Below, one piece after another: positions 1 to 55,963 of a stretch of 55,963 bases of DNA. The stretch is from a virus, in the IMG/VR virus record IMGVR_UViG_3300043313_001510, positions 1-55,963 of that record. One strand, given 5' to 3'. The translations under genes and the position numbers were made by a program. Under the pieces are notes generated by a model. The model had not been told where the DNA came from. It saw only the letters and a list, made by a program, of their open reading frames with translations, and did not search any database. Every line of letters starts with the position of its first letter. Position 1 is the first letter of the stretch.

Positions 1-515
1 GCCGCATCGAAGCGGGCCGCTTCATCGCCGCGCGCGGCGCGCTGCCCGGCGACACGCGCGACACCGTCGCGGCGCTGCACAGTGTGCTGACCGGCGACGT
101 GGTCGAGAACCTCGCCGCCATCGGCCGCCGGACCGGTTCGTGCTGCTTCTGCGCGCGCGAGTTGACCGACGGCCGCAGCGTGCGCGTCGGGTACGGTCCG
201 GTCTGCGCCGACCACTACGGTCTGCCGTGGGGCGAGCGTGACGCGGAGTCGGAAGGCGAAGCCGCCGACGCCGCCATGACGGCGGAACAAGTGAGCGCCG
301 CCGCGGTGGCCGCCCGCCGCGCGCTGGTCGCCGGCCTCGCCGAGCGCGGCACCGATGCCGGCATGCCGACGCCGGCCGAACGCGAAGCCGCCCGCCAGCG
401 CGCCCGCGCCGCGCTGCGCACGCCGGCCCTGCCGGCCGCCTGTGCGAACAGCGCGCCGGTCGCGCCGGACCAATTGGACGACGAAGATCGCATGTTCATG
501 GGAGGCTCGCAATGA
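1..515 (+). CDS. DUF6011-like zinc-binding protein, C-terminal part (start outside window)
   Basis: The reading frame is open from base 3; the full-length homologue is at 52503-53366. A four-cysteine motif of the form C-x2-C-x(n)-G-x-G-P-x-C, followed by an ADHYG-like stretch, matches the small zinc-binding module annotated as DUF6011. It is followed by an Ala/Arg-rich linker that differs strongly from the right copy in length and sequence, then a conserved C-terminus ending in MFMGGSQ. It overlaps the next gene by 4 nt (ATGA). The cellular role is unknown; a nucleic-acid-associated role is only inferred from the zinc motif and the helicase neighbour. Confidence 0.8.
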   Translation, partial: RIEAGRFIAARGALPGDTRDTVAALHSVLTGDVVENLAAIGRRTGSCCFCARELTDGRSVRVGYGPVCADHYGLPWGERDAESEGEAADAAMTAEQVSAAAVAARRALVAGLAERGTDAGMPTPAEREAARQRARAALRTPALPAACANSAPVAPDQLDDEDRMFMGGSQ

Positions 516-853
516 CCGACGCTCGCGCAAACGTGCGCAACGCGCTAGAATGCGCCACCGACTCACCATCGCTGGAGCCTGCCATGCCGCGTCGCCGCCC
601 TGCCCCCACCTTCCTCCCGTACTCGGAGGATGCCGAGAACATGCACCCGGTCGAGTCCGCGCCGCCGGAGGTGCATCGCCTGTTCGAACTGGCGCGCGCA
701 CGCCGCATCACCATCGTTCGCCTGTGCGCGCTCGCGGGCGTGCATCACGACGTGGTCGGACGCTGGCGACGCGGCGACACGGAGCCGACGTTCCGCGTGA
801 TGCGCAAGCTGATGGACGTGCTGAATGACCTGCCCGTGCAGGAAGCTGCATGA
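512..853 (+). CDS. Small XRE-like helix-turn-helix protein
   Basis: 113 aa from the ATGA overlap, where the SD GGAGG lies 6 nt upstream. The C-terminal half (about residues 60-108) has an HTH-like pattern, ...LCALAGVHHDVVGRWRRG..., as in XRE/Cro-type domains, where the VVGRWRRG stretch would be the recognition helix. An internal ATG at 584 has its own GGAG and lies downstream of a promoter with the phage-wide inverted repeat (523-551), giving an alternative 89-aa product. Autoregulation, and control of the other operator-bearing promoters, is an inference. The right copy is at 53363-53704. Confidence 0.75.
   Translation: MTDARANVRNALECATDSPSLEPAMPRRRPAPTFLPYSEDAENMHPVESAPPEVHRLFELARARRITIVRLCALAGVHHDVVGRWRRGDTEPTFRVMRKLMDVLNDLPVQEAA
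523..551 (+). promoter_or_regulatory. Internal promoter of the operator family, upstream of the HTH alternative start
   Basis: TCGCGC, a 17-bp spacer containing GCGCAAACGTGCGC-like dyad symmetry, then TAGAAT. The -35 is weak, but the -10 and the dyad match the family seen elsewhere. It lies inside the first codons of the HTH gene and 33 nt upstream of the ATG at 584. An identical copy is at 53374-53402. Confidence 0.5.
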
Positions 854-2262
854 ACGTCAACTTCGCATTGCGGCCGTACCAGATGGCGGGGGTCGAAGCG
901 TTGCGGCAGGCGTACAAGCGTGGCCGCCGCGCGCCGATCTACGCGCTGCCGACCGGCGGCGGCAAGACGTTGGTGTTCTCGTACATCACGCGCAACGCTG
1001 TCAATCACGGCAGTCGCGTGCTGATCCTCGTGCACCGCGCCGAACTGCTGCGTCAGTCGTCGAACACGCTCACCCGATGGGGCGTGCCGCATGGCTGCAT
1101 ATCGCCCGCCTATCCGATGACGAATCAGATGGTACAGGTCGCCAGCGTGCAGACCGCGGTGCGTCGGCTCACGCGCATCGCGCCGCCCGACTTCATCATC
1201 ATCGATGAGGCGCACCACGTCGTGGCCGGAACGTGGCAGAAAGTGATCGAAGCGTTCCCGCGTGCACGCCTGCTCGGCGTGACCGCGACGCCTGCGCGCC
1301 TCGATGGCCGCGGCCTCGGTCGCCACTGTGGCGGCGTGTTCGACGAGTTGATCGTCGGCCCATCCATCGCGGAACTGATCGAAGGCGGGTTCCTCGTCCC
1401 GCCGCGCGTATTCGCCTCGCCGCGCCACCTGAATCTGTCGGGCGTCCGCACGCGCGGCGGCGACTTCGCATCCGATCAACTCGACCGCGTCATGCGCCAG
1501 CGCGAGATCGTCGGCGACGCGGTCGCGCACTACGCGCGCACCTGTCCCGGCGTGCCCGCCATCGCATTCTGCGTGAGCATCGAACACGCGACGCAGGTCG
1601 CGCAGCAATTCAGCGCGGCCGGCTGGCGTGCCCGCCGCATCGATGGAACGATGCCGGACGTGGAGCGCGCGGCCGTCGTTGCGGCGCTCGCCGAAGGCGA
1701 CCTCGACGTGATGGTGTCGGTCGATCTGGTGAGCGAGGGATTCGACGTGCCCGCGTGCGGAGCCGCGATCCTGATGCGGCCGACGCAGAGTGAGACACTC
1801 TTCCTGCAACAGGTCGGGCGTGCGCTGCGGCCTGCGCCCGGCAAAGCCTGCGCGTTCATCCTCGACCACGCGGGCAACGTCGCCCGCCACGGCCTGCCGC
1901 AAGAGGTGCGCGAGTGGACACTCGACGGCCGCCGCGCCCGCGAAGCCGCGCCCGAGTTGAAGCAGTGCCCGAACTGCTACGCGATGCTGCCGCGCCTCAC
2001 GCAAACGTGCCCCGAGTGCGAATACTATTTCGACGAGCATGTGCGCGCCGAATCGTCGACCGGCCGCGGCGAACTGAATCAGGTGGACGGCGAGTTGATC
2101 GAACTGACGCCGGAGATCATCGAACAGCATCGCGCGCAGCGCCGCCGCGAAGTCGAAGGTGCGCAGTCGCGCGAGGAACTGATGCGGATCGCGCGCCAGC
2201 GTGGCTACAACCCGCGCTGGGTCGACCACATCATGGCCGCGCGCGGACGGAGAAGTGCATGA
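850..2262 (+). CDS. Superfamily II DNA/RNA helicase (DEAH) with C-terminal zinc finger
   Basis: 470 aa. Visible motifs in order: LRPYQ near the N-terminus, Walker A PTGGGKT (34-40), DEAH (119-122), TATPARLDG (about 144-152), and motif VI QQVGRALRP (about 320). A C-x2-C...C-x2-C zinc ribbon follows at about 373-390. The architecture matches the SSL2/RAD25-like helicases common in phages, probably acting in DNA replication or recombination. The start overlaps the HTH gene by 4 nt and the stop overlaps the next gene. The right copy (53701-55113) differs at a few residues, clustered around 'VRTRGGDFA' and the tail after the zinc finger. Confidence 0.93.
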   Translation: MNVNFALRPYQMAGVEALRQAYKRGRRAPIYALPTGGGKTLVFSYITRNAVNHGSRVLILVHRAELLRQSSNTLTRWGVPHGCISPAYPMTNQMVQVASVQTAVRRLTRIAPPDFIIIDEAHHVVAGTWQKVIEAFPRARLLGVTATPARLDGRGLGRHCGGVFDELIVGPSIAELIEGGFLVPPRVFASPRHLNLSGVRTRGGDFASDQLDRVMRQREIVGDAVAHYARTCPGVPAIAFCVSIEHATQVAQQFSAAGWRARRIDGTMPDVERAAVVAALAEGDLDVMVSVDLVSEGFDVPACGAAILMRPTQSETLFLQQVGRALRPAPGKACAFILDHAGNVARHGLPQEVREWTLDGRRAREAAPELKQCPNCYAMLPRLTQTCPECEYYFDEHVRAESSTGRGELNQVDGELIELTPEIIEQHRAQRRREVEGAQSREELMRIARQRGYNPRWVDHIMAARGRRSA

Positions 2263-2615
2263 GAAAGCCATCGAAGCATCAGCAATGGCTGGCCGACGCG
2301 CTCGCGAAAGCGCGGACCGCGCTCGGCACGGATGGCGAGGATTGGGGTTCCGACGATCCCGCGGAATGGCACCGTCGCATCACGCTCGCGCTGGATACGA
2401 TTGACGCGCTGCCGGGCCGGCACTGGAGCGTTGATCCGGTGCACATCGTTGCCACCGCGCTGTTGGTCAACGCGGACATACTGCCGGACGACGCGCACCC
2501 CTATGCGCGATTCGGCGCTCGATTCGCGCAGCTTGCGCACGCGGATTCATTGCGACGCGCCATGCGCCGCCTCAACTATGACATCGACCGTGACCGCGAG
2601 CGGAGAAGCGCGTGA
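2259..2615 (+). CDS. Hypothetical protein, helicase operon
   Basis: 118 aa, starting at an ATGA overlap with the helicase and ending in an overlap with the next gene. It is mostly alpha-helical in appearance, with a basic C-terminus (RDRERR) and no motif I recognise. The near-identical copy at 55110-55466, with mainly silent changes, shows it is under protein-level selection. Confidence 0.85.
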   Translation: MRKPSKHQQWLADALAKARTALGTDGEDWGSDDPAEWHRRITLALDTIDALPGRHWSVDPVHIVATALLVNADILPDDAHPYARFGARFAQLAHADSLRRAMRRLNYDIDRDRERRSA

Positions 2616-2794
2616 TCGCCGTGTCGCTGCGCCCCGATCAGTGGGAGTTGGTGATGGACATGCTGGACGAGATGAATACGCGCCTCGCGCCCACGTCGCA
2701 GGACACGCCGGCCGCACGCTTCGCCCGTGCGTACACGCGCAAGCGTGTGGTCGAGACAACGCGCGACATCCGCAATCAACTGGAGACAGCATGA
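2612..2794 (+). CDS. Hypothetical protein, 60 aa (GTG start)
   Basis: Starts with GTG overlapping the TGA of the previous gene (GTGA). The homologue at 55747 starts with ATG because there an extra 95-aa gene sits in front of it. Helical and charged, with an ARFARAYTRKR segment. Function not recognised; conservation between the copies supports coding. Confidence 0.8.
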   Translation: MIAVSLRPDQWELVMDMLDEMNTRLAPTSQDTPAARFARAYTRKRVVETTRDIRNQLETA

Positions 2795-2952
2795 AGCCGT
2801 CGCCCGACCACATCATGTACTGCGCATTACAGGACATCGCGTCCGGCGAGTGCGCCGATCCGCAGATCACCGCCGCCAGTGCGCTGCTGGCCGTTGCCGC
2901 CTATGATGCCGATGAAGCCGAGGAACAGCGCATATCGGCTGCATCGAAATGA
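2791..2952 (+). CDS. Hypothetical protein, 53 aa
   Basis: Begins at an ATGA overlap and ends at another. Sequence MKPSPDHIMYCALQDIAS..., helical and acidic towards the C-terminus. The first 38 nt reappear at 55926-55963. No recognised family. Confidence 0.75.
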   Translation: MKPSPDHIMYCALQDIASGECADPQITAASALLAVAAYDADEAEEQRISAASK

Positions 2953-3224
2953 GCGAGTACATCCTGCGCGCAGTTGCGCATGCGAACGGAACGCCATGCC
3001 CGGTGAGCGGCCAGTACCTGAGTGGTTTCGACGACTCCAAATTCGATGGGATTGGCCTCGCCCGGTGGACCAGAGAACGCGCCGTCGCGAAGCGATTCGC
3101 CACGCATGCCGCAGCCTTCGCGTTCTGGCAGCAACAGTCGGACGCACGCCCGCTGCGGTCGGATGGCCGCCCCAATCGACCGCTGACCGCATACACCGTC
3201 GAGATACTGGAGATCAAAGCATGA
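2949..3224 (+). CDS. Hypothetical protein, 91 aa
   Basis: ATGA overlaps at both ends support translation in the early operon. It contains a conserved-looking core (SGQYLSGFDDSKFDG) and a C-terminal beta-strand-like TAYTVEILEIK. It resembles small unannotated phage early proteins; function unknown. Confidence 0.75.
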   Translation: MSEYILRAVAHANGTPCPVSGQYLSGFDDSKFDGIGLARWTRERAVAKRFATHAAAFAFWQQQSDARPLRSDGRPNRPLTAYTVEILEIKA

Positions 3225-3475
3225 CGCCCGTCGATGACAACAGCGACGCATTCAACGCCGCGCTGATGCTGCAACTCGCCGACTCGTTGAAGGATCGGCT
3301 CGCGTCGTATCCGCTCAAGATTCAGGGCGGCGTGCTGGCCGAACTGGTGTCGTGCTGGATCGGCCAGCACGACCTCGACAAGCGTGAGGGCGTGACGACC
3401 ATGTGGATCGAACTGGCGACCGACCTGATCCCGATCAATGCGCCGGAAGCGCAGCCGAAGCCGCCGACGCAGTGA
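3221..3475 (+). CDS. Hypothetical protein, 84 aa
   Basis: Starts by ATGA overlap and ends by GTGA overlap with the next gene. Soluble and helical, with an acidic N-terminus and a Pro-rich C-terminus (EAQPKPPTQ). No motif recognised. Confidence 0.75.
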   Translation: MTPVDDNSDAFNAALMLQLADSLKDRLASYPLKIQGGVLAELVSCWIGQHDLDKREGVTTMWIELATDLIPINAPEAQPKPPTQ

Positions 3476-3690
3476 GCCACGTCCCGCCGCGACGCATGCC
3501 ACAACATCCGCCCCGCCCGATGCCCGGCCCGCCGAAGCGTGGCCTCGACTGCGTCTACTGTGGCCGCGGCGACCAGCCCGACTACGCGGGGAACTGCAAC
3601 GGGTGCGGCGCGCCGCATCCGACCAGCGCACGCATCGACGTGACGACGTTCGCGTCGCCGCGGCCCGAGTACATCTGGAGTCCGAAATGA
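3472..3690 (+). CDS. Small zinc-ribbon protein, 72 aa (GTG start)
   Basis: GTG at 3472 overlaps the previous stop; an in-frame ATG at 3496 is an alternative. A Pro/Arg-rich N-terminus is followed by CVYCG...CNGCG, a C-x2-C/C-x2-C pair expected to bind one zinc. Function unknown. Confidence 0.7.
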   Translation: MSHVPPRRMPQHPPRPMPGPPKRGLDCVYCGRGDQPDYAGNCNGCGAPHPTSARIDVTTFASPRPEYIWSPK

Positions 3691-3932
3691 CCCGCATCGA
3701 GATGAACGACATCGACCACACGGTCACGATCAACGGCATCCGCGTGTCATACGAGATGCTCGACGCCTTCACGCGGACCACACCGGATGACGTGTACCTG
3801 CGCGTGATCCGCGAAGGCGATGTCGTAACCGTCGTCGAGTACCAATTCGAATCCGCCGAGCCGGGTAACAAGTGGGCCGTGCAAGATGACCGCCTCAAGC
3901 AATTCATCGGCCGCATCTTCCGCCGACGCTGA
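3687..3932 (+). CDS. Hypothetical protein, 81 aa
   Basis: ATGA overlap start. An alternating beta/alpha pattern and a basic RIFRRR tail. The final 47 nt overlap the next gene in another frame. No recognised family. Confidence 0.7.
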   Translation: MTRIEMNDIDHTVTINGIRVSYEMLDAFTRTTPDDVYLRVIREGDVVTVVEYQFESAEPGNKWAVQDDRLKQFIGRIFRRR

Positions 3933-4086
3933 CCGCTGTCGCGTCTGCAATCGCCGCCTGCGCTCCGCGCGCGCACTCGCCGCGGGCATCGGCCCCGTGT
4001 GCGCCGCGCGCCGCCGCGCGCAATACGACCTGTTCGATCCCGCGCACAACGCGAACGTCGCAGCGCCACGCACGCGCACGCGCTGA
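3886..4086 (+). CDS. DUF6011-like small zinc protein
   Basis: 66 aa with CRVCNRRLRSARALAAGIGP-VC, the same C-x2-C...G-x-G-P-x-C signature as the protein at the window ends, here as a stand-alone module. It overlaps the previous gene by 47 nt and is the last gene of this run. Its stop is followed immediately by a CCGGCA hairpin (4087-4102). Probably zinc binding; role unknown. Confidence 0.7.
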   Translation: MTASSNSSAASSADADRCRVCNRRLRSARALAAGIGPVCAARRRAQYDLFDPAHNANVAAPRTRTR

Positions 4087-4102
4087 CCGGCAGCAATGCC
4101 GG
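4087..4102 (+). other. Hairpin CCGGCA-GCAA-TGCCGG directly after stop codon
   Basis: A 6-bp stem with a GCAA (GNRA-type) tetraloop begins at the base after the TGA and is followed by TGACG. Similar hairpins are at 5881-5894, 15662-15677, 17829-17844 and 49861-49876. It has no U-tract, so a weak terminator, a 3'-end stabiliser or a protein-binding site are all possible. Confidence 0.6.
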
Positions 4103-4125
4103 TGACGACGCGCGAAAAAGCGCAG

Positions 4126-4154
4126 TTGACGCGGCGCGCAACATAACGCATAGT
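4126..4154 (+). promoter_or_regulatory. Operator-family promoter for the DGQHR/Mom-like genes
   Basis: TTGACG, 17-bp spacer, CATAGT. The spacer holds a degenerate dyad (GCGCAACATAACGC), and a second dyad, GCGCGAAAAAGCGC, lies just upstream at 4110-4123. It lies about 100 nt before the ATG at 4255 with no competing start in between. Confidence 0.7.
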
Positions 4155-4254
4155 TCGGCCTCGCGCACGCCTTCTGGCGTCAACGCGAAACGGAGCAACG
4201 GGCATCCGGCCCACCGCTCCGATCAACGCCCCTGCGGGGCTGAAAGGCCGCACC

Positions 4255-5166
4255 ATGGCAACGCCATCGCTCGCGTTCACTCGCGAGAACATCACGCCCA
4301 CCAAAGCCAAGCGACTGATCGACCAGACACGCGCATCGGGATTCCGGCAGCGCCCGGTATCGCAAGCCGTCGTCAAGAAGTACGCGCACTCCATCGCCAC
4401 CGGGCTGTGGCAACCAGACACCGGCGACACCATCAAACTCGCATTGCGTGACGACGTCGAGATCGTGCTGGATGCACAGCACCGGCTGGAAGCCGTCATC
4501 GCATCGAATCAGGCGCAGACATTCTGGATCGTGCGCTACGTAGAGGAAACGATGTTCCGTTATTTCGATCAAGGACAGCCGCGCGATCTGTCCGACATGC
4601 TCGCCATCTGTGATTGGCCCGAGCCGAAGGTCCTGTCGAGCGCGGGCCGGATGTTGTGGAAGGAGGATACGACCGGCTCGCCGTTCATCAAGCCCGACGC
4701 CGACGAGATGCTGACCGACGGCGAAATCTCCGAGCATCTGGAGATCAACTATCGCGTCCCGTTGGTCGCGTACTTCAACGCACACAACAACGCATTGCGC
4801 ATGGCGCAGAGCAAGCGGCGCGGCGCGAAGGCGTGGATGCTGTATCTGTTCTTCCGGCTGTCGAAGGTCGACGCGGCCAAGGCCGACGACGCGCTGGCGT
4901 ATCTCGCCGACTCCGCGCTGCCGTTGCCGCACACGTCGTGGGTGCGCGCCATGGAGTACGTCGACAAGGTGCGCGAGTCCTTTGAGCGCGAGGGCGGCGG
5001 CCGCATCTTGAAGGGTCGCAACGTCGACCAGATGGAGGAAACGGTGCGCGCCTACCGGGCGGCATGGGAGGTCAGTCTGCGCGGCGCGCGCGGCGGCCTA
5101 ACGCTGCCCGCCCTCAAGCGTGAGATGGCGCGCATGGCTGGTCGCGCGTGGGACACGCTGGCATGA
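4255..5166 (+). CDS. DGQHR/DndB-like (ParB-related) protein
   Basis: 303 aa, with an SD-like AAAGG upstream. It contains a 'VLDAQHRLEAV' motif near residue 75, a variant of the DGQHR box that defines DndB/DptB-like and related phage proteins, followed by FRYFDQGQPRDLSD. DndB proteins are linked to DNA phosphorothioation; other DGQHR proteins have unassigned roles. The next gene (Mom-like) overlaps it by 4 nt, suggesting joint function, possibly in DNA modification. That role is inference. Confidence 0.75.
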   Translation: MATPSLAFTRENITPTKAKRLIDQTRASGFRQRPVSQAVVKKYAHSIATGLWQPDTGDTIKLALRDDVEIVLDAQHRLEAVIASNQAQTFWIVRYVEETMFRYFDQGQPRDLSDMLAICDWPEPKVLSSAGRMLWKEDTTGSPFIKPDADEMLTDGEISEHLEINYRVPLVAYFNAHNNALRMAQSKRRGAKAWMLYLFFRLSKVDAAKADDALAYLADSALPLPHTSWVRAMEYVDKVRESFEREGGGRILKGRNVDQMEETVRAYRAAWEVSLRGARGGLTLPALKREMARMAGRAWDTLA

Positions 5167-5912
5167 AGTGTCACCAGCGCATCATCCGCGAGGAAGCTGC
5201 GCTGGTCGATCCACGCAGCCCGCAGCCATCGCTGGCGGGTTGCGTGGTCGAGCCGGTCGCGCTGGCCGAAGCGGAGCGCGTGATCCTGCGCTACGAATGG
5301 CTGCGCAGCATGCCGACCAATCCGCGCGGCGCGTACGGACTGCGCGATCCATCCGGCTCGCTCGCTGGCGTCGTCTGCTTTGGCGTGGGCGGCGGATCGA
5401 ATGCGCGACTGATCTCCGGCGAGCCGTGGCGCGACCGCACGATCTGTCTGGAGCGTGGCGCGTGCGTGCATTGGGCGCACCCTCACGCGGGATCGTTCCT
5501 CGTCGCGCGTGCATGCGCAGCCGCGGCGCGTGACTACGGATGGCGCGTGTTCTATGCGTACTCGGACGAAGCCGCCGGCGAGATCGGCACGATCTATCAG
5601 GCGTGCAACTGGCGCTACATCGGCCAGTCGGTCGGGCGCGGCAGTCGCTTCCGCTCGGCGTTCATATCGCCGGACGGCGAGCGCATCACCAGCAAGGCAT
5701 GGCGCGCCCTGCGTCGCCGCGAAGGCGGCGTGTCGCAGGACCAGATGTTCGCGCAGGGATGGCAGCGCGACCGCGCCGTCGAGAAGCACAAGTACGTCGG
5801 GTTCTATGGTCCGCGCGACGAGCGACGACGCGCGGAGCGCGACTGTCGATATCCACCGCTCGACTATCCTAAGCGTTCATCGGCAGCAATGCCGGTGACG
5901 CGGCCGCTTTGA
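5163..5912 (+). CDS. Mom-like GNAT-fold protein, putative DNA modification enzyme
   Basis: 249 aa, ATGA overlap with the DGQHR gene. The core has FGVGGGSNARLI, an invariant-looking CLERGACVHWAHPHAG segment, then YAYSDEAAGEIGTIYQACNW, the pattern I associate with the phage Mom family (the Mu enzyme modifies adenine). The basic C-terminus (YGPRDERRRAERDC) could contact DNA. The last codons contain a CGGCA hairpin, and the stop lies in the -35 box of the next promoter. Assignment is by remembered motif, so a generic acyltransferase remains possible. Confidence 0.65.
   Translation: MKCHQRIIREEAALVDPRSPQPSLAGCVVEPVALAEAERVILRYEWLRSMPTNPRGAYGLRDPSGSLAGVVCFGVGGGSNARLISGEPWRDRTICLERGACVHWAHPHAGSFLVARACAAAARDYGWRVFYAYSDEAAGEIGTIYQACNWRYIGQSVGRGSRFRSAFISPDGERITSKAWRALRRREGGVSQDQMFAQGWQRDRAVEKHKYVGFYGPRDERRRAERDCRYPPLDYPKRSSAAMPVTRPL
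5881..5894 (+). other. CGGCA-GCAA-TGCCG hairpin at gene end
   Basis: The same core as the 4087 hairpin, including the GCAA loop and the following GTGACG, but inside the last codons of the Mom-like gene and 14 nt before the next promoter. Confidence 0.5.
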
Positions 5913-5937
5913 CACGCGGCGCAAATTCGCGCATCCT
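5909..5937 (+). promoter_or_regulatory. Operator-family promoter for the recombination operon
   Basis: TTGACA, 17-bp spacer containing GCGCAAATTCGCGC, CATCCT. A second dyad (GCGCAAATCGCGC) follows at about 5949-5961. It lies 42 nt upstream of the small gene at 5980, which leads the RecE/RecT genes. Confidence 0.75.
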
Positions 5938-5979
5938 TGTTCCTCGGCGCGCAAATCGCGCAATCAAACGAGGGACCAA

Positions 5980-6144
5980 ATGAAGCGTATTTCCCACGGC
6001 CAGATGCTCGGCCTGCTGACGCAAGTCGCCACTATTCTGCGGACCGGTAACCTCACGCCCGCGCAACGTAAGAAATGCGCCGCGGTCATTGAGCGCGCCA
6101 TGCACCGCATCGAACGACTGCACAAGGAAGCGCGTCGCGCTTAA
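5980..6144 (+). CDS. Hypothetical basic protein, 54 aa
   Basis: ATG at 5980 with SD GAGGGA 6 nt upstream and a promoter 42 nt before it; ends with TAA. Helical and very basic (RIERLHKEARRA end). First gene of the recombination operon; a regulatory or nucleic-acid-binding role is possible but unproven. Confidence 0.7.
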   Translation: MKRISHGQMLGLLTQVATILRTGNLTPAQRKKCAAVIERAMHRIERLHKEARRA

Positions 6145-6153
6145 GGGATGACC

Positions 6154-6630
6154 ATGGAGACTCGCGAATACCGCAGCATGGACAAGTCGAAGTGGGGCGC
6201 CGGCCCGTGGCAGTCGGAGCCGGACAAGGTGCAGTGGCCCGACGCCGCGACCGGTCTGCCCTGCCTCGCCGTGCGCAACGGTGCCGGCAACTGGTGCGGG
6301 TACGTTGGCGTGCCGCCCGGCCACGCGCTGCACGGCAAGGATTACGGTGACGTGGACGCTGACGTGCACGGCGGCCTGACATTCGCCGACGCATGCGCGC
6401 CGAACGCGGATGAAGCGAGCGACATCTGTCACGTCCCCGGCGTCGGAGAACCAGAGCATGTATGGTGGCTCGGGTTCGACTGCGGCCACTCCAACGATCT
6501 GTCGCCGGTGCTGGCCATGCATCTGCGCGCGGCCGGATCGTCCCTGCTGCGCGACGGCCACTATCGGACGCTGCCCTACGTGCGGGATCAGTGCACCGCG
6601 CTCGCCGCGCAATTGGCGGGGCGTGCATGA
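6154..6630 (+). CDS. Hypothetical phage protein, 158 aa
   Basis: The ATG at 6154 is preferred over 6148 because AAGGG at 6143-6147 then has 6-nt spacing. Trp- and Cys-containing globular protein with GHALHGKDY, DADVHGGLTF and VWWLGFDCGHSND segments. Similar proteins sit beside recombination genes in other phages, but I know no function. Overlaps the RecE-like gene by 4 nt. Confidence 0.75.
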   Translation: METREYRSMDKSKWGAGPWQSEPDKVQWPDAATGLPCLAVRNGAGNWCGYVGVPPGHALHGKDYGDVDADVHGGLTFADACAPNADEASDICHVPGVGEPEHVWWLGFDCGHSNDLSPVLAMHLRAAGSSLLRDGHYRTLPYVRDQCTALAAQLAGRA

Positions 6631-7481
6631 GCGAACGCGAGAACCGTGTCATCACCTCACTCGACCCGTCCGAGTACCACGGCATCGAACGTCTGTCGTC
6701 GAGCGGGTGCAAGATGCTCCTGCGCTCGCCGCTGCACTACCGCACATGGCGCGCGACGCCGCGGGTCGCCACGCCCGCCATGCAATTCGGCTCGGCCGTA
6801 CACACGCTCGTCTTTGAGCCGGACCGTTTCGACGCCCGCGTGGTTGCCATGCCGACCGACGCGCCGACCCGCCAGAGCAACGCCGGCAAGGATTGGCATG
6901 CGGCATTCCGCCAGCAGCACGACGGCAAGATCGTCCTGTCGCATGACGACTACGAACGGTGCCGCCTGACCGCATCTGCGGTGATCCGCTCGTACGGATT
7001 CTCGCGCCTGATCCAGCGCGGCCACGTCGAGACCTCGCTGCTGTGGCGCGACCCGGCGACGGAGGTGCTGTGCAAGGCGCGCACCGATTGGTTCGCCGAC
7101 GACGGCAGCATCATCGTCGACCTCAAGACCACGGCCGACGCCTCGCGCGAAACATTCATGCGCCAACTGTGGAACCTGCGCTATGACATTCAGGCAGCGT
7201 TCTACATGGAAGCGTTGCAACGCGCGGCCGCGGTGATGCCGCACTCGTTCGTGTGGGCGGCGGTCGAATCGGAGCCGCCGTTCGGCGTCGCGTGGTATCG
7301 CATGGGATTGAGCGAGTTGGAAGTGGCGCGCGCCGACATCGAGAACGCGCTGCATCTGTACGCGGAGTGCACGCGCTTCAATACGTGGGACAGTGGCTAT
7401 CCGACCGAAGTGCAGGAAATCCGACTGCCCCCATGGGCACGTCGCCGCAGCAATAACGAAGCACCCATTCAGGAGTTCTGA
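6627..7481 (+). CDS. RecE-like PD-(D/E)XK exonuclease
   Basis: 284 aa. The N-terminus has 'SSGCKMLLRSPLHYR', typical of the exonuclease VIII/DUF3799 family, followed by FGSAVHTLVFEP. Catalytic-type residues: D154 (in ARTDW) and D165-L-K167 (IIVDLKTT), then Q and Y in YDIQAAFYM. It should resect double-stranded ends to feed the annealing protein encoded next, 3 nt downstream. The pairing with a RecT-like gene supports the call. Confidence 0.85.
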   Translation: MSERENRVITSLDPSEYHGIERLSSSGCKMLLRSPLHYRTWRATPRVATPAMQFGSAVHTLVFEPDRFDARVVAMPTDAPTRQSNAGKDWHAAFRQQHDGKIVLSHDDYERCRLTASAVIRSYGFSRLIQRGHVETSLLWRDPATEVLCKARTDWFADDGSIIVDLKTTADASRETFMRQLWNLRYDIQAAFYMEALQRAAAVMPHSFVWAAVESEPPFGVAWYRMGLSELEVARADIENALHLYAECTRFNTWDSGYPTEVQEIRLPPWARRRSNNEAPIQEF

Positions 7482-7484
7482 TCC

Positions 7485-8483
7485 ATGCCCGACCCTATCA
7501 ATCCGACACCGAACGGCAACGGCGGTGCCATCGCGCTCGCGCAACAGCAGCATCAGTTCCCGGTCGCGCCGACCGCGCCCGTGGCGTTCAGCGTGTTCTG
7601 CGGCAACGCCGACCAGTTCGACCTCGCGCAGCGCATGGCGCGCGCGCTCGCGTCGAGCGACCTCGTCCCGACGCAGTACCGTGACAAGCTGGCGAATTGC
7701 CTGATCGCCCTCGACATCGCGAACCAGCGGAAGATTTCCCCGCTGACCGTGATGCAGAACATGAGCGTGATCCAAGGTCGCCCGGCGTGGAGCGCGCAGT
7801 ACATCATCGCGTCGATCAACGCCTGCGGCCAATTCTCCCCGCTGCGCTTCGACTGGCGCGGCACCGAAGGCGGCGACGATTGGGGATGCCGTGCGTACGC
7901 GCGCGACCTCGCGACGAACGACCGCCTCGATGGAACGTGGATCACGATTGCCATGGCGAAAGCCGAGGGATGGTACGGCCGTCAGGGATCGAAGTGGCAG
8001 ACCATGCCGGAGCAGATGCTGCGGTATCGCGCGGGCGCATTCTTCGGTCGCATCTATGCGCCGCACGTCACGCTCGGCCTGCCGACCGCGGAGGAACTCG
8101 TCGACCAGATCATCGACGTGACGCCGACGCGCGAGCGCGTCGCGCCATTCGACATGCTGCGGCCGACGACCGCCCCCGACGTGGCCCCACGCATCGACGC
8201 CGAAGCCAGCGCCGCCGCGGAGGGAGCCGCGGCGGCCGGGACATACATCCCCGCCACGCCCGCGGCAGCGCCCGCCAGACGACGCGGCCGCCCGGCCCGC
8301 ACCCCTGACGCCCCCGACGACGCCGCGCCCGCCAGCGGGCCGCCTGACGCGGCTGCGGGCCTGCCAGAGATGGCCGGCGACTCGTCGGCCCCGCAGCCGC
8401 AGCCGTCTGTCGGCTCACCGCACCGGCCGCCCGGCTCGACCATCCCGCCCGACCAGACGGTGGTGGACACCGACCCGTTCTGA
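7485..8483 (+). CDS. RecT-like single-strand annealing protein
   Basis: 332 aa. The conserved part is about residues 45-215 (QRMARALASSDLVP..., GRPAWSAQYIIASIN, KWQTMPEQMLRYRAGAFFGR), as in phage RecT-type recombinases. The C-terminal third is a low-complexity Ala/Pro-rich tail with an RRRGRPARTP AT-hook-like patch. It acts with the upstream exonuclease in recombination or genome circularisation. Confidence 0.82.
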   Translation: MPDPINPTPNGNGGAIALAQQQHQFPVAPTAPVAFSVFCGNADQFDLAQRMARALASSDLVPTQYRDKLANCLIALDIANQRKISPLTVMQNMSVIQGRPAWSAQYIIASINACGQFSPLRFDWRGTEGGDDWGCRAYARDLATNDRLDGTWITIAMAKAEGWYGRQGSKWQTMPEQMLRYRAGAFFGRIYAPHVTLGLPTAEELVDQIIDVTPTRERVAPFDMLRPTTAPDVAPRIDAEASAAAEGAAAAGTYIPATPAAAPARRRGRPARTPDAPDDAAPASGPPDAAAGLPEMAGDSSAPQPQPSVGSPHRPPGSTIPPDQTVVDTDPF

Positions 8484-8490
8484 TCCGCCC

Positions 8491-8973
8491 ATGCGCGCCC
8501 TGTTCGAAACCGATGCCGACCGCCAGCGTGAAGATCGCATCGCCCAATCCATCGCGGCGCGCTGGCGGTGCGCGCTGCACAAGCTGCCGATTCGTTACAA
8601 GCTGGATTACGTCATGGTGCGTGACGACGAAGCGATTGGCTTTTGCGAAGTGAAAGCCCGACAGTACGAATGGGCCGCGCTCGCCACGATGGGGGGCGTC
8701 CTGCTCTCCATCGGCAAGTGGTGTTCGGCGCGCGAGTTGTGCCAAACGACCGAGCGCCCATTCCTGTTCGCGGTCGCCGCGCTGGATGGAATCTGGACGC
8801 TGACGGTGTCCGACTTCCGCGGACCGCAGCGCATCAAATGGCACGGCCGCGACGACCGTGAAGATTGGCAGGACAGGGAGCCGTGCGTGATGCTCGACTG
8901 CGCTCGTTTCGTGCCTCTCGCGCCGGATCGAATCTTGCAACAAAAGTGCCAGCCGGACACTTTCCGGCCATAA
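8491..8973 (+). CDS. PD-(D/E)XK-fold protein, putative nuclease
   Basis: 160 aa, 7 nt after the RecT-like gene. Residues about 37-60 (LDYVMVRDDEAIGFCEVKAR) show the D...E-x-K arrangement of PD-(D/E)XK nucleases (D39, E53, K55). It could be a resolvase or a restriction-like endonuclease; neighbours favour recombination. Start codon ATG with a weak SD. Confidence 0.65.
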   Translation: MRALFETDADRQREDRIAQSIAARWRCALHKLPIRYKLDYVMVRDDEAIGFCEVKARQYEWAALATMGGVLLSIGKWCSARELCQTTERPFLFAVAALDGIWTLTVSDFRGPQRIKWHGRDDREDWQDREPCVMLDCARFVPLAPDRILQQKCQPDTFRP

Positions 8974-8992
8974 CGTAAAGGGAGTCGACACA

Positions 8993-9664
8993 ATGAAACG
9001 CATCCTCGCCGCACTGGCGCTCGCGTGCGCTGCCAGCCTCGCGTACGCCGGACCGATCTACACGTTCGAAGTCAGCGAAGGCGTGAATCCCGACGACGTC
9101 GGTGACATCACGCTGTCGCAAGTGGACGCGACCACGGTCCGCATTCTGGTGGACCTCAATGACACGTCGCTGCCGACGCCGCGCTACGGCTTCATCAATA
9201 CGGGTGGCCCGCATACGCCGTTCGCATTCACCGTCGCCGGCGTGGACACCGGCCTCACCGCGAACTTCATCCAGCCGAGCGGTGGCCTGTACACGTTCGG
9301 GCTGTTCACGCTCAACACCGGCGGCGGTGCGGCGACACCCTACGGCACGTACGGCGTGGCCATCGACAGCACGGCTGGCAACGGATCGTCGAATGCGTAC
9401 TACGGTGATCTGGAATTCACGCTGACGCGCGCATCGGGTCTCGACACGAACGACTTCATCAGCAACGGCTCCGCATGGTTCGCGGCCGATCTGACGAATG
9501 GATTGAGCAACACCGGCACGCAAGCGTGGACGATTCGCACCGTGGCCGACTGTCCCGACTGCACGCCGACGCCCGCTGCGGTGCCGGAGCCGGGTGCACT
9601 GGCGCTGCTGGGTGCGGGCCTGTTCGCACTCGCGCGCACGCGCCGTCGCAAGTTGGTCGCCTGA
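8993..9664 (+). CDS. Secreted PEP-CTERM domain protein
   Basis: 223 aa. An N-terminal signal peptide (MKRILAALALACAASLAYA), an extracellular-looking Gly/Thr/Asn-rich body, then the tripartite PEP-CTERM tag: VPEPGALALLG, a hydrophobic helix and an RTRRRK cluster. In bacteria this tag is processed by exosortase and the protein is exported to the cell surface or exopolysaccharide matrix. SD AAAGGGAG precedes the ATG. In a phage it is probably cargo from the host that changes the infected cell's surface; that role is inference. Confidence 0.9.
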   Translation: MKRILAALALACAASLAYAGPIYTFEVSEGVNPDDVGDITLSQVDATTVRILVDLNDTSLPTPRYGFINTGGPHTPFAFTVAGVDTGLTANFIQPSGGLYTFGLFTLNTGGGAATPYGTYGVAIDSTAGNGSSNAYYGDLEFTLTRASGLDTNDFISNGSAWFAADLTNGLSNTGTQAWTIRTVADCPDCTPTPAAVPEPGALALLGAGLFALARTRRRKLVA

Positions 9665-9672
9665 CGTGAAAA

Positions 9673-9695
9673 GGGCCGGGCGTTCTGCCCGGCCC
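9673..9695. terminator. Terminator hairpin between convergent PEP-CTERM sequences
   Basis: A perfect 9-bp GC stem, GGGCCGGGC/GCCCGGCCC, with loop GTTCT. On the minus strand it is followed by CTTTTC, the better U-tract, so it fits the leftward remnant best but may serve both strands. Confidence 0.75.
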
Positions 9696-9716
9696 TCACT
9701 CCCCCTGATGATGCTG

Positions 9717-9842
9717 TTACGTGCGCCGACGCCGCGCCAGTCCGAGGCCCGCCAGTGCAATACCGATCAGTGCGAGCGACGCGGGTTCCGGCACGACGGC
9801 GGGCGTGACGCCGACCGACGTGACGACCGCCGAGTACGTTGC
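9717..9842 (-). pseudogene. Truncated PEP-CTERM gene fragment
   Basis: On the minus strand the frame encodes TPAVVPEPASLALIGIALAG followed by LGLARRRRT and a TAA stop, a textbook PEP-CTERM tail. Only about 40 residues precede it before the frame runs into the adjacent rightward gene, with no signal peptide or globular domain. I read it as the 3' end of a second PEP-CTERM gene left by recombination, with its terminator (9673-9695). It is not a near copy of the intact gene's tail. Confidence 0.75.
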
Positions 9843-9866
9843 GGCCCGACACATCGGAGTCCGACC

Positions 9867-10118
9867 ATGACCGACGCCCCGGCCGACCGCGCCGCCGCGC
9901 TCGATGCGCTGATCGCCCGCCACGGCCCGCTGCGCATCGCCATGCTGGTGATGATCCTGCGCCGCTACGATCCCGACCGACCGGCCGACGCCGCCACCAT
10001 CGCCGGGCGCGTCGGCCCCTCGCTGGCCCCGCTCGACGCCGCGCTGGTGGAGGAAGTCGCCGCGGCCCTCGGCCTGCGCCTGCCCCCGCCCGGCACGACC
10101 CAGCCGTCGGCGCGCTAG
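9867..10118 (+). CDS. Hypothetical protein, 83 aa
   Basis: ATG with upstream CGGAGT. Ala/Leu-rich helical protein (RIAMLVMILRRYDPDRPADAATIAGRVG) that may form a small winged-helix-like fold, but no family is certain. It lies just right of the PEP-CTERM remnant and converges on the leftward nuclease gene; 10119-10220 contains no recognisable gene. Confidence 0.6.
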   Translation: MTDAPADRAAALDALIARHGPLRIAMLVMILRRYDPDRPADAATIAGRVGPSLAPLDAALVEEVAAALGLRLPPPGTTQPSAR

Positions 10119-10220
10119 GCGGGCCGTAGCGCCCCGCGCCGAACGGCCCCGCTACCCTGACCCCTCCCAGCCCTGCGCGCGCGCCAGCGGCCCGCTAAAG
10201 CGCCCGCGTGCGGCGCTCGC

Positions 10221-10673
10221 CTATGACGGCCGGGCGGCCCCGCGGCTCACCGGCACGGGTTGCCGCTGACGCGGTCCCGGCTGGCCCGGCGCACCGGGCG
10301 GCCCGAGCGCGGCCGCTACATCGTCCAGCGTGCGCGCCACGCACGCGCGACCCCCGGCCCCCTCGACCGCCGCGAGGAAGCGCCGCTGCGCCGCCGTGAG
10401 CCGCCCGCGTGGCGACTTCGTTTCGACCGCGACGAACAGCGCGACGCGCGTGCCGACCATTTCCGGCGTGACCGTGACCGACTGCCAGCCGACCAGATCG
10501 GCGGTGCCCGCGGGCCAGCCGTGGATCGTGCGCGGGTTCTCCAGCACGATCATGGTCGGCGTGCGACGCACTTCCTCGCCCTGCCATGACACGCCGGCAT
10601 TGGATCGGAATAGGCGAACGCTGCCGCGCCCGAACGCGGCGAGGACATTCTTCATGAAGGTGAATTCCGCCAT
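10221..10673 (-). CDS. VRR-NUC domain nuclease
   Basis: 150 aa from ATG 10673 (a GTG at 10676 is possible). The order GTADLVGW...VALFVAVETKSPRGRLTAAQ, then RFLAAVEGAGGRACVARTLDDV, matches the VRR-NUC fold, a PD-(D/E)XK relative: catalytic D in ADLVG, E-x-K in VETKS, Q in TAAQ. Such phage proteins are expected to cut structured DNA. It is the last gene of the leftward operon that starts near 12866. Confidence 0.82.
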   Translation of the reverse strand: MAEFTFMKNVLAAFGRGSVRLFRSNAGVSWQGEEVRRTPTMIVLENPRTIHGWPAGTADLVGWQSVTVTPEMVGTRVALFVAVETKSPRGRLTAAQRRFLAAVEGAGGRACVARTLDDVAAALGPPGAPGQPGPRQRQPVPVSRGAARPS

Positions 10674-10700
10674 CACCGAATGGTAATGGGTAAAGGAGGT

Positions 10701-10726
10701 GGCCGTCAGTCTCCGTCCTGACGGCC
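10701..10726. other. 9-bp inverted repeat between parB-like and VRR-NUC genes
   Basis: GGCCGTCAG and CTGACGGCC separated by 8 nt form a perfect stem. No U-tract follows on either strand, so attenuation or RNA processing is as likely as termination. It lies in the 180-bp leader between two leftward genes, with nothing else recognisable there. Confidence 0.5.
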
Positions 10727-10853
10727 AGCCGATTATGTCGCGTGACGGTGCGCGAGTAGGAAATCGCCGGCCCTGCCCAACTGCTGCGACGCGGCGACCG
10801 CATCACCGCGCGCCATCGGCCATGGCGATGCGCGGCTCCGCGGAGAATACGAG

Positions 10854-11606
10854 TCAGACCATGCCTGACTCGTCAGCAATGTCGTACGCGCCGCGTGCGA
10901 ACGCGTCGAGCGCGGGCAGCAAGTGGCGCACCTGTGCGGCCTCCAGTCCGTTGACCCACACGGCGGGATCGGTGGTCCGCATCAATTCGATGGCGGCCGC
11001 CAGCAACTCGACGCCCGGCGGCAACGGTGCCGGTTGCGCCACGTCGGGGTGCGGATCGATCAGCACCGGCCGCGGCGCGCGCTCGCGCTGCACCGGCGGC
11101 CGCGCGCGGCGGATCGCAGCCGACAGCGAGATGGTGCCATTGAACACCTGATCGGCGAGATCGGCATCATGCTCGATCAGCCATTGCGCGTCGCGGACAT
11201 AGCGCACCGACACGCCGAGCAGCGCGGCCGCGGCGGCCTGCGACATTTCGCCATCGGTCACATGCTCGCCCTGCCGCGTCGTCACCAGCCGGGCGGCGAC
11301 CATCGCCGACTGCGCGCTGTTGAGGTGCCGGCGCTGCACGTTCGCCGACAGCACGAAGTCGCGCGGCGCATCGCCGACGAAATCGACCACGCGCGCCGGG
11401 CGGCCGAGTGCGACCAGCGCACGCTGGCGATGGCGGCCGTCGAGTACCTTGCCGTCGAGCAGCACCAGCGCCTGCCGTTGGCCGTGCACTTCGATGTCGT
11501 GGCGCAACGCTTCGAATGCCATATCGGTCATCGGCGGCAGAATCTCCGACAGCCGATGCGGACGCAGCCGACGCACGTCCTCGATGGGGAGCGTGCGCGC
11601 GCTCAT
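10854..11606 (-). CDS. ParB-like protein with HTH
   Basis: 250 aa from ATG 11606 (ATGA overlap with the upstream gene). ParB/Srx-type N-domain: 'EILPPMTDMAFEALRHDIEVHG', LVLLDGKVLDGRHRQRAL with the DGRHR phosphate-binding motif, then a KorB-like HTH (MSQAAAAALLGVSVRYVRDAQ). The C-terminal region is Pro-rich then helical. Unlike the stand-alone ParB-like proteins at 45436-46781, it keeps a DNA-binding HTH and could act in transcription, partition or replication control. Confidence 0.8.
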   Translation of the reverse strand: MSARTLPIEDVRRLRPHRLSEILPPMTDMAFEALRHDIEVHGQRQALVLLDGKVLDGRHRQRALVALGRPARVVDFVGDAPRDFVLSANVQRRHLNSAQSAMVAARLVTTRQGEHVTDGEMSQAAAAALLGVSVRYVRDAQWLIEHDADLADQVFNGTISLSAAIRRARPPVQRERAPRPVLIDPHPDVAQPAPLPPGVELLAAAIELMRTTDPAVWVNGLEAAQVRHLLPALDAFARGAYDIADESGMV

Positions 11607-11881
11607 GCGGGCACCGCGGCGAGCAGCCCGAGCCGGGCGGCATGCGCCTCGGCGAAGGCGGTGAGGTTGCGGGTGTTCGCATTCCACGTAAGGCCGCCGG
11701 CCTGCATCGGGAACACGCGGGCATTGCCGCGCGCGACGCACCACCAATCGGCATCGTCGTACAGGTAGGCGTCGAACAGATGCCGCGCGCCGCAGGACAC
11801 CGCGACCTTGACGAGCGCCGGATTGTGCACGCCCGGCTGCGCGTGACGCAGCGCGACGAGTTTGATGGTGACGAGACTCAC
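11603..11881 (-). CDS. Hypothetical protein, 92 aa (GTG start)
   Basis: GTGA overlap with the upstream gene and ATGA overlap with the ParB-like gene. Contains DAYLYDDADWWCVARGNARVFP and an Ala/Leu-rich C-terminus. No family recognised. Confidence 0.65.
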   Translation of the reverse strand: MSLVTIKLVALRHAQPGVHNPALVKVAVSCGARHLFDAYLYDDADWWCVARGNARVFPMQAGGLTWNANTRNLTAFAEAHAARLGLLAAVPA

Positions 11882-12258
11882 GGCGCGCTCCCTTCGATGA
11901 ACGTGGCGCGCGCGAATTCGGCCTCGCGCGAACGGTGGATGGACTTCGGGGCGGCCTGCCCGGTGCGCTTCTGGAATTCCTCGACGCTGGCATAGCGGCT
12001 CTCGCTCGCCGGATATCCGCACGCGTTGCAAGCGATACGTCGCTGCACCAGCGGGCACTCCTGATGAGTCGGGGCCGACCGCTGGCGACGCGGCGGCCGC
12101 TGCTGCGGCTTCGCATCGGGGTTGCGCGCATAGGTCACGACGTGACCGCCGCGCTCGTTCTGTTCGCGCACGTAGTAGCGCGTCCCGGTGACCGAGTGGA
12201 CGACGTACCGTCGGCCATGCTCGTCGAGGCGCGGCGTGCTGAATTCGATGGGCAGCAT
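11878..12258 (-). CDS. Hypothetical protein with Cys motif, 126 aa
   Basis: Start at ATG 12258, 2 nt after the cyclotransferase-like gene. N-terminal beta-rich section (RRYVVHSVTGTRYYVREQN), a basic linker (KPQQRPPRRQR) and a C...C-x2-C stretch (CPLVQRRIACNACGYP) that may bind metal. Function unknown. Confidence 0.65.
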   Translation of the reverse strand: MLPIEFSTPRLDEHGRRYVVHSVTGTRYYVREQNERGGHVVTYARNPDAKPQQRPPRRQRSAPTHQECPLVQRRIACNACGYPASESRYASVEEFQKRTGQAAPKSIHRSREAEFARATFIEGSAP

Positions 12259-12260
12259 GG

Positions 12261-12866
12261 CTAGACTCCGTCCAAGTTGCGGAGGTTGAAGTTGGCGCGC
12301 ATCCACGACGGGTAGTCGTTGTCGATATTGGTGATCCAATCCGACTGGCGCGGCTGCTGCGCCGACTTGGCCGCGGCATCCCGCTTGACCCACGCGCCGC
12401 GATACCGCTTCTCGCGCTCCGACGAGCGCACGGCTTCCTTCACCGCGCGGTTGATCTGGCGGATCGGCATGCCGCACTCGGCATAGCCTTCGCGCAGCGT
12501 CTGCTCGTACGACTGCGGCGGCTCGTACACGTCGCGCCGCACGCCGGCCATGACGTAGAACATCACCAGCCGGGACTGACCGCGGAACTGGATGCGCGCA
12601 TACCGCTTCCCGTAAAAGCTGGGGAAGCCTTCGAAGCGATCCAGCGCGCGCTCGTCGCTGGGCTGAATCTCCCAAAGCGCGCAGACCACCTCGGAGCGCG
12701 GCGCGTCGATGACATCGGCGACGCCGCGAAAGACCAGCGCGAAGTCGTGCAGGGTGCAGTTGCCGACGTACTGCGCCGAAGGACAGCGCGTCGCCATGTG
12801 GCCGCGGTTGGTGTTCGCACCGTAGGCGGCATAGAGAATCGGATAGGTCTGGGTGACCGGGTTCAT
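12261..12866 (-). CDS. Gamma-glutamylcyclotransferase-like (GGCT/AIG2) protein
   Basis: 201 aa from ATG 12866 with SD AGGAAAAG and an operator-family promoter at 12907-12935. The YAAYGANTNRGHM phosphate-loop-like motif and LDRFEGFPSFYGKRY are diagnostic of GGCT/AIG2 folds, which cyclise gamma-glutamyl groups. The C-terminal 60 residues are an extra basic extension. An amidoligase is encoded at 14654-15502. Published genomic surveys of amidoligases describe linkage of the two families in phages, suggesting they make and remove an amide-linked modification. The substrate here is unknown. Confidence 0.85.
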   Translation of the reverse strand: MNPVTQTYPILYAAYGANTNRGHMATRCPSAQYVGNCTLHDFALVFRGVADVIDAPRSEVVCALWEIQPSDERALDRFEGFPSFYGKRYARIQFRGQSRLVMFYVMAGVRRDVYEPPQSYEQTLREGYAECGMPIRQINRAVKEAVRSSEREKRYRGAWVKRDAAAKSAQQPRQSDWITNIDNDYPSWMRANFNLRNLDGV

Positions 12867-12906
12867 TTCTTTTCCTGTTACGTAGGTTGAGGGAACAGCA
12901 GAACGC

Positions 12907-12935
12907 ATTATGCGCTTTTTTGCGCGACGTGTCAA
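12907..12935 (-). promoter_or_regulatory. Operator-family promoter for GGCT-like operon
   Basis: On the minus strand: TTGACA, 17-bp spacer with GCGCAAAAAAGCGC, CATAAT. One of the best matches to the family; it lies 41 nt upstream of ATG 12866. Confidence 0.85.
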
Positions 12936-12948
12936 GAGTGCCTCCCGA

Positions 12949-13359
12949 CTACTTCATGACGCCGAAGATTTCCGCCAGTTGCGCATAGACCTTGCGCGCC
13001 TGATCGAAGTTGAGCGTCATCGTTTCGTTCTTCCCGACTTCGATGACGAGCAGCACGCCGGTCCCGCGCGCGGGTTCGGCGTGGCCGTTGGCGCGCGTTG
13101 GCGCGTGACGGACCAGCGTGTTGTCCCATGAATCCTCGCCGGGCGGCAGCGCGGCGGCGCGCGGGTAGTAGCGGAACGCTGGCGACATCGGCACCTTGAG
13201 CCGGTTCACCATGCGCTCGGTGACGAGTCGCGACAGCAGCGCGGACACCGACGACGGCTTGACCGGGAGGTGCACGGCCAATTCGTTCGGCGTGAGGCCG
13301 GGATGTTTTTCGATGGCGTCGAGCGCGGCGCGGTCGACCTGCGAGAGTTTGATGGACAT
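12949..13359 (-). CDS. Winged-helix (MarR-like) transcriptional regulator
   Basis: 136 aa. Residues 8-54 (DRAALDAIEKHPGLTPNELA..., VKPSSVSALLSRLVTERMVNRL) form a winged-HTH pattern. The C-terminus (VEVGKNETMTLNFDQARKVYAQLAEIFG) is a separate alpha/beta piece. Its promoter (13389-13417) carries the phage-wide inverted repeat, and the next promoter of the family lies right after its stop, so it is a candidate regulator of the family. A role at those operators is inferred only from position. Confidence 0.75.
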   Translation of the reverse strand: MSIKLSQVDRAALDAIEKHPGLTPNELAVHLPVKPSSVSALLSRLVTERMVNRLKVPMSPAFRYYPRAAALPPGEDSWDNTLVRHAPTRANGHAEPARGTGVLLVIEVGKNETMTLNFDQARKVYAQLAEIFGVMK

Positions 13360-13388
13360 TCGTTTTCCGATTGGTTGGGCAGGATTAC

Positions 13389-13417
13389 ATGATGCGCTAA
13401 TTTGCGCGTCGCGTCAA
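13389..13417 (-). promoter_or_regulatory. Operator-family promoter for winged-helix gene
   Basis: Minus strand TTGACG, 17-bp spacer with GCGCAAATTAGCGC, CATCAT; about 30 nt upstream of ATG 13359. The TGA inside the -35 box is also the stop codon of the preceding leftward gene. Confidence 0.8.
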
Positions 13418-13602
13418 GCGCCGCTCGTCAGCACGCACGCGAGCAGGACGACGAACAGCAGCGCGGGTGCCGCGCCGACCAGCCATGCGAACAGCGGTCG
13501 GCATCCCGCATCCGCGGCGCTCGCCCGCGCAGCGGCGCACAGGCGCGCGAGTAGATGGACTATCGCGCCGGCGGCCAGCACCAGTGCGACAGTCTCGATC
13601 AC
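13414..13602 (-). CDS. Small membrane protein, 62 aa (GTG start)
   Basis: Two hydrophobic segments (ETVALVLAAGAIVHLLARL and LFAWLVGAAPALLFVVLLA) predict two transmembrane helices. GTGA overlap with the gene upstream. It belongs to a cluster of three tiny membrane proteins and a lipoprotein that could be the holin/spanin set, although no endolysin is recognisable nearby. Confidence 0.65.
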   Translation of the reverse strand: MIETVALVLAAGAIVHLLARLCAAARASAADAGCRPLFAWLVGAAPALLFVVLLACVLTSGA

Positions 13603-13787
13603 GTCGCGCGACCGACGACGTAGACGACCAGCGACGCGCAGCCGAATACGATGGCCATGCGTAGCGCGAGCGGCCAGTGCTCGACGCGCTCGCGCACGCG
13701 GCCGAGTGCAAACGCGAATGCGCTCGCGACCAGCCCGACGATCAGCACCGCGAGGTAGACGTGCAGGATCATCTTGATCACCGGCAT
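13599..13787 (-). CDS. Small membrane protein, 62 aa
   Basis: ATG 13787. MILHVYLAVLIVGLVASAFAF and ALRMAIVFGCASLVVYVVG are two predicted transmembrane helices around a charged RVRERVEH loop, a holin-like layout. Overlaps its neighbours on both sides. Confidence 0.65.
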   Translation of the reverse strand: MPVIKMILHVYLAVLIVGLVASAFAFALGRVRERVEHWPLALRMAIVFGCASLVVYVVGRAT

Positions 13788-13963
13788 GATTGCAGCCGCG
13801 GATACGTGCGGCAGATCGCGGCGCGTTTGTCGGCCAGCTTGCCCGCCGTCGTAGCGGCCGCGCTGCGCTCGGGTGTCGAGCGCAGCGCGAGTCCGATCAC
13901 GACCAGCGCGGCCAGTGGAACGATGCTCCACGCGGGGATCACCAGCACCGCCAGAAGTTGCAC
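13778..13963 (-). CDS. Small one-TM protein, 61 aa (start uncertain)
   Basis: A GTG at 13963 gives a hydrophobic N-terminal helix (LLAVLVIPAWSIVPLAALVV) then a soluble, basic C-terminus ending in RTYPRLQSC. It overlaps the lipoprotein gene by 25 nt and the next gene by 10 nt. A membrane-anchored C-terminal domain overlapping a lipoprotein gene is reminiscent of spanin pairs, but the evidence is thin. Confidence 0.45.
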   Translation of the reverse strand: MQLLAVLVIPAWSIVPLAALVVIGLALRSTPERSAAATTAGKLADKRAAICRTYPRLQSCR

Positions 13964-14295
13964 CGACGCACCGGCACCAGCAGGTACGTCGGCTGCGGTG
14001 CGACGATGGCAGCGGCGACCGCGAGAACGGCGACGGCGATGCCGGCCGCATTGACGACGGCCTTGCCGACATCGGCAGCGGTGACCGTCGGCGCGGGCGC
14101 GACCTGCGCCACCGGCACGATTGCCGGGTTCACCGATGCGCCAGCGACCGGCGGAACGAAGTGATCGACCGACACCGATCCGCCCGCGTCGACGATGGCC
14201 GCAACCTGCGCTGCGCTCGGGTCCTCGCGAACGGTTGCGCAGCCCGCGAGCATGGCAGCGAGCGTGACGCCCGCGACGAGTTGTTGCGTGTTCAT
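13939..14295 (-). CDS. Lipoprotein, 118 aa
   Basis: Signal peptide with lipobox (MNTQQLVAGVTLAAMLAGC, Cys at 19) and a C-terminal hydrophobic stretch (AAGIAVAVLAVAAAIVAPQP). SD-like AGGAAT lies before the ATG. It may be an outer-membrane component of a lysis or surface-change cluster; identity unknown. Confidence 0.7.
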   Translation of the reverse strand: MNTQQLVAGVTLAAMLAGCATVREDPSAAQVAAIVDAGGSVSVDHFVPPVAGASVNPAIVPVAQVAPAPTVTAADVGKAVVNAAGIAVAVLAVAAAIVAPQPTYLLVPVRRCNFWRCW

Positions 14296-14350
14296 GAGAT
14301 TCCTTTTCCAAGTGAGCGCGGCCGCAGGATTGCGACCGCGCGTGTTGCGC

Positions 14351-14605
14351 TTACGAGAGGCGGCGCACCTTGTACAGTCCGGCCGCTTCCATATCGGCGA
14401 CGAAATTCTCGATGGTGTCGGTCCGCACGATAGCGGTCTTGAGCCAGACGCCCGCGCGCCGCGCGACGCCCTGCATGTACCCGCGGAGCGTCGCGTCGGT
14501 GCACGCCCAAGCGGACGCGCGAATCTTCTGCACCACGTCGCGCAGGTCGTTGCCGACGAACGCGCGGCCGTCGATGGTTTCGATCATGTAAGAGTCAGTG
14601 TTCAT
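14351..14605 (-). CDS. Hypothetical protein, 84 aa
   Basis: SD GAGGAAACC before ATG 14605. A compact alpha/beta protein with MIETIDGRAFVGNDLRDVVQKI and a basic end. It lies 48 nt after the amidoligase stop, so likely co-transcribed. No family recognised. Confidence 0.7.
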   Translation of the reverse strand: MNTDSYMIETIDGRAFVGNDLRDVVQKIRASAWACTDATLRGYMQGVARRAGVWLKTAIVRTDTIENFVADMEAAGLYKVRRLS

Positions 14606-14653
14606 GGTTTCCTCGTTCGGTTGCGGGGCGGCGGGATCGCCGCCCCTTGTCGA

Positions 14654-15502
14654 TCAGTCGGCCAGCGCGCCGCCGCGGTTCAGCGCCACGCGGCGCGCCT
14701 TCAGGTAGTCGGCCGTCGCGCGGTCCACCTTGCGGACCAGCTTGTCGAACGACGGCTCGCGCTGCGTCGTCACCGACTTCAGTGAGAACGACGAGGCGAC
14801 CAGTCCGACCATCAGCTTGATCCACGCCGACGCCTTCTGTCCCTCGACGGTCCCGGCGTGCTGGCGGAATTCCACCGTGCCGTGCGACGAGAGCGATTGG
14901 TAATTCAGTTTGTAGTAGCGGTTGCCGCGGTTCCAGCCGCCGTTGATCACGGTCGCAATCGCCGACGCCGAGCGCAGTCCGTCCAGCTTGCCGAACGCCG
15001 CGGCGATCTGCGCTTCGTAAGTCGCCGCCACGCCGTAGCCGGCCGCCTGCTGGCGGTTCGACTGGCAGTACCGGTTCGCGTTGCCGCGACGGGTCGGAGG
15101 GCAGAGCGAGTCCAGATGATGTTCGTATTTCAGGAACATCTTGGCGAGGTTCTTCAGTTGCGTCGCCGTCGCGCTTTGCGCTCCGACGTGCACGTGCAGG
15201 CCGCACGTCGTGTTCACCTTGCCGCCGAACGCCTTGATCGCGTCCATCGCGCGGACCACTTGCGCGAGACCTTCGTCGCCGCGCAGGATCGGCGAGACCA
15301 CTTCGACGCCGACGTGACCGGCGGGCGCGCTGTGCAGCGAGCCATCCGGCACAACCTTCCAGCCGCTGGTCGTCGCGTGGATGCTGCCCGCCACGTGCGA
15401 CATCGACAGCCCGGCCGCTTGGAGCGCCGCGAACAGTCGCGTCGCGTTGCCCGGCACGTAGCACTCGATTTCGACGCCAAAGGTGAAGTCTTGGAATTGC
15501 AT
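14654..15502 (-). CDS. Amidoligase family protein
   Basis: 282 aa with SD GAGGAAAA. FGVEIECY at the N-terminus, DGSL and EVVSPILRG in the middle, and TCGLHVHVG at about residue 110 are hallmark motifs of the glutamine-synthetase-like amidoligase_2 family, which joins amines to carboxylates using ATP. NRYYKLNYQSLSSHGTVEFRQH follows the family pattern at the C-terminal active site. It is transcribed from an operator-family promoter (15598-15626) and pairs with the GGCT-like gene. The target (peptide, peptidoglycan or small metabolite) is unknown. Confidence 0.88.
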   Translation of the reverse strand: MQFQDFTFGVEIECYVPGNATRLFAALQAAGLSMSHVAGSIHATTSGWKVVPDGSLHSAPAGHVGVEVVSPILRGDEGLAQVVRAMDAIKAFGGKVNTTCGLHVHVGAQSATATQLKNLAKMFLKYEHHLDSLCPPTRRGNANRYCQSNRQQAAGYGVAATYEAQIAAAFGKLDGLRSASAIATVINGGWNRGNRYYKLNYQSLSSHGTVEFRQHAGTVEGQKASAWIKLMVGLVASSFSLKSVTTQREPSFDKLVRKVDRATADYLKARRVALNRGGALAD

Positions 15503-15597
15503 TTTTTCCTCGTTCGTTGGTTGGTTGGTTCGCTTGGACGCCGCACCCTTTGGGCTTCTGGCTTTCGCCTCACCCGGTGCTGCATCCGACAGAACAG

Positions 15598-15626
15598 ATA
15601 GTGCGCCTCTGCGCAAAATTGCGCAA
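15598..15626 (-). promoter_or_regulatory. Operator-family promoter for amidoligase operon
   Basis: Minus strand TTGCGC, 17-bp spacer, CACTAT. The dyad GCGCAATTTTGCGC overlaps the -35 box. It is about 96 nt upstream of ATG 15502. Confidence 0.8.
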
Positions 15627-15661
15627 GCACTTTTTCGATGCCGCCGACGAACGGTAGCTCA

Positions 15662-15677
15662 CCGGCAAAATTGCCGC
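15662..15677. other. CCGGCA-type hairpin in divergent regulatory region
   Basis: CGGCA/TGCCG stem around AAAT, preceded by TCA as in the 49861 copy. It lies in the 433-bp gap 15503-15935, which otherwise holds three promoters and a 12-bp repeat (GCCGACGAACGG at 15643 and 15830) but no gene. Confidence 0.45.
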
Positions 15678-15755
15678 TGAGTCAGGCACTTAGCGCGGGC
15701 CGCCCCGGCCAGCCGACCGCCCATCCGGCGAGCGCCCCGGCCGGAAAGAAAACGC

Positions 15756-15784
15756 TTGCGCTTTTTTGCGCGTCCTGCTATACG
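15756..15784 (+). promoter_or_regulatory. Operator-family promoter, distal, rightward small-gene operon
   Basis: TTGCGC, 17-bp spacer, TATACG, with a dyad overlapping the -35 (GCGCTTTTTTGCGC). It points right towards the second promoter at 15854, with no start codon and SD in between, so the two appear to be tandem promoters of one operon. Confidence 0.7.
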
Positions 15785-15853
15785 CGCGGGCGCGCGCTTC
15801 CTGAACAGTAACGGGCGCGGCCGCCCGCAGCCGACGAACGGTCGCGAAAACGC

Positions 15854-15882
15854 TTGCGCAAATTTGCGCAGGGGCGCATACT
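15854..15882 (+). promoter_or_regulatory. Operator-family promoter, proximal, rightward small-gene operon
   Basis: TTGCGC, 17-bp spacer, CATACT; the perfect dyad TGCGCAAATTTGCGCA overlaps the -35. It is preceded by the 12-bp block GCCGACGAACGG (15830-15841) and is 54 nt upstream of the ATG at 15936. Confidence 0.85.
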
Positions 15883-15935
15883 GCACTCACTGACCCGCCG
15901 CACTCCGCGGCCGGGCGAACGAAGTGGAGATAGAA

Positions 15936-16154
15936 ATGGACAAGTACGCGAACCTCGATAAGCTGGCCGTGGCGATGGGTTATCCGAATGGCCTCGGTCT
16001 GGAGTTCTGCATCGAGATCAGGTCGATGACCCCCGGCGAGCAGATCTGGGTGGCGCGCAATCGCGGGCTGGACGACGCGGCCGCGGCCAAGATCCCCGGC
16101 GAGTTCGCGGCTTTCATGAACGGCATGCGGGCGCTGCTCGCCCCGGCGCGGTAA
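15936..16154 (+). CDS. Hypothetical protein, 72 aa
   Basis: The ATG at 15936 is favoured by GGAGATAG 5-8 nt upstream (a GTG at 15924 is in frame). Helical, with GYPNGLGLEFCIEIRSM and a Met/Ala-rich end. First gene of the rightward operon. No known family. Confidence 0.7.
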   Translation: MDKYANLDKLAVAMGYPNGLGLEFCIEIRSMTPGEQIWVARNRGLDDAAAAKIPGEFAAFMNGMRALLAPAR

Positions 16155-16339
16155 TGGGCGCGCTGCTCACCCCGGCGCAGTGGGACGCGCTGCCCGCCGA
16201 AAAGCGGGTGGCCCTGCTCAAGCGGGCCGATGCCTCGTTCCGCCATCCCGCATATGCGGGCCTGCTCGCGCGGATGGCGATGACGCCGTTCGCGAACCTG
16301 ACGCCGTTGCAACGCGCGGCCATCGCGGGGAAGTCATGA
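16154..16339 (+). CDS. Hypothetical protein, 61 aa
   Basis: Its ATG shares a base with the previous TAA. Helical protein (LTPAQWDALPAEKRVALLKRA). Unknown function; tight overlaps support translation. Confidence 0.65.
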   Translation: MGALLTPAQWDALPAEKRVALLKRADASFRHPAYAGLLARMAMTPFANLTPLQRAAIAGKS

Positions 16340-16581
16340 GCCGCCGCCGCATCCCCCGCGCCAGCCCGGCCGCATTCGCGCTGCTCGACGAGATGCTCGC
16401 CGAGAACACGCGCGAGCGCGACGCACGCACGGTCGCAGCCCGCACCGGCGCGCACCTCGCGTGTCCGCGCTGCGGCACCGCGCAGCCCGCCGGCGAATCA
16501 CGCCGCGCGAAGGTCAAGATGTTCTGCTGGTCCTGCATGCGGAACACCGCACACGTTCTCAATCAAGGGAGTCCCGAATGA
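16336..16581 (+). CDS. Small zinc-ribbon protein, 81 aa
   Basis: ATGA overlap start. An Arg-rich N-terminus, then CPRCGTAQ...CWSCMRNT, a C-x2-C pair repeated about 25 residues apart, predicting one zinc. Likely nucleic-acid-associated, function unknown. Confidence 0.7.
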   Translation: MSRRRIPRASPAAFALLDEMLAENTRERDARTVAARTGAHLACPRCGTAQPAGESRRAKVKMFCWSCMRNTAHVLNQGSPE

Positions 16582-16805
16582 TCCGCCATCACGGACGCAC
16601 CAGCCACGGCGAGGCCGTGCTGATCTCGTCCTACTTCATCCCCACCCTCGCGGGCGCGCACGCCGGTCAGTGGCGCTACCGCTCGATGCTCTGGCAGCGC
16701 GACGGCGCGACCGCCTTCGGTGAGCCGCGCGAGACCATCGACGCAGCAGTCGCCGACGCGGATGCGGTGATCGCCGCATCGAAGCCTGCGCGGGTGTTCG
16801 CGTGA
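16578..16805 (+). CDS. Hypothetical protein, 75 aa
   Basis: ATGA overlap. Beta-rich N-terminal half (GEAVLISSYFIP, QWRYRSMLWQRDG) and a helical Ala-rich C-terminus. No family recognised. Confidence 0.65.
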   Translation: MIRHHGRTSHGEAVLISSYFIPTLAGAHAGQWRYRSMLWQRDGATAFGEPRETIDAAVADADAVIAASKPARVFA

Positions 16806-17083
16806 GCCGCCTGTTCGGTTGGTCCTATCCGCCCGGCTGCTCCGGCCCGCCCGACGATGACGAGGGACCGTGCGAGGTGTGCGGCCAGTGGACCGACGAC
16901 TGCATCTGTCCCGAGTGCCCGGTCTGCCAGTCGGTCGGCGATCCGGCCTGCTACATGATCGCGGGCGGCGACGACCGCCACGGTCTCGACCGCACGCCGG
17001 AGCAGATCGCCGGCCGTGCCGAATACGACGCGCGGCTGGACGAGCAGTCCGCGCATTACCGTGACGTGCCCGATTACGAATGA
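16802..17083 (+). CDS. Cys-rich acidic protein, 93 aa (GTG start)
   Basis: GTGA overlap. A dense cysteine block (CEVCGQWTDDCICPECPVCQ) could hold two metals. Acidic C-terminus. Unknown function; one of several zinc-ribbon-like small proteins of this phage. Confidence 0.65.
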   Translation: MSRLFGWSYPPGCSGPPDDDEGPCEVCGQWTDDCICPECPVCQSVGDPACYMIAGGDDRHGLDRTPEQIAGRAEYDARLDEQSAHYRDVPDYE

Positions 17084-17095
17084 CGGAGACAGGCC

Positions 17096-17278
17096 ATGAC
17101 CCATACGCAATTCGACGGCAACATCGATTTCTACAACGACCCGAAGTATCGCGAGGCGAATCGGAAATTCTACGAAGCGCACAAGTTGCTGATGGAGTGC
17201 GGCATGACGCGCGCGGCCGCGGTCGAATGGATGCGCGGCTGGGGATACGAGGAAGCCTTGCGGGACAGCGAACCGTGA
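17096..17278 (+). CDS. Hypothetical protein, 60 aa
   Basis: SD GGAGA precedes the ATG. Aromatic and charged (NIDFYNDPKYREANRKFYEAH), with a helical MTRAAAVEWMRGWGYEEAL segment that looks like a small helical module. No family recognised. Confidence 0.65.
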   Translation: MTHTQFDGNIDFYNDPKYREANRKFYEAHKLLMECGMTRAAAVEWMRGWGYEEALRDSEP

Positions 17279-17496
17279 GCGCCATGCGTGGCACGCTGCG
17301 CGCGGCGCTCACCCGGCACCCGCTGCCGTGGCGACCCGGCGTGCGCGCGGGGCAGTACCGCATCACCGACGCCGAGGGGCGCACGGTGTTCGTTGCGCCG
17401 CTGCTCGACCCGGCGGGATCGATCCTCGCGACGGCGGTGTGTCGCATCGCGAACGACCTGTTGCGCGAGCCGGGCGATGCAGCGGATAAGCCATGA
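17275..17496 (+). CDS. Hypothetical protein, 73 aa
   Basis: GTG at 17275 overlaps the previous stop; ATG at 17284 is an alternative. Beta-rich middle (YRITDAEGRTVFVAPLLD). Overlaps the DUF6283-like gene by 4 nt. Confidence 0.6.
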   Translation: MSAMRGTLRAALTRHPLPWRPGVRAGQYRITDAEGRTVFVAPLLDPAGSILATAVCRIANDLLREPGDAADKP

Positions 17497-17828
17497 ACTT
17501 CAACATGCCGCGCCCGTGCGGCAACTGCCCGTTCCTCAAGGTGGGTGCCATCGACCTGCGCCCCGGCCGCGTCGAGGGCATCGCGCGCTCGCTGCTGCGC
17601 GACGACCATGCGACGTTCCAATGTCACAAGACCGTGCACGGTCCGCACGGTGGCGAATGGGACGACGACGGCAACTATCAGCCATCGGGCCATGAGTCAG
17701 CGTGCATGGGGGCGGTCGCCTACCTGTGGAAGCACGGCCGCACGTCGATCCTCACGCGCCTCGCGCTCGCCCGCGGCGCGATCACGGTCGCCCAGATCGA
17801 AGCACTCCAGCCCGACGTGATCGACTGA
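17493..17828 (+). CDS. DUF6283-like cysteine/histidine protein
   Basis: 111 aa. PCGNCPFL near the N-terminus, FQCHKT at about 47 and HESACMGA at about 69 follow the C-x2-CPF...C-H...C-x-GA pattern of the DUF6283 family, probably a metal-binding fold; function not established. It is the last gene of the rightward run, followed by a hairpin and a terminator. Confidence 0.75.
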   Translation: MNFNMPRPCGNCPFLKVGAIDLRPGRVEGIARSLLRDDHATFQCHKTVHGPHGGEWDDDGNYQPSGHESACMGAVAYLWKHGRTSILTRLALARGAITVAQIEALQPDVID

Positions 17829-17844
17829 CCGGCACAGGTGCCGG
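17829..17844. other. CCGGCA-CAGG-TGCCGG hairpin after stop codon
   Basis: Begins immediately after TGA and is followed by TGA, as in the 4087 and 49861 copies. It directly precedes a true terminator stem. Confidence 0.6.
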
Positions 17845-17850
17845 TGAGGG

Positions 17851-17873
17851 ACGGCCCGCATTGCGCGGGCCGT
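17851..17873. terminator. Terminator between convergent operons
   Basis: Perfect 9-bp stem ACGGCCCGC/GCGGGCCGT with 5-nt loop ATTGC, between the rightward gene ending at 17828 and the leftward gene ending at 17885. The U-tract is poor on both sides. Confidence 0.65.
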
Positions 17874-17884
17874 CGTGCATCGTG

Positions 17885-18595
17885 CTACGCGCCGAAGCCG
17901 AAGTCCGGCTGCTGCTGCTGTGGCGGCTGCTGTTCCTGCTCCGGCTCGCGCGACTCCTGCACGGCCGCGCCCGCCGCCAGCACCGTGACGCCGGGACTGG
18001 TCACTGGTGCGCCGGCCTGCGGAGCCGTCGCCGAGCGCGGCGTGACGGTGAACGTCAGCACCTGATTCTCGTCGGCCCCGATGCACGCGTGCTGGCGTCC
18101 GGTCTGCCCGGCAATGTCGACGCCTGCGCGCTTCCACTGATACGTCGAGCCTGACTCGGAATCCAAGTTCGGATCGAAGAACTGGTACGTGCCGGTCAGG
18201 TTGGAGCCGGTGCGTGGCGTACCGGTGATCTTCACATTGAGCGCCTGCGGTGCGGTCGGCGTCTGGCCGGGCGGCGCGGTGTTCGCACCGAATCCGCGCC
18301 GCAGCCCGTAGGCGAGTCCGGTGTTCTGCTTCGCCACGTCCTGCGCGATCTTCTGCTGCTTCGCCTTGTTGGCGGCATCGTTCGCCGCGAACGCCCCCAC
18401 GTACGGATGCGCCTGCTGCGACGGCCCCACGTCGCCGCCATCGCGGCCGCCCACGTCACCCCCGCCCGGCTCCCCGCCGACGCGCCCTGCGCCCGCGTGG
18501 CCCGGCTCGTACACGACCGGCGGGTCGGCCGGCACTTGCGGATGCTGCTGCTGCTGCGGTTGCTGCCCATGCGACATCGGAGCGACTGCGGTCAT
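17885..18595 (-). CDS. Putative virion protein, Gln/Pro-rich with Ig-like segment
   Basis: 236 aa. A Gln/Pro/Gly-rich low-complexity N-terminus, a helical segment (ANDAANKAKQQKIAQDVAKQ), then a beta-rich section (VKITGTPRTGSNLTGTYQFFD...STYQWKRAGVDIAGQ) resembling an immunoglobulin-like repeat found in phage surface proteins, and a Gln-rich tail. Last gene of the leftward late operon; probably a decoration or tail-associated protein. Confidence 0.65.
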   Translation of the reverse strand: MTAVAPMSHGQQPQQQQHPQVPADPPVVYEPGHAGAGRVGGEPGGGDVGGRDGGDVGPSQQAHPYVGAFAANDAANKAKQQKIAQDVAKQNTGLAYGLRRGFGANTAPPGQTPTAPQALNVKITGTPRTGSNLTGTYQFFDPNLDSESGSTYQWKRAGVDIAGQTGRQHACIGADENQVLTFTVTPRSATAPQAGAPVTSPGVTVLAAGAAVQESREPEQEQQPPQQQQPDFGFGA

Positions 18596-18789
18596 GGTGA
18601 ATCTCCTGTCTGGTTCGTGGTTCGTGGCGTGGAATCCTTGCGGGCTTCCTTCGTGACATCGGCGTCGATGCGCCGGCCAATCCGCTGATCCGTCGCCGAG
18701 TCGATGCTGCCTGACCCACCGACGACATAGATGGTTGTGCATCCGGCCGCGGCCGCTGCCAGCAGCAGCAGCGCGGCCGCGCGCCTCAC
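18592..18789 (-). CDS. Small lipoprotein, 65 aa (GTG start)
   Basis: Signal peptide MRRAAALLLLAAAAAGC ends in a lipobox with Cys at 17, followed by a hydrophilic, Thr/Arg-rich tail. The size and position at the end of the late operon fit an Rz1-like outer-membrane spanin, but no i-spanin is evident next to it. GTGA/ATGA overlaps on both sides. Confidence 0.6.
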   Translation of the reverse strand: MRRAAALLLLAAAAAGCTTIYVVGGSGSIDSATDQRIGRRIDADVTKEARKDSTPRTTNQTGDSP

Positions 18790-19226
18790 GGCGCAGCGAC
18801 GCCGTAGATCGCAGCGGTGATTGCGTTGGCCTCGATGGTCTTGAGCGTCAGCGGCTTCTCCTCGGTGACGACGTGGTCGACGAAGCCTGCCGCGGAATAC
18901 TCACGCACCAGCACCGGGTCTTCGTCGGTGCTGACCGTGAACTCGCCCTCGCATGGATGGCCGGGGCGCGACGCGCTGCCGATCACCGGGGCCGCCTTGT
19001 CCTTGCCGACCTGCTTCTGCATGAACGCGACGAGTTCGTGCACCCATGCCTTGATCTTCGACGGCTCCGCGGGGATCGGCGCGCCGACGCTCGGATGAGT
19101 AGGCGCATCGTCGAGCGGCATGAGCGAGATCATATCGCCGGCAGTCAATACCGTGCTGGCGCTGTCCGCTGCGCCGCCCGGCTTGTACTTCACTTCGCCC
19201 GCTTCGATTGCAATGTAGATGGTCAT
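18786..19226 (-). CDS. Hypothetical late protein, 146 aa
   Basis: ATG 19226. Soluble alpha/beta protein containing SKIKAWVHELVAFMQKQVGK and an acidic EGEFTVSTDEDPVLVREYS segment. Located among tail-fibre and lipoprotein genes; may be virion-associated. No family recognised. Confidence 0.65.
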   Translation of the reverse strand: MTIYIAIEAGEVKYKPGGAADSASTVLTAGDMISLMPLDDAPTHPSVGAPIPAEPSKIKAWVHELVAFMQKQVGKDKAAPVIGSASRPGHPCEGEFTVSTDEDPVLVREYSAAGFVDHVVTEEKPLTLKTIEANAITAAIYGVAAP

Positions 19227-19238
19227 GCTTGTCTCCCG

Positions 19239-20012
19239 TCAGCAGTTGCCGAATGACACGCCGCCGCCCGTGCCGGGCGTGGTGCCGGGTGGAGCGGGCG
19301 GCCCAGCGGCACCGGCCACCGGATTGCACACGCGCTGATAGTTGTCGTCCGAGTTGATGCGTCCCGAGTTGCCCGAGTTCGCGCCCGAGTACGGACCGAC
19401 GTAGCTGCCCGAGCCGATCACGCCGTTCGTGTTGGTGAGCGTGATGTTCGGTCGGGTGAATGCGCTGCTCAAGTTGCCGATGGCTCCGAAGCCCGAGCCA
19501 GCGATGCGGTCGGCCGCGTTGAATCCTGCGCCTGCGATCCACGCATTCGAATTGAAGCCCGCGGTCGCCGTGTTGCCGAGCGCGTTGTACGACGCGATGG
19601 TGCTGTTCGCCGTGTTGTTCGATTGGGTGACGCCGAGTCGATAGCCGAAGTAGCCTTGCGCGACCGACATCACCGGCCCCGCGAACAGCGCCGCCCACTT
19701 GAGCGCGCGATCTTCCTGCGACTCCGGTGCGTTCGGCAGGTTGACGTTGATCGCCTTGGCCGACGAGTCGCCACCGCGCGCGAGCGCCAGCGCGAGGATC
19801 GCCATTTGGCGCGACGCCGGATCGGCGCGGTCGCCGAGCGTGGCCATCGCCGCGTAGCGTGCTTCCTCCGCGCGCGCCTTGGCGATCTCGACGTTCTGCT
19901 GGCTGGTGATCGTGAGTCGATACGATTCCAACTGCATCGCGTAGTTCGGGTCGAGCGTCGTCGCGCATCCGCCGAGAAACGCGGCGACGACGAACATCGA
20001 AATGTGCCGCAT
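19239..20012 (-). CDS. Lipoprotein, 257 aa
   Basis: Signal peptide with lipobox (MRHISMFVVAAFLGGC), a helical region (QNVEIAKARAEEARYAAMATLG) and a Gly/Asn-rich low-complexity C-terminal half (NTNGVIGSGSYVGPYSG). Lipoproteins in late operons can act in lysis or superinfection exclusion; nothing here decides between these. Confidence 0.65.
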   Translation of the reverse strand: MRHISMFVVAAFLGGCATTLDPNYAMQLESYRLTITSQQNVEIAKARAEEARYAAMATLGDRADPASRQMAILALALARGGDSSAKAINVNLPNAPESQEDRALKWAALFAGPVMSVAQGYFGYRLGVTQSNNTANSTIASYNALGNTATAGFNSNAWIAGAGFNAADRIAGSGFGAIGNLSSAFTRPNITLTNTNGVIGSGSYVGPYSGANSGNSGRINSDDNYQRVCNPVAGAAGPPAPPGTTPGTGGGVSFGNC

Positions 20013-20015
20013 GGT

Positions 20016-20927
20016 TCAGACCTCCATGTAGAAATACCTGCGCCGCGTCTGGACGAGCAGTTGACCGGTCTGGATTCCCGAGACAGTCGGGTTGCCGCTG
20101 ACGCCGCGGCATTGCGCTCGAATCGAATACGTGCCGCCCTTCGTAGACGCCGCGACGTTAATCAGCCCGGTCGATGCATTCCACGGATTCGCCGTGTCGC
20201 CGCTCGCGCCCTTTTGAAGCGTGATATTGGTCGACCCGCTGTTGACGAACGTCAGCCCGAGAGGCAGGTCGAATTCCATATTGAAATACGCATTAGTGTG
20301 TGGGTCGAGCAACACATAGTCGAGCGCCGCGAATTGCTGACCAGCGAATTTGCCGGGGTTGTAATTCGCGACCGGATTGGTCAGCGTCGTCTTGGTCTGA
20401 CCGGCCGGTGGGCTTGGCACATCCGAGCCGGTGTAGAACGTGAACGTGATCGCGTTGTAGCGCAGCGTCCCGCTACCTTGGCCGCTGTCGCCCGAGTTCG
20501 TCATTGCGGCGACGCCGACGAACACGCCGTTGAGCAGATCGGTCGAGGTCCACCCGGCGGGCGTGAGCAGCGTGTTCAGGCTCGCGCCGGTGCCGGTCGC
20601 GACGAGCGTCTGCACCGACGAGCCAGTCTGCCCCGCGTAGTCGAACGACTTCGACGGTCGCAGGTAGACGATGGCCTGCCGCGTCATGCCAGCACCGCCG
20701 CCGCCGACGGTGAAGTCATTCGTACCCTGCACGCGGATGCCGTTGAATGACTCGCCCGGCGGGATACCGGTCGTCGTGAACAACCACACCATCCACTTCG
20801 TCCCCGCGCCGATGCCGACGACGTTGGTCGGCACGCCCGCGGGGAGCGACCACGGATAGTTGCCGTAGTTGCTGTCCTTCGTAACGTCAGCGGCGGCGAC
20901 GTTGGCGACGATGGTGGTGACGGCCAT
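20016..20927 (-). CDS. Putative tail fibre or receptor-binding protein, 303 aa
   Basis: Starts MAVTTIVANVAAADVTKDSNYGN. Beta-rich, Gly/Thr/Asn-rich protein with no clear catalytic motif, between the other fibre gene and the lipoprotein gene, where receptor-binding components are expected. No domain named with certainty. Confidence 0.6.
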   Translation of the reverse strand: MAVTTIVANVAAADVTKDSNYGNYPWSLPAGVPTNVVGIGAGTKWMVWLFTTTGIPPGESFNGIRVQGTNDFTVGGGGAGMTRQAIVYLRPSKSFDYAGQTGSSVQTLVATGTGASLNTLLTPAGWTSTDLLNGVFVGVAAMTNSGDSGQGSGTLRYNAITFTFYTGSDVPSPPAGQTKTTLTNPVANYNPGKFAGQQFAALDYVLLDPHTNAYFNMEFDLPLGLTFVNSGSTNITLQKGASGDTANPWNASTGLINVAASTKGGTYSIRAQCRGVSGNPTVSGIQTGQLLVQTRRRYFYMEV

Positions 20928-20933
20928 GTGCGG

Positions 20934-22055
20934 TCAGTCGTATGGAACGAAGTTGAACAGGATCGCGCCCGAGTTGATGTAGATGATCGAGATCATCGTG
21001 TACAGGGCACCGTACACCGCGCCGCCTTGCGGCATCCGATACTGCGATCCAGTCGGCAACGTGATCGCGCCGGGCGACACGACCATGATCCGCGCGACCT
21101 GCCCGAGCGACGCGAAGGTGAAGCCGGCAATGCTCGACCCCGCCAGCACGCCATAGCCTTGATACAGGCGGAAGTCCGGCGTCCAGTTTGTCATCACGGC
21201 GCTCAGGTTGTTGAAGTTGCTGCCGATCGCGCCATAGGCGACGTTGATCCCGCCATTCTTGTCGAACGTCAGCCGCTCCTGCGTCGAGCCGTTGGCGACC
21301 TGTTGGCGAAAGTGGATGTTCGGGCCGGGGCTGGCGGTGTTCACATCTCCAGAGGCGAGGCCGAGGTAGTGGTCGTAGTAGACGTCTGTTGTGGAAACGA
21401 TGCGCGCGACCGCATTGGTCGTCGACTCGTGAATGAGGATGCCCGCGTAGTAGGGCCGGTAGATGTCGATGGTGTACAGGTTCTGGCGCGTCCCGAGTGC
21501 GCCGCTGAATACCCAATTGTGCCCGGTCAGGTTTTGTTGCGTGGTGCGCCCAAGCTGTAACGCCAGCGAGGACGTATTGCCGGCGTTGTCGCAGGTGTAG
21601 GTGCCCAACCAATCGGCCGATGCGTTCAAGTCCATGATGAATCGGGTCACGCCGCCCTGCCGCCAAAGCACTTGGGCGTTCTGCCCAGCGATGGATTCGA
21701 GCCGCAGGTAGGTGAGCCCCGTTGGGCTGGCGATGCGCAAGTCGAGCGCCGTGTCGCCGGTCTTCTTCAGGTACTGCGTCAGGTCAGCGCCAGCCGTCGG
21801 CGCGAGCGCGGCGAAGTTATCGCGGATCGACGTAATCGCCGCCGACCGCGTCTGATCGATAGTCGGCTTGGTAGGGTCGAACGCATACAGCGTCGGCGCG
21901 TCCTGCTGCCCGGCCTCGACGTCGGCCAGTGCGACCGCCTCTCCCTCGATGGCCGGGGCCATGCGGTACGGGGAGATCAACCAGCCGGGCGGATTCGACT
22001 CCGGCGGCGGGACCGGCGGATCGGCGGGTGCGGGCGGTTCGGTCGTGTCGGCCAT
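20934..22055 (-). CDS. Putative tail fibre protein, 373 aa
   Basis: A Pro-rich N-terminus (TEPPAPADPPVPPPESNPPG) that may dock on the tail tip, then beta-rich repeats (LTYLRLESIAGQNAQVLWRQGG..., FRQQVANGSTQERLTFDKNGG) typical of phage fibre shafts whose strands trimerise. It follows the tail-tip gene by 2 nt, so both are translated from one message. Confidence 0.7.
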   Translation of the reverse strand: MADTTEPPAPADPPVPPPESNPPGWLISPYRMAPAIEGEAVALADVEAGQQDAPTLYAFDPTKPTIDQTRSAAITSIRDNFAALAPTAGADLTQYLKKTGDTALDLRIASPTGLTYLRLESIAGQNAQVLWRQGGVTRFIMDLNASADWLGTYTCDNAGNTSSLALQLGRTTQQNLTGHNWVFSGALGTRQNLYTIDIYRPYYAGILIHESTTNAVARIVSTTDVYYDHYLGLASGDVNTASPGPNIHFRQQVANGSTQERLTFDKNGGINVAYGAIGSNFNNLSAVMTNWTPDFRLYQGYGVLAGSSIAGFTFASLGQVARIMVVSPGAITLPTGSQYRMPQGGAVYGALYTMISIIYINSGAILFNFVPYD

Positions 22056-22057
22056 GA

Positions 22058-24751
22058 TCAGCGTATCCCTCGGAATGCCCACGACGCGGTGCCCGCCGCC
22101 GGAGCGTTCGCCTTGAAGTACCACACATCGAAGGTGTTGGTCACCCCCGTCCCGACGATCACGTTGTCGAACGTCGCGGTGACATTCGCCACGTTGCCTT
22201 GCGGCGTGACCTGAATCGCCACCCATGCGGAGTAGCGGTTTTCCAGCGTGATCGTCGCCTTGCCGGTCGCCCCGACGCTGACGCTGCCCTGCTCGGTGAT
22301 CAGCACCGCGACCAGTGACACGGTCCAGTTCTGGAGCGAGCGGATCACAGTGCCGGCCGCGATATTGAGGCGGCAGCGAACATAGCGCACCGACTTCACC
22401 TCGCTCGCCCCGATGGCCGTGTAGGTCACGTTGTCGAGCGAGGTCTCGACCGTCATCACCACGCCACCCGCCGGCCCATTGAGTAGCGTATACGGTGCGG
22501 TGCACGTGACGCGCGTGCTGATCGGAACGCCGAAGTCATACGGCGTCGTCTGCATGGTCGCGGCCACGGCATTCGGCGACGCGATGATCACGTCCTTCAG
22601 CACGTCGTTGAACGTGCCGGTGTTGTTATTCGGGTCGGTCGCGCCGTCGGCCCACAAGCCCGCGAGATCGGTGTTGACCATGATCGGCGTGCCGCCGCCG
22701 AACGGTGTCCACACTTGACATTGCGTGGTCGTGTAGCCGAGGAACGGATTGGGTCCGACCACGTTCAGGTTCTGGTCGGCCGTGACCTGCACGGTCTGGC
22801 GCGCCTCGGTGGCCGAGTAGTGGCCGGTCGTGTCCTTCGCCTTGATCGCGTAATCGACGGTGCCGACCGGCTGCGAGTTCAGCACGGTGTTGGTCGCCTG
22901 CAACTTCGACACCGGCACCATCGCGCTCCACGCCTGCCCGACCGTGCCGCGGCGAATCTCGTACTCGTCGCGGTCGAGGTCGGGGATCGCGGACCACGAC
23001 ACATACACGTTGCCGCCCGCCTCGATGCAGACGAAGTTCGCCACGTCCGATGGCGGCGCGGTCTTGCCCAGCACCAGCAGGTCGGCCGACGTAACCTGCG
23101 GAGAGACCAGCCCGCTCGTCCCGACCGCGGCGACGATGGCGCGATAGACGTGCTGCTCGTCGACCGCGGTCGAGATGTACTCGCTGATCGGCATGTTGCT
23201 GGTCTCAATGTACACGCCGAGCGTGGCATCGAAGATCGCAATGGAATAAAACGCGACCGGCGCGCCGGTGGCATCCGGCCAGTCGATGCGCAGCCGCGGC
23301 CGGAAGTCGCCGTTCGCGAACTGGATCAGTTCCTCGGCCATCGTCACCGGCCCCGCAAGGTCGGGCGCGACGTTCGACGGCGGCACCAAATCGCCGGGCG
23401 CGATGATCTCGCCCGGCGGCGGCAGCGGGTTGTCGGTGAACATCGCATCGTTGTAGCTTTCGGCCGTCACCTGCCAGCGGCCGAATCCCTGATCGACCAT
23501 GTTGACGATGGACAGCTTCGCGCCATGCAGGCCGTACTCGGGGAACTCCATCGCCACGACATCGCCGGGCCGATAGTTGATCGCCTCGTCGAACGCGCGC
23601 CACGACGCGGCCAGTTGCGAATACAGGATCTGATTCAGGCGACGCCCCGCCACGCGCGACGCCATCTCCTGCCAGAAGATGCCGGGCAGATTGACGCCTG
23701 ACTCGCGCCCATCGTCGAGCGCGTTGGCCGGCTGCGTGGTCGGGCGCGTGCTGGGTGGGTACGCGGTCCAGTCGGTATAGCTGACCGTGACGTGCGTCGG
23801 CAACTCGCGCTGCGAGCGCAGCGACAGGTCGAAGCTGTCCTTGACGATATCGCGCTTCGACAGGTTGAGCGACACCGCCCGCGCGCGCAACGGCGTGAGG
23901 TAGTAGACGCCCGCGCGCCGCCACAGCATACAGCCCGTGTACGCGGCGATCTGGTTCAGCCAGTCCTCGACCTTCTGCTGCGTGGTGAGCGCGAGCGCCA
24001 TGCGATAGCGCGCGGTGGTGCCGACCACCTCGTCATTGAAGTCGGCCGCCGCCGAGAACGACGCCACGTCGTACTGCCCGCCCATACCATAGACCGTGCT
24101 GCTGATGTAATCCGCCAGACACAGCACCGGGTTGCTGTACTTGTCGCCGGTCGCAAACGTGCCGGTCCGCATATCGATGATCTTGCGGCCCGCGGTCTTG
24201 ACGACGAAGTTCGGCGCGCCACTGATCGACACGGTGGTCGGCAGCGTGACGCGCACGTAGGCGTAGCCGCGCATCGTGTCGTTGAACGTCTTGCCACGGA
24301 ACGCATACGCGGCCTTCAGCGGCGCATCGACATTCTGCGTCGTGGTGCCGAGATACTTGGCGAAGTTCGTCGCCCCGGTGTTGTCGATGTAGACCTCGTC
24401 GATCTGCATCAACTCGCCATAGCCCAGCGCGCCGAGCAGCAGCAATTGCCCGTACTGATCGACCACCATCCCGGCCATGCGCAGCCCGAGCCAGATCGGG
24501 TAGCCGTACAGCACCGGGATGATCTGGTCGATGGCCGACACCGACTGCTGCGTGACCTCGACCATGCGCGGCGCGACGTTGACCTTCGACGCGGGGATCG
24601 TGCTGCTGACATCGACCGTGATCCAGTTGCCGCCGACCGTCGGCACCTTCGGCTTGTCGGGGATGATCTGCGCCGTTTCCAGCGGGGTATAACGCGGCTT
24701 CTCCGTTATCCCCGTCTGGGTCGGCGTGTACGTGGGGCGTGTCTCGGCCAT
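22058..24751 (-). CDS. Tail tip/host specificity protein (lambda J-like), 897 aa
   Basis: N-terminal 450 residues contain the J-type hub signature region (YGYPIWLGLRMAGMVVDQYG, ALTTQQKVEDWLNQIAAYTG, YYLTPLRARAV), followed by fibronectin-III-like repeats (about 480-680, e.g. YVSWSAIPDLDRDEYEIRRG) and a beta-rich C-terminus. Such proteins close the tail tube and contact the host. Smaller than lambda J, with fibres supplied by separate downstream genes. Confidence 0.82.
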   Translation of the reverse strand: MAETRPTYTPTQTGITEKPRYTPLETAQIIPDKPKVPTVGGNWITVDVSSTIPASKVNVAPRMVEVTQQSVSAIDQIIPVLYGYPIWLGLRMAGMVVDQYGQLLLLGALGYGELMQIDEVYIDNTGATNFAKYLGTTTQNVDAPLKAAYAFRGKTFNDTMRGYAYVRVTLPTTVSISGAPNFVVKTAGRKIIDMRTGTFATGDKYSNPVLCLADYISSTVYGMGGQYDVASFSAAADFNDEVVGTTARYRMALALTTQQKVEDWLNQIAAYTGCMLWRRAGVYYLTPLRARAVSLNLSKRDIVKDSFDLSLRSQRELPTHVTVSYTDWTAYPPSTRPTTQPANALDDGRESGVNLPGIFWQEMASRVAGRRLNQILYSQLAASWRAFDEAINYRPGDVVAMEFPEYGLHGAKLSIVNMVDQGFGRWQVTAESYNDAMFTDNPLPPPGEIIAPGDLVPPSNVAPDLAGPVTMAEELIQFANGDFRPRLRIDWPDATGAPVAFYSIAIFDATLGVYIETSNMPISEYISTAVDEQHVYRAIVAAVGTSGLVSPQVTSADLLVLGKTAPPSDVANFVCIEAGGNVYVSWSAIPDLDRDEYEIRRGTVGQAWSAMVPVSKLQATNTVLNSQPVGTVDYAIKAKDTTGHYSATEARQTVQVTADQNLNVVGPNPFLGYTTTQCQVWTPFGGGTPIMVNTDLAGLWADGATDPNNNTGTFNDVLKDVIIASPNAVAATMQTTPYDFGVPISTRVTCTAPYTLLNGPAGGVVMTVETSLDNVTYTAIGASEVKSVRYVRCRLNIAAGTVIRSLQNWTVSLVAVLITEQGSVSVGATGKATITLENRYSAWVAIQVTPQGNVANVTATFDNVIVGTGVTNTFDVWYFKANAPAAGTASWAFRGIR

Positions 24752-24754
24752 CGC

Positions 24755-25201
24755 TTACGGGAATTCGACGAGATCGACGGTGGCGGTCGACAGCCCGAGG
24801 CCGTGGAATACGCGCTTCGGCGGCGACGAGAACAACACCGGCAGCGGTGCCGGTGAGCCGCACGGCCCCCACGGGATCGTGAATGGCTGGATGCGGTTGG
24901 CGCGATAGAACGCGTCGAGCGTCGCCCACTCGGCCTCGTCGATCCCGCGCAGCGCGCCGCCGATGTGATGCTTCGGCTGGATGTAGAACGAGCGCGCACG
25001 GCCGGTGCCATCGACCGCGCGGTCGATCTTCACGTCGTCCTCAAGGTCGTCGTTGCTGGTCAGCGACAGCTTGTCGGCGAGCGTCGGCGGGAACGCGACG
25101 AGCATGCCCGGCCCGGCCGGATCGGCGGGCGTCTGGCCCGGCTCCGGCGGCAGCGGCAGCGGCGGCACGCCGAGCGGTGGCGGATCGATGATGCTGCTCA
25201 T
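24755..25201 (-). CDS. Tail assembly protein, 148 aa
   Basis: A Pro-rich N-terminus, then RARSFYIQPKHHIGGALRGIDEAEWATLDAFYR and a C-terminal beta segment. The size and position between the tape measure and tail tip match small minor tail proteins. A CCGGCA-like palindrome at about 24838 lies inside the coding region. Family not named. Confidence 0.65.
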   Translation of the reverse strand: MSSIIDPPPLGVPPLPLPPEPGQTPADPAGPGMLVAFPPTLADKLSLTSNDDLEDDVKIDRAVDGTGRARSFYIQPKHHIGGALRGIDEAEWATLDAFYRANRIQPFTIPWGPCGSPAPLPVLFSSPPKRVFHGLGLSTATVDLVEFP

Positions 25202-25668
25202 TTCGGCTGATCCTTGAAGATGATCACGACATTGTTCCAGTCGATGCGCAGCCCCTTCTGTGGCAGCACGCTGAATCCCAACTCGGGGCGAAAGCGTTGG
25301 CGCGGCGCATACATGATCGCCATCGCGCGGTCGAACAGCGTGAGCCGCACGTCATTGATCAGCGCAGGCGCGCCATCGATCACGCCCGAGAACGTGAGTT
25401 CGGTGTTCGTGTCGGTGGCGACCTCGCCGTAGAACAGCCACACGCGCACGACGCGGCCGACCACGCCCTGCGACAGAATCAGTTGCGTCATCGACGGATC
25501 GCCACCGGGCAGCGTCAATTGCTGGCCGCTGAAAACCCAGCCGCTCGACACCCACGTATGCCCCGACCACGATTGCAGTCCGCGCGTGCTGAAGTAGCGG
25601 ACCGGCGCGAAGCCGATCTCGATCAGGTAGCCGGGGCGCGTGACCGGGGCGGATGTGTCGAGCGGCAT
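25198..25668 (-). CDS. Minor tail protein, 156 aa
   Basis: The ATG at 25668 overlaps the tape-measure stop by one base (TGATG); a GTG at 25671 is also possible. Contains GYLIEIGFAPVRYFSTRGLQSW and an acidic-then-basic beta core, like the tail-tip baseplate-hub proteins that follow tape measures. Overlaps the next gene by 4 nt. Confidence 0.7.
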   Translation of the reverse strand: MPLDTSAPVTRPGYLIEIGFAPVRYFSTRGLQSWSGHTWVSSGWVFSGQQLTLPGGDPSMTQLILSQGVVGRVVRVWLFYGEVATDTNTELTFSGVIDGAPALINDVRLTLFDRAMAIMYAPRQRFRPELGFSVLPQKGLRIDWNNVVIIFKDQPK

Positions 25669-28600
25669 CACTGACCTCCGCTATCCCCGCCGCCGCCGCC
25701 GTAGTCGCCGCCATAGGTGACCTCGGTTGCAATCCGATCATCCTGCACATGGATGTTGACGTTGTGGTCGCGCATATTGGCGACGCGCGTCGCGCCAGTG
25801 TTGAACGTGTCGGCCGACGCCTTCACCGCGTCGGTGATGTCCTTGATCTTGGTCGTGTAGAAGTCGCGATCCGTCTTGGCATCGTCGGCGATTTTCTTCA
25901 TCGACGCGTCGAGCCGCTTGTCCGCTTCCTTCTGCACCTTGTCGAGACCGTCGAGGAATTCCTTGGACTTCGCCTTCTGTTCCTCGGGCGTGAGCATGGA
26001 GAACGCCGAGTTGATCGACTGATTCAACTGCTCCGAGATACGCAGGATTTCATCGGGGTCGGTCGCGTTCTGCAACTTCGTGAACAGGTCGCGCGCTTTC
26101 TTCTGCTCGCGCTCGTACAACTGATCGGGCGTCAGCGCGGCCTTCTCGATGGTGTCGCGCGTATTGCCGAACATCTCGTCCATGCCGGCCTTGGCCTTCA
26201 TGATCCCGGTCAGCAGATTGACGGTTGCGACATACATCCCTTGGATGTTGGTCGTCAGATCGACAATGCCCTGCGCCGTCGTCGGCGTATCGTCGGCGAA
26301 TTTCTTCAGCGCCTCACGCTGGCGGTTCCACCCCTCCAGTGCAGTCTGGTTCGCGAGTTCCCACGCATCGGTCGCATCGCCGAGCGGGTCGTCCATCGCG
26401 GCGATGGTCTCGACCAGTTGATGCAGCGCGCCCGCGGTGGCGATGATGTTGTCGACATCTGCGTCGCTGGCCGTCGACGCCACGACGACATCCAGAATGT
26501 CGGCAATCTCCTGCGGCAACTCCGACGCCTGCAACGCCGCCAGCAATGCGCGCTTGCTCTCGGTCCCGATGGCCGCCTGCAACGACTCGTCATCGCGTCC
26601 GGCATCGACGTTCAACTGCTTGAAGATTTCCTCGCCGCCCGCGCCATACACGCCGGCCGACACGCGCGACTGCGCGGTGCCCTGCGGATCAGTATCAAAG
26701 CCGAACGCGAAGCCGAGGTCGCTGCGTGCCGTGCCGCCAAGTCCCTCGACCGCCTGCTTATACGAATCGGCCAGCGCGTCGGTGAGTTGCTTGATATCCG
26801 AGTCCGCATGATCGGGCGTGTAGTAGCGGCCGCCCGGCACATCTTCCTCGCGGATGCCGGTGGTCGCGAAGCCGCCTTCCTTCGCGCCGCCCTGTGCCTG
26901 CGCGAGCAGCGTGTATGCGATGTAGGCGACCGCGATGATCGCGCCGATCACCGGGATCATCGCCACCATCGACGCGCCCAGCGTGGCCGTCGCGGTGGTA
27001 GTCACGGCCATCTCCGTCGCGAGCGCCGACGCGCCGCCGGTCGCCGCACCGAACGACGCCGCCATCCCGCCGCCGGCCGCCGCACCGAACGAGCCAGCCG
27101 CCACGCCGCCCGCGCCGCCCGCGAGTGAGGTCGCCAGCGCCGACGTCCCGAGACCAGCCGCGCCCGCGCCGAACGATGCGGCCGTGCCCGCGCCGATGGT
27201 CGATGCCGCGGTAAAGCCGCCCGCCACGCCCGCGCCGCTGGAGAACAGCGACGCCAGCCAGCCGCCGGCCGTGCTGGCCCCGCTGCTGAATAGGCTCGAC
27301 AGCATCGACCCGCCGGTCTGTCCGACCGCGCCGCCCACCGCATCGCCCACGCCGCCGGTCATCGATCCGACCAGCGACACGATCCACTTTTTGACGGTCA
27401 ACTGATACAGCACGTCGAGCAGGTATTTCTTCAGGTCCGCGCCGACACGCTTCGCCCAATCGCTGACGCCCTTCATGCCCTCGCCGAACGATTCGACGAA
27501 CGACTGCCCATAACCTTCCGCGGTTTTCAGGAGATCGGCATTGGCCTTCACCGTTTCGTTGTAATCCGCAGTCGCCTGCCGCGCATCGCCCAGCGCATCG
27601 GCGACCTCATACAACCGGATCGCTTCCGCCTTCGCCTCGTCGCTCGCGTCGCTGGTCAGGACGTTGTTGAGCCGCATCTGCGCGATGTACTTTTCGCGCT
27701 CGCGCCCCACCAGCCCGAGCGCGGAACGTTCCTCGTCGAGCGCCTCGACCAGCTTGTTGTACTGCGCGCTGGTCGCCAGCGAATTGTTGAACTTCAGTTG
27801 CGCGGTCGTCGCATCGACGATGGACTTCAGCAGCGCCTTGTATTCCTCCGACGCATTCTCCAGCGCATCAATCGCGCGCTTCATCTTGTTCGCGGTGAGA
27901 TCGGCCAACTGATCGCCGGTCTTGCCGAACGCCGCGCCCGCCTCGCGCGCGGCATCGCGCTGATCGATCAGCGAGTCGTACATCTTCTCGGCGTCGGTGA
28001 CGCCCTTGGTGTAGACGGCCGACAGCGCGGCCAGCGAATCCGCGAGCGCCTTCTGTCCCGCGATGGCCGCCGGATCAAGCGACAGGATCAGCTTGTACTT
28101 TTCCGCGTACTGCTCGACCGAATAGCCCAGCTTCAGCCAGTTCGTATTCAGCAGGTCGAGCAGCTTGATGGTCTGCTCGCTGCGCCCCTCGGCCTGCGCG
28201 CGGCCGACGTTGTCCAACTGCTCGCGAATCTTGGCGAGCGCATCGGCGGCCTTGTTCGACTCGTCCTTCTGTCCGCTCAAATTCTGTTGCAGCGTCTTGG
28301 CATCGACCGCATGCTTCTGCGTCGCCTCGGCCGTCTTGACGTGCTGCTCGCCGAGACCCCAGATCGACTTGATCGATTCGGCCGCGGCCTTGGAGTTCTC
28401 GTTCATCTGGCGCTGCATATCCTCCAGCACCTTGTTGGCCGCGCTGAATCCCTGCGTCGCCAGCGTGACCGCAACGGCCACCAGTCCCGCCATGCCCAGC
28501 GCGAGATTCTTGACGAACGTCACGGTCACGACGAGTGCCGTGCCGAACACGCGCAGCGCGCCGCCCAGCACCTCGCCCAGCACCGACGCCACCGACCCGC

Positions 28601-29381
28601 CGCTCTCCGACGTTTTGCCGAACGCATCCAGCAATCCCGACAGCGCGGGCAGCACGCCCTCGACCACCTTGTTCATCATCCGCTGCGATCCGTCGTGCAG
28701 CAGGTCCAGCTTGTCCTTGAAGTCCTTCGCGCGTTTCGCAGCCTCGTCGTTCGACCCGCCGAACACTTCGATCTGATGGCGCGCGATCTCCAGATTCTCG
28801 GCCAGTTCCTTCGCCGCCTTCAGTGCATCAGTGGCACTTTTGCCGAGCAGCTTTTGTGCGGTCGCCGAGCGCAGCGCGGGGTCCTCGATCTGCGCGAGTT
28901 GCGCGATCACGTCCTTGTAGACATCGGTGCCCAGCCGCGCCTTGCCGTTCACGTCGGTGATCTCGACGCCCAGCGCCTTGAACAACTCGGCCGCCTTCGA
29001 CGTGGGATTGCTCGCTTGAACGATCTCCGCGTTCAGCGTTTTCATCTGCTTGCTGAAAGACTCCATGCTGGTGCCCGACAGCTTCAGCGCGAGCGTCAGT
29101 TCGTCCAGCGCGGAGACCGGCGTGTCGAGCGCCGCGCCCAACTCCTGCAATTCGGCGGCATGATCGATGGCTTCGCTGAATGCCTCGCCGAATTTCTCGA
29201 CGACCGCCGTGAGCGCGAACATCTTCGCGAAGTGACCGGCGACCTCGCCGCCCAGATCCTTGAACGATTTGGAGATCTCGCTCTTGGTCGCCTTCACCTC
29301 CTGCTCGACCCGTTGCAGCGCGTTCGTGAACTGCCCGATATCGAGCGACAGCTTCGCGACCAGTTCACCGAGCGTGGCCAT
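25668..29381 (-). CDS. Tail tape measure protein, 1237 aa
   Basis: MATLGELVAKLSLDIGQFTNAL is a typical N-terminus. Long amphipathic helical stretches follow (residues about 30-300 and 350-660), with a hydrophobic segment (GAIIAVAYIAYTLLAQ, about 810) and Gly/Ala-rich low-complexity regions. The length predicts a long flexible tail. The two tail chaperone products are encoded just upstream, as in siphoviruses. Start chosen at the ATG inside the frameshift product's end. Confidence 0.93.
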   Translation of the reverse strand: MATLGELVAKLSLDIGQFTNALQRVEQEVKATKSEISKSFKDLGGEVAGHFAKMFALTAVVEKFGEAFSEAIDHAAELQELGAALDTPVSALDELTLALKLSGTSMESFSKQMKTLNAEIVQASNPTSKAAELFKALGVEITDVNGKARLGTDVYKDVIAQLAQIEDPALRSATAQKLLGKSATDALKAAKELAENLEIARHQIEVFGGSNDEAAKRAKDFKDKLDLLHDGSQRMMNKVVEGVLPALSGLLDAFGKTSESGGSVASVLGEVLGGALRVFGTALVVTVTFVKNLALGMAGLVAVAVTLATQGFSAANKVLEDMQRQMNENSKAAAESIKSIWGLGEQHVKTAEATQKHAVDAKTLQQNLSGQKDESNKAADALAKIREQLDNVGRAQAEGRSEQTIKLLDLLNTNWLKLGYSVEQYAEKYKLILSLDPAAIAGQKALADSLAALSAVYTKGVTDAEKMYDSLIDQRDAAREAGAAFGKTGDQLADLTANKMKRAIDALENASEEYKALLKSIVDATTAQLKFNNSLATSAQYNKLVEALDEERSALGLVGREREKYIAQMRLNNVLTSDASDEAKAEAIRLYEVADALGDARQATADYNETVKANADLLKTAEGYGQSFVESFGEGMKGVSDWAKRVGADLKKYLLDVLYQLTVKKWIVSLVGSMTGGVGDAVGGAVGQTGGSMLSSLFSSGASTAGGWLASLFSSGAGVAGGFTAASTIGAGTAASFGAGAAGLGTSALATSLAGGAGGVAAGSFGAAAGGGMAASFGAATGGASALATEMAVTTTATATLGASMVAMIPVIGAIIAVAYIAYTLLAQAQGGAKEGGFATTGIREEDVPGGRYYTPDHADSDIKQLTDALADSYKQAVEGLGGTARSDLGFAFGFDTDPQGTAQSRVSAGVYGAGGEEIFKQLNVDAGRDDESLQAAIGTESKRALLAALQASELPQEIADILDVVVASTASDADVDNIIATAGALHQLVETIAAMDDPLGDATDAWELANQTALEGWNRQREALKKFADDTPTTAQGIVDLTTNIQGMYVATVNLLTGIMKAKAGMDEMFGNTRDTIEKAALTPDQLYEREQKKARDLFTKLQNATDPDEILRISEQLNQSINSAFSMLTPEEQKAKSKEFLDGLDKVQKEADKRLDASMKKIADDAKTDRDFYTTKIKDITDAVKASADTFNTGATRVANMRDHNVNIHVQDDRIATEVTYGGDYGGGGGDSGGQ

Positions 29382-30089
29382 TCGGCTTCCCCTTGGGCTT
29401 GCGCGTGACGGTGCGGTGCTTCAGCTTCGACGATGCGGTGATGAACGCGTGCGTCACGTGCGCCGCCTCACGCGCGCCCGCGGATGGTGGACGCCCGCGC
29501 GGTTCGGCCGCGGTCTTGTCGAGGAACGGCATGAAGTCGGACGGCTTCGCCGACCGGCTCCCGCCCATGGCGCGCGCGATCACGGACGCAACGATGCCCG
29601 TCCGTAGATCAGCGCGGAAATCGCCGAAGGGCTGTTGGCGGTAATACACAGCCCATTCGGCGATCTCGGTCGCCGGCATGGATTCCTCGATCTCTCGCAC
29701 GGTCTTGCCGAGCGCGAGTGCAACGGTGAACAGGAAGTGCCGTTCCGGCGTCAGACTTTTGGGGGTTCGACGCCGATGCCGTTGTGCTTGTTCGCCTGTT
29801 CCATTGCAGCCTTGACCAACTGCCACGGCAACGACAGGACGTGCTGCACATCTTCCTTCACATCAGGATTGAAGACGTAGCTGTTGTCCTCGTTCACCAG
29901 CACCCGGCACAACGCCCTCGCGAGTGCGGCGTGGTTTTCCTCGCCGCTCGTCTTGAGGTCGGACTGCTGCGACAGAATCTGGCCGACGGTCAGGGTACGG
30001 AAGTACACCGTGCCCCATCCGTCGACCTCGGCCGCAGACGGCTTCGGGTTGGCAGTCGCAAGTATCGCGTCACGGATCGACATAGGCAT
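29365..30089 (-). CDS. Tail assembly chaperone, long form by -1 frameshift (lambda GT-like)
   Basis: Both frames are joined by the slippery heptamer CCCAAAA at 29763-29757 (minus strand), where the zero frame reads CCA AAA and then GTC TGA. A -1 slip continues into a 130-aa basic extension (SLTPERHFLFTVALALGK... to KPKGKPNGHAR), giving about 241 aa. Both products precede the tape measure and should bind it during tail assembly. Confidence 0.85.
29751..30089 (-). CDS. Tail assembly chaperone, short form (lambda G-like)
   Basis: 112 aa, ending at TGA three bases past the slippery site. N-terminal beta segment (VYFRTLTVGQILSQQ) and helices with conserved-looking RALCRVLVNEDN. The start shares one base with the tail tube stop (TGATG). 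Confidence 0.85.
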   Translation of the reverse strand: MPMSIRDAILATANPKPSAAEVDGWGTVYFRTLTVGQILSQQSDLKTSGEENHAALARALCRVLVNEDNSYVFNPDVKEDVQHVLSLPWQLVKAAMEQANKHNGIGVEPPKV

Positions 30090-30859
30090 CAGGCCGCTTG
30101 TGCGTACTGCGGTTGCTGCTGCTCACGTCCCGGCCCGCGACGCCCCGCACGCTGCGCGTCGGCTTCCAGCGCAGTCGGTCCCTCGATGAAGATCGGCGCG
30201 CCGGTGATGCGCAGCACGACGTTCGATTCGAGTGCCGCATTCACGCCGCCCGACAGCGTCATCTGGCGCACGAACGCTTGGAACAGCCACACGCCCATCG
30301 ACTCGCCCGTGTCATCCTCGGGCAGCACCAGCCGCCACCAGAGGATCGTGCCGTCGGCCTTGGCCGCCTGCATGGTCTTCTGCGCGGGGTCGCTCGGGAC
30401 GTAGTTCATGGTGAAGTTGAACGCGCCGAAGTCTTGCAGGCCCGGCCGGAATTCCATCGCCTCGCTACACATCGTGGTCACATCGATCTCGGACGCCTGA
30501 CCGTCGAAGCCGGTGAAGTTGCGCGCCTCGCACACGTCATCGAAGTTGCCGGTGCCGATGCCGGTCGCCACGCCGCCCGACGTGTACGCGCCGAAGCCCG
30601 TCGCATCGACGCCCTCCAGCGAGAAGCCCGTGGGCGTCACGCTCGTCGCCACGCCGACCGCGCCATTGATCTCGACCATGCCCTGCACATCGGCGATCTC
30701 GACCACATCGCCATCGCCGAACGTGTTGGCCGCGGTGAACACCGGCGGGTTGGCCGCGGTGATTGCGGTGATCGGTGCCGTCACCGGCGCGACCTGACCG
30801 CCCTGCACGCCCAGCCGCGTGCCCTGCGAGGATACGGCTTCGCTCTTGAATCCAGCCAT
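30089..30859 (-). CDS. Major tail (tube) protein, 256 aa
   Basis: Beta-rich protein with an Ig-like stretch (PITAITAANPPVFTAANTF, VVEIADVQGMVEING) and a central FNFTMNYVPSDPAQKTMQAAKADG segment common to phage tube proteins. Directly precedes the chaperone genes. The C-terminal 30 residues are basic and Gln-rich. Confidence 0.82.
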   Translation of the reverse strand: MAGFKSEAVSSQGTRLGVQGGQVAPVTAPITAITAANPPVFTAANTFGDGDVVEIADVQGMVEINGAVGVATSVTPTGFSLEGVDATGFGAYTSGGVATGIGTGNFDDVCEARNFTGFDGQASEIDVTTMCSEAMEFRPGLQDFGAFNFTMNYVPSDPAQKTMQAAKADGTILWWRLVLPEDDTGESMGVWLFQAFVRQMTLSGGVNAALESNVVLRITGAPIFIEGPTALEADAQRAGRRGPGREQQQPQYAQAA

Positions 30860-30874
30860 GATGAAACCTCCGTC

Positions 30875-31279
30875 TTACGTTGAGGTGAGAAGCCGCGTCT
30901 TTCGTGCGGCGGATGAGAGCATAGGCTGTGCTTCCCAAATCTGGAAGTCCAACGTACGCCGGTAAATACCGATGGTCGGTTCGTATCCGTCCATCGCCAT
31001 GACAGGCACGTTCTTGTAGCCGAGTGCCGTGCCGCGCATGATCGACTCGATGGATGCGCCAATCTGTCCGGCTTCCATGACCGTCGTCGCGAACACGTCC
31101 ACGCGATAGCGTGCGTCCGACAGATTGCTCTGCCCGCACAGGGTGTTGATCGGGATGCTCGACACGGCCGTATAGCGGATCGCCGGGAACTCCGGCGCAT
31201 CCGGCAGGCGCACGGGATACACGCGTCCGTTGACCAGACCGGCCAGTGCTTTCTGGAGCGCGATGCCGACCGCGTTCAT
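30875..31279 (-). CDS. Tail completion protein (DUF3168-like), 134 aa
   Basis: VYPVRLPDAPEFPAIRYTAVSSIP and a helical ARYRVDVFATTVMEAGQIGAS match the gp17/DUF3168-type tail terminator fold, which caps the tail for head joining. Position between the gp10-like and tube genes is typical. Confidence 0.75.
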   Translation of the reverse strand: MNAVGIALQKALAGLVNGRVYPVRLPDAPEFPAIRYTAVSSIPINTLCGQSNLSDARYRVDVFATTVMEAGQIGASIESIMRGTALGYKNVPVMAMDGYEPTIGIYRRTLDFQIWEAQPMLSSAARKTRLLTST

Positions 31280-31716
31280 TTCTTCTTCCGCTCCAATTCG
31301 GCGATGCTGCCGACCAGCGATTCACGCATGAGATCGAGTGACTTTTCTTTCTCCGACTCGAAAGCCTGCGTCATGAAATGCCGGCCCTCGTATTTCACCG
31401 AGCCGAATTCCAGAATGAACCAGTACCACGGATCCCAATTCTCGCGGATCTGTTTCTTGCTGCCATGCCGCACGCCGATGTTATAGGAGAACACGGCGTC
31501 CTCGCGCTTCTGCCGCGCGTACGCAACGTTGTCGAGCAGCGCGCCGGATTCGATCAGACCGTAATCCAAGATGTTGTTCTTCGCCGCCTTCACGACATTC
31601 TTCGCCGCCTTGGCGACCGCGCGATACGCGAACTTCGTCTTGGTCTCCAGCGACAACCACTTCAGGTTGTTGGTCAGTTCCTCGACGCCCTTCCATTGGA
31701 TATCGACGGCGGGCAT
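31276..31716 (-). CDS. HK97 gp10-like head-tail protein, 146 aa
   Basis: AVDIQWKGVEELTNNLKWLS at the N-terminus, then ALLDNVAYARQKRED, and WDPWYWFILEFGSVKYEGRHFM, the classic HK97 gp10 signature. ATGA overlaps on both sides. Ends KKK. Confidence 0.88.
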   Translation of the reverse strand: MPAVDIQWKGVEELTNNLKWLSLETKTKFAYRAVAKAAKNVVKAAKNNILDYGLIESGALLDNVAYARQKREDAVFSYNIGVRHGSKKQIRENWDPWYWFILEFGSVKYEGRHFMTQAFESEKEKSLDLMRESLVGSIAELERKKK

Positions 31717-32069
31717 CAGGTGATCCGCTTCGCCAGCACGCGCAGCCGCCGATTGCCCTGCTCGGGATTCAGCACGCCGGTAATGTCGAACACGCCGCCA
31801 TGCTCGCCCTCGACCTGTGCGCGGTCAGTCGGGCGCAGCGGCGAGAACGGGTCGTAGCGGATCGAGATCTCGGCGTCCACGTCATCGATGTTGTGGGCCG
31901 CGCCGAAGTACTCGCGCGCGCTCACCGGCCCGACCGACGCCCACGCCGTGAACAGCGCGACGAAGGTCTCGACCGGCTGGCCCATCTCGTCCTGCCCCGG
32001 CGCGCGCCGCAGGAACGTCACGCGATGGCGCAGTTCGCCGGCCCTTATGCGTAGGTCAAGTTTGCCCAT
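31716..32069 (-). CDS. Head-tail adaptor (SPP1 gp16-like), 117 aa
   Basis: GELRHRVTFLRRAPGQDEMG and FTAWASVGPVSAREYF..., RYDPFSPLRPTDRAQV are diagnostic of the phage head-tail joining family. It overlaps the connector gene by 25 nt. The adaptor ring links portal-connector to tail completion. Confidence 0.88.
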   Translation of the reverse strand: MGKLDLRIRAGELRHRVTFLRRAPGQDEMGQPVETFVALFTAWASVGPVSAREYFGAAHNIDDVDAEISIRYDPFSPLRPTDRAQVEGEHGGVFDITGVLNPEQGNRRLRVLAKRIT

Positions 32070-32686
32070 GAGTCGAGCAGGTAGGTCGGCATGAACGACG
32101 CGACCTCGACGCCCGACGCGCCGCCACCGTAGTTCGCCAGTTCGCGGACTTCGTAGTAGGCGCTCGCTGCGGCGAGGATGAATCCCTGCAAGTCGTCCGG
32201 CATCTCCGCGAACGATGCGAAGCCCAACTCGGCTGTGACCTTGATGCCGTTGAGCGCCACGCCGCGCGCGAACAATTGGAATCCCCACGTCTTGGGGTCA
32301 GCCGACGACAGCACGGCGAACTGACCGGCAGGAAGCGTCACGCCTTCGCTGTCGAGAATTGTCAATGAGCGCGCGCGGCCGCGCCGCACGATGAACGCGG
32401 GCGGGAAGTTCGCGGCGGTCAGCGCCGACACGCCATAGCCCGACATCGCATAGTCGGGCAGGTAGTGGCCGGCCATCAGGTCGCCTTCCCAGACCCGCAC
32501 CGTCGGCCACACATCGCGCAGCAGGTAGTTCTCGGCCGACGCGACCGCCATGCCGATGTAGCGTTGCAGCAGCGGATCCTCGGCCGAGCCGGTCTCGATG
32601 CGCGCGTGCATCTTCAGGAGCGGCAGCACCTCGGCGATCACCCCGTCGCGGGTCTGCGTGAACTGCGTGAGTTGGAGCGGCCCCAT
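32045..32686 (-). CDS. Head-tail connector (gp6-like), 213 aa
   Basis: 'LKMHARIETGSAEDPLLQRYIGMAVASAENYL' is the conserved gp6-type helical core that docks below the portal. The start ATG shares a base with the TGA of the coiled-coil gene. The C-terminal half is beta-rich. Confidence 0.85.
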   Translation of the reverse strand: MGPLQLTQFTQTRDGVIAEVLPLLKMHARIETGSAEDPLLQRYIGMAVASAENYLLRDVWPTVRVWEGDLMAGHYLPDYAMSGYGVSALTAANFPPAFIVRRGRARSLTILDSEGVTLPAGQFAVLSSADPKTWGFQLFARGVALNGIKVTAELGFASFAEMPDDLQGFILAAASAYYEVRELANYGGGASGVEVASFMPTYLLDSWANLTYA

Positions 32687-33876
32687 CACGTCGGCGGCTC
32701 CACGATCAGCGCCCACTCGGGTTGCGCGTTCCCGCCGGGGATCGGCGGCGAACCGGAGGTCGGACGGCGGCACAGGAACACGCGGCCGTAGTGGCGCACG
32801 ACATCGTTCAGCCGGTAGGTCTCGCCGTCGGTGAACGACCCGCGCCAGTTCCAGCCGATGCCGTTCGCGCCATCGCGCGACCGCTTCATCGCGAGTTGCC
32901 ACGACGCGGCCGCGGCATCAGTGCCGGGCGTCATCCCCTGTGACTGCGCGCGCGCTGCCCAGAGCGTGCCGTCGTACGTGACCCAGTCGCCCGGCCCGTA
33001 CTCGGCCGACGCATCGAACACGCCGCGGTAGTGGAACCCCTCGCCCGGCGGCCCGCGCATCTCGGCCACCTGTGAGCTCAGTCCGGTCACCGCGTTGTCG
33101 ACCGCCTGCTTCAGTGCGATGCCGCCCTCGACGATCCACTCGTCAATCTTCTCGTCCATGCCGCGCAGCCGGGCGGCGGCATCGGCGTCGGCCTGCGCGG
33201 CGATCCGCCCGTACGTCCCGGCCACGCGCGCCTCGGACTCGGACACCGATTCGGCCAGTTCGTGGATGCGCGCCTCGGCGGCGCGCTCGCGCTCGGCCAC
33301 CTCGGCGCGGACCACGGCCAGCCCCTCGGCCACGGCGGCCCGCACGGCCTCGGCCACGGCGGCCCGCAGATCGGCCGCTGTGCGTTCCAGCGCCGCGGCC
33401 GGGGCGGCAGCACCCGCGAGCGCGGCGGCCGCCTCCACGGCCCCGGCAAGGGCCGCCACGCGCGACTCGGCGGCAGCGGCTCCGGCGGCGCGCGCCTCGG
33501 CCTCGGCGCGCACGGCCCCGGCGACGCCCTCGATGCGCCCGCCCAGATCGGCCGTGGTGCGCTCCAGCGCGGCGGCGGGGGCCGCGCCCTCGGCCAGCGG
33601 CGCGACGCGCTCCAGCACGGCCGCAAGGGCCGCAGCGCGTGCGTCCATCTCGGCCCGCGCCTCGGCCAGCACCTCGGCGCGCAGCGCGGCGACCGACGCG
33701 GCAAAATTGCCGGTGGCCTCGGCCAGCGCGGCAGCGCCGGCTTTGTCCTCGACCGCGGCGGCAAGCCGTGCCAGCCCGGCATCGATGGCGGACAGGCGCG
33801 CATCGAGCGGCGTCGTGGCGCGGCGGATCGCCTCGACGGTCTCGCGCGCGAACGCGACGGCGAGTTCAGGCGACAT
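32686..33876 (-). CDS. Ala-rich coiled-coil protein with C-terminal carbohydrate-binding-like repeats
   Basis: 396 aa. Residues about 20-250 are almost pure heptad-like helix with a repeated segment (ALERTTADLGGRIEGVAGAV / ALERTAADLRAAVAEAVRAA). The C-terminus has two copies of a W/Y motif, YRGVFDASAEYGPGDWVTYDG and WRGSFTDGETYRLNDVVRHYG, resembling small chitin-binding-like (CBM5/12) modules. It overlaps the portal gene by 11 nt and sits between portal and connector, an unusual place for a fibre-like protein. It could be a head fibre, a scaffold or a neck whisker. Confidence 0.75.
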   Translation of the reverse strand: MSPELAVAFARETVEAIRRATTPLDARLSAIDAGLARLAAAVEDKAGAAALAEATGNFAASVAALRAEVLAEARAEMDARAAALAAVLERVAPLAEGAAPAAALERTTADLGGRIEGVAGAVRAEAEARAAGAAAAESRVAALAGAVEAAAALAGAAAPAAALERTAADLRAAVAEAVRAAVAEGLAVVRAEVAERERAAEARIHELAESVSESEARVAGTYGRIAAQADADAAARLRGMDEKIDEWIVEGGIALKQAVDNAVTGLSSQVAEMRGPPGEGFHYRGVFDASAEYGPGDWVTYDGTLWAARAQSQGMTPGTDAAAASWQLAMKRSRDGANGIGWNWRGSFTDGETYRLNDVVRHYGRVFLCRRPTSGSPPIPGGNAQPEWALIVEPPT

Positions 33877-35314
33877 GGTGGGGCACCCCTTCGTGCAGCA
33901 CGTCGGAGAAGCGGACGAACGCGGCGATGCCCTCGGCTTCCTCGTCATCGGTCGCATCCGGCTTCGGGTTCTCACCCGGCGGCTTCGGCTTGTCGCTCGG
34001 CGGCGGCGCGGTCGGTGCGGCAGGCGTGGTCGGAGCGGTCGGCGTAGCGGGTTCGTCGAGCATCGACAGCGGCCGGAACTGGACCTGCATCATCGGCTCG
34101 TCGCCACCCTCGACGCCGGGCCAGCCTTCCTGTGCGCGCGCCTCGTTGATGGTCATGAACCCCGACTGGATACCTTCCTTGTACGCGGTGAAGCGCACAT
34201 CGAGATCGGTGCGCAGGATCGCGTCGACATCGAACTCCACGTCGACATCGGCGGCCAGATCGAAGGTCGTGTCGAGCCGCGCTTCCAGTGCCTCAAGGTG
34301 GTATTGCAGGCACCCCGAGTAGTAGGTCCGCATCAGCGTTTCGCTGTTGCGATACGTCACCTTGTCGAGGTCGCCCAGCAGGAAGCCCGGTACGCGGTAG
34401 ACCCGCGCCACATCCGCAATGCCCCAGCGCAGCAACTCCAGCAGTTGCGCGTCGACCGCGGTCATGGTGATCGCTTCCCACTTCAGCCCGTCGCCCAGCA
34501 TCGCCGTGCGACCCGCGCGACCGGGACCGTAGTTCGCGTCCCACTCGGCGCGCAGCCGGTCGGCCAGTTCCTTGCTGATCTTGCCCGGCGCGGTCAGCAC
34601 GCCCGCGGGCCGTGCCATGTTGCCGAAGAACTGCGACGACGACTCGGCCGCGCGCACGCCCAGCGTCGCGGCCATCGCGGCGGCATAGAGCGGCGTCACG
34701 CCGACCAGCGGATGATCCACGCACATGATCCGGTGATGGATCATGTAGCGCGCCGGCACGATGGCACCGTCGCGCTCGGGGTTGTACTCGGAGACCAGCA
34801 GCGGCAGCGAGGTCGAGCGGCCGATCTGATAGAACACGTCGCCCGTCACATCGGAGACCAGCGGCCGGACGAAGGACGGATTCAGCACGTCCATCCTTTT
34901 CACCACGCCGCGCGCATCGCGCGTGAGGTACACGTACGCATTGCCCGCGAGCAGCAGGCTGACGAAGAAATACGAGAAGAAGTCGACGTGCGTCTGATAC
35001 GGATTCGGACTCTGCAACAGCCGATGAATCGGATGATCGTCGGCGAGTACGCGGCCGCCGTCCTTCAGCTTGCGCCACAGGTTGATCGGCAGCTTCGCGA
35101 TATCCGACGAGATGACATTGACGCATCCGTACACCGCGGAGAACGACAGCAGCGGCGGCGTGTTCGGAACGGCAATGACGTTCTGCTGCCACGCGCCGGG
35201 ATACGGCTCGCGGATGATGGTCGCGTTGTTGACCGTGGTCCCGCCACCGGGCGGCGACGACGGCACCGGCAGCATGTTGTACGTGCCGGCCGGTCCGCGG
35301 AAGTGCGGTTTCAC
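33866..35314 (-). CDS. Portal protein, HK97 family
   Basis: 482 aa from GTG 35314. Contains SAVYGCVNVISSDIAKLPINLW, LLLAGNAYVYLTRDARG, ARPAGVLTAPGKISKE and SETLMRTYYSGCLQYHLEALE, characteristic of HK97-type portals. A Pro/Lys-rich C-terminal tail. It forms the dodecameric DNA channel. Note its position after the capsid gene, not before it. Confidence 0.92.
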   Translation of the reverse strand: MKPHFRGPAGTYNMLPVPSSPPGGGTTVNNATIIREPYPGAWQQNVIAVPNTPPLLSFSAVYGCVNVISSDIAKLPINLWRKLKDGGRVLADDHPIHRLLQSPNPYQTHVDFFSYFFVSLLLAGNAYVYLTRDARGVVKRMDVLNPSFVRPLVSDVTGDVFYQIGRSTSLPLLVSEYNPERDGAIVPARYMIHHRIMCVDHPLVGVTPLYAAAMAATLGVRAAESSSQFFGNMARPAGVLTAPGKISKELADRLRAEWDANYGPGRAGRTAMLGDGLKWEAITMTAVDAQLLELLRWGIADVARVYRVPGFLLGDLDKVTYRNSETLMRTYYSGCLQYHLEALEARLDTTFDLAADVDVEFDVDAILRTDLDVRFTAYKEGIQSGFMTINEARAQEGWPGVEGGDEPMMQVQFRPLSMLDEPATPTAPTTPAAPTAPPPSDKPKPPGENPKPDATDDEEAEGIAAFVRFSDVLHEGVPHHVA

Positions 35315-35514
35315 TTGTCACCTTCGGGGCGCACGTCGCGACGCTTGTGGCCGCGATGATTGATCGGGCGCAGCAACTCCGCGCGGCCCTCGCGCAGCAG
35401 CGCGTCGCCGAACGTATCGGAGGTCATGAATTCCTCACCCGGCTCGTACAACACGCGCCCGCCCACGATGATGTGGGCGAGCGCGCGGTAACGACGTGGC
35501 GAGTCGGCCGCCAC
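35311..35514 (-). CDS. Hypothetical protein, 67 aa (GTG start)
   Basis: GTG at 35514, overlap with the portal start. Contains YRALAHIIVGGRVLYEPGEEF and a basic C-terminus (NHRGHKRRDVRPEG). Similar to small genes between capsid and portal in some phages; function unknown. Confidence 0.65.
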   Translation of the reverse strand: MAADSPRRYRALAHIIVGGRVLYEPGEEFMTSDTFGDALLREGRAELLRPINHRGHKRRDVRPEGDK

Positions 35515-35521
35515 GCGGCGC

Positions 35522-36931
35522 TTAGTACGGAACGCCGGTCAGGACTTGCACGGCGGCGTCGCGACGGCGCATCCAGTAGATGAACCGTTCGGCCTTGATG
35601 CCGACGAGGTTCTGCTGCCAGAGCGACGTGAGCGGAGCCGCCGGGGTGGCGGGCGTGCTGTCCATCTGGATCGACGCTTCGCGCGACACGTCGAGCGTGA
35701 TGCCGCCCTCGTCCGCGAGGAAGATCTCCGGCTGGTCGATCAGGATGACCTGTCCGAGGAAGCCCGGCCCGGCGCCCAGCGGCGACGTGGTCGAGACCAC
35801 CACCGGATAGCCCAGCAGCGTCTTGTTGGCCGCCACCGTCGGGAATGCCAGCGTGTCGGTCGCGCCGCGCACCAGCCCGAGGTAGATCGCCGTACGCGGA
35901 TTCATGATCCACGCGGGCGCAGCCATCGGCACGCCAGCCGCGGCCATGGTCGACAGCATCGTGCCGAGGTCGGCGGTGATGTTGGCGATGGTCGAGCCGG
36001 ACGCCGTGATCGGCGTGATGCCGTTGGTGATGGAGCCGGGGCGCACGCCCGCGACCGGGGTGACCGCGGGGTCGATGAATTGCGCGTCGAGGAATTGCGA
36101 GATCGCCGCCTTCATCTCCTGATTCACCACGCCTTCAGCCGACGGGTCGGAGAAGCGCGCGAGTTCCTCGGTGAGTGCGACGATGATCGCGACCTTGGCC
36201 CACGGCAGCATGACCGCGTCGAGCGCGAGCGAGCCGACCGGCTTGCTCATGCCCTCGCCGACCCAGCCCGCCGACGTGATGCCGCCGGTCTGGCGCGTCA
36301 GTCGGATGTTGAACGGCACGCGACGCAGGCTCGGCAGTTGCCCGATGATGGTCGCCGGACGCAGCATCTCGATGAACTCGGACGCCATCGTCTGCGCGTA
36401 GGTCAGCACGCCAGCCCATGCGCTGTTGGTCGTGCTGCCCGGCGTGACCGCCGCGCGCTGCTGCATCATGAAGTTCTCGATGCTGCCGAAGTTGCCGGCG
36501 GCGCGGAAGAATTCGGCCAGTTGCGGCGTGGTGTCGCGCCAGTAGTTCCGCGCGATCTGCTCGGCCTGCATCATGTTGCCCTTGGACGCGATCAGCGCCA
36601 TGACGTAGCGCGCGAACGCCGTGCCCTTGGGCACCTGCTTGTCGACCAGTTGGATCGACGGCACGCCCGGCGTGACCACCGTGCCCGCCTCGGCACCGGC
36701 GGCGGAATGCACCGGCCGCGCCGACGCGGCGATCAGCTTTTCCTGCGCGTCGAGCCGCGACAGGTGCGCGTTGACGGTCTCGGCCTCCGACTTGAACTTG
36801 TCGAAGGACTTCGTTTCCTCGTCGGTGAAGGTACGCTCCTCGGCCGACGCGCCGTCGACGAGGGACTGCATGGATGCGAGCGCCGCGTCGCGACGCGATT
36901 GCATGGTCGCCATCTGCTCGGCGATGTTCAT
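35522..36931 (-). CDS. Major capsid protein, HK97 fold
   Basis: 469 aa. Residues 1-100 form a coiled-coil delta domain (scaffold) likely removed by the protease. Then the HK97 core: QTMASEFIEMLRPATIIGQL, VPFNIRLTRQTGGITSAGWVGEG, DPAVTPVAGVRPGSITNG and the A-loop region ending in VGIKAERFIYWMRRRDA. SD TGGAG before ATG 36931. Encoded after the protease. Confidence 0.93.
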   Translation of the reverse strand: MNIAEQMATMQSRRDAALASMQSLVDGASAEERTFTDEETKSFDKFKSEAETVNAHLSRLDAQEKLIAASARPVHSAAGAEAGTVVTPGVPSIQLVDKQVPKGTAFARYVMALIASKGNMMQAEQIARNYWRDTTPQLAEFFRAAGNFGSIENFMMQQRAAVTPGSTTNSAWAGVLTYAQTMASEFIEMLRPATIIGQLPSLRRVPFNIRLTRQTGGITSAGWVGEGMSKPVGSLALDAVMLPWAKVAIIVALTEELARFSDPSAEGVVNQEMKAAISQFLDAQFIDPAVTPVAGVRPGSITNGITPITASGSTIANITADLGTMLSTMAAAGVPMAAPAWIMNPRTAIYLGLVRGATDTLAFPTVAANKTLLGYPVVVSTTSPLGAGPGFLGQVILIDQPEIFLADEGGITLDVSREASIQMDSTPATPAAPLTSLWQQNLVGIKAERFIYWMRRRDAAVQVLTGVPY

Positions 36932-36959
36932 GATCGGACTCCAGTGGTGGGTGGGTGTC

Positions 36960-37556
36960 TTACCGGGGATGGCGGTCGGCGACGCCCAACCGCAGCACCG
37001 CGATCTGTGCACGCGCTACGTCCAGCCCCGACGCGGACTGGAACAGCGCGCGGCGCACCGCGGGCGAGAAGTGACGAGCGAGCGACAGCGCGCTCGGGTT
37101 GGCAGGGATGCTGACGACGGAGTTCTCCAGCAACTCCTGCCCGATGAATTCGTAGCCGCCGGTCCACTTGTTGGTGACCGGGTCCTTGATCTCGTTCGGT
37201 TCCTTGGTCGGCTGGAAGCCGACGCTCACCGCCTTGAGGATTTTCTGATCGACCAGCCGCCGCACGGCATCGACGATCTCCGACGTGCCTTCGTCGGCGA
37301 AGCGGATGTCGGCGATCAGTTCCTTCCGCTGCTTGTCGATGCTGACCTCGGCGGTCCCGATGGGATCGCGCGCCGAGTGGCCGAACAGCACGATGGGATT
37401 CTTGCGGTAGTTCGACAGGTCCCAGCCCGACACGCGGATGACATCGCCGTAGCGGTCGATGGTTTCATCCGACGCGACCACGCGCATGCGGCCGTCGCCC
37501 TGTGACTCGGCGGCGCGGACCTCGCGGTACTGGATTCCCTTCGGGACGGTTCGCAT
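36960..37556 (-). CDS. Prohead protease, HK97 type
   Basis: 198 aa. Catalytic His60 (IVLFGHSARDP) and Ser111 (LKAVSVGF) fit the U35/S78 herpesvirus-like fold. ASDETIDRYGDVI is the usual N-terminal signature. It matures the capsid by cleaving the MCP scaffold domain. The 125-nt gap 37557-37681 before terminase holds no gene. Confidence 0.92.
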   Translation of the reverse strand: MRTVPKGIQYREVRAAESQGDGRMRVVASDETIDRYGDVIRVSGWDLSNYRKNPIVLFGHSARDPIGTAEVSIDKQRKELIADIRFADEGTSEIVDAVRRLVDQKILKAVSVGFQPTKEPNEIKDPVTNKWTGGYEFIGQELLENSVVSIPANPSALSLARHFSPAVRRALFQSASGLDVARAQIAVLRLGVADRHPR

Positions 37557-37681
37557 GGAGTCGGCTCCGCTGCGAGCCGGACCCCAATCCGTCGCCCGTG
37601 ATGACTGTCGCGTGAGTGGGGGCTTACCTGCTACCCGGTGGGCGCTTGTCGCGCTCGGAGGGTGGCGGTCGGCCGCGACTG

Positions 37682-39736
37682 TCAGGCATGGGCCGGGACA
37701 CTACCGGTAGCGTTTGCCGGTGTCAAGGAAACAATGGATGGTTCCCGGTCGGTGGCGTCGAGGAACATCAGCCGACCCAGCGCCATCAGCGTCGCGATCA
37801 GCCCATCGATCTTGACCAGTGGATCCGCGCGATCCTTGCGCGGGAAGATGTTGCCCTTGAAATCCTCCTGCACCATCACGCAGCCGACGTTCCACGCCAG
37901 CACCGGATTGCCGGTGTGATGCAGTCGCCGCTCCAGCGCCAGCGCCTCGATCTCCTTCATCGGCGGCGAGAAGTTCTGGACCAGCGGCCGGTACTCGATC
38001 ACCGACACGTCGGCATTCTCCAAGTTGCTCGCCATCATGCGCGCCTGCCACGGGTCGTACGCCACGTCGACCACGCGGTACGTCTGGTTGTCGTCGATCA
38101 CGGTCGACTGGATCATCTCCAGATCGTTGACCTCGCCGGGCGATACGGTGATGTGGCCATCGGCGACCCAGCCGCCGTACGCATCGTTCTTCGCAATCGC
38201 GGCGTCGGGCAGGAAGAACTCGGGGAACAGGTAGTAATGCTGCACGCCGTCGATGGTGCGGCGAAACAATTTCACCTTCGCCGCCAAGTCGACCTTGGTC
38301 GCGAGGTCGAGACCGATGATGCATTCCTCACCGGCAAAATCGCCTATGTCGAGGGTGGCGTCCGCGCACGCATCCCAGACCTGCATGTTCATCCACAGCA
38401 CCGACGTCGAGGTCCAGATGTTGAGGTGCTTCTGCTTGAATGCGTTCTGGCGCGCGGCCGACTGCTGCGCTTGCAGGCACAGGTTGGCGATGGCGTCCGG
38501 CATCACGCTGACGCCCCAATTCGGATTGGCCTTGATCCACGATTTCTTGTCGCGCCAGTCGTCGGTCTTGTCGATGGTGTAGATCACCGCGAAGAATTGC
38601 TCGTCGTCGATCTTCTGCTCCAGCAGCCGCGTGGCGTACTGCCACTGTTCGTAGCCGACGCTCGACTGATTCGACGCCGCGGTGGTGATGCCCAGCATGA
38701 GCGGTTGCGTGCGCTTGCCGGTGGCGGTTTGCAGCACGTCGAACACCTCGCCGTTCTTGTGCTGCGCCAGTTCGTCCAGCACGGCGAAGTGGACGTTCAG
38801 CCCGTCGAGCGAGGTGGCGTCGCGCGACAGCGGCCGGAACGTCGCGGCGTTTTCCTCCTGCACGATGGCGTGCGCCGCGACCATCACGCCATAGCGCCGG
38901 CGGAACTCCGGCGCGCGTTCGGCCATGCGCTGCGCGGTGTCGAACACCAGCCGCGCCTGCTGCCGCGTGACGGCGGCGGCGTAAACCTCGGCCCCGCCCT
39001 CGCCGTCGAGCGCGAGCATGTAGAGCGCCAGCGGCGCGGCGAGCGTGGTCTTGCCGTTGCCGCGTGGTACATAGCACAGGGCATAGCGGAAGCGCCGCGT
39101 GCCGGTCTCGCGGTTCACCCAGCCGAACGTCGACGCGATGATGAATCTCTGCCACGGCATCAGCACCAGCCGTTGTCGTGCACGCGGTCCCTTGATCTCG
39201 CGGAATAGCTGCAAGACCCGGCAGACCCGTTCCGCCTTCGCGAAGTCGAACGTGTAGGGCCAGTCGCCCTTACCGATCTTTTCGAGGTCGCGCTCATGGC
39301 GCTCGCACGCGAGCCGCACCATGCGACCGGCCGGAATCAATCCGGCGATCACGTCCCGTGCGTACTGGAACGCCGACGCGACGTTGTCGAATCCGGCCGC
39401 CGCCAGTTCGATCAGATCCTCGTCGAGGAACTGCGGCTTGCCCAGCGTGACCGGCAGCGTGGTCGGATTGACACGCGGCGGATTCAGTTCATCGGGGGTG
39501 GGCTGCGTCCACGGCCGTCGCTTCGCGACCCGTTGCTGCGCGGCCTCCAGCAGTTCGTTGCTGCGTGCCGGGTCCGACAGCAGCGCCTGTGCCTCGGCGG
39601 GCGTGGCCGGCTCGCGCCGACGCCGCTCGCGTCCGCGTCGATTCGATTCGATCTTCGCGGCGTGCGCTTCCTCGGGTGTCGCGTACTTGCGTCGACCGCC
39701 ACGCTTGCGTGGCTCGATGTCATCAGTCGATGGCAT
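37682..39736 (-). CDS. Large terminase subunit, 684 aa
   Basis: ATG 39736 lies inside the small terminase gene. An Arg/Lys-rich N-terminal extension of about 90 residues is unusual. ATPase Walker A at about residues 223-230 (PRGNGKTT), Walker B near FAVLDELAQHK, and the nuclease motif (IIGLDLATKVDLA, about 470) are clear. Packages DNA from a concatemer with the small subunit. Confidence 0.92.
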   Translation of the reverse strand: MPSTDDIEPRKRGGRRKYATPEEAHAAKIESNRRGRERRRREPATPAEAQALLSDPARSNELLEAAQQRVAKRRPWTQPTPDELNPPRVNPTTLPVTLGKPQFLDEDLIELAAAGFDNVASAFQYARDVIAGLIPAGRMVRLACERHERDLEKIGKGDWPYTFDFAKAERVCRVLQLFREIKGPRARQRLVLMPWQRFIIASTFGWVNRETGTRRFRYALCYVPRGNGKTTLAAPLALYMLALDGEGGAEVYAAAVTRQQARLVFDTAQRMAERAPEFRRRYGVMVAAHAIVQEENAATFRPLSRDATSLDGLNVHFAVLDELAQHKNGEVFDVLQTATGKRTQPLMLGITTAASNQSSVGYEQWQYATRLLEQKIDDEQFFAVIYTIDKTDDWRDKKSWIKANPNWGVSVMPDAIANLCLQAQQSAARQNAFKQKHLNIWTSTSVLWMNMQVWDACADATLDIGDFAGEECIIGLDLATKVDLAAKVKLFRRTIDGVQHYYLFPEFFLPDAAIAKNDAYGGWVADGHITVSPGEVNDLEMIQSTVIDDNQTYRVVDVAYDPWQARMMASNLENADVSVIEYRPLVQNFSPPMKEIEALALERRLHHTGNPVLAWNVGCVMVQEDFKGNIFPRKDRADPLVKIDGLIATLMALGRLMFLDATDREPSIVSLTPANATGSVPAHA

Positions 39737-40199
39737 CCCACGACGACGGACCACTCGGTCCGCTCCCCATCGGCGGCGCGTGCTTGAGTCGGCCTATCGG
39801 ACTGAATCCGAGTTCGAACATGATGCGGCGTACGGTCTCGTCGTGCACCTTCGCCGCTTGGAAGTACGGCTGCAATGACGGCTTGCCCGAGGTCGGATGC
39901 TTCATCACCGGTCCGAATTCCTTCAGCTTCGCGAGCGCCTTGTCGCGCATCACGATCTGTCGAGCGAGCGTCGCGATCAGCAATCCGTCCGGTCGCCCGT
40001 GCACGATGGGGATCAGGAATTCCTTGCACAGGAAGTCGTACACGCGCTGCTCGTCGGCGTCGAGTTTCTCCCACGGTGGCAGCTTCGGTACCGGGTCGCG
40101 CGGCGAGACCTTGCTGTCGTCGCGCAGCTTCTGCGGATCATGCTGCGCCGTGCCGTTCAACAGCTTGAGGACCGTCGAGACACGTGCGCCACTAGCCAC
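39723..40199 (-). CDS. Small terminase subunit (P27-like), 158 aa
   Basis: GTG at 40199 is proposed; upstream in-frame starts are possible. WEKLDADEQRVYDFLCKEFLIPIVHGRPDG and MRDKALAKLKEFGPVMKHPTSGK fit P27-family small terminases with a central oligomerisation region. Overlaps the large subunit by 14 nt. Confidence 0.75.
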   Translation of the reverse strand: MASGARVSTVLKLLNGTAQHDPQKLRDDSKVSPRDPVPKLPPWEKLDADEQRVYDFLCKEFLIPIVHGRPDGLLIATLARQIVMRDKALAKLKEFGPVMKHPTSGKPSLQPYFQAAKVHDETVRRIMFELGFSPIGRLKHAPPMGSGPSGPSSWDAID

Positions 40200-40425
40200 G
40201 CCGACCCCCGCGGATTCGTGGCAGCACCGGCCGCCCGCTCCCATCCGACTCGGCCAGCACCCGCGGGACGTGCGCGGGAAGCCCCGTCGCACCCCCAGAT
40301 CGGGCCGTGGTGGCGCTCGGCGACGCGGCGGCACCCTCGGCCGCCCGGCGACGCTTGCGCCGCGCTGCGGCCCCGCTAGATGCCGCGCCGCGAGTCGGCT
40401 TCGAAGTGCCGCGTAGCGTCACCAT
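40192..40425 (-). CDS. Basic low-complexity protein, 77 aa (doubtful)
   Basis: ATG 40425, ending with 8-nt overlap into the small terminase start. Arg/Ala/Gly-rich (SSGAAARRKRRRAAEGAAA). GC-rich third positions fit coding, but no motif; could also be the N-terminus of an alternative small terminase start in another frame. Confidence 0.4.
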   Translation of the reverse strand: MVTLRGTSKPTRGAASSGAAARRKRRRAAEGAAASPSATTARSGGATGLPAHVPRVLAESDGSGRPVLPRIRGGRRG

Positions 40426-40567
40426 GAATTGCGTCTAAGTCCTTGAATCGATTGACGAAAAGTCGGACGAAAACAAAAGCGGATCCGGCGGACTTTTGGC
40501 AAGTCCTTGATTTTTAACGACATTCCCCCCTCGGCCCTGCCCCCTTCAAGAGTTGGACCAGTTTGCA
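40426..40567 (-). promoter_or_regulatory. Late operon leader with repeats; candidate late promoter and/or cos region
   Basis: The AT-richest stretch of the area, between HNH and the terminase genes. AAGTCCTTGA occurs at 40437-40446 and 40501-40510, and GGACTT/AAGTCC form an inverted repeat at 40490-40506. HNH-TerS-TerL adjacency is typical of cos phages, so a terminase recognition site is plausible; a C-rich run (CCCCCC) at 40526 is nearby. No operator-family dyad is present, which separates this leader from the early promoters. Confidence 0.45.
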
Positions 40568-40954
40568 TCACAGCAGTCCGAAACCGGGTTCATCCGACGA
40601 ACGGGGTGGCCCGCTGACCCGGTTGCCGAAGCCGCCGTCGTGGCGTGCCGTCTTGCTGTCGTGGTGGACCTTGCACATGCTCTGGAGGTTGGCCGGGTCG
40701 AAGAACAGGTGCTGCTGTCCGCGATGCGGCGTGCGGTGATCCACCACCGTCGCCCGGTTCATGCATCCATGCACGCAGCAATCCGGATGCGCGTCGAGTT
40801 GCTGCGCACGCAGGGCGCGCCACGCCGATGTGCGATACAGCCGTCGGTTGGTGGTGCCACCACGTTCGCGCTCGTAAGCCCGTGCTGCCTGCGCTTCCTC
40901 GCGCAACGCACGCGGCTGTCGACCATAGACGGATGACTGCACCCGGTTACGCAT
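40568..40954 (-). CDS. HNH endonuclease, 128 aa
   Basis: ATG 40954, overlapping the stop of the IbrB-like gene by 8 nt. LYRTSAWRALRAQQLDAHP, CCVHGC, VVDHRTPHRG, DPANLQSMCKVHHDSKT form a standard HNH with two zinc-binding Cys pairs. Next to terminase genes such HNH proteins assist cos cleavage in HK97-like phages. Confidence 0.88.
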   Translation of the reverse strand: MRNRVQSSVYGRQPRALREEAQAARAYERERGGTTNRRLYRTSAWRALRAQQLDAHPDCCVHGCMNRATVVDHRTPHRGQQHLFFDPANLQSMCKVHHDSKTARHDGGFGNRVSGPPRSSDEPGFGLL

Positions 40955-41507
40955 CGCGACTCGGCACCCACTCCTGCCCGAACTGCGTCGAGCCACGCGA
41001 GCGCATGCGCTCGGGCATGCCGGCACGATCAGCGAGCCGCGCCACTTCCTCGTCGTCCATGCCAAGGCGTGACTGCATATCCTTCACGCTCACGCCCTCG
41101 GCCAGCATCGTGCGTACGATCTCGGCCATGGGTACCACACCGTGCACACCGCGCGCACGGTTATGCCGGATGGTGCTCATGCGCCTGTGCACGGGGTCCA
41201 CGTCCACGGTGACGGTGGGCACCAGCCCGCCGTATAGCGCGTGCACGCGGGGATCACTCGACACCATGCAGCGGTGGAAGCCGTCGACAATCGTGCGGTC
41301 CGGCAGCACGACGATGGGCTGCGTGAAGCCATCCTCGACGATGCTCACAATGAGCAGTTCCAACTCCACCGGTGCCACGCAGTTCGGGTTGTAGTCGTTG
41401 GCCTTCAGCGTGCTGACCGGCACCCACTTGATCGTCGACACCGGCGCGCGGCTGACCCGTGAGTGGAGCGCCGGATCGATGCTGCCCTCGATCTCCGTCT
41501 GCATCAT
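40947..41507 (-). CDS. IbrB-like ParB-domain protein, 186 aa
   Basis: ATG 41507 (or 41504) with SD-like GACGAGGG. WVPVSTLKANDYNPNCVAPVELELLIVSI, then DGFTQPIVVLPDRTIVDGFHRC with the ParB-type phosphate motif, resembles IbrB, the ParB-like partner of the PAPS-reductase-like IbrA known from an E. coli prophage as regulators of immunoglobulin-binding genes. The C-terminus holds a helical HTH-like VKDMQSRLGMDDEEVARLADRA. An IbrA-like gene lies 1.2 kb away at 42751-43953. Confidence 0.82.
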   Translation of the reverse strand: MMQTEIEGSIDPALHSRVSRAPVSTIKWVPVSTLKANDYNPNCVAPVELELLIVSIVEDGFTQPIVVLPDRTIVDGFHRCMVSSDPRVHALYGGLVPTVTVDVDPVHRRMSTIRHNRARGVHGVVPMAEIVRTMLAEGVSVKDMQSRLGMDDEEVARLADRAGMPERMRSRGSTQFGQEWVPSRDA

Positions 41508-41609
41508 GCCCTCGTCCCTGCATCTGCATCTGCACCGATAGCGCCATCGCACGCCAGATGGCCATCACGCGCGCGCGCCTCGCGGCACAGCCCGCGCACT
41601 CGCGCACGC

Positions 41610-41807
41610 CTACCGCACGCGGAACATCGGCACGCTGATACCGCCGAACAGCAGCGACAGCAGCATGATGATCGCGATGATCGCCACGATGGCGCGTGCG
41701 ACAGCACGGAACGGCGCGAATCCGGGGATCTGATCGATGGCCCACAGGACCAGCCACAGGATCAGACCGATGACGAGCAGCGTGACGAGCAGGCTGATGA
41801 TGTCCAT
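41610..41807 (-). CDS. Small two-TM membrane protein, 65 aa
   Basis: SD GGGAGATCGGGA precedes ATG 41807. IISLLVTLLVIGLILWLVLWAI and VARAIVAIIAIIMLLSLLFGG are two hydrophobic helices around IDQIPGFAPF. Reminiscent of short proteins annotated as Thivi_2564-like; possibly holin-like. 41508-41609 contains nothing recognisable. Confidence 0.7.
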   Translation of the reverse strand: MDIISLLVTLLVIGLILWLVLWAIDQIPGFAPFRAVARAIVAIIAIIMLLSLLFGGISVPMFRVR

Positions 41808-41853
41808 GGTCCCGATCTCCCGAAGTCGCGCCGTGATCAACGCGACGATGATG

Positions 41854-42714
41854 CTACTTGGGTTGTGCCTGCGGCGGGATCCAGACCACGACCGGTGCCG
41901 TGCCGCGACCGCCCCATGCGATGGCCGGCTTCGATCCCTGCGCCACGCCCGGCGGCAACTGCACCGGCTTGTTGGTGGGCATCGGGATGATCAGCACGGA
42001 CCCCTCGGGCAATCCACCGCTGCCCGCATTCGGCGGCAGTGGCTGCGTCGATGGGCCGCCCGGCTGACCGGGGAGACCCTGCGACGGATGCCCACCTTGA
42101 CCGGGCAGACCTTGATCCGGCCGCGCGGGTGCACCCGGCAGACCTTGCGACGGATACGTCGGCGAGCCGGGGAGACCCTGCGACGGGTGACCGCCGCCGC
42201 CCGGCAGACCTTGATCGGGTCGCGTCGGCATGCCGCCACCGAAGCCCGGCAGCGTCGGCAGTTGACCGATGCCCGGCAGGCCGTTGATCGGATGCGACGG
42301 CACCAGCGGCGGCAGGCCGGGCGTGGGTGGCAGTCCCTGATCCGGCAGGCCGGGCGGGTACACGATGGGATGGTCGGGGTAGCCGCCGCCGGGGATGTAG
42401 ATCGGCTTCTCGGGCAGGTCCGGTCCACCCGCGCCGGGTGGGATCACGATGGGATGCGAAGGGCGGCCGCCGGAGCCGGGCAGTCCCTGATCGGGGTGCC
42501 CACCCTGACCGGGGAGACCTTGCGACGGATGCCCGCCGCCACCGGGGAGACCTTGCGACGGATAATTGCCGCCGCCGGGCAGTCCTTGATCGGGGTGCCC
42601 ATAGCCGGGCAGTCCTTGGTCGGGACGACCGCCATAGCCGGGCGGCAATCCTTGATCGGGGTGACCTCCACCGAATACATCGGCGGGGACGAGCCATACG
42701 AGTTGCGGTCGCAT
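41854..42714 (-). CDS. Collagen-like Gly/Pro repeat protein, 286 aa
   Basis: About a dozen imperfect repeats of (H/R)P(D/S)QGLPG with GGG spacers (e.g. GGGGHPSQGLPG, GQGGHPDQGLPG), then a compact C-terminal segment (SGGLPEGSVLIIPMPTNKPV). No signal peptide is obvious. Similar proteins are found next to ibrA-type genes in my recollection, without known function. Possibly virion-bound or extracellular. Confidence 0.7.
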   Translation of the reverse strand: MRPQLVWLVPADVFGGGHPDQGLPPGYGGRPDQGLPGYGHPDQGLPGGGNYPSQGLPGGGGHPSQGLPGQGGHPDQGLPGSGGRPSHPIVIPPGAGGPDLPEKPIYIPGGGYPDHPIVYPPGLPDQGLPPTPGLPPLVPSHPINGLPGIGQLPTLPGFGGGMPTRPDQGLPGGGGHPSQGLPGSPTYPSQGLPGAPARPDQGLPGQGGHPSQGLPGQPGGPSTQPLPPNAGSGGLPEGSVLIIPMPTNKPVQLPPGVAQGSKPAIAWGGRGTAPVVVWIPPQAQPK

Positions 42715-42750
42715 GCAGGAATCTCCAGAGGGAAGGTTGATCGAATCGAG

Positions 42751-43953
42751 TCAGTAACGAGTCCCGACATCTGCGCCAAGTTGCGCAAGGGTCTCGGCCG
42801 GATTCTCACCGCGCTTGATCGCCATGTCCATCGCTTTCATGCGCAGGTTCTGCGCCTTGCGTCCCTTGGTGTCGCCGCGATTCGCCATCATGCTGATGAA
42901 CTTCCACGACACCGCGGTGTGCGGATCGGGTGTCGCATCGGGGATCGGCGAGTTGGTTTTCTGCGCGTGCTGCGACATCACGTTGTCGATGGCTGCGGCA
43001 ATTTTGCCCCTCATGGGTTGCGGCCACAGCTTGAGCAGTTGGAACGTCCACTCGCGATAGGTGAGACCGGGCGGCGGCTTCGTTTCGCCGAACGAGAACA
43101 GTTCGGTCTTGGCATAGCGCGCGCCGGTCGCCACGCCGTGGCATCGCTTCGACATCTTCGCCCACATCTCCGGCGCGATCATCTGGTACAGATGCAGCCC
43201 GGCGAGCGGTTCCTCGCCGAACGGTGGGCACACGCGCTGCTGATGCACCGACACGCCGGCCATATCGAACAGGTCGTACGTGCGGTTGTAGTCGTAGCCG
43301 TGCAACTGCGGGAAGAACCACACGTCGAGCGAGGTCCAATCGTAGATCGGGTAGGCGAGCGACACGTGACCGGCAATCGTGCCTTGCATGAGCCAGTTCT
43401 CATGCTCGCGATGCGACACCGACATCCGCCGACGCGGCGACTCCTGCGCGCGCAGCCCGAGAATCTGCGCCTGCGTTTCGCGCGGCGAATTCGGCTTCAG
43501 CGAGTACGGTCCGAGATCGGGCATCGGCGAGAACTTGGATGGCGCATCGCTGCGCAGCATCTCGGTCAGCGCGCACTCCGGCAGCGGAGCGCACCACAGA
43601 TGCCGTTCGTCGGGATGCCACGGATGCCAATACGGCTGCGTGCGCGACGACGCATTGCGATGCTGCACCGGGATGCAGTACCAGATCAGCTTGACATCGG
43701 GGTTCTGCTGGACGCGACGCACATACTCGATGGTCGTCGGATAGATCGCTTCCTCGTCGTAGAACACCGCCTCGACCGGCAGGCGGCCGTGCGCGCGCGC
43801 GGCTTCGATGGCAAGGTGCAGGCAGACGGTCGAATCCTTGCCGCCGGAGAACATCACCGACACGCGGTCGAATCGGCGATAGAGCGCATCGACGCGCTCG
43901 CGCGCGGCGGTCAGTACATCGCGGTCGGTTGGCTTGCCTCGCAGTGCCCTCAT
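42751..43953 (-). CDS. IbrA-like PAPS reductase/FAD synthetase-family protein, 400 aa
   Basis: PP-loop SVMFSGGKDSTVCLHLAI at about 31-48, EAVFYDEEAIYPTTIEYVRRV, WCAPLPECALTEML, and a C-terminal domain (about 280-400) like DUF3440 found in IbrA. Such ATP-pyrophosphatase-fold enzymes adenylylate or handle activated sulphur species. ATGA overlap with the next PAPS-reductase-like gene makes them a pair. Confidence 0.85.
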   Translation of the reverse strand: MRALRGKPTDRDVLTAARERVDALYRRFDRVSVMFSGGKDSTVCLHLAIEAARAHGRLPVEAVFYDEEAIYPTTIEYVRRVQQNPDVKLIWYCIPVQHRNASSRTQPYWHPWHPDERHLWCAPLPECALTEMLRSDAPSKFSPMPDLGPYSLKPNSPRETQAQILGLRAQESPRRRMSVSHREHENWLMQGTIAGHVSLAYPIYDWTSLDVWFFPQLHGYDYNRTYDLFDMAGVSVHQQRVCPPFGEEPLAGLHLYQMIAPEMWAKMSKRCHGVATGARYAKTELFSFGETKPPPGLTYREWTFQLLKLWPQPMRGKIAAAIDNVMSQHAQKTNSPIPDATPDPHTAVSWKFISMMANRGDTKGRKAQNLRMKAMDMAIKRGENPAETLAQLGADVGTRY

Positions 43954-44684
43954 GCGGCCATCCCTTCCATCTGCGCCAGCACCTCGGCCGCGCCGCGAAT
44001 GTCGTACGGTGCCGCATCGCGCAGCACCTTCATCTCGATGCTCGCGACCACGCGCCAGTTCTCATGCATGTTGGCCGAACGGCGGAACGACGGCCACGGT
44101 GAATTGCCCCACACCTGTCCGAGCGGCGTCGTGTAGACCCATGGCATCGGAATACGGTGCTGATGCAGGAAGCCCCACACGTGGCCATCGCGCCAGTTGT
44201 AGATCGGATGGCACATCAGTACGTTGCCCTTCCGATAGATCGGTGCCTTGACGTTGTTGCCGTCCTGCTTGCGCCCGGTGATGATGACCTCGGCGTGCTG
44301 ATGCGCGGCGTGCACTTCCATCGTCTTGCGTTGGCGCGCCTCGCACATCAGGTTGGTCGCCGCGGTGTCGCCGAACGGGAAGCACAGGCGTTGATGCTTC
44401 GCCAGCCAGTCCATGCCGAGCCTGTCGTAGTAGCGCACGTGCACGCCGAGCGACGTGGCCATCGCGCGAATGTCGGCCTTCTGCGCGTCGAAGTAGAACG
44501 ACTCGTCGCAGCAGCCATCGACGATGCCGAGATCGCGCGCGAGCAGTCCCGCGACGAGTCCGTCCTTGCCGCCGGACCAGCCGACCACGGCACCACGGCC
44601 CATGGTCAGCGCCTCGCGGATGACGTTGCGTGCGCGCTCGACCATCTCGTCGGAGACCGGCAGCGCAGCGAACGTCTTGATCAC
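43950..44684 (-). CDS. Second PAPS-reductase-like protein, 244 aa (GTG start)
   Basis: GTGA overlap with the cupin-like gene. PP-loop GWSGGKDGLVAGLLARD, then DAQKADIRAMATSLGVHVRYYDRL, ITGRKQDGNNVKAPIYRKGNV and PIYNWRDGHVWGFLHQHRIP follow the 3'-phosphoadenylylsulfate reductase fold. Lacks the DUF3440 domain of the larger paralogue. It may act with it as a heteromer on a sulphur- or nucleotide-containing substrate. Confidence 0.8.
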   Translation of the reverse strand: MIKTFAALPVSDEMVERARNVIREALTMGRGAVVGWSGGKDGLVAGLLARDLGIVDGCCDESFYFDAQKADIRAMATSLGVHVRYYDRLGMDWLAKHQRLCFPFGDTAATNLMCEARQRKTMEVHAAHQHAEVIITGRKQDGNNVKAPIYRKGNVLMCHPIYNWRDGHVWGFLHQHRIPMPWVYTTPLGQVWGNSPWPSFRRSANMHENWRVVASIEMKVLRDAAPYDIRGAAEVLAQMEGMAA

Positions 44685-45439
44685 GTGCGCGTGCCGAACT
44701 CGTACTCGACACCGACATCCGAGCGCGTGCGGATCGCGTCGAGGTTGCGCGCCGACGTGCCATCGACCAGCGTGCGATTGAGCATCGGATGATCCTCGTC
44801 GGTCGGCCCGAAATCCGAATCGGGATGGAACGCGATCACGCGCATCTCGGTCTTGTACGGCGTCTGGAACTTGTGCGGGCCATCGGTGTGGATGCAGAAC
44901 AGCATGCCCGGCACGAGATCGATCTCGCGCTTGTCGGCCACGCAGCGACCGCGTCCCGATGCGACCATGCCGACACGTGCGCTCGGATGCGTGTGCATGG
45001 TCTGGTCGATGCCGGGCGGGAACTGCAACAGGTTGAGGCACGGCTCGCCGCGCCGCTGTGGCCCGATCAGCAGCGAGTCGGTGCAGCCGTCGATGTAGCG
45101 CAGGCGGCCCTTGGTCTCGACCGGCCCGCCGACGTGCAGCACGCCGCGATACTTGCGCCGGATCGCGATCATGCCCTCGCAGTCCTCCATCATGCCCTGC
45201 ACGCTGACCGGGCCGGGTGACGAGAAGTACATACCCGGCAGCAGCATCATGGTCGGACCCTCGCGCACGGTGAGCAGCGCGCACCCCTTGTGCACATAGC
45301 CGTACATCGTGTCATCGTCATCGGGCACCAGTCGCGTGCCGCGGTCGACCCACGATGCGATGTCGGTCGCGTACTTGCGGTCGACGTGATGCACGTCGAG
45401 GTTCGCCAGCGGGTAGGACGAGAATGCGACCTTGTTCAT
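44681..45439 (-). CDS. Cupin-like protein, 252 aa
   Basis: An N-terminal beta-sandwich region (MYGYVHKGCALLTVREGPTMMLLPGMYF) and a C-terminal cupin motif (MHTHPSARVGMVASGRGRC, then GMLFCIHTDGPHKF) with metal-binding His pairs. Double-cupin enzymes often act on small polar molecules. Genes on both sides overlap by 4 nt, so it is an integral part of the ParB/PAPS operon. Substrate unknown. Confidence 0.72.
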   Translation of the reverse strand: MNKVAFSSYPLANLDVHHVDRKYATDIASWVDRGTRLVPDDDDTMYGYVHKGCALLTVREGPTMMLLPGMYFSSPGPVSVQGMMEDCEGMIAIRRKYRGVLHVGGPVETKGRLRYIDGCTDSLLIGPQRRGEPCLNLLQFPPGIDQTMHTHPSARVGMVASGRGRCVADKREIDLVPGMLFCIHTDGPHKFQTPYKTEMRVIAFHPDSDFGPTDEDHPMLNRTLVDGTSARNLDAIRTRSDVGVEYEFGTRT

Positions 45440-46101
45440 GTTAGCGCCCCAATAAAATCCAGCATGGCGGCCAGAGCATCACCAGAATTCGCGGCCCCGA
45501 ATTGCGCGCGCGCCTTGACGAGCGCGTCGTACACGACCTGTCGATCAATCGCAGGTATGACGACCGCCAGCCGGACAGTCCGCTCGGACGGCTGATCGTC
45601 ACGCGGCGAGTCGAACGACGCGGATTGCTCCGGTTCAACTTCGTGCATGCCCTGCAATTGGCTGCGCGCGACATCTTCATCCAGCCGCAGCATATCCAGT
45701 GCAGAGAAGCCGAGCAAGGCAGGATCGAATCCCTCGCCCGACAGGTCGGACAATTCCGCGGTGAGCAGTGCGGGGTCGAACATGGACAGCGACGCGAGTC
45801 GGTTGTCGGCGATCCGATACGCGCGCTGCTCGACCTCCGACATCCCGTCGATGCGGACCACCGGGACGTGGCCGCGCGGCAGGTGCGGGATCTCGCCGCC
45901 CTCTGCGTAAATCCGCGCAGCCGCTTCCAGCCGCCCATGACCGGCAAGAATGCCGAGTTGCGGCGTGACGAGGATCGGCTGCGGGAATCCGAACTCGCGC
46001 ATCGAGTCGACCAGCCGGTCGATCTGCTCGGGCGGGTGCACGCGCGGGTTGTCGGCCGCCGGCCGCACCGTCGCGAGCGCCACATGCTCCACGCGGCTCA
46101 T
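45436..46101 (-). CDS. Stand-alone ParB/Srx-domain protein, 221 aa
   Basis: 'NPRVHPPEQIDRLVDSMREFGFPQPILVTP' and 'AGHGRLEAAARIYAEGG', then EQRAYRIADNRLASLS, match the ParB N-domain fused to methyltransferases elsewhere, here without any methylase. The C-terminal 60 residues (AVVIPAIDRQVVYDALVKAR, NSGDALAAML) are a separate helical module. Paralogue of the next gene. Confidence 0.82.
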   Translation of the reverse strand: MSRVEHVALATVRPAADNPRVHPPEQIDRLVDSMREFGFPQPILVTPQLGILAGHGRLEAAARIYAEGGEIPHLPRGHVPVVRIDGMSEVEQRAYRIADNRLASLSMFDPALLTAELSDLSGEGFDPALLGFSALDMLRLDEDVARSQLQGMHEVEPEQSASFDSPRDDQPSERTVRLAVVIPAIDRQVVYDALVKARAQFGAANSGDALAAMLDFIGALT

Positions 46102-46781
46102 GCGTCGAGCGTGAAGCGACGGCAGGCACCGACCAGCGCCTGACCCGGCGACGCCGCGCCGGTGCGCTCCTGAAGCCGCGTGAGGTGCGCCAGCACGCCA
46201 TCGCGCTGCGCGGGCGTGACGAGACAGGAGAACGTGAGCAGCGTGTACGGGTCCGGCCCGTTGACGATGGGCGGCCCGAACTCCACGTCGTCGCCGGGGC
46301 CGCCGGGCATCGGCTGCTCCTGCGTCAGCACGCGCAGTTCCTCGTCGTCGAAGCCCAGCGCCTCGGCTTCGAATCCGGCGGCGGTCAACTCGCGCAGCGC
46401 GGTCATCAGCGCGACATCGTCGAAGTGCGACAGCGCCGCCAGCTTGTTGTCGGCGATCCGGTAGGCGCGGATCTGCGCGGGCGTCAGATGCTCGACGGAG
46501 ATAACCGGCACCTCGCCGCGTGCCACGCGCGGTATGTCGACGCCTGCGTCCCAGAGCGACTGCGCCGCAGCGATGCGCCCGTGCCCCGCGATCACGACGC
46601 AGTCGGCATCGACCAGCACCGGCGCGACGAAGCCGAAGCGCCGCAGCGAATCGGCCAGCCGCAGCAACTGCTCGGGCGGATGGCGGGTCGGGTTGCCCCG
46701 GTAGAGGGTCAGGTCGGAGACAGGCAGCAGCACCGGCGGGAGTAGAACACGGCGCGCACCGGTGCGCAACGGAACGCGCAT
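46098..46781 (-). CDS. Stand-alone ParB/Srx-domain protein, 227 aa
   Basis: ATG 46781 is preferred (ParB homology begins about 18 residues later); an upstream GTG at 46961 would add 60 atypical residues. NPTRHPPEQLLRLADSLRRFGF, IAGHGRIAAAQSLWDAG, RAYRIADNKLAALSHFD; the C-terminus (LVTPAQRDGVLAHLTRLQER, ASPGQALVGAC) parallels the downstream paralogue. First gene of the ParB/cupin/PAPS operon. Confidence 0.82.
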   Translation of the reverse strand: MRVPLRTGARRVLLPPVLLPVSDLTLYRGNPTRHPPEQLLRLADSLRRFGFVAPVLVDADCVVIAGHGRIAAAQSLWDAGVDIPRVARGEVPVISVEHLTPAQIRAYRIADNKLAALSHFDDVALMTALRELTAAGFEAEALGFDDEELRVLTQEQPMPGGPGDDVEFGPPIVNGPDPYTLLTFSCLVTPAQRDGVLAHLTRLQERTGAASPGQALVGACRRFTLDA

Positions 46782-47135
46782 GACCGGCGCATGACCCGCG
46801 TAGGCGTCTGGCACTTGCCACCCCTTGCGCGGCACTTGCCATGGACTTGTCGCGTTTCCGGTGGATTCGGCGACGGAAACATCACCGGCAGGAAGCGTCA
46901 ACTCGTGCCAACTGGTACGTCCTCCATCACCGGCAAAATTACCGCGTCGGCCATGCACCACTCGAATCGTGAACGATGTGATGCATCACATGGGTCACTT
47001 CGAACACCCTACCTGCGCCTGTGCGGGCGCACCTATTTATAAAAGTATCATTCACATGGTTCACATGGTTCACATCCTTGATCTACAACGAGAATTTGCA
47101 TGAACCATCGTGAGCCATGTGAACCACGCAGGGCA
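46782..47135. promoter_or_regulatory. Regulatory region with TTCACATGG repeats
   Basis: A 354-bp gap without a supported gene. TTCACATGG occurs at 47051 and 47060, TTCACATCC at 47069, and inverted CATGTGAACC at 47116; the 12-bp palindrome GTGATGCATCAC lies near 46978-46989. An A/T-rich box (on the minus strand TTTATAAAT, near 47034-47042) could be the -10 of the leftward ParB/PAPS operon, so the repeats may be its operators. A weak CCGGCA hairpin lies at about 46930. Confidence 0.6.
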
Positions 47136-49220
47136 TTATTCGCGCTCCCAATAATTCCCATCCCGCCCGTGACGCCTCACCCAGCCCAATTGCCGCAGCA
47201 GCCCGGCAATTCGCCGCGCGACGCCGGAACTCTGCCGCTCGACCGGGATATTCAGCGGGCGGTCCATCAGCTTGTGCACGTGCGCGACCGCCTCGCCCAT
47301 CAGATGATCGTGCAGGGCATCTGCCCACGGATCCTCGACCATCCGCCCCGCCTGTTCCTCGGCCATCCGCGCCGGCAACTCCCACCAGCGCGCATCGTCG
47401 CCGCCCGCGCGGAACGCCACGACCGCCTCGGCGAATAGCTGATCGCGCACCTCGGCCAGCCCATCGGTGTCGATCATCCCGCAGCGAACCGGCCAGAATC
47501 GGCGGTTGCCCGTGGCATCGGTCAGGTACGAATCGTCGTTCGACGTGCCGACCAGCACGCAGCGCCGCGGCCGCCGCTCGACCGTGCGCCCGTACGATGG
47601 CCGGAACACGTCGACGGTCTCGGACAGGATCGACTTGATCGCATTCAGGTCGGACCGCGCGAACGATGCCAACTCGGCGACCTCGATGCACATGTTGCCC
47701 TGCAATTGCTGGCGGAAGTCCTTGGTGTTGAAGTCATGCTCCCACGACGCGACGTACGGATCGCCGAACAGCGTGCGCAGCGCCGTCGATTTGCGCGTGC
47801 CCTGCGCGCCCTCCAGCACGACCATCGCGTCGAACTTCGCGCCGGGGTTGAACTGCCGCGCGACCGCGGCGACCATCAGCTTGCGGAAGATCAGCCGCTC
47901 CAGTTGATCCTCGCCGACGCGCACGCCGAAGAAATCCTCGGCCATGCTGTTCAGGCGCTCGACGCCATCCCAGCGCAGTCGCGCCAGCCACTCGGTCCAT
48001 GGGTCGTACGGGTTGTCGTGCGCCAGTCCGACCATCGCCTTGAACATCGTCGCGTCGCGGAAGTTCTGCCCGCCACTGATGCCGCCGACCATGCGCGTGA
48101 GCCGGATCGAATCGACCTCGGACAGCGGGTGCCGGTGATTCATCGGCAGCTTGGTCGACAGGTCGAGCCACAGTCGCCCGTTGAGCGTAGCGCGCGCGAT
48201 CTGCGTGCAGTTGTAGAGCGAATTCGGATACGCGCCGTTGCGATGCTCCAGCACGCCGTCGAATGACGTGAGTCGCATCTCGGGCGAGTCCAGCACGGCC
48301 TGCGGCACCAGCACGCCGGTCATGAATCGCTCGCCGCGGTCGACCACCTCGGCGATCCGTTGCAACTCGGCGACGACCTCGGGCGGCGGATCAGCCGGCA
48401 GGACCGGCACGACCGGGGCGGCCCCGTAGTCGACGCTCGGCGTGTACTGCCCGGCCGACCGGGCGATGGTTCGCACCTCGTCCTCGGGCAGCGGCGGGAC
48501 GCAGCGCGCCGCGTTTTCCGCCAATAGGGCCGCCAAAATGCCCTCTGGTGACACGCTGCGCCGCCGGAGCGCCGACCCTAGCGAGAACAGCCCGCGATTG
48601 CGCCCACCCTCGGCCAGCGCCCCCGCCACCGGGGCGGCGTCGGCGGCCGCAGGCGGCGGCCTGACGCTCGGGACGACCGCGGACGCATCCAGACCCGGCA
48701 ACTCGTCCACGCACGCGCCGCGGGCCTCATACGCGGCGTACGGGGCACTCGCGACCCGCCCCCAGAAGTAGGTCTGCGCCGGGACGAACGACTCGGCCGC
48801 CAGCACGCCGCCCAGCGCGCCGTTGATCCGGCCCAGCAGCGCCAGCCGGGCGGCGGGTGGAGCCTCGGCGGCCAGCGGAGCCAGCACGCGCCAGCGGGGC
48901 GCGACCGCGCTGTGCGACGGCGTGGTGTAGACGAGCGCGGCCAGCCCGGCCATCGCGAGCAGTGCGATCGCATCCTCGGGATGGACCCGCCCGGCATCGT
49001 AGTCGCCCTCGACGCCGGACAACGCGATCATGTTGTCCTCATTGCGCAGGAAGCCGCGCAGTGAGCGCGCACTCCCGAACGCCGCCAACTTGATCAGCGG
49101 CATGACCTGCTTCGATGGGTAGGCGCGTGGCTCGCGCGCGCGCGCGACGATCTCGTCCCATGAACGCTCGGACGCGAGTGCGTCGCGGTCGCCGATGGAG
49201 CGGAAGAATGTGATCCGCAT
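47136..49220 (-). CDS. VirE/D5-like primase-helicase, 694 aa
   Basis: ATG 49220. N-terminal 350 residues contain a primase-polymerase-like region ('LAALVYTTPSHSAVAPRWRVLAPL'), then a PriCT-like helical stretch, and a superfamily III ATPase: Walker A EGAQGTRKST (about 468-477), Walker B MCIEVAELAS (about 510), sensor LVGTSNDDSYL and arginine-rich TGNRRFWPV. It likely primes and unwinds DNA at phage replication. Follows an SSB-like gene. Confidence 0.87.
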   Translation of the reverse strand: MRITFFRSIGDRDALASERSWDEIVARAREPRAYPSKQVMPLIKLAAFGSARSLRGFLRNEDNMIALSGVEGDYDAGRVHPEDAIALLAMAGLAALVYTTPSHSAVAPRWRVLAPLAAEAPPAARLALLGRINGALGGVLAAESFVPAQTYFWGRVASAPYAAYEARGACVDELPGLDASAVVPSVRPPPAAADAAPVAGALAEGGRNRGLFSLGSALRRRSVSPEGILAALLAENAARCVPPLPEDEVRTIARSAGQYTPSVDYGAAPVVPVLPADPPPEVVAELQRIAEVVDRGERFMTGVLVPQAVLDSPEMRLTSFDGVLEHRNGAYPNSLYNCTQIARATLNGRLWLDLSTKLPMNHRHPLSEVDSIRLTRMVGGISGGQNFRDATMFKAMVGLAHDNPYDPWTEWLARLRWDGVERLNSMAEDFFGVRVGEDQLERLIFRKLMVAAVARQFNPGAKFDAMVVLEGAQGTRKSTALRTLFGDPYVASWEHDFNTKDFRQQLQGNMCIEVAELASFARSDLNAIKSILSETVDVFRPSYGRTVERRPRRCVLVGTSNDDSYLTDATGNRRFWPVRCGMIDTDGLAEVRDQLFAEAVVAFRAGGDDARWWELPARMAEEQAGRMVEDPWADALHDHLMGEAVAHVHKLMDRPLNIPVERQSSGVARRIAGLLRQLGWVRRHGRDGNYWERE

Positions 49221-49293
49221 GAGCGGTTCCTCGTTACTGCGTGGATGGACCTGCGACCGCCACCGTTGCGGTGGCGGTGGACATCCCGAACGA

Positions 49294-49617
49294 TCAGAAC
49301 GGAATATCTTCGTCAGCGGCCGCGCCTGCGGTCGCGGGTGCAGCGGAGCGCGCCGCGCTCGTCGCGGCGGCGGGTCGAGCAGGACGGCTGTCGCCGTTGT
49401 CCTCCCGCGGATCGAACAGCGACAGCATGATCTTGTCGGCACCGGGTTTGAATGGCACGCCGGCCGGATTGAAGTGGCGCTCCAGCAGGATGAACACGTG
49501 GCCGTCGTCGCCCTTCATCGCGACGCCGACGTTCGCATAACGATTCTTCGTTGCACCGGATGCATCTTCATACGTGCCCGTGACGACAGCGACATCCTTG
49601 ACCTTGCGGAAGGGCAT
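49294..49617 (-). CDS. SSB-like single-stranded DNA-binding protein, 107 aa
   Basis: SD GAGGAAT before ATG 49617. An OB-fold-like N-terminus (MPFRKVKDVAVVTGTYEDAS...YANVGVAMKGDDGHVFILLERHFNP), an Ala/Arg-rich linker and the acidic tip ending DEDIPF, the hallmark partner-binding tail of SSB proteins. Shorter than bacterial SSB. Transcribed from the promoter at 49665-49693 and followed by the primase-helicase gene. Confidence 0.8.
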   Translation of the reverse strand: MPFRKVKDVAVVTGTYEDASGATKNRYANVGVAMKGDDGHVFILLERHFNPAGVPFKPGADKIMLSLFDPREDNGDSRPARPAAATSAARSAAPATAGAAADEDIPF

Positions 49618-49664
49618 TGATTCCTCGCGAGAAAGTTGGCGCGCACGCTTGCGCACCATCCCCG

Positions 49665-49693
49665 ACAATAAGCCGGGCCGACGGGTGGCGCAA
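49665..49693 (-). promoter_or_regulatory. Promoter for SSB/primase-helicase operon
   Basis: Minus strand TTGCGC, 17-bp spacer, TATTGT, 48 nt before ATG 49617. The spacer has no full dyad, but an extra TTGCGC half-site lies 7 nt upstream, so it may be a weaker relative of the family. Confidence 0.6.
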
Positions 49694-49771
49694 GGCGCAA
49701 TCGATGCACAAACGCCGCACACGATATGCACAGCGTTGTGCACAGGCAGGAAGCGTCGCGCGAAGCGAGCG

Positions 49772-49826
49772 CGTACTCACATCGTACTGCCCGCGTACTG
49801 CCTTCGTACTGCGTTCGTGCTGACAT
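49772..49826. repeat. Five 11-bp iterons (CGTACTGCnnn)
   Basis: CGTACTCAC, CGTACTGC, CGTACTGC, CGTACTGC and CGTGCTGA begin at 49772, 49783, 49794, 49805 and 49816, exactly 11 bp apart, one helical turn, so a protein would bind repeatedly on one face. A DnaA-box-like TTGTGCACA is at 49736-49744. The region is next to the SSB and primase-helicase genes, making it a candidate replication origin; an operator array is the alternative. Confidence 0.65.
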
Positions 49827-49831
49827 GAAAA

Positions 49832-49850
49832 AGCCGCCCCGCGGGCGGCT
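49832..49850 (-). terminator. Terminator for leftward gene at 49878
   Basis: Stem AGCCGCCC/GGGCGGCT, loop CGC, followed on the minus strand by a run of U (AAAAA on the plus strand, 49828-49832). Downstream of the hairpin after gene 49878-50105. Confidence 0.8.
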
Positions 49851-49860
49851 CGATGGATCA

Positions 49861-49876
49861 CCGGCAAAGTTGCCGG
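49861..49876. other. CCGGCA-AAGT-TGCCGG hairpin after stop codon
   Basis: On the minus strand it starts one base after the TGA of the gene 49878-50105 and precedes its terminator, the same order of stop, hairpin, terminator as at 17829-17873. Confidence 0.6.
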
Positions 49877-49877
49877 A

Positions 49878-50105
49878 TCAGTCGGCGGCGAGGAACAGCG
49901 CGTACAGATCGCGCAGCGCCTTGTCGGCCAGCACCGGGAAGTAGTCGTCGGCGACCAGCGCGTCGAAGAAGTTGTCGATCATCGCATCGTCGGCCACATA
50001 CGCGGACTCGCGGATGACGCGGACCATGTGCGCCACCTTCGTCGCGCTCCACACTTCGCACGCGTCGCTGTCCAGCGCCGCAACTGCATCTTCGAACTTG
50101 CTCAT
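49878..50105 (-). CDS. Hypothetical acidic protein, 75 aa
   Basis: SD GGAGTGGGA before ATG 50105. Acidic helical protein (AMIDNFFDALVADDYFPVLADKA) with no known family. Single-gene transcription unit with promoter 50152-50180 and terminator 49832-49850. Confidence 0.7.
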   Translation of the reverse strand: MSKFEDAVAALDSDACEVWSATKVAHMVRVIRESAYVADDAMIDNFFDALVADDYFPVLADKALRDLYALFLAAD

Positions 50106-50151
50106 TTTCCCACTCCGGTATCGGCGCGGGCGACGCCCGCGCAACAGAGAC

Positions 50152-50180
50152 ATTCTCGCACGCCGCGCAAAAATGCGCAA
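50152..50180 (-). promoter_or_regulatory. Operator-family promoter for 49878 gene
   Basis: Minus strand TTGCGC, 17-bp spacer with GCGCATTTTTGCGC overlapping the -35, GAGAAT. Upstream lies GCCGACGAACGG (50196-50207), the same block as at 15643, 15830 and 52223. Confidence 0.75.
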
Positions 50181-50243
50181 GCCTTTTCGACCCCCGCCGA
50201 CGAACGGCGCGCGCGACCGCTCGTCGGCGGCCCGGAAAACCGC

Positions 50244-50272
50244 TTGACGGACCGCGCAAAAAAGCGCAGACT
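50244..50272 (+). promoter_or_regulatory. Operator-family promoter for 50322 gene
   Basis: TTGACG, 17-bp spacer with GCGCAAAAAAGCGC, CAGACT; 49 nt upstream of ATG 50322. A shifted TTATCA just after it could also act as -10. Together with 50152-50180 it forms a divergent pair. Confidence 0.8.
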
Positions 50273-50321
50273 TATCACTCCTGCGACGGACGCCCGCCGC
50301 TCAACTCCGAAAGGAAACCTG

Positions 50322-50561
50322 ATGACCAGCACGCGATTCCACATCGAGCCAGCCGTTCTCCGCGCGATGGAGCCGTTCGTCGAAGCGCACTACAGCACGG
50401 ACGTATGGAGCCTGCCCGAAACGAATTACCTCATGGGCCTGTTCCCGCACGACGAATTCGAGATCGGCGACTTCGTGAAGGCGCATCGCCGCACGCTCGC
50501 GCGCGTCGGCCCGGCCCTGATCGAACAGTGGACCGCCTACGCGGCCGCCTCCGCGAAGTAG
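50322..50561 (+). CDS. Hypothetical protein, 79 aa
   Basis: SD AAAGGAAAC before the ATG. Acidic/aromatic (EAHYSTDVWSLPETNYLMGLFPHDEF), helical end. Single-gene unit between a divergent promoter and a strong bidirectional terminator at 50577-50608. Confidence 0.7.
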   Translation: MTSTRFHIEPAVLRAMEPFVEAHYSTDVWSLPETNYLMGLFPHDEFEIGDFVKAHRRTLARVGPALIEQWTAYAAASAK

Positions 50562-50576
50562 CAGCGCCGCACGACC

Positions 50577-50608
50577 GCACAACGCCGCCTCACCGGGCGG
50601 CGTTGTGC
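50577..50608. terminator. Bidirectional terminator between convergent genes
   Basis: A perfect 13-bp stem GCACAACGCCGCC/GGCGGCGTTGTGC with loop TCACCG. It partly overlaps the end of the leftward gene (stop at 50590). The longest hairpin in the window. Confidence 0.75.
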
Positions 50609-50895
50609 ATCGCGCTGACGGCCAGCGCCGCGGCGAGCGCCGCGCGCAGTCGCGCATTCTCGGCGCGCAGCGTCCGCATGCTCTCGGACCCGCGTCGGTT
50701 CATGACCGTGTACAGCCGCGCGTTGTCGGCGCGCAGCATCGCCACGACGCGATCCGCCTCGTCGAGATCGGCGGCCATCTGTGTGATCCACTCGCGCGCA
50801 CGCTCGGCGAGTGTGACGCATTGTCGACACGCCCCCTCCTGCGCATCCTCGACGGTAATGCAGTCAGTGCACCGCACGACCGCGAGCGCGCTCAC
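50590..50895 (-). CDS. Zinc-finger/coiled-coil protein, 101 aa (GTG start)
   Basis: GTG 50895, overlap with the upstream gene. CTDC...CRQC is a likely zinc pair, then a helical section (REWITQMAADLDEADRVVAMLRADN and RTLRAENARLRAALAAA) with leucine heptads typical of dimerising coiled coils. Unknown function. Confidence 0.65.
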   Translation of the reverse strand: MSALAVVRCTDCITVEDAQEGACRQCVTLAERAREWITQMAADLDEADRVVAMLRADNARLYTVMNRRGSESMRTLRAENARLRAALAAALAVSAMHNAAR

Positions 50896-51086
50896 GATTT
50901 CACCTCGGCCGTCGCCTCGACCCACGCGAGCCACACGTCGTACGGATCGTGGCGCTTGAAGCGACCGCACGCGCGGATCGATTCCTCGCACGCCGCCTGC
51001 CACGCGCCATCCGGTAAATCTTCGAACGCGGACAGCAGTCCGTTCAGATACGCGATATCGAAGTTGCTGAGTAGACGCTTCGACAT
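50892..51086 (-). CDS. Hypothetical protein, 64 aa
   Basis: ATG 51086, overlapping both neighbours. Helical with YLNGLLSAFEDLPDGAWQAACEE; resembles small phage early proteins. No family. Confidence 0.65.
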   Translation of the reverse strand: MSKRLLSNFDIAYLNGLLSAFEDLPDGAWQAACEESIRACGRFKRHDPYDVWLAWVEATAEVKS

Positions 51087-51274
51087 CACCAGCACCATCC
51101 CTCGCCGCATTCGGTGGTCCACATCACCAGCACCACGAATGCCAGCACGACGGCGAGCGACAGCCAGCCCACGGTGCCGAGCCGCAGCCGTCCCTCGTCG
51201 GTGATATGCAGCACGCCGGGCGAGCGGTCGCCGCGCGGCGTAACGTAGTGCCGCTCGTCGAATTCAGCCATCAT
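51086..51274 (-). CDS. Single-TM protein, 62 aa
   Basis: AGGAG precedes two ATGs at 51274 and 51271. Basic N-terminal part, then TVGWLSLAVVLAFVVLVMW as one transmembrane helix and a Cys/Trp-rich tail (TECGEGWCW). Leads the leftward operon from 51385-51413. Confidence 0.65.
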   Translation of the reverse strand: MMAEFDERHYVTPRGDRSPGVLHITDEGRLRLGTVGWLSLAVVLAFVVLVMWTTECGEGWCW

Positions 51275-51384
51275 CAATCTCCTGTGTCATTGGTAGAAGG
51301 TCCAGCGCGCCCACTCGGCGACATTCTCGTCGGCCGGCGGTACGCGAACGCATGGCGCACGCCACCAGCGCGCGACGGCCCGCA

Positions 51385-51413
51385 ACATAGCACGCGCTTT
51401 TTTGAGCATGCAA
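51385..51413 (-). promoter_or_regulatory. Operator-family promoter, leftward member of divergent pair
   Basis: Minus strand TTGCAT, 17-bp spacer with CTCAAAAAAGCGCG, CTATGT. Only 8 bp separates it from the rightward promoter at 51422; one bound protein could affect both. Confidence 0.65.
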
Positions 51414-51421
51414 GCCCCCAC

Positions 51422-51450
51422 TTGACGCGCAGAAATGCGCAGGCTATACT
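51422..51450 (+). promoter_or_regulatory. Operator-family promoter for 51497 gene
   Basis: TTGACG, 17-bp spacer starting with the dyad GCGCAGAAATGCGC-like sequence, TATACT. The best -10 in the set; 47 nt upstream of ATG 51497. Confidence 0.85.
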
Positions 51451-51496
51451 TCACTTGTCGAGCCACCGGGCCGACGCCAACCAACGGAGATTCACA

Positions 51497-51871
51497 ATGA
51501 ACGAACAGAACATCAACGCCATCACGCCCGCCCTGCTGTTCATGGCCGAGAAGTACCGTGTCATCGGGACCATCGCCAACCGGTTCGACGACGGCGCGAT
51601 TGTCGATGCCGCATCGACCGCGGAGCAGGCGGCCCGCCGCGTGGCCATGACCATCAGCCACGACGGCCTCACCTCGCGCGAAGATGCGACGACGGTGAAT
51701 ACCGCCATCGAAGGATGGCTGGACAACATGAATCGGCAACTCCAGACGCTCGCCGGCCGCGGCCAGATGCAGGACGCCGCGCTGGTCGAGCATCGTATCC
51801 GCGAACTGTACGCGGCGCAGCAAGCCGTGGAACTGCACGCCCGCGGCCTCGCCGAAACGGCCGCCGCATAA
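51497..51871 (+). CDS. Hypothetical helical protein, 124 aa
   Basis: SD ACGGAGA before the ATG. Long amphipathic helices (EKYRVIGTIANRFDDGA, NRQLQTLAGRGQMQDAAL). Single-gene unit followed by a terminator with a U-tract. No family recognised. Confidence 0.7.
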   Translation: MNEQNINAITPALLFMAEKYRVIGTIANRFDDGAIVDAASTAEQAARRVAMTISHDGLTSREDATTVNTAIEGWLDNMNRQLQTLAGRGQMQDAALVEHRIRELYAAQQAVELHARGLAETAAA

Positions 51872-51890
51872 CCGTACGCATCACGCCACG

Positions 51891-51914
51891 CGGCCCGCCT
51901 CGGCGGGCCGTTTT
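51891..51914 (+). terminator. Rho-independent terminator
   Basis: Stem CGGCCCGCC/GGCGGGCCG with a 2-nt apparent loop and TTTT right after it, then CGTTT. Clear intrinsic terminator for the 51497 gene. Confidence 0.85.
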
Positions 51915-51943
51915 CGTTTCCCCCATCGCATCGGAGCGCGCGC

Positions 51944-52204
51944 ATGAAGTACGTGGTTGTAGTCGAACAACGTGGCATCCATCAAGCCGTCGGTCCCTAC
52001 GCGACCATGGCGCACGCGCGCCAGCACGCGACCGCATGGCACGGCGACGATGATCGCAAGTGCACCATCATGCCCATCGCCACGACCTACTCGTACGTCG
52101 TCGAGCATGCCAATGGGTTCGCCACGCGGGCCGCTGCGCGCCGCGCCGGAGCCGCCCCGGCCTCACCCCCGCCGGAGCCGCCGGAGCCGCCCGCGGCCGC
52201 CTGA
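51944..52204 (+). CDS. Hypothetical protein, 86 aa
   Basis: ATG 51944 with CGGAG upstream. YVVVVEQRGIHQAVGPYATMAHA is beta-alpha-like; the Pro-rich C-terminus (PPPEPPEPP) is low complexity. No promoter with the dyad is evident upstream; it may be read from a terminator-leaky transcript. Confidence 0.6.
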   Translation: MKYVVVVEQRGIHQAVGPYATMAHARQHATAWHGDDDRKCTIMPIATTYSYVVEHANGFATRAAARRAGAAPASPPPEPPEPPAAA

Positions 52205-52236
52205 CGCCCCGCGCCGCCGGTGGCCGACGAACGGGG

Positions 52237-52265
52237 TTGACGGCCTGCGCAAAAAAGCGCAGCAT
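52237..52265 (+). promoter_or_regulatory. Operator-family promoter for right-end operon
   Basis: TTGACG, 17-bp spacer with TGCGCAAAAAAGCGCA, CAGCAT. Immediately preceded by GCCGACGAACGG (52223-52234). 41 nt upstream of ATG 52306. Confidence 0.85.
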
Positions 52266-52305
52266 AGGGACTTCGCTGCTCAACAACACCGGAAAGGAAG
52301 TCCCA

Positions 52306-52500
52306 ATGTTCCACAATCACACCGGCCTGATCCTCACGCCGAAGTCCTGCGAAACGCTGACCGGCGCGCTGATCTGGCTGCGCGGCGAAGTCGGCGCAGT
52401 CTCCTGCACCGTCGAGGGCATCGAAGGCCGCCCGAGCGTGGGCCCGTCGCTGACGTTCAACGTGCTGCTGGACCGCAACGGTCTGGCGCGGAGGGCATAA
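52306..52500 (+). CDS. Hypothetical protein, 64 aa
   Basis: SD GGAAAGGAAG before the ATG. Beta-rich (LILTPKSCETLTGALIWLRG, SLTFNVLLDRNGLARR). First gene of the operon leading into the DUF6011-like, HTH and helicase genes. No family recognised. Confidence 0.7.
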   Translation: MFHNHTGLILTPKSCETLTGALIWLRGEVGAVSCTVEGIEGRPSVGPSLTFNVLLDRNGLARRA

Positions 52501-52502
52501 GC

Positions 52503-53366
52503 ATGACCGCCGAACGTATCGCCGCCCTGACCGCGGCACTCCCGTCGCTCGACGCTTCGTCGCGCACGTTCGCCGAATCGCTGCTGCGCCAGTACGCGCA
52601 GCGCGGCAACCTGACGGTGCGCCAGTGGCCGCACGTCGAGCGCCTGTGCGAACGTGCACAGCGTCCGGCCGGAGCGCCCGCCGCGCCCGTCGGCGAGTCG
52701 CTGCCGGAACCGAACGCCGACGCCCTGCGCGCGCGCCTCGCGGCCGCCGCGGCGCACGGCCTGCTGCGCCCGATGATCCGCGTCGGCACGATGCGCCTGT
52801 CGCTGCCGGGTCCGACCAGCCAGTACGCGAATCGCCCGGTGGTGTTCGTGCGCAACGCGAACACGTACGCGGGCCGCATCGAAGCGGGCCGCTTCATCGC
52901 CGCGCGCGGCGCGCTGCCCGGCGACACGCGCGACACCGTCGCCGCGCTGCACAGTGTGCTGACCGGCGACGTGGTCGAGAACCTCGCCGCCATCGGCCGC
53001 CGGACCGGTTCGTGCTGCTTCTGCGCGCGCGAGTTGACCGACGGCCGCAGCGTGCGCGTCGGGTACGGTCCGGTGTGCGCCGACCACTACGGTCTGCCGT
53101 GGGGCGAGCGTGACGCGGAGTCGGAGGGCGAAGCCGCCGACGCCGCCATGACGGCGGAACAGGTGAGCGCCGCCGTCCGCGAGCGCCAGCGTGAAGCCGC
53201 CGCCGTGGCCCGCCGTGCGCTCGCATCGGCGGTGGTGGACGGCGGCCCCCTGCGCCCGACGCCCCCGCTCCTGCGCCCGCTGCCGGCCGCCTGTGCGAAC
53301 AGCGCGCCGGTCGCGCCGGACCAGTTGGACGACGAAGATCGCATGTTCATGGGAGGCTCGCAATGA
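52503..53366 (+). CDS. DUF6011-like zinc-binding protein, 287 aa (full copy)
   Basis: The ATG at 52503 is chosen because it follows the previous stop by two bases with SD-like GGAGG upstream. N-terminal helices (LDASSRTFAESLLRQYAQRGN), a beta-rich middle (RPMIRVGTMRLSLPGP...VVFVRNANTYAGRIEAG), then the C-x2-C...GP-x-C zinc motif. The linker after VSAAV differs from the left copy in length and sequence. Overlaps the HTH gene by 4 nt. Confidence 0.82.
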   Translation: MTAERIAALTAALPSLDASSRTFAESLLRQYAQRGNLTVRQWPHVERLCERAQRPAGAPAAPVGESLPEPNADALRARLAAAAAHGLLRPMIRVGTMRLSLPGPTSQYANRPVVFVRNANTYAGRIEAGRFIAARGALPGDTRDTVAALHSVLTGDVVENLAAIGRRTGSCCFCARELTDGRSVRVGYGPVCADHYGLPWGERDAESEGEAADAAMTAEQVSAAVRERQREAAAVARRALASAVVDGGPLRPTPPLLRPLPAACANSAPVAPDQLDDEDRMFMGGSQ

Positions 53367-53704
53367 CCGACGCTCGCGCAAACGTGCGCAACGCGCTAGA
53401 ATGCGCCACCGACTCACCATCGCTGGAGCCTGCCATGCCGCGTCGCCGCCCCGCCCCCACCTTCCTCCCGTACTCGGAGGATGCCGAGAACATGCACCCG
53501 GTCGAGTCCGCGCCGCCGGAGGTGCATCGCCTGTTCGAACTGGCGCGCGCACGACGCATCACCATCGTTCGCCTGTGCGCGCTCGCGGGCGTGCATCACG
53601 ACGTAGTCGGACGCTGGCGACGCGGCGACACGGAGCCGACGTTCCGCGTGATGCGCAAGCTGATGGACGTGCTGAATGACCTGCCCGTGCAGGAAGCTGC
53701 ATGA
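53363..53704 (+). CDS. XRE-like HTH protein (second copy)
   Basis: 113 aa, same length as the left copy and the same protein apart from silent changes. Same ATGA overlap, internal start and embedded promoter. As an assembly duplicate it should be counted once if the ends are redundant. Confidence 0.75.
   Translation: MTDARANVRNALECATDSPSLEPAMPRRRPAPTFLPYSEDAENMHPVESAPPEVHRLFELARARRITIVRLCALAGVHHDVVGRWRRGDTEPTFRVMRKLMDVLNDLPVQEAA
53374..53402 (+). promoter_or_regulatory. Operator-family promoter inside HTH gene (second copy)
   Basis: TCGCGC, 17-bp spacer, TAGAAT, identical to 523-551 despite divergence in the flanking genes. Confidence 0.5.
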
Positions 53705-55113
53705 ATGTCAACTTCGCATTGCGGCCATACCAGATGGCGGGGGTCGAAGCGTTGCGGCAAGCGTACAAGCGTGGCCGCCGCGCGCCGATCTACGCGCTGC
53801 CGACCGGCGGCGGCAAGACGTTGGTGTTCTCATACATCACGCGCAACGCCGTCAATCACGGCAGTCGCGTGCTGATCCTCGTACACCGCGCCGAACTGCT
53901 GCGCCAGTCGTCGAACACGCTCACTCGATGGGGCGTGCCGCATGGCTGCATTTCGCCCGCCTACCCGATGACGAATCAGATGGTGCAGGTCGCCAGCGTA
54001 CAGACCGCGGTGCGTCGCCTCACGCGCATCGCGCCGCCCGACTTCATCATCATCGACGAAGCGCACCACGTCATCGCGGGCACATGGCAGAAAGTGATCG
54101 AAGCATTCCCGCGTGCACGCCTGCTCGGCGTAACCGCGACGCCTGCGCGCCTCGACGGCCGCGGCCTCGGTCGCCACTGTGGCGGCGTGTTCGACGAGTT
54201 GATCGTCGGCCCGTCCATCGCCGAACTGATCGAAGGCGGGTTCCTCGTCCCGCCGCGCGTGTTCGCCTCGCCGCGCCACTTGAACCTGTCGGGCGTCAGC
54301 ACGCGCGGCGGTGACTTCGCGAACGACCAGCTATCGCGCGTGATGCGCCAGAACGAGATCGTCGGCGACGCCGTCGCGCACTACGCGCGGACCTGCCCCG
54401 GCGTACCCGCCATCGCGTTCTGCGTGAGCATCGACCACGCGACGCAGGTCGCGCAGCAATTCAGCGCCGCGGGCTGGCGCGCACGGCGCATCGATGGCTC
54501 GATGCCCGACGTGGAGCGCGCGGCCGTGGTCGCGGCGCTCGCCGAAGGCGACCTCGACGTAATGGTGTCGGTCGATCTGGTGAGCGAGGGATTCGACGTG
54601 CCCGCGTGCGGAGCCGCGATCCTGATGCGGCCGACGCAGAGCGAAACGCTGTTCCTGCAACAGGTCGGGCGTGCGCTCCGGCCTGCGCCCGGCAAAGCCT
54701 GCGCGTTCATCCTCGACCACGCCGGCAACGTCGCGCGCCACGGCCTGCCGCAAGAGGTGCGCGAGTGGACGCTCGACGGCCGCCGCGCACGCGAAGCCGC
54801 GCCCGAGTTGAAGCAGTGCCCCTCCTGCTACGCCATGCTGCCGCGCCTCACGCAGACGTGCCCCGAGTGCGAATACTACTTCGATGAACGTGCCGCAGCG
54901 GAATCGACCAGCGGCCGCGGTGAACTGAATCAGGTGGACGGCGAGTTGATCGAACTGACGCCCGAGATCATCGAACAGCATCGCGCGCAGCGCCGTCGCG
55001 AAGTCGAGGGTGCGCAGTCGCGCGAGGAACTGATGCGGATCGCGCGCCAGCGTGGCTACAACCCCCGCTGGGTCGACCACATCATGGCCGCGCGCGGACG
55101 GAGAAGCGCATGA
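53701..55113 (+). CDS. Superfamily II helicase with zinc finger (second copy)
   Basis: 470 aa, same motifs as the left copy. Differences: VSTRGGDFANDQLSRVMRQNEI against VRTRGGDFASDQLDRVMRQREI, a CPSC against CPNC zinc pair, and ERAAAESTSG against EHVRAESSTG after it. Most other changes are silent. Confidence 0.93.
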   Translation: MNVNFALRPYQMAGVEALRQAYKRGRRAPIYALPTGGGKTLVFSYITRNAVNHGSRVLILVHRAELLRQSSNTLTRWGVPHGCISPAYPMTNQMVQVASVQTAVRRLTRIAPPDFIIIDEAHHVIAGTWQKVIEAFPRARLLGVTATPARLDGRGLGRHCGGVFDELIVGPSIAELIEGGFLVPPRVFASPRHLNLSGVSTRGGDFANDQLSRVMRQNEIVGDAVAHYARTCPGVPAIAFCVSIDHATQVAQQFSAAGWRARRIDGSMPDVERAAVVAALAEGDLDVMVSVDLVSEGFDVPACGAAILMRPTQSETLFLQQVGRALRPAPGKACAFILDHAGNVARHGLPQEVREWTLDGRRAREAAPELKQCPSCYAMLPRLTQTCPECEYYFDERAAAESTSGRGELNQVDGELIELTPEIIEQHRAQRRREVEGAQSREELMRIARQRGYNPRWVDHIMAARGRRSA

Positions 55114-55466
55114 GGAAACCATCGAAGCATCAACTATGGCTGGTCGATGCGCTCGCGAAAGCGCGGGCCGCGCTCGGCACGGACGGCGAGGATTGGGGTT
55201 CCGACGATCCCGCGGAATGGCACCGTCGCATCACGCTCGCACTGGATACGATTGACGCGCTGCCGGGGCGGCACTGGAGCGTTGACCCGGTGCACATCGT
55301 TGCCACCGCGCTGTTGGTGAATGCGGACATCCTGCCGGACGACGCTCACCCCTATGCGCGATTCGGCGCGCGGTTCGCGCAGCTTGCGCACGCGGATTCA
55401 TTGCGACGCGCAATGCGCCGCCTCAACTATGACATCGACCGTGACCGCGAGCGGAGAAGCGCATGA
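55110..55466 (+). CDS. Hypothetical protein, 118 aa (second copy)
   Basis: Same as the left 2259-2615 protein with a few substitutions near the N-terminus (LWLVDALAKARAAL). Overlaps the inserted 95-aa gene by 4 nt. Confidence 0.85.
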   Translation: MRKPSKHQLWLVDALAKARAALGTDGEDWGSDDPAEWHRRITLALDTIDALPGRHWSVDPVHIVATALLVNADILPDDAHPYARFGARFAQLAHADSLRRAMRRLNYDIDRDRERRSA

Positions 55467-55750
55467 GCGGCGACCGCGCGTGGATCGCGACCGGGCCATC
55501 GGGGCGCGTGCTGCACCTCGGCGAATCGGACGGCTGGTCCGTCGATCAGGTCATGGGCGAAGGTCCGTTCGTCGTCGTCGATGTCGGTTGTCTGGAATGC
55601 CACATGGCGACGTACATCGTCGGCGTGTTCATGCGGCACGCGGACGCCGAAGCCGCCGCCGCGGCGCGCAGGAAACGCGGCGACGAGTTTCGCACCGACC
55701 GCGCCGTGCTGATCTTCGGTCCCGGCGAATTCGGGATGGCCGACCAATGA
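55463..55750 (+). CDS. Extra hypothetical protein, 95 aa, absent from left copy
   Basis: Precisely inserted between two genes that abut in the left copy, with ATGA overlaps on both sides, so the reading frames of its neighbours are kept. Beta-rich N-terminus (RAWIATGPSGRVLHLGES), VVVDVGCLECHMATYIVGVF, and a basic end. No family recognised. Looks like a strain-specific accessory gene. Confidence 0.8.
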   Translation: MSGDRAWIATGPSGRVLHLGESDGWSVDQVMGEGPFVVVDVGCLECHMATYIVGVFMRHADAEAAAAARRKRGDEFRTDRAVLIFGPGEFGMADQ

Positions 55751-55929
55751 TCGCCGTGTCGCTGCGCCCCGATCAATGGGAGTTGGTGATGGACATGCTG
55801 GACGAGATGAATAACCGCCTCGCGCCCACGACGCAGGACACGCCGGCCGCACGCTTCGCCCGTGCATACACGCGCAAGCGTGTGGTCGAGACCACGCGCG
55901 ACATCCGCAATCAACTGGAGACAGCATGA
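55747..55929 (+). CDS. Hypothetical protein, 60 aa (second copy, ATG start)
   Basis: Homologue of 2612-2794; starts with ATG because the inserted gene supplies the A of the overlap. Differs at 2 positions (NNRLAPTTQ against NTRLAPTSQ). Confidence 0.8.
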   Translation: MIAVSLRPDQWELVMDMLDEMNNRLAPTTQDTPAARFARAYTRKRVVETTRDIRNQLETA

Positions 55930-55963
55930 AGCCGTCGCCCGACCACATCATGTACTGCGCATT
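55926..55963 (+). CDS. Partial hypothetical protein, truncated by window end
   Basis: The first 12 codons equal the start of the 2791-2952 gene (MKPSPDHIMYCA). Confidence 0.7.
   Translation, partial: MKPSPDHIMYCA

Follow-up and report, generated by a model that had tools for sequence, protein, structure and literature searches.

The early and accessory promoters of the phage investigated here are probably (at about 0.6) two-input switches, at which a phage-encoded HTH_3 repressor would act on a dyad and a host AlgR-type activator on an upstream box. The analysis covered the window, i.e., the whole stretch of 55,963 nucleotides of IMG/VR record IMGVR_UViG_3300043313_001510. According to this reading, a Cro/C1-type HTH_3 repressor (512–853) would use as its operator the 14-bp dyad that overlaps or abuts the core promoter, and would thereby keep RNA polymerase from roughly a dozen promoters, its own included. 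Six promoters also have, upstream of the -35 element and in fixed helical phase with it, a CCGTTCGTC box in forward or reversed orientation, which would be the site of a host AlgR-type (LytTR) regulator that contacts polymerase and thereby activates transcription. The dyads, promoters and boxes, the phasing and the match to the AlgR consensus are seen in the sequence itself; which protein occupies which site, and whether it activates or represses there, is our inference.

Promoter-associated dyads

All 14 promoters listed in the initial annotation and the copy at 53374 were read and confirmed, establishing the repeated promoter dyad family as real; the copy is the end-redundant duplicate of 523 and constitutes no additional site. 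The 17-bp spacer was found at every listed promoter. MerR-type operators have a 19–20 bp spacer corrected by the activator, and a MerR-type spacer-operator mechanism was ruled out by the 17-bp spacers. The motifs described initially had to be amended. The -35 element, given as TTGACG or TTGCGC, reads TTGACA at 5909 and 12907, TCGCGC at 523 and TTGCAT at 51385, and is as described elsewhere; the -10 element, given as CAnnnT or TATACT, is replaced at several promoters by TAGAAT, GAGAAT, TATACG, CTATGT or TATTGT. Most of the listed sites had been described as carrying a dyad; at promoter 49665, none is located at the -35 element or spacer.

In one genome length (52,872 bases), GCGC-[AT]6-GCGC occurs 8 times, compared to a mean of 0.00–0.04 in Markov shuffles of order 1–5. 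TTGAC-N5-GCGC-N6-GCGC-N4-T was seen 5 times (shuffle mean at most 0.02) and TTG[AC][CG]N-N17-[TC]AnnnT 16 times (shuffle mean about 4). A search of one genome length with a symmetric matrix (cut-off score at least 14) retrieved 14 dyads with 0.6 expected, all of which overlap or adjoin promoters with a 17-bp spacer. Twelve of these are intergenic, even though intergenic DNA makes up only 8 % of the sequence (p~6e-12), and the remaining two (525 and 542) reside within the leader of the HTH ORF. The dyads at 542, 4110 and 51394 were not part of the matrix training set, and all three are still located at promoters. Many copies of one dyad are found at the promoters of several operons, as in a repressor regulon.

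Three main placements were observed, with the dyad starting 10 bp (between the -35 and -10 elements), 5 bp or 2 bp (over the -35 element) after the start of the -35 element. On the plus strand, TTGACG-N17-CATAGT (4126–4154) is accompanied by two dyads, 4110–4123 and the degenerate 4136–4149, TTGACA-N17-CATCCT (5909–5937) by dyad 5919–5932, TTGCGC-N17-TATACG (15756–15784) by dyad 15758–15771 and TTGACG-N17-TATACT (51422–51450) by dyad 51427–51440. On the minus strand, TTGACA-N17-CATAAT (12907–12935; dyad 12912–12925) drives a gamma-glutamyl cyclotransferase-like gene, TTGCAT-N17-CTATGT (51385–51413) carries the degenerate dyad 51394–51407 (score 14.2, untrained), and TTGCGC-N17-TATTGT (49665–49693) serves the leftward replication/late operon and has no more than a weak dyad (49641–49654, score 10.8), just beyond its -10 element. 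The structural operon contains no dyad of strength at least 14.

Candidate dyad-binding proteins

The phage encodes a DNA-binding protein under its own site, namely the HTH_3 (Cro/C1-type) protein (512–853, plus strand; Pfam HTH_3, 24.6 bits at a cut-off of 23). Its promoter, TCGCGC-N17-TAGAAT (523–551, plus strand), is shared with the DEAD/DEAH helicase gene of the same operon (850–2262, plus strand; phrog_16, E 1.5e-100) and is, next to 4126, the second promoter with a double dyad: GCGCAAACGTGCGC over the -35 element (525–538, score 15.2; copy 53376–53389) and GCGCTAGAATGCGC over the -10 element (542–555, score 15.8, untrained; copy 53393–53406). Translation of the HTH ORF probably begins at M25 (584) or M44 (641), both of which lie past the promoter.

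A relative of the phage, G028, with TerL and helicase 63 % identical, displays the same promoter layout, including orthologous counterparts of promoters 12907 (at 12236) and 52237 (at 7910). In these orthologous promoters the dyad differs, being a 14-bp TCGCA-N4-TGCGA. Both phages have an HTH_3 gene in front of the helicase gene and tandem dyads at the promoter of the HTH gene. A similar system was found in ZRG1, with a third dyad (TTTAC-N3-GTAAA), an HTH gene beside the helicase gene and the same AlgR-type box.

The dyad might also be bound by the MarR-type winged-helix protein of the phage (12949–13359, minus strand), which would repress its own gene and the rest. This protein matches Pfam MarR_2 above the cut-off (34.1 bits), its gene lies directly under dyad promoter 13389, and palindromes are the binding sites of MarR proteins. 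G028, however, possesses an equivalent dyad family without any winged-helix homologue, rendering this assignment unlikely; retention there of the HTH gene together with its tandem dyads favours the HTH protein as phage-wide, self-regulating repressor. Alternatively, a host-encoded regulator could bind the dyad, the phage being merely a carrier of its sites; the phage does, after all, bear a box of host type for a different factor. This is countered by two findings: the dyad changes between related phages in orthologous promoters, with the AlgR-type box remaining constant, and a scan of IMG/VR with the tight class I dyad pattern returned, besides this population, one lone match (L003) that lacks a second site; we consider host ownership of the dyad quite unlikely. 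The initially proposed control of a regulon by one protein covering the core promoter would accordingly fit the HTH rather than the winged-helix protein, the comparison with G028 supporting and narrowing it, and had missed the second layer presumably formed by the AlgR-type box.

Protein searches of phage records retrieved no relatives of either the HTH or the winged-helix protein, and the latter was detected in IMG/VR only in the same population. Scanning IMG/VR with the helicase gave no matches, and blastn with the promoter cassettes revealed no kin. Three phages having mainly late genes in common with the present one (G004, G008 and G003) contain neither the GCGC dyad nor an HTH homologue. 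Bordetella phages with similar helicases have repeated intergenic dyads of their own, but no box at the promoters.

The AlgR-type box

AlgR is a LytTR-type response regulator that, in Pseudomonas, controls alginate and type IV pili as well as iron genes, and is also able to repress. A second shared element, CCGTTCGTCGG, absent from the initial annotation, is located upstream of six promoters; its core corresponds exactly to the published 9-bp AlgR consensus CCGTTCGTC (PMC4064291). The core is exact at promoters 15598, 15854, 50152 and 52237 and matched in 8 of 9 positions at 50244 and 13389; a clear box is missing at the other eight listed promoters.

Three of the boxes are in forward orientation. 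On the minus strand, CCGTTCGTCGG at 15644–15654 (13/13 match to TACCGTTCGTCGG) lies at a gap of 17 to the -35 element of TTGCGC-N17-CACTAT (15598–15626; dyad 15611–15624), and CCGTTCGTCGG at 50197–50207 at a gap of 16 to that of TTGCGC-N17-GAGAAT (50152–50180; dyad 50165–50178). On the plus strand, CCGCTCGTCGG (50217–50227, core 8/9) lies at a gap of 16 to TTGACG-N17-CAGACT (50244–50272; dyad 50254–50267). Reversed boxes occur on the plus strand as the variant CCGCTCGTC (13421–13429, 8/9; gap 3) at minus-strand promoter TTGACG-N17-CATCAT (13389–13417; dyad 13394–13407), and on the minus strand at 15831–15841 (gap 12) and 52224–52234 (gap 2), facing plus-strand promoters TTGCGC-N17-CATACT (15854–15882; dyad 15856–15869) and TTGACG-N17-CAGCAT (52237–52265; dyad 52247–52260), respectively. 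A role of CCGTTCGTCGG as RNA hairpin was set aside, given that both orientations are present and that it is located upstream of promoters. A phage-borne LytTR protein as box binder was ruled out, none being encoded in the window.

The repeats could, in principle, be copies of a mobile promoter cassette devoid of regulatory meaning, and one 45-bp pair (15611–15654 and 50165–50207) is indeed 84 % alike. This explanation appears highly improbable, as the promoters differ outside the dyad, -35, -10 and box, flanks are not conserved for most copies, box orientation varies and its distance changes in whole helical turns.

The set position of the box relative to the promoter was observed in the window, in G028 (where 7 of 7 intergenic boxes precede dyad promoters), in ZRG1 and across IMG/VR. 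There, 74 contigs contained the box, compared to 7 contigs with a permuted version, and the distance between box and -35 element was helically phased in both forward (n=54, p~4e-11) and reversed orientation (n=63, p~3e-22). The main gaps are 17 and 7 (forward) and 3 and 13 (reversed), the latter agreeing with those foreshadowed by the window. In a weak, relaxed check, boxes outside strict TTGAC promoters displayed no phasing (R=0.13), but were too few (n=11) and too loosely defined to carry weight. The location of the box upstream at a fixed helical phase suggests host-dependent activation. Some other conserved factor than AlgR may bind CCGTTCGTC in the same upstream, helix-phased activating role: the extended consensus TACCGTTCGTCGG exceeds the published 9-bp AlgR core in length, and the paired direct repeat of LytTR type (21 bp apart, or given as about 12 bp apart) was present in only 4 of 53 forward boxes (~8 %). 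Against such a factor, which we regard as somewhat unlikely, stand the exact match to the AlgR core, the comparable placement of a published AlgR site at prrF2 (PMC5790918), and the beta/gammaproteobacterial bias of matching genomes, in which AlgR homologues are present. According to a review, AlgR sites often lack the LytTR direct repeat. Of the 17 genomes in which the pattern occurs, 15 encode a LytTR protein, although such proteins are common anyway.

Pairing of the box with a putative repressor palindrome, the palindromes differing, is found in many unrelated phages. We lean slightly towards the view that control of early promoters by host AlgR arose independently in many phages of beta- and gammaproteobacteria, with the box on a fixed helix face and paired with each phage's own fast-changing operator; infection would thereby read the pilus, surface and stress state of the host, as an AlgR counterpart of CtrA-governed phages. 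If true, early phage expression in many environmental bacteria would hang on one host two-component system, phages reading host surface state could be tested directly, and hosts of metagenomic phages might be suggested from promoters. The constant host box and changing phage operator would, moreover, form a clean pair for studying the evolution of repressor specificity.

Comparison with known systems

In phiC31, the early promoters across the phage carry numerous conserved inverted repeats served by a single repressor, a layout like that described here with different sequence, protein and host. Cro-C1 systems of the 434/P22 type likewise have palindromic sites at early promoters, and the dyad resembles the 434 operator in its 14-bp length, 4-bp outer half-sites and AT-rich centre, though not in sequence; similarity of the HTH protein to P22 C2 was not significant (E 0.45). 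To our knowledge, no activator box has been described for either phiC31 or the 434/P22 systems. The stoperators of cluster A mycobacteriophages (PMC9283540) also involve one phage repressor with many genome-wide sites, but are asymmetric, lie within transcribed regions and act on elongation, whereas the present dyads are symmetric and located in promoter cores.

Closer in layout are Pseudomonas promoters under AlgR and Fur, with an upstream box at a set distance and a repressor site over -35/-10. In prrF2, the AlgR site spans -72 to -63, the Fur operator covers -35/-10, and altering the 9-bp AlgR site abolishes binding (PMC5790918); the bfd promoters were found here to share this layout, with the box at gaps of 26–29. 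These promoters differ from those of the phages in serving host genes, in employing Fur and in their gap (~26–29 bp), phage boxes lying mainly at 17, 7 or, reversed, 3 and 13.

CtrA-controlled promoters have been shown experimentally in phages of Alphaproteobacteria (Mascolo et al. 2022, PMC9437464). As here, sites for a response regulator of the host cluster in the promoters of phages that are not related to one another, and reading of host state has been proposed (PMC9437464). The control predicted here differs in its AlgR-type boxes, in the mostly beta/gammaproteobacterial phages concerned, in the fixed helical phase and in the pairing with phage operators. Within a limited literature search, the AlgR case looks new, next to CtrA as an already known host response regulator governing phage promoters.

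Promoter dyads and the ends of the window

The window comprises 55,963 bases (67% GC), with ends that are variant copies of each other (1-2621 versus 52873-55472, 93% identical; 2613-2828 versus 55748-55963, 97%), so that the unit genome amounts to ~52.9 kb. Taken together, 1-2828 and 52873-55963 form an inexact repeat of 93-97% identity with an extra ORF (55463-55750) in the downstream copy, and the variant ends suggest mixed strains in the assembly. All promoter sites of the initial annotation were recovered on reading the sequence, but 53374, owing to the end duplication, is the copy of 523 and no additional site, and 49665 and 51385 are weak, the sole dyad at 49665 being poor and located past the -10 element.

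The 14-bp dyads exceed chance in the proposed shuffling check: GCGC-[AT]6-GCGC was observed 8 times and the strict class I promoter pattern (dyad starting 10 bp after the -35 start) 5 times, versus ≤0.04 and ≤0.02, respectively, after Markov shuffling (orders 1-5). A symmetric matrix (cut-off score 14) detected 14 dyads per genome length versus 0.6 expected; those at 542, 4110 and 51394 were outside its training set, and all three locate at promoters. By the gene calls of the report, 12 of the 14 dyads are intergenic (intergenic share of the sequence, 8%), with the remaining two located in the HTH ORF leader. Relative to the -35 start, dyads begin at +10 bp in one class, at +2 bp in another and at +5 bp at 51422. 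The structural operon contains no dyad of comparable strength.

A stem-loop, CCGGCA-N4-TGCCGG, recurs at 4087 (directly before the dyad promoter 4126), 14112, 17829, 24838 and 49861, probably representing intrinsic terminators. Genes for a Mom-like DNA modification protein (5163-5912, + strand) and a PAPS-reductase-like protein (42751-43953, - strand) indicate that the phage DNA may be modified. A gene for a secreted protein (8993-9664, + strand), whose C-terminus bears a PEP-CTERM sorting signal (Pfam PF07589), possibly hints at an exosortase-bearing host. No integrase was found among the window genes tested, a subset of all genes.

Candidate dyad-binding protein

Two proteins had been put forward as dyad binders, the Cro/C1-type HTH_3 protein (512-853), encoded before the helicase (850-2262), and the MarR-type winged-helix protein (12949-13359). 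The related phage G028 (IMGVR_UViG_3300045997_000193; identity to the window: TerL 63%, helicase 63%, RecT 57%) possesses its own promoter dyad family, TCGCA-N4-TGCGA, with six exact and further one-mismatch sites preceding orthologues of the dyad-promoter genes of the window, e.g., the gamma-glutamyl cyclotransferase-like gene (dyads at 12236 in G028 and 12912 in the window). G028 retains the HTH gene (38% identity) immediately 5' of the helicase, and the promoter of this gene likewise contains two dyads; no winged-helix homologue was found there. The HTH protein is, therefore, the best candidate for dyad binding. In phage ZRG1, an HTH gene also adjoins the helicase, and a third dyad family, TTTAC-N3-GTAAA, is present. 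Judged from these sequences, the diverged dyads look like operator/repressor co-evolution. The window dyad, at 14 bp with outer half-sites of 4 bp flanking an AT-rich centre, resembles the operator of phage 434; the HTH protein showed no significant sequence similarity to solved repressors.

Dyad promoters precede both the gamma-glutamyl cyclotransferase-like (12261-12866, - strand) and the amidoligase-like (14654-15502, - strand) gene, and G028 has retained the two genes. A different intergenic cassette, with GATAG-N-CTATC and ATTG-N7-CAAT dyads, is repeated in the Bordetella phages PBb001 and PY223 (genome L021: 300-410, 35010-35120, 40690-40800; L022: 13310-13420, 18960-19070).

A helically phased upstream box

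Upstream of six window promoters stands CCG[T/C]TCGTC, at gaps (bases separating CCGTTCGTCGG from -35) of 17, 16 and 16 in forward and 12, 2 and 3 in reversed orientation. Scanning IMG/VR, where contigs from sample 3300042820 match the window at 100% and are non-independent, for CCGTTCGTCNG-N{15,25}-TTGAC-N18-TANNNT yielded 74 contigs (gap 17 in 53 of 77 matches) versus 7 with a permuted-box control; boxes at shorter gaps peak at 6-7. Reversed boxes occurred in 77 contigs at gaps 2-4, 11-15 and 21-24, those near 2 and 12 having been foreseen from window sites 52237 and 15854 ahead of the scan. After dereplication, 10.25-bp phasing was evident for reversed (R=0.89, n=63, p~3e-22) and forward boxes (R=0.67, n=54, p~4e-11), these Rayleigh values being approximate as dereplicated promoters were taken as independent and an even spread over the scanned gaps was assumed. 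For forward boxes in the window, G028 and ZRG1, R was 0.94 (n=15, including two scan-found boxes, G028 4692 and 5310, and two boxes, at G028 7961 and 9846, with gaps read by eye). Core dyads scoring ≥7 occur 16 times among 107 dereplicated boxed phage promoters versus 2.6 in shuffles, and all seven intergenic G028 boxes stand before dyad promoters; the box is thus constant and the operator changing.

Proposed AlgR-type control and known systems

AlgR is a LytTR-family response regulator controlling type IV pili and alginate. Its published site core at algD RB1/RB2, algC ABS1 and rhlA is CCGTTCGTC (PMC4064291), which is also the core of the phage box. Across 257 Gb of bacterial genomes, the box-promoter pattern occurs in only 19 places, mostly beta- and gammaproteobacterial, and 15 of 17 bacterial genomes with the pattern have a LytTR protein, with 38-49% identity to its Pseudomonas counterpart in Fluviicoccus, Acinetobacter, Gallionellaceae and Polaromonas. 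As LytTR proteins are common, their presence favours a putative AlgR-type binder only weakly. Paraburkholderia, where the gap of 3 is off-phase, lacks a LytTR protein. The window phage encodes no LytTR gene. The pattern is present in 24 of 300 Pseudomonas genomes, always at gaps 26-29, versus 1 for the backwards-read control, and bfd is located downstream in five of six inspected examples, a cdiB-type transporter gene in the sixth. The bfd core promoter looks like a Fur box; a literature search retrieved nothing that clearly describes bfd as AlgR-controlled. Such bfd promoters, with the box 26-29 bp ahead of the Fur-box-like core, are those of L253, L255, L244, L246 and L258; in L123, L132 and L245, also Pseudomonas, the box stands at gap 26 ahead of two-partner secretion (cdiB/cdiA-like) genes.

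As predicted from sequence, a host AlgR-type factor would activate the phage promoters from a fixed helix face, and the phage HTH repressor would close them together with its own. The repressor may serve a temperate phage or, equally possibly, early-gene shut-off in a lytic cycle. A literature search, with most subscription journals outside its coverage, retrieved no description of phage promoters bearing AlgR boxes. Phage repressors with many operators are already known (PMC9283540), as is the control of phage promoters by a response regulator of the host, namely CtrA, in a paper that leaves AlgR unmentioned (PMC9437464). The predicted pairing of host activator and phage repressor has the layout of Pseudomonas prrF2, an AlgR box upstream and a repressor operator on the core: there, the AlgR site occupies -72 to -63, with Fur over -35/-10, and a four-base change in the 9-bp AlgR site abolishes binding (PMC5790918).
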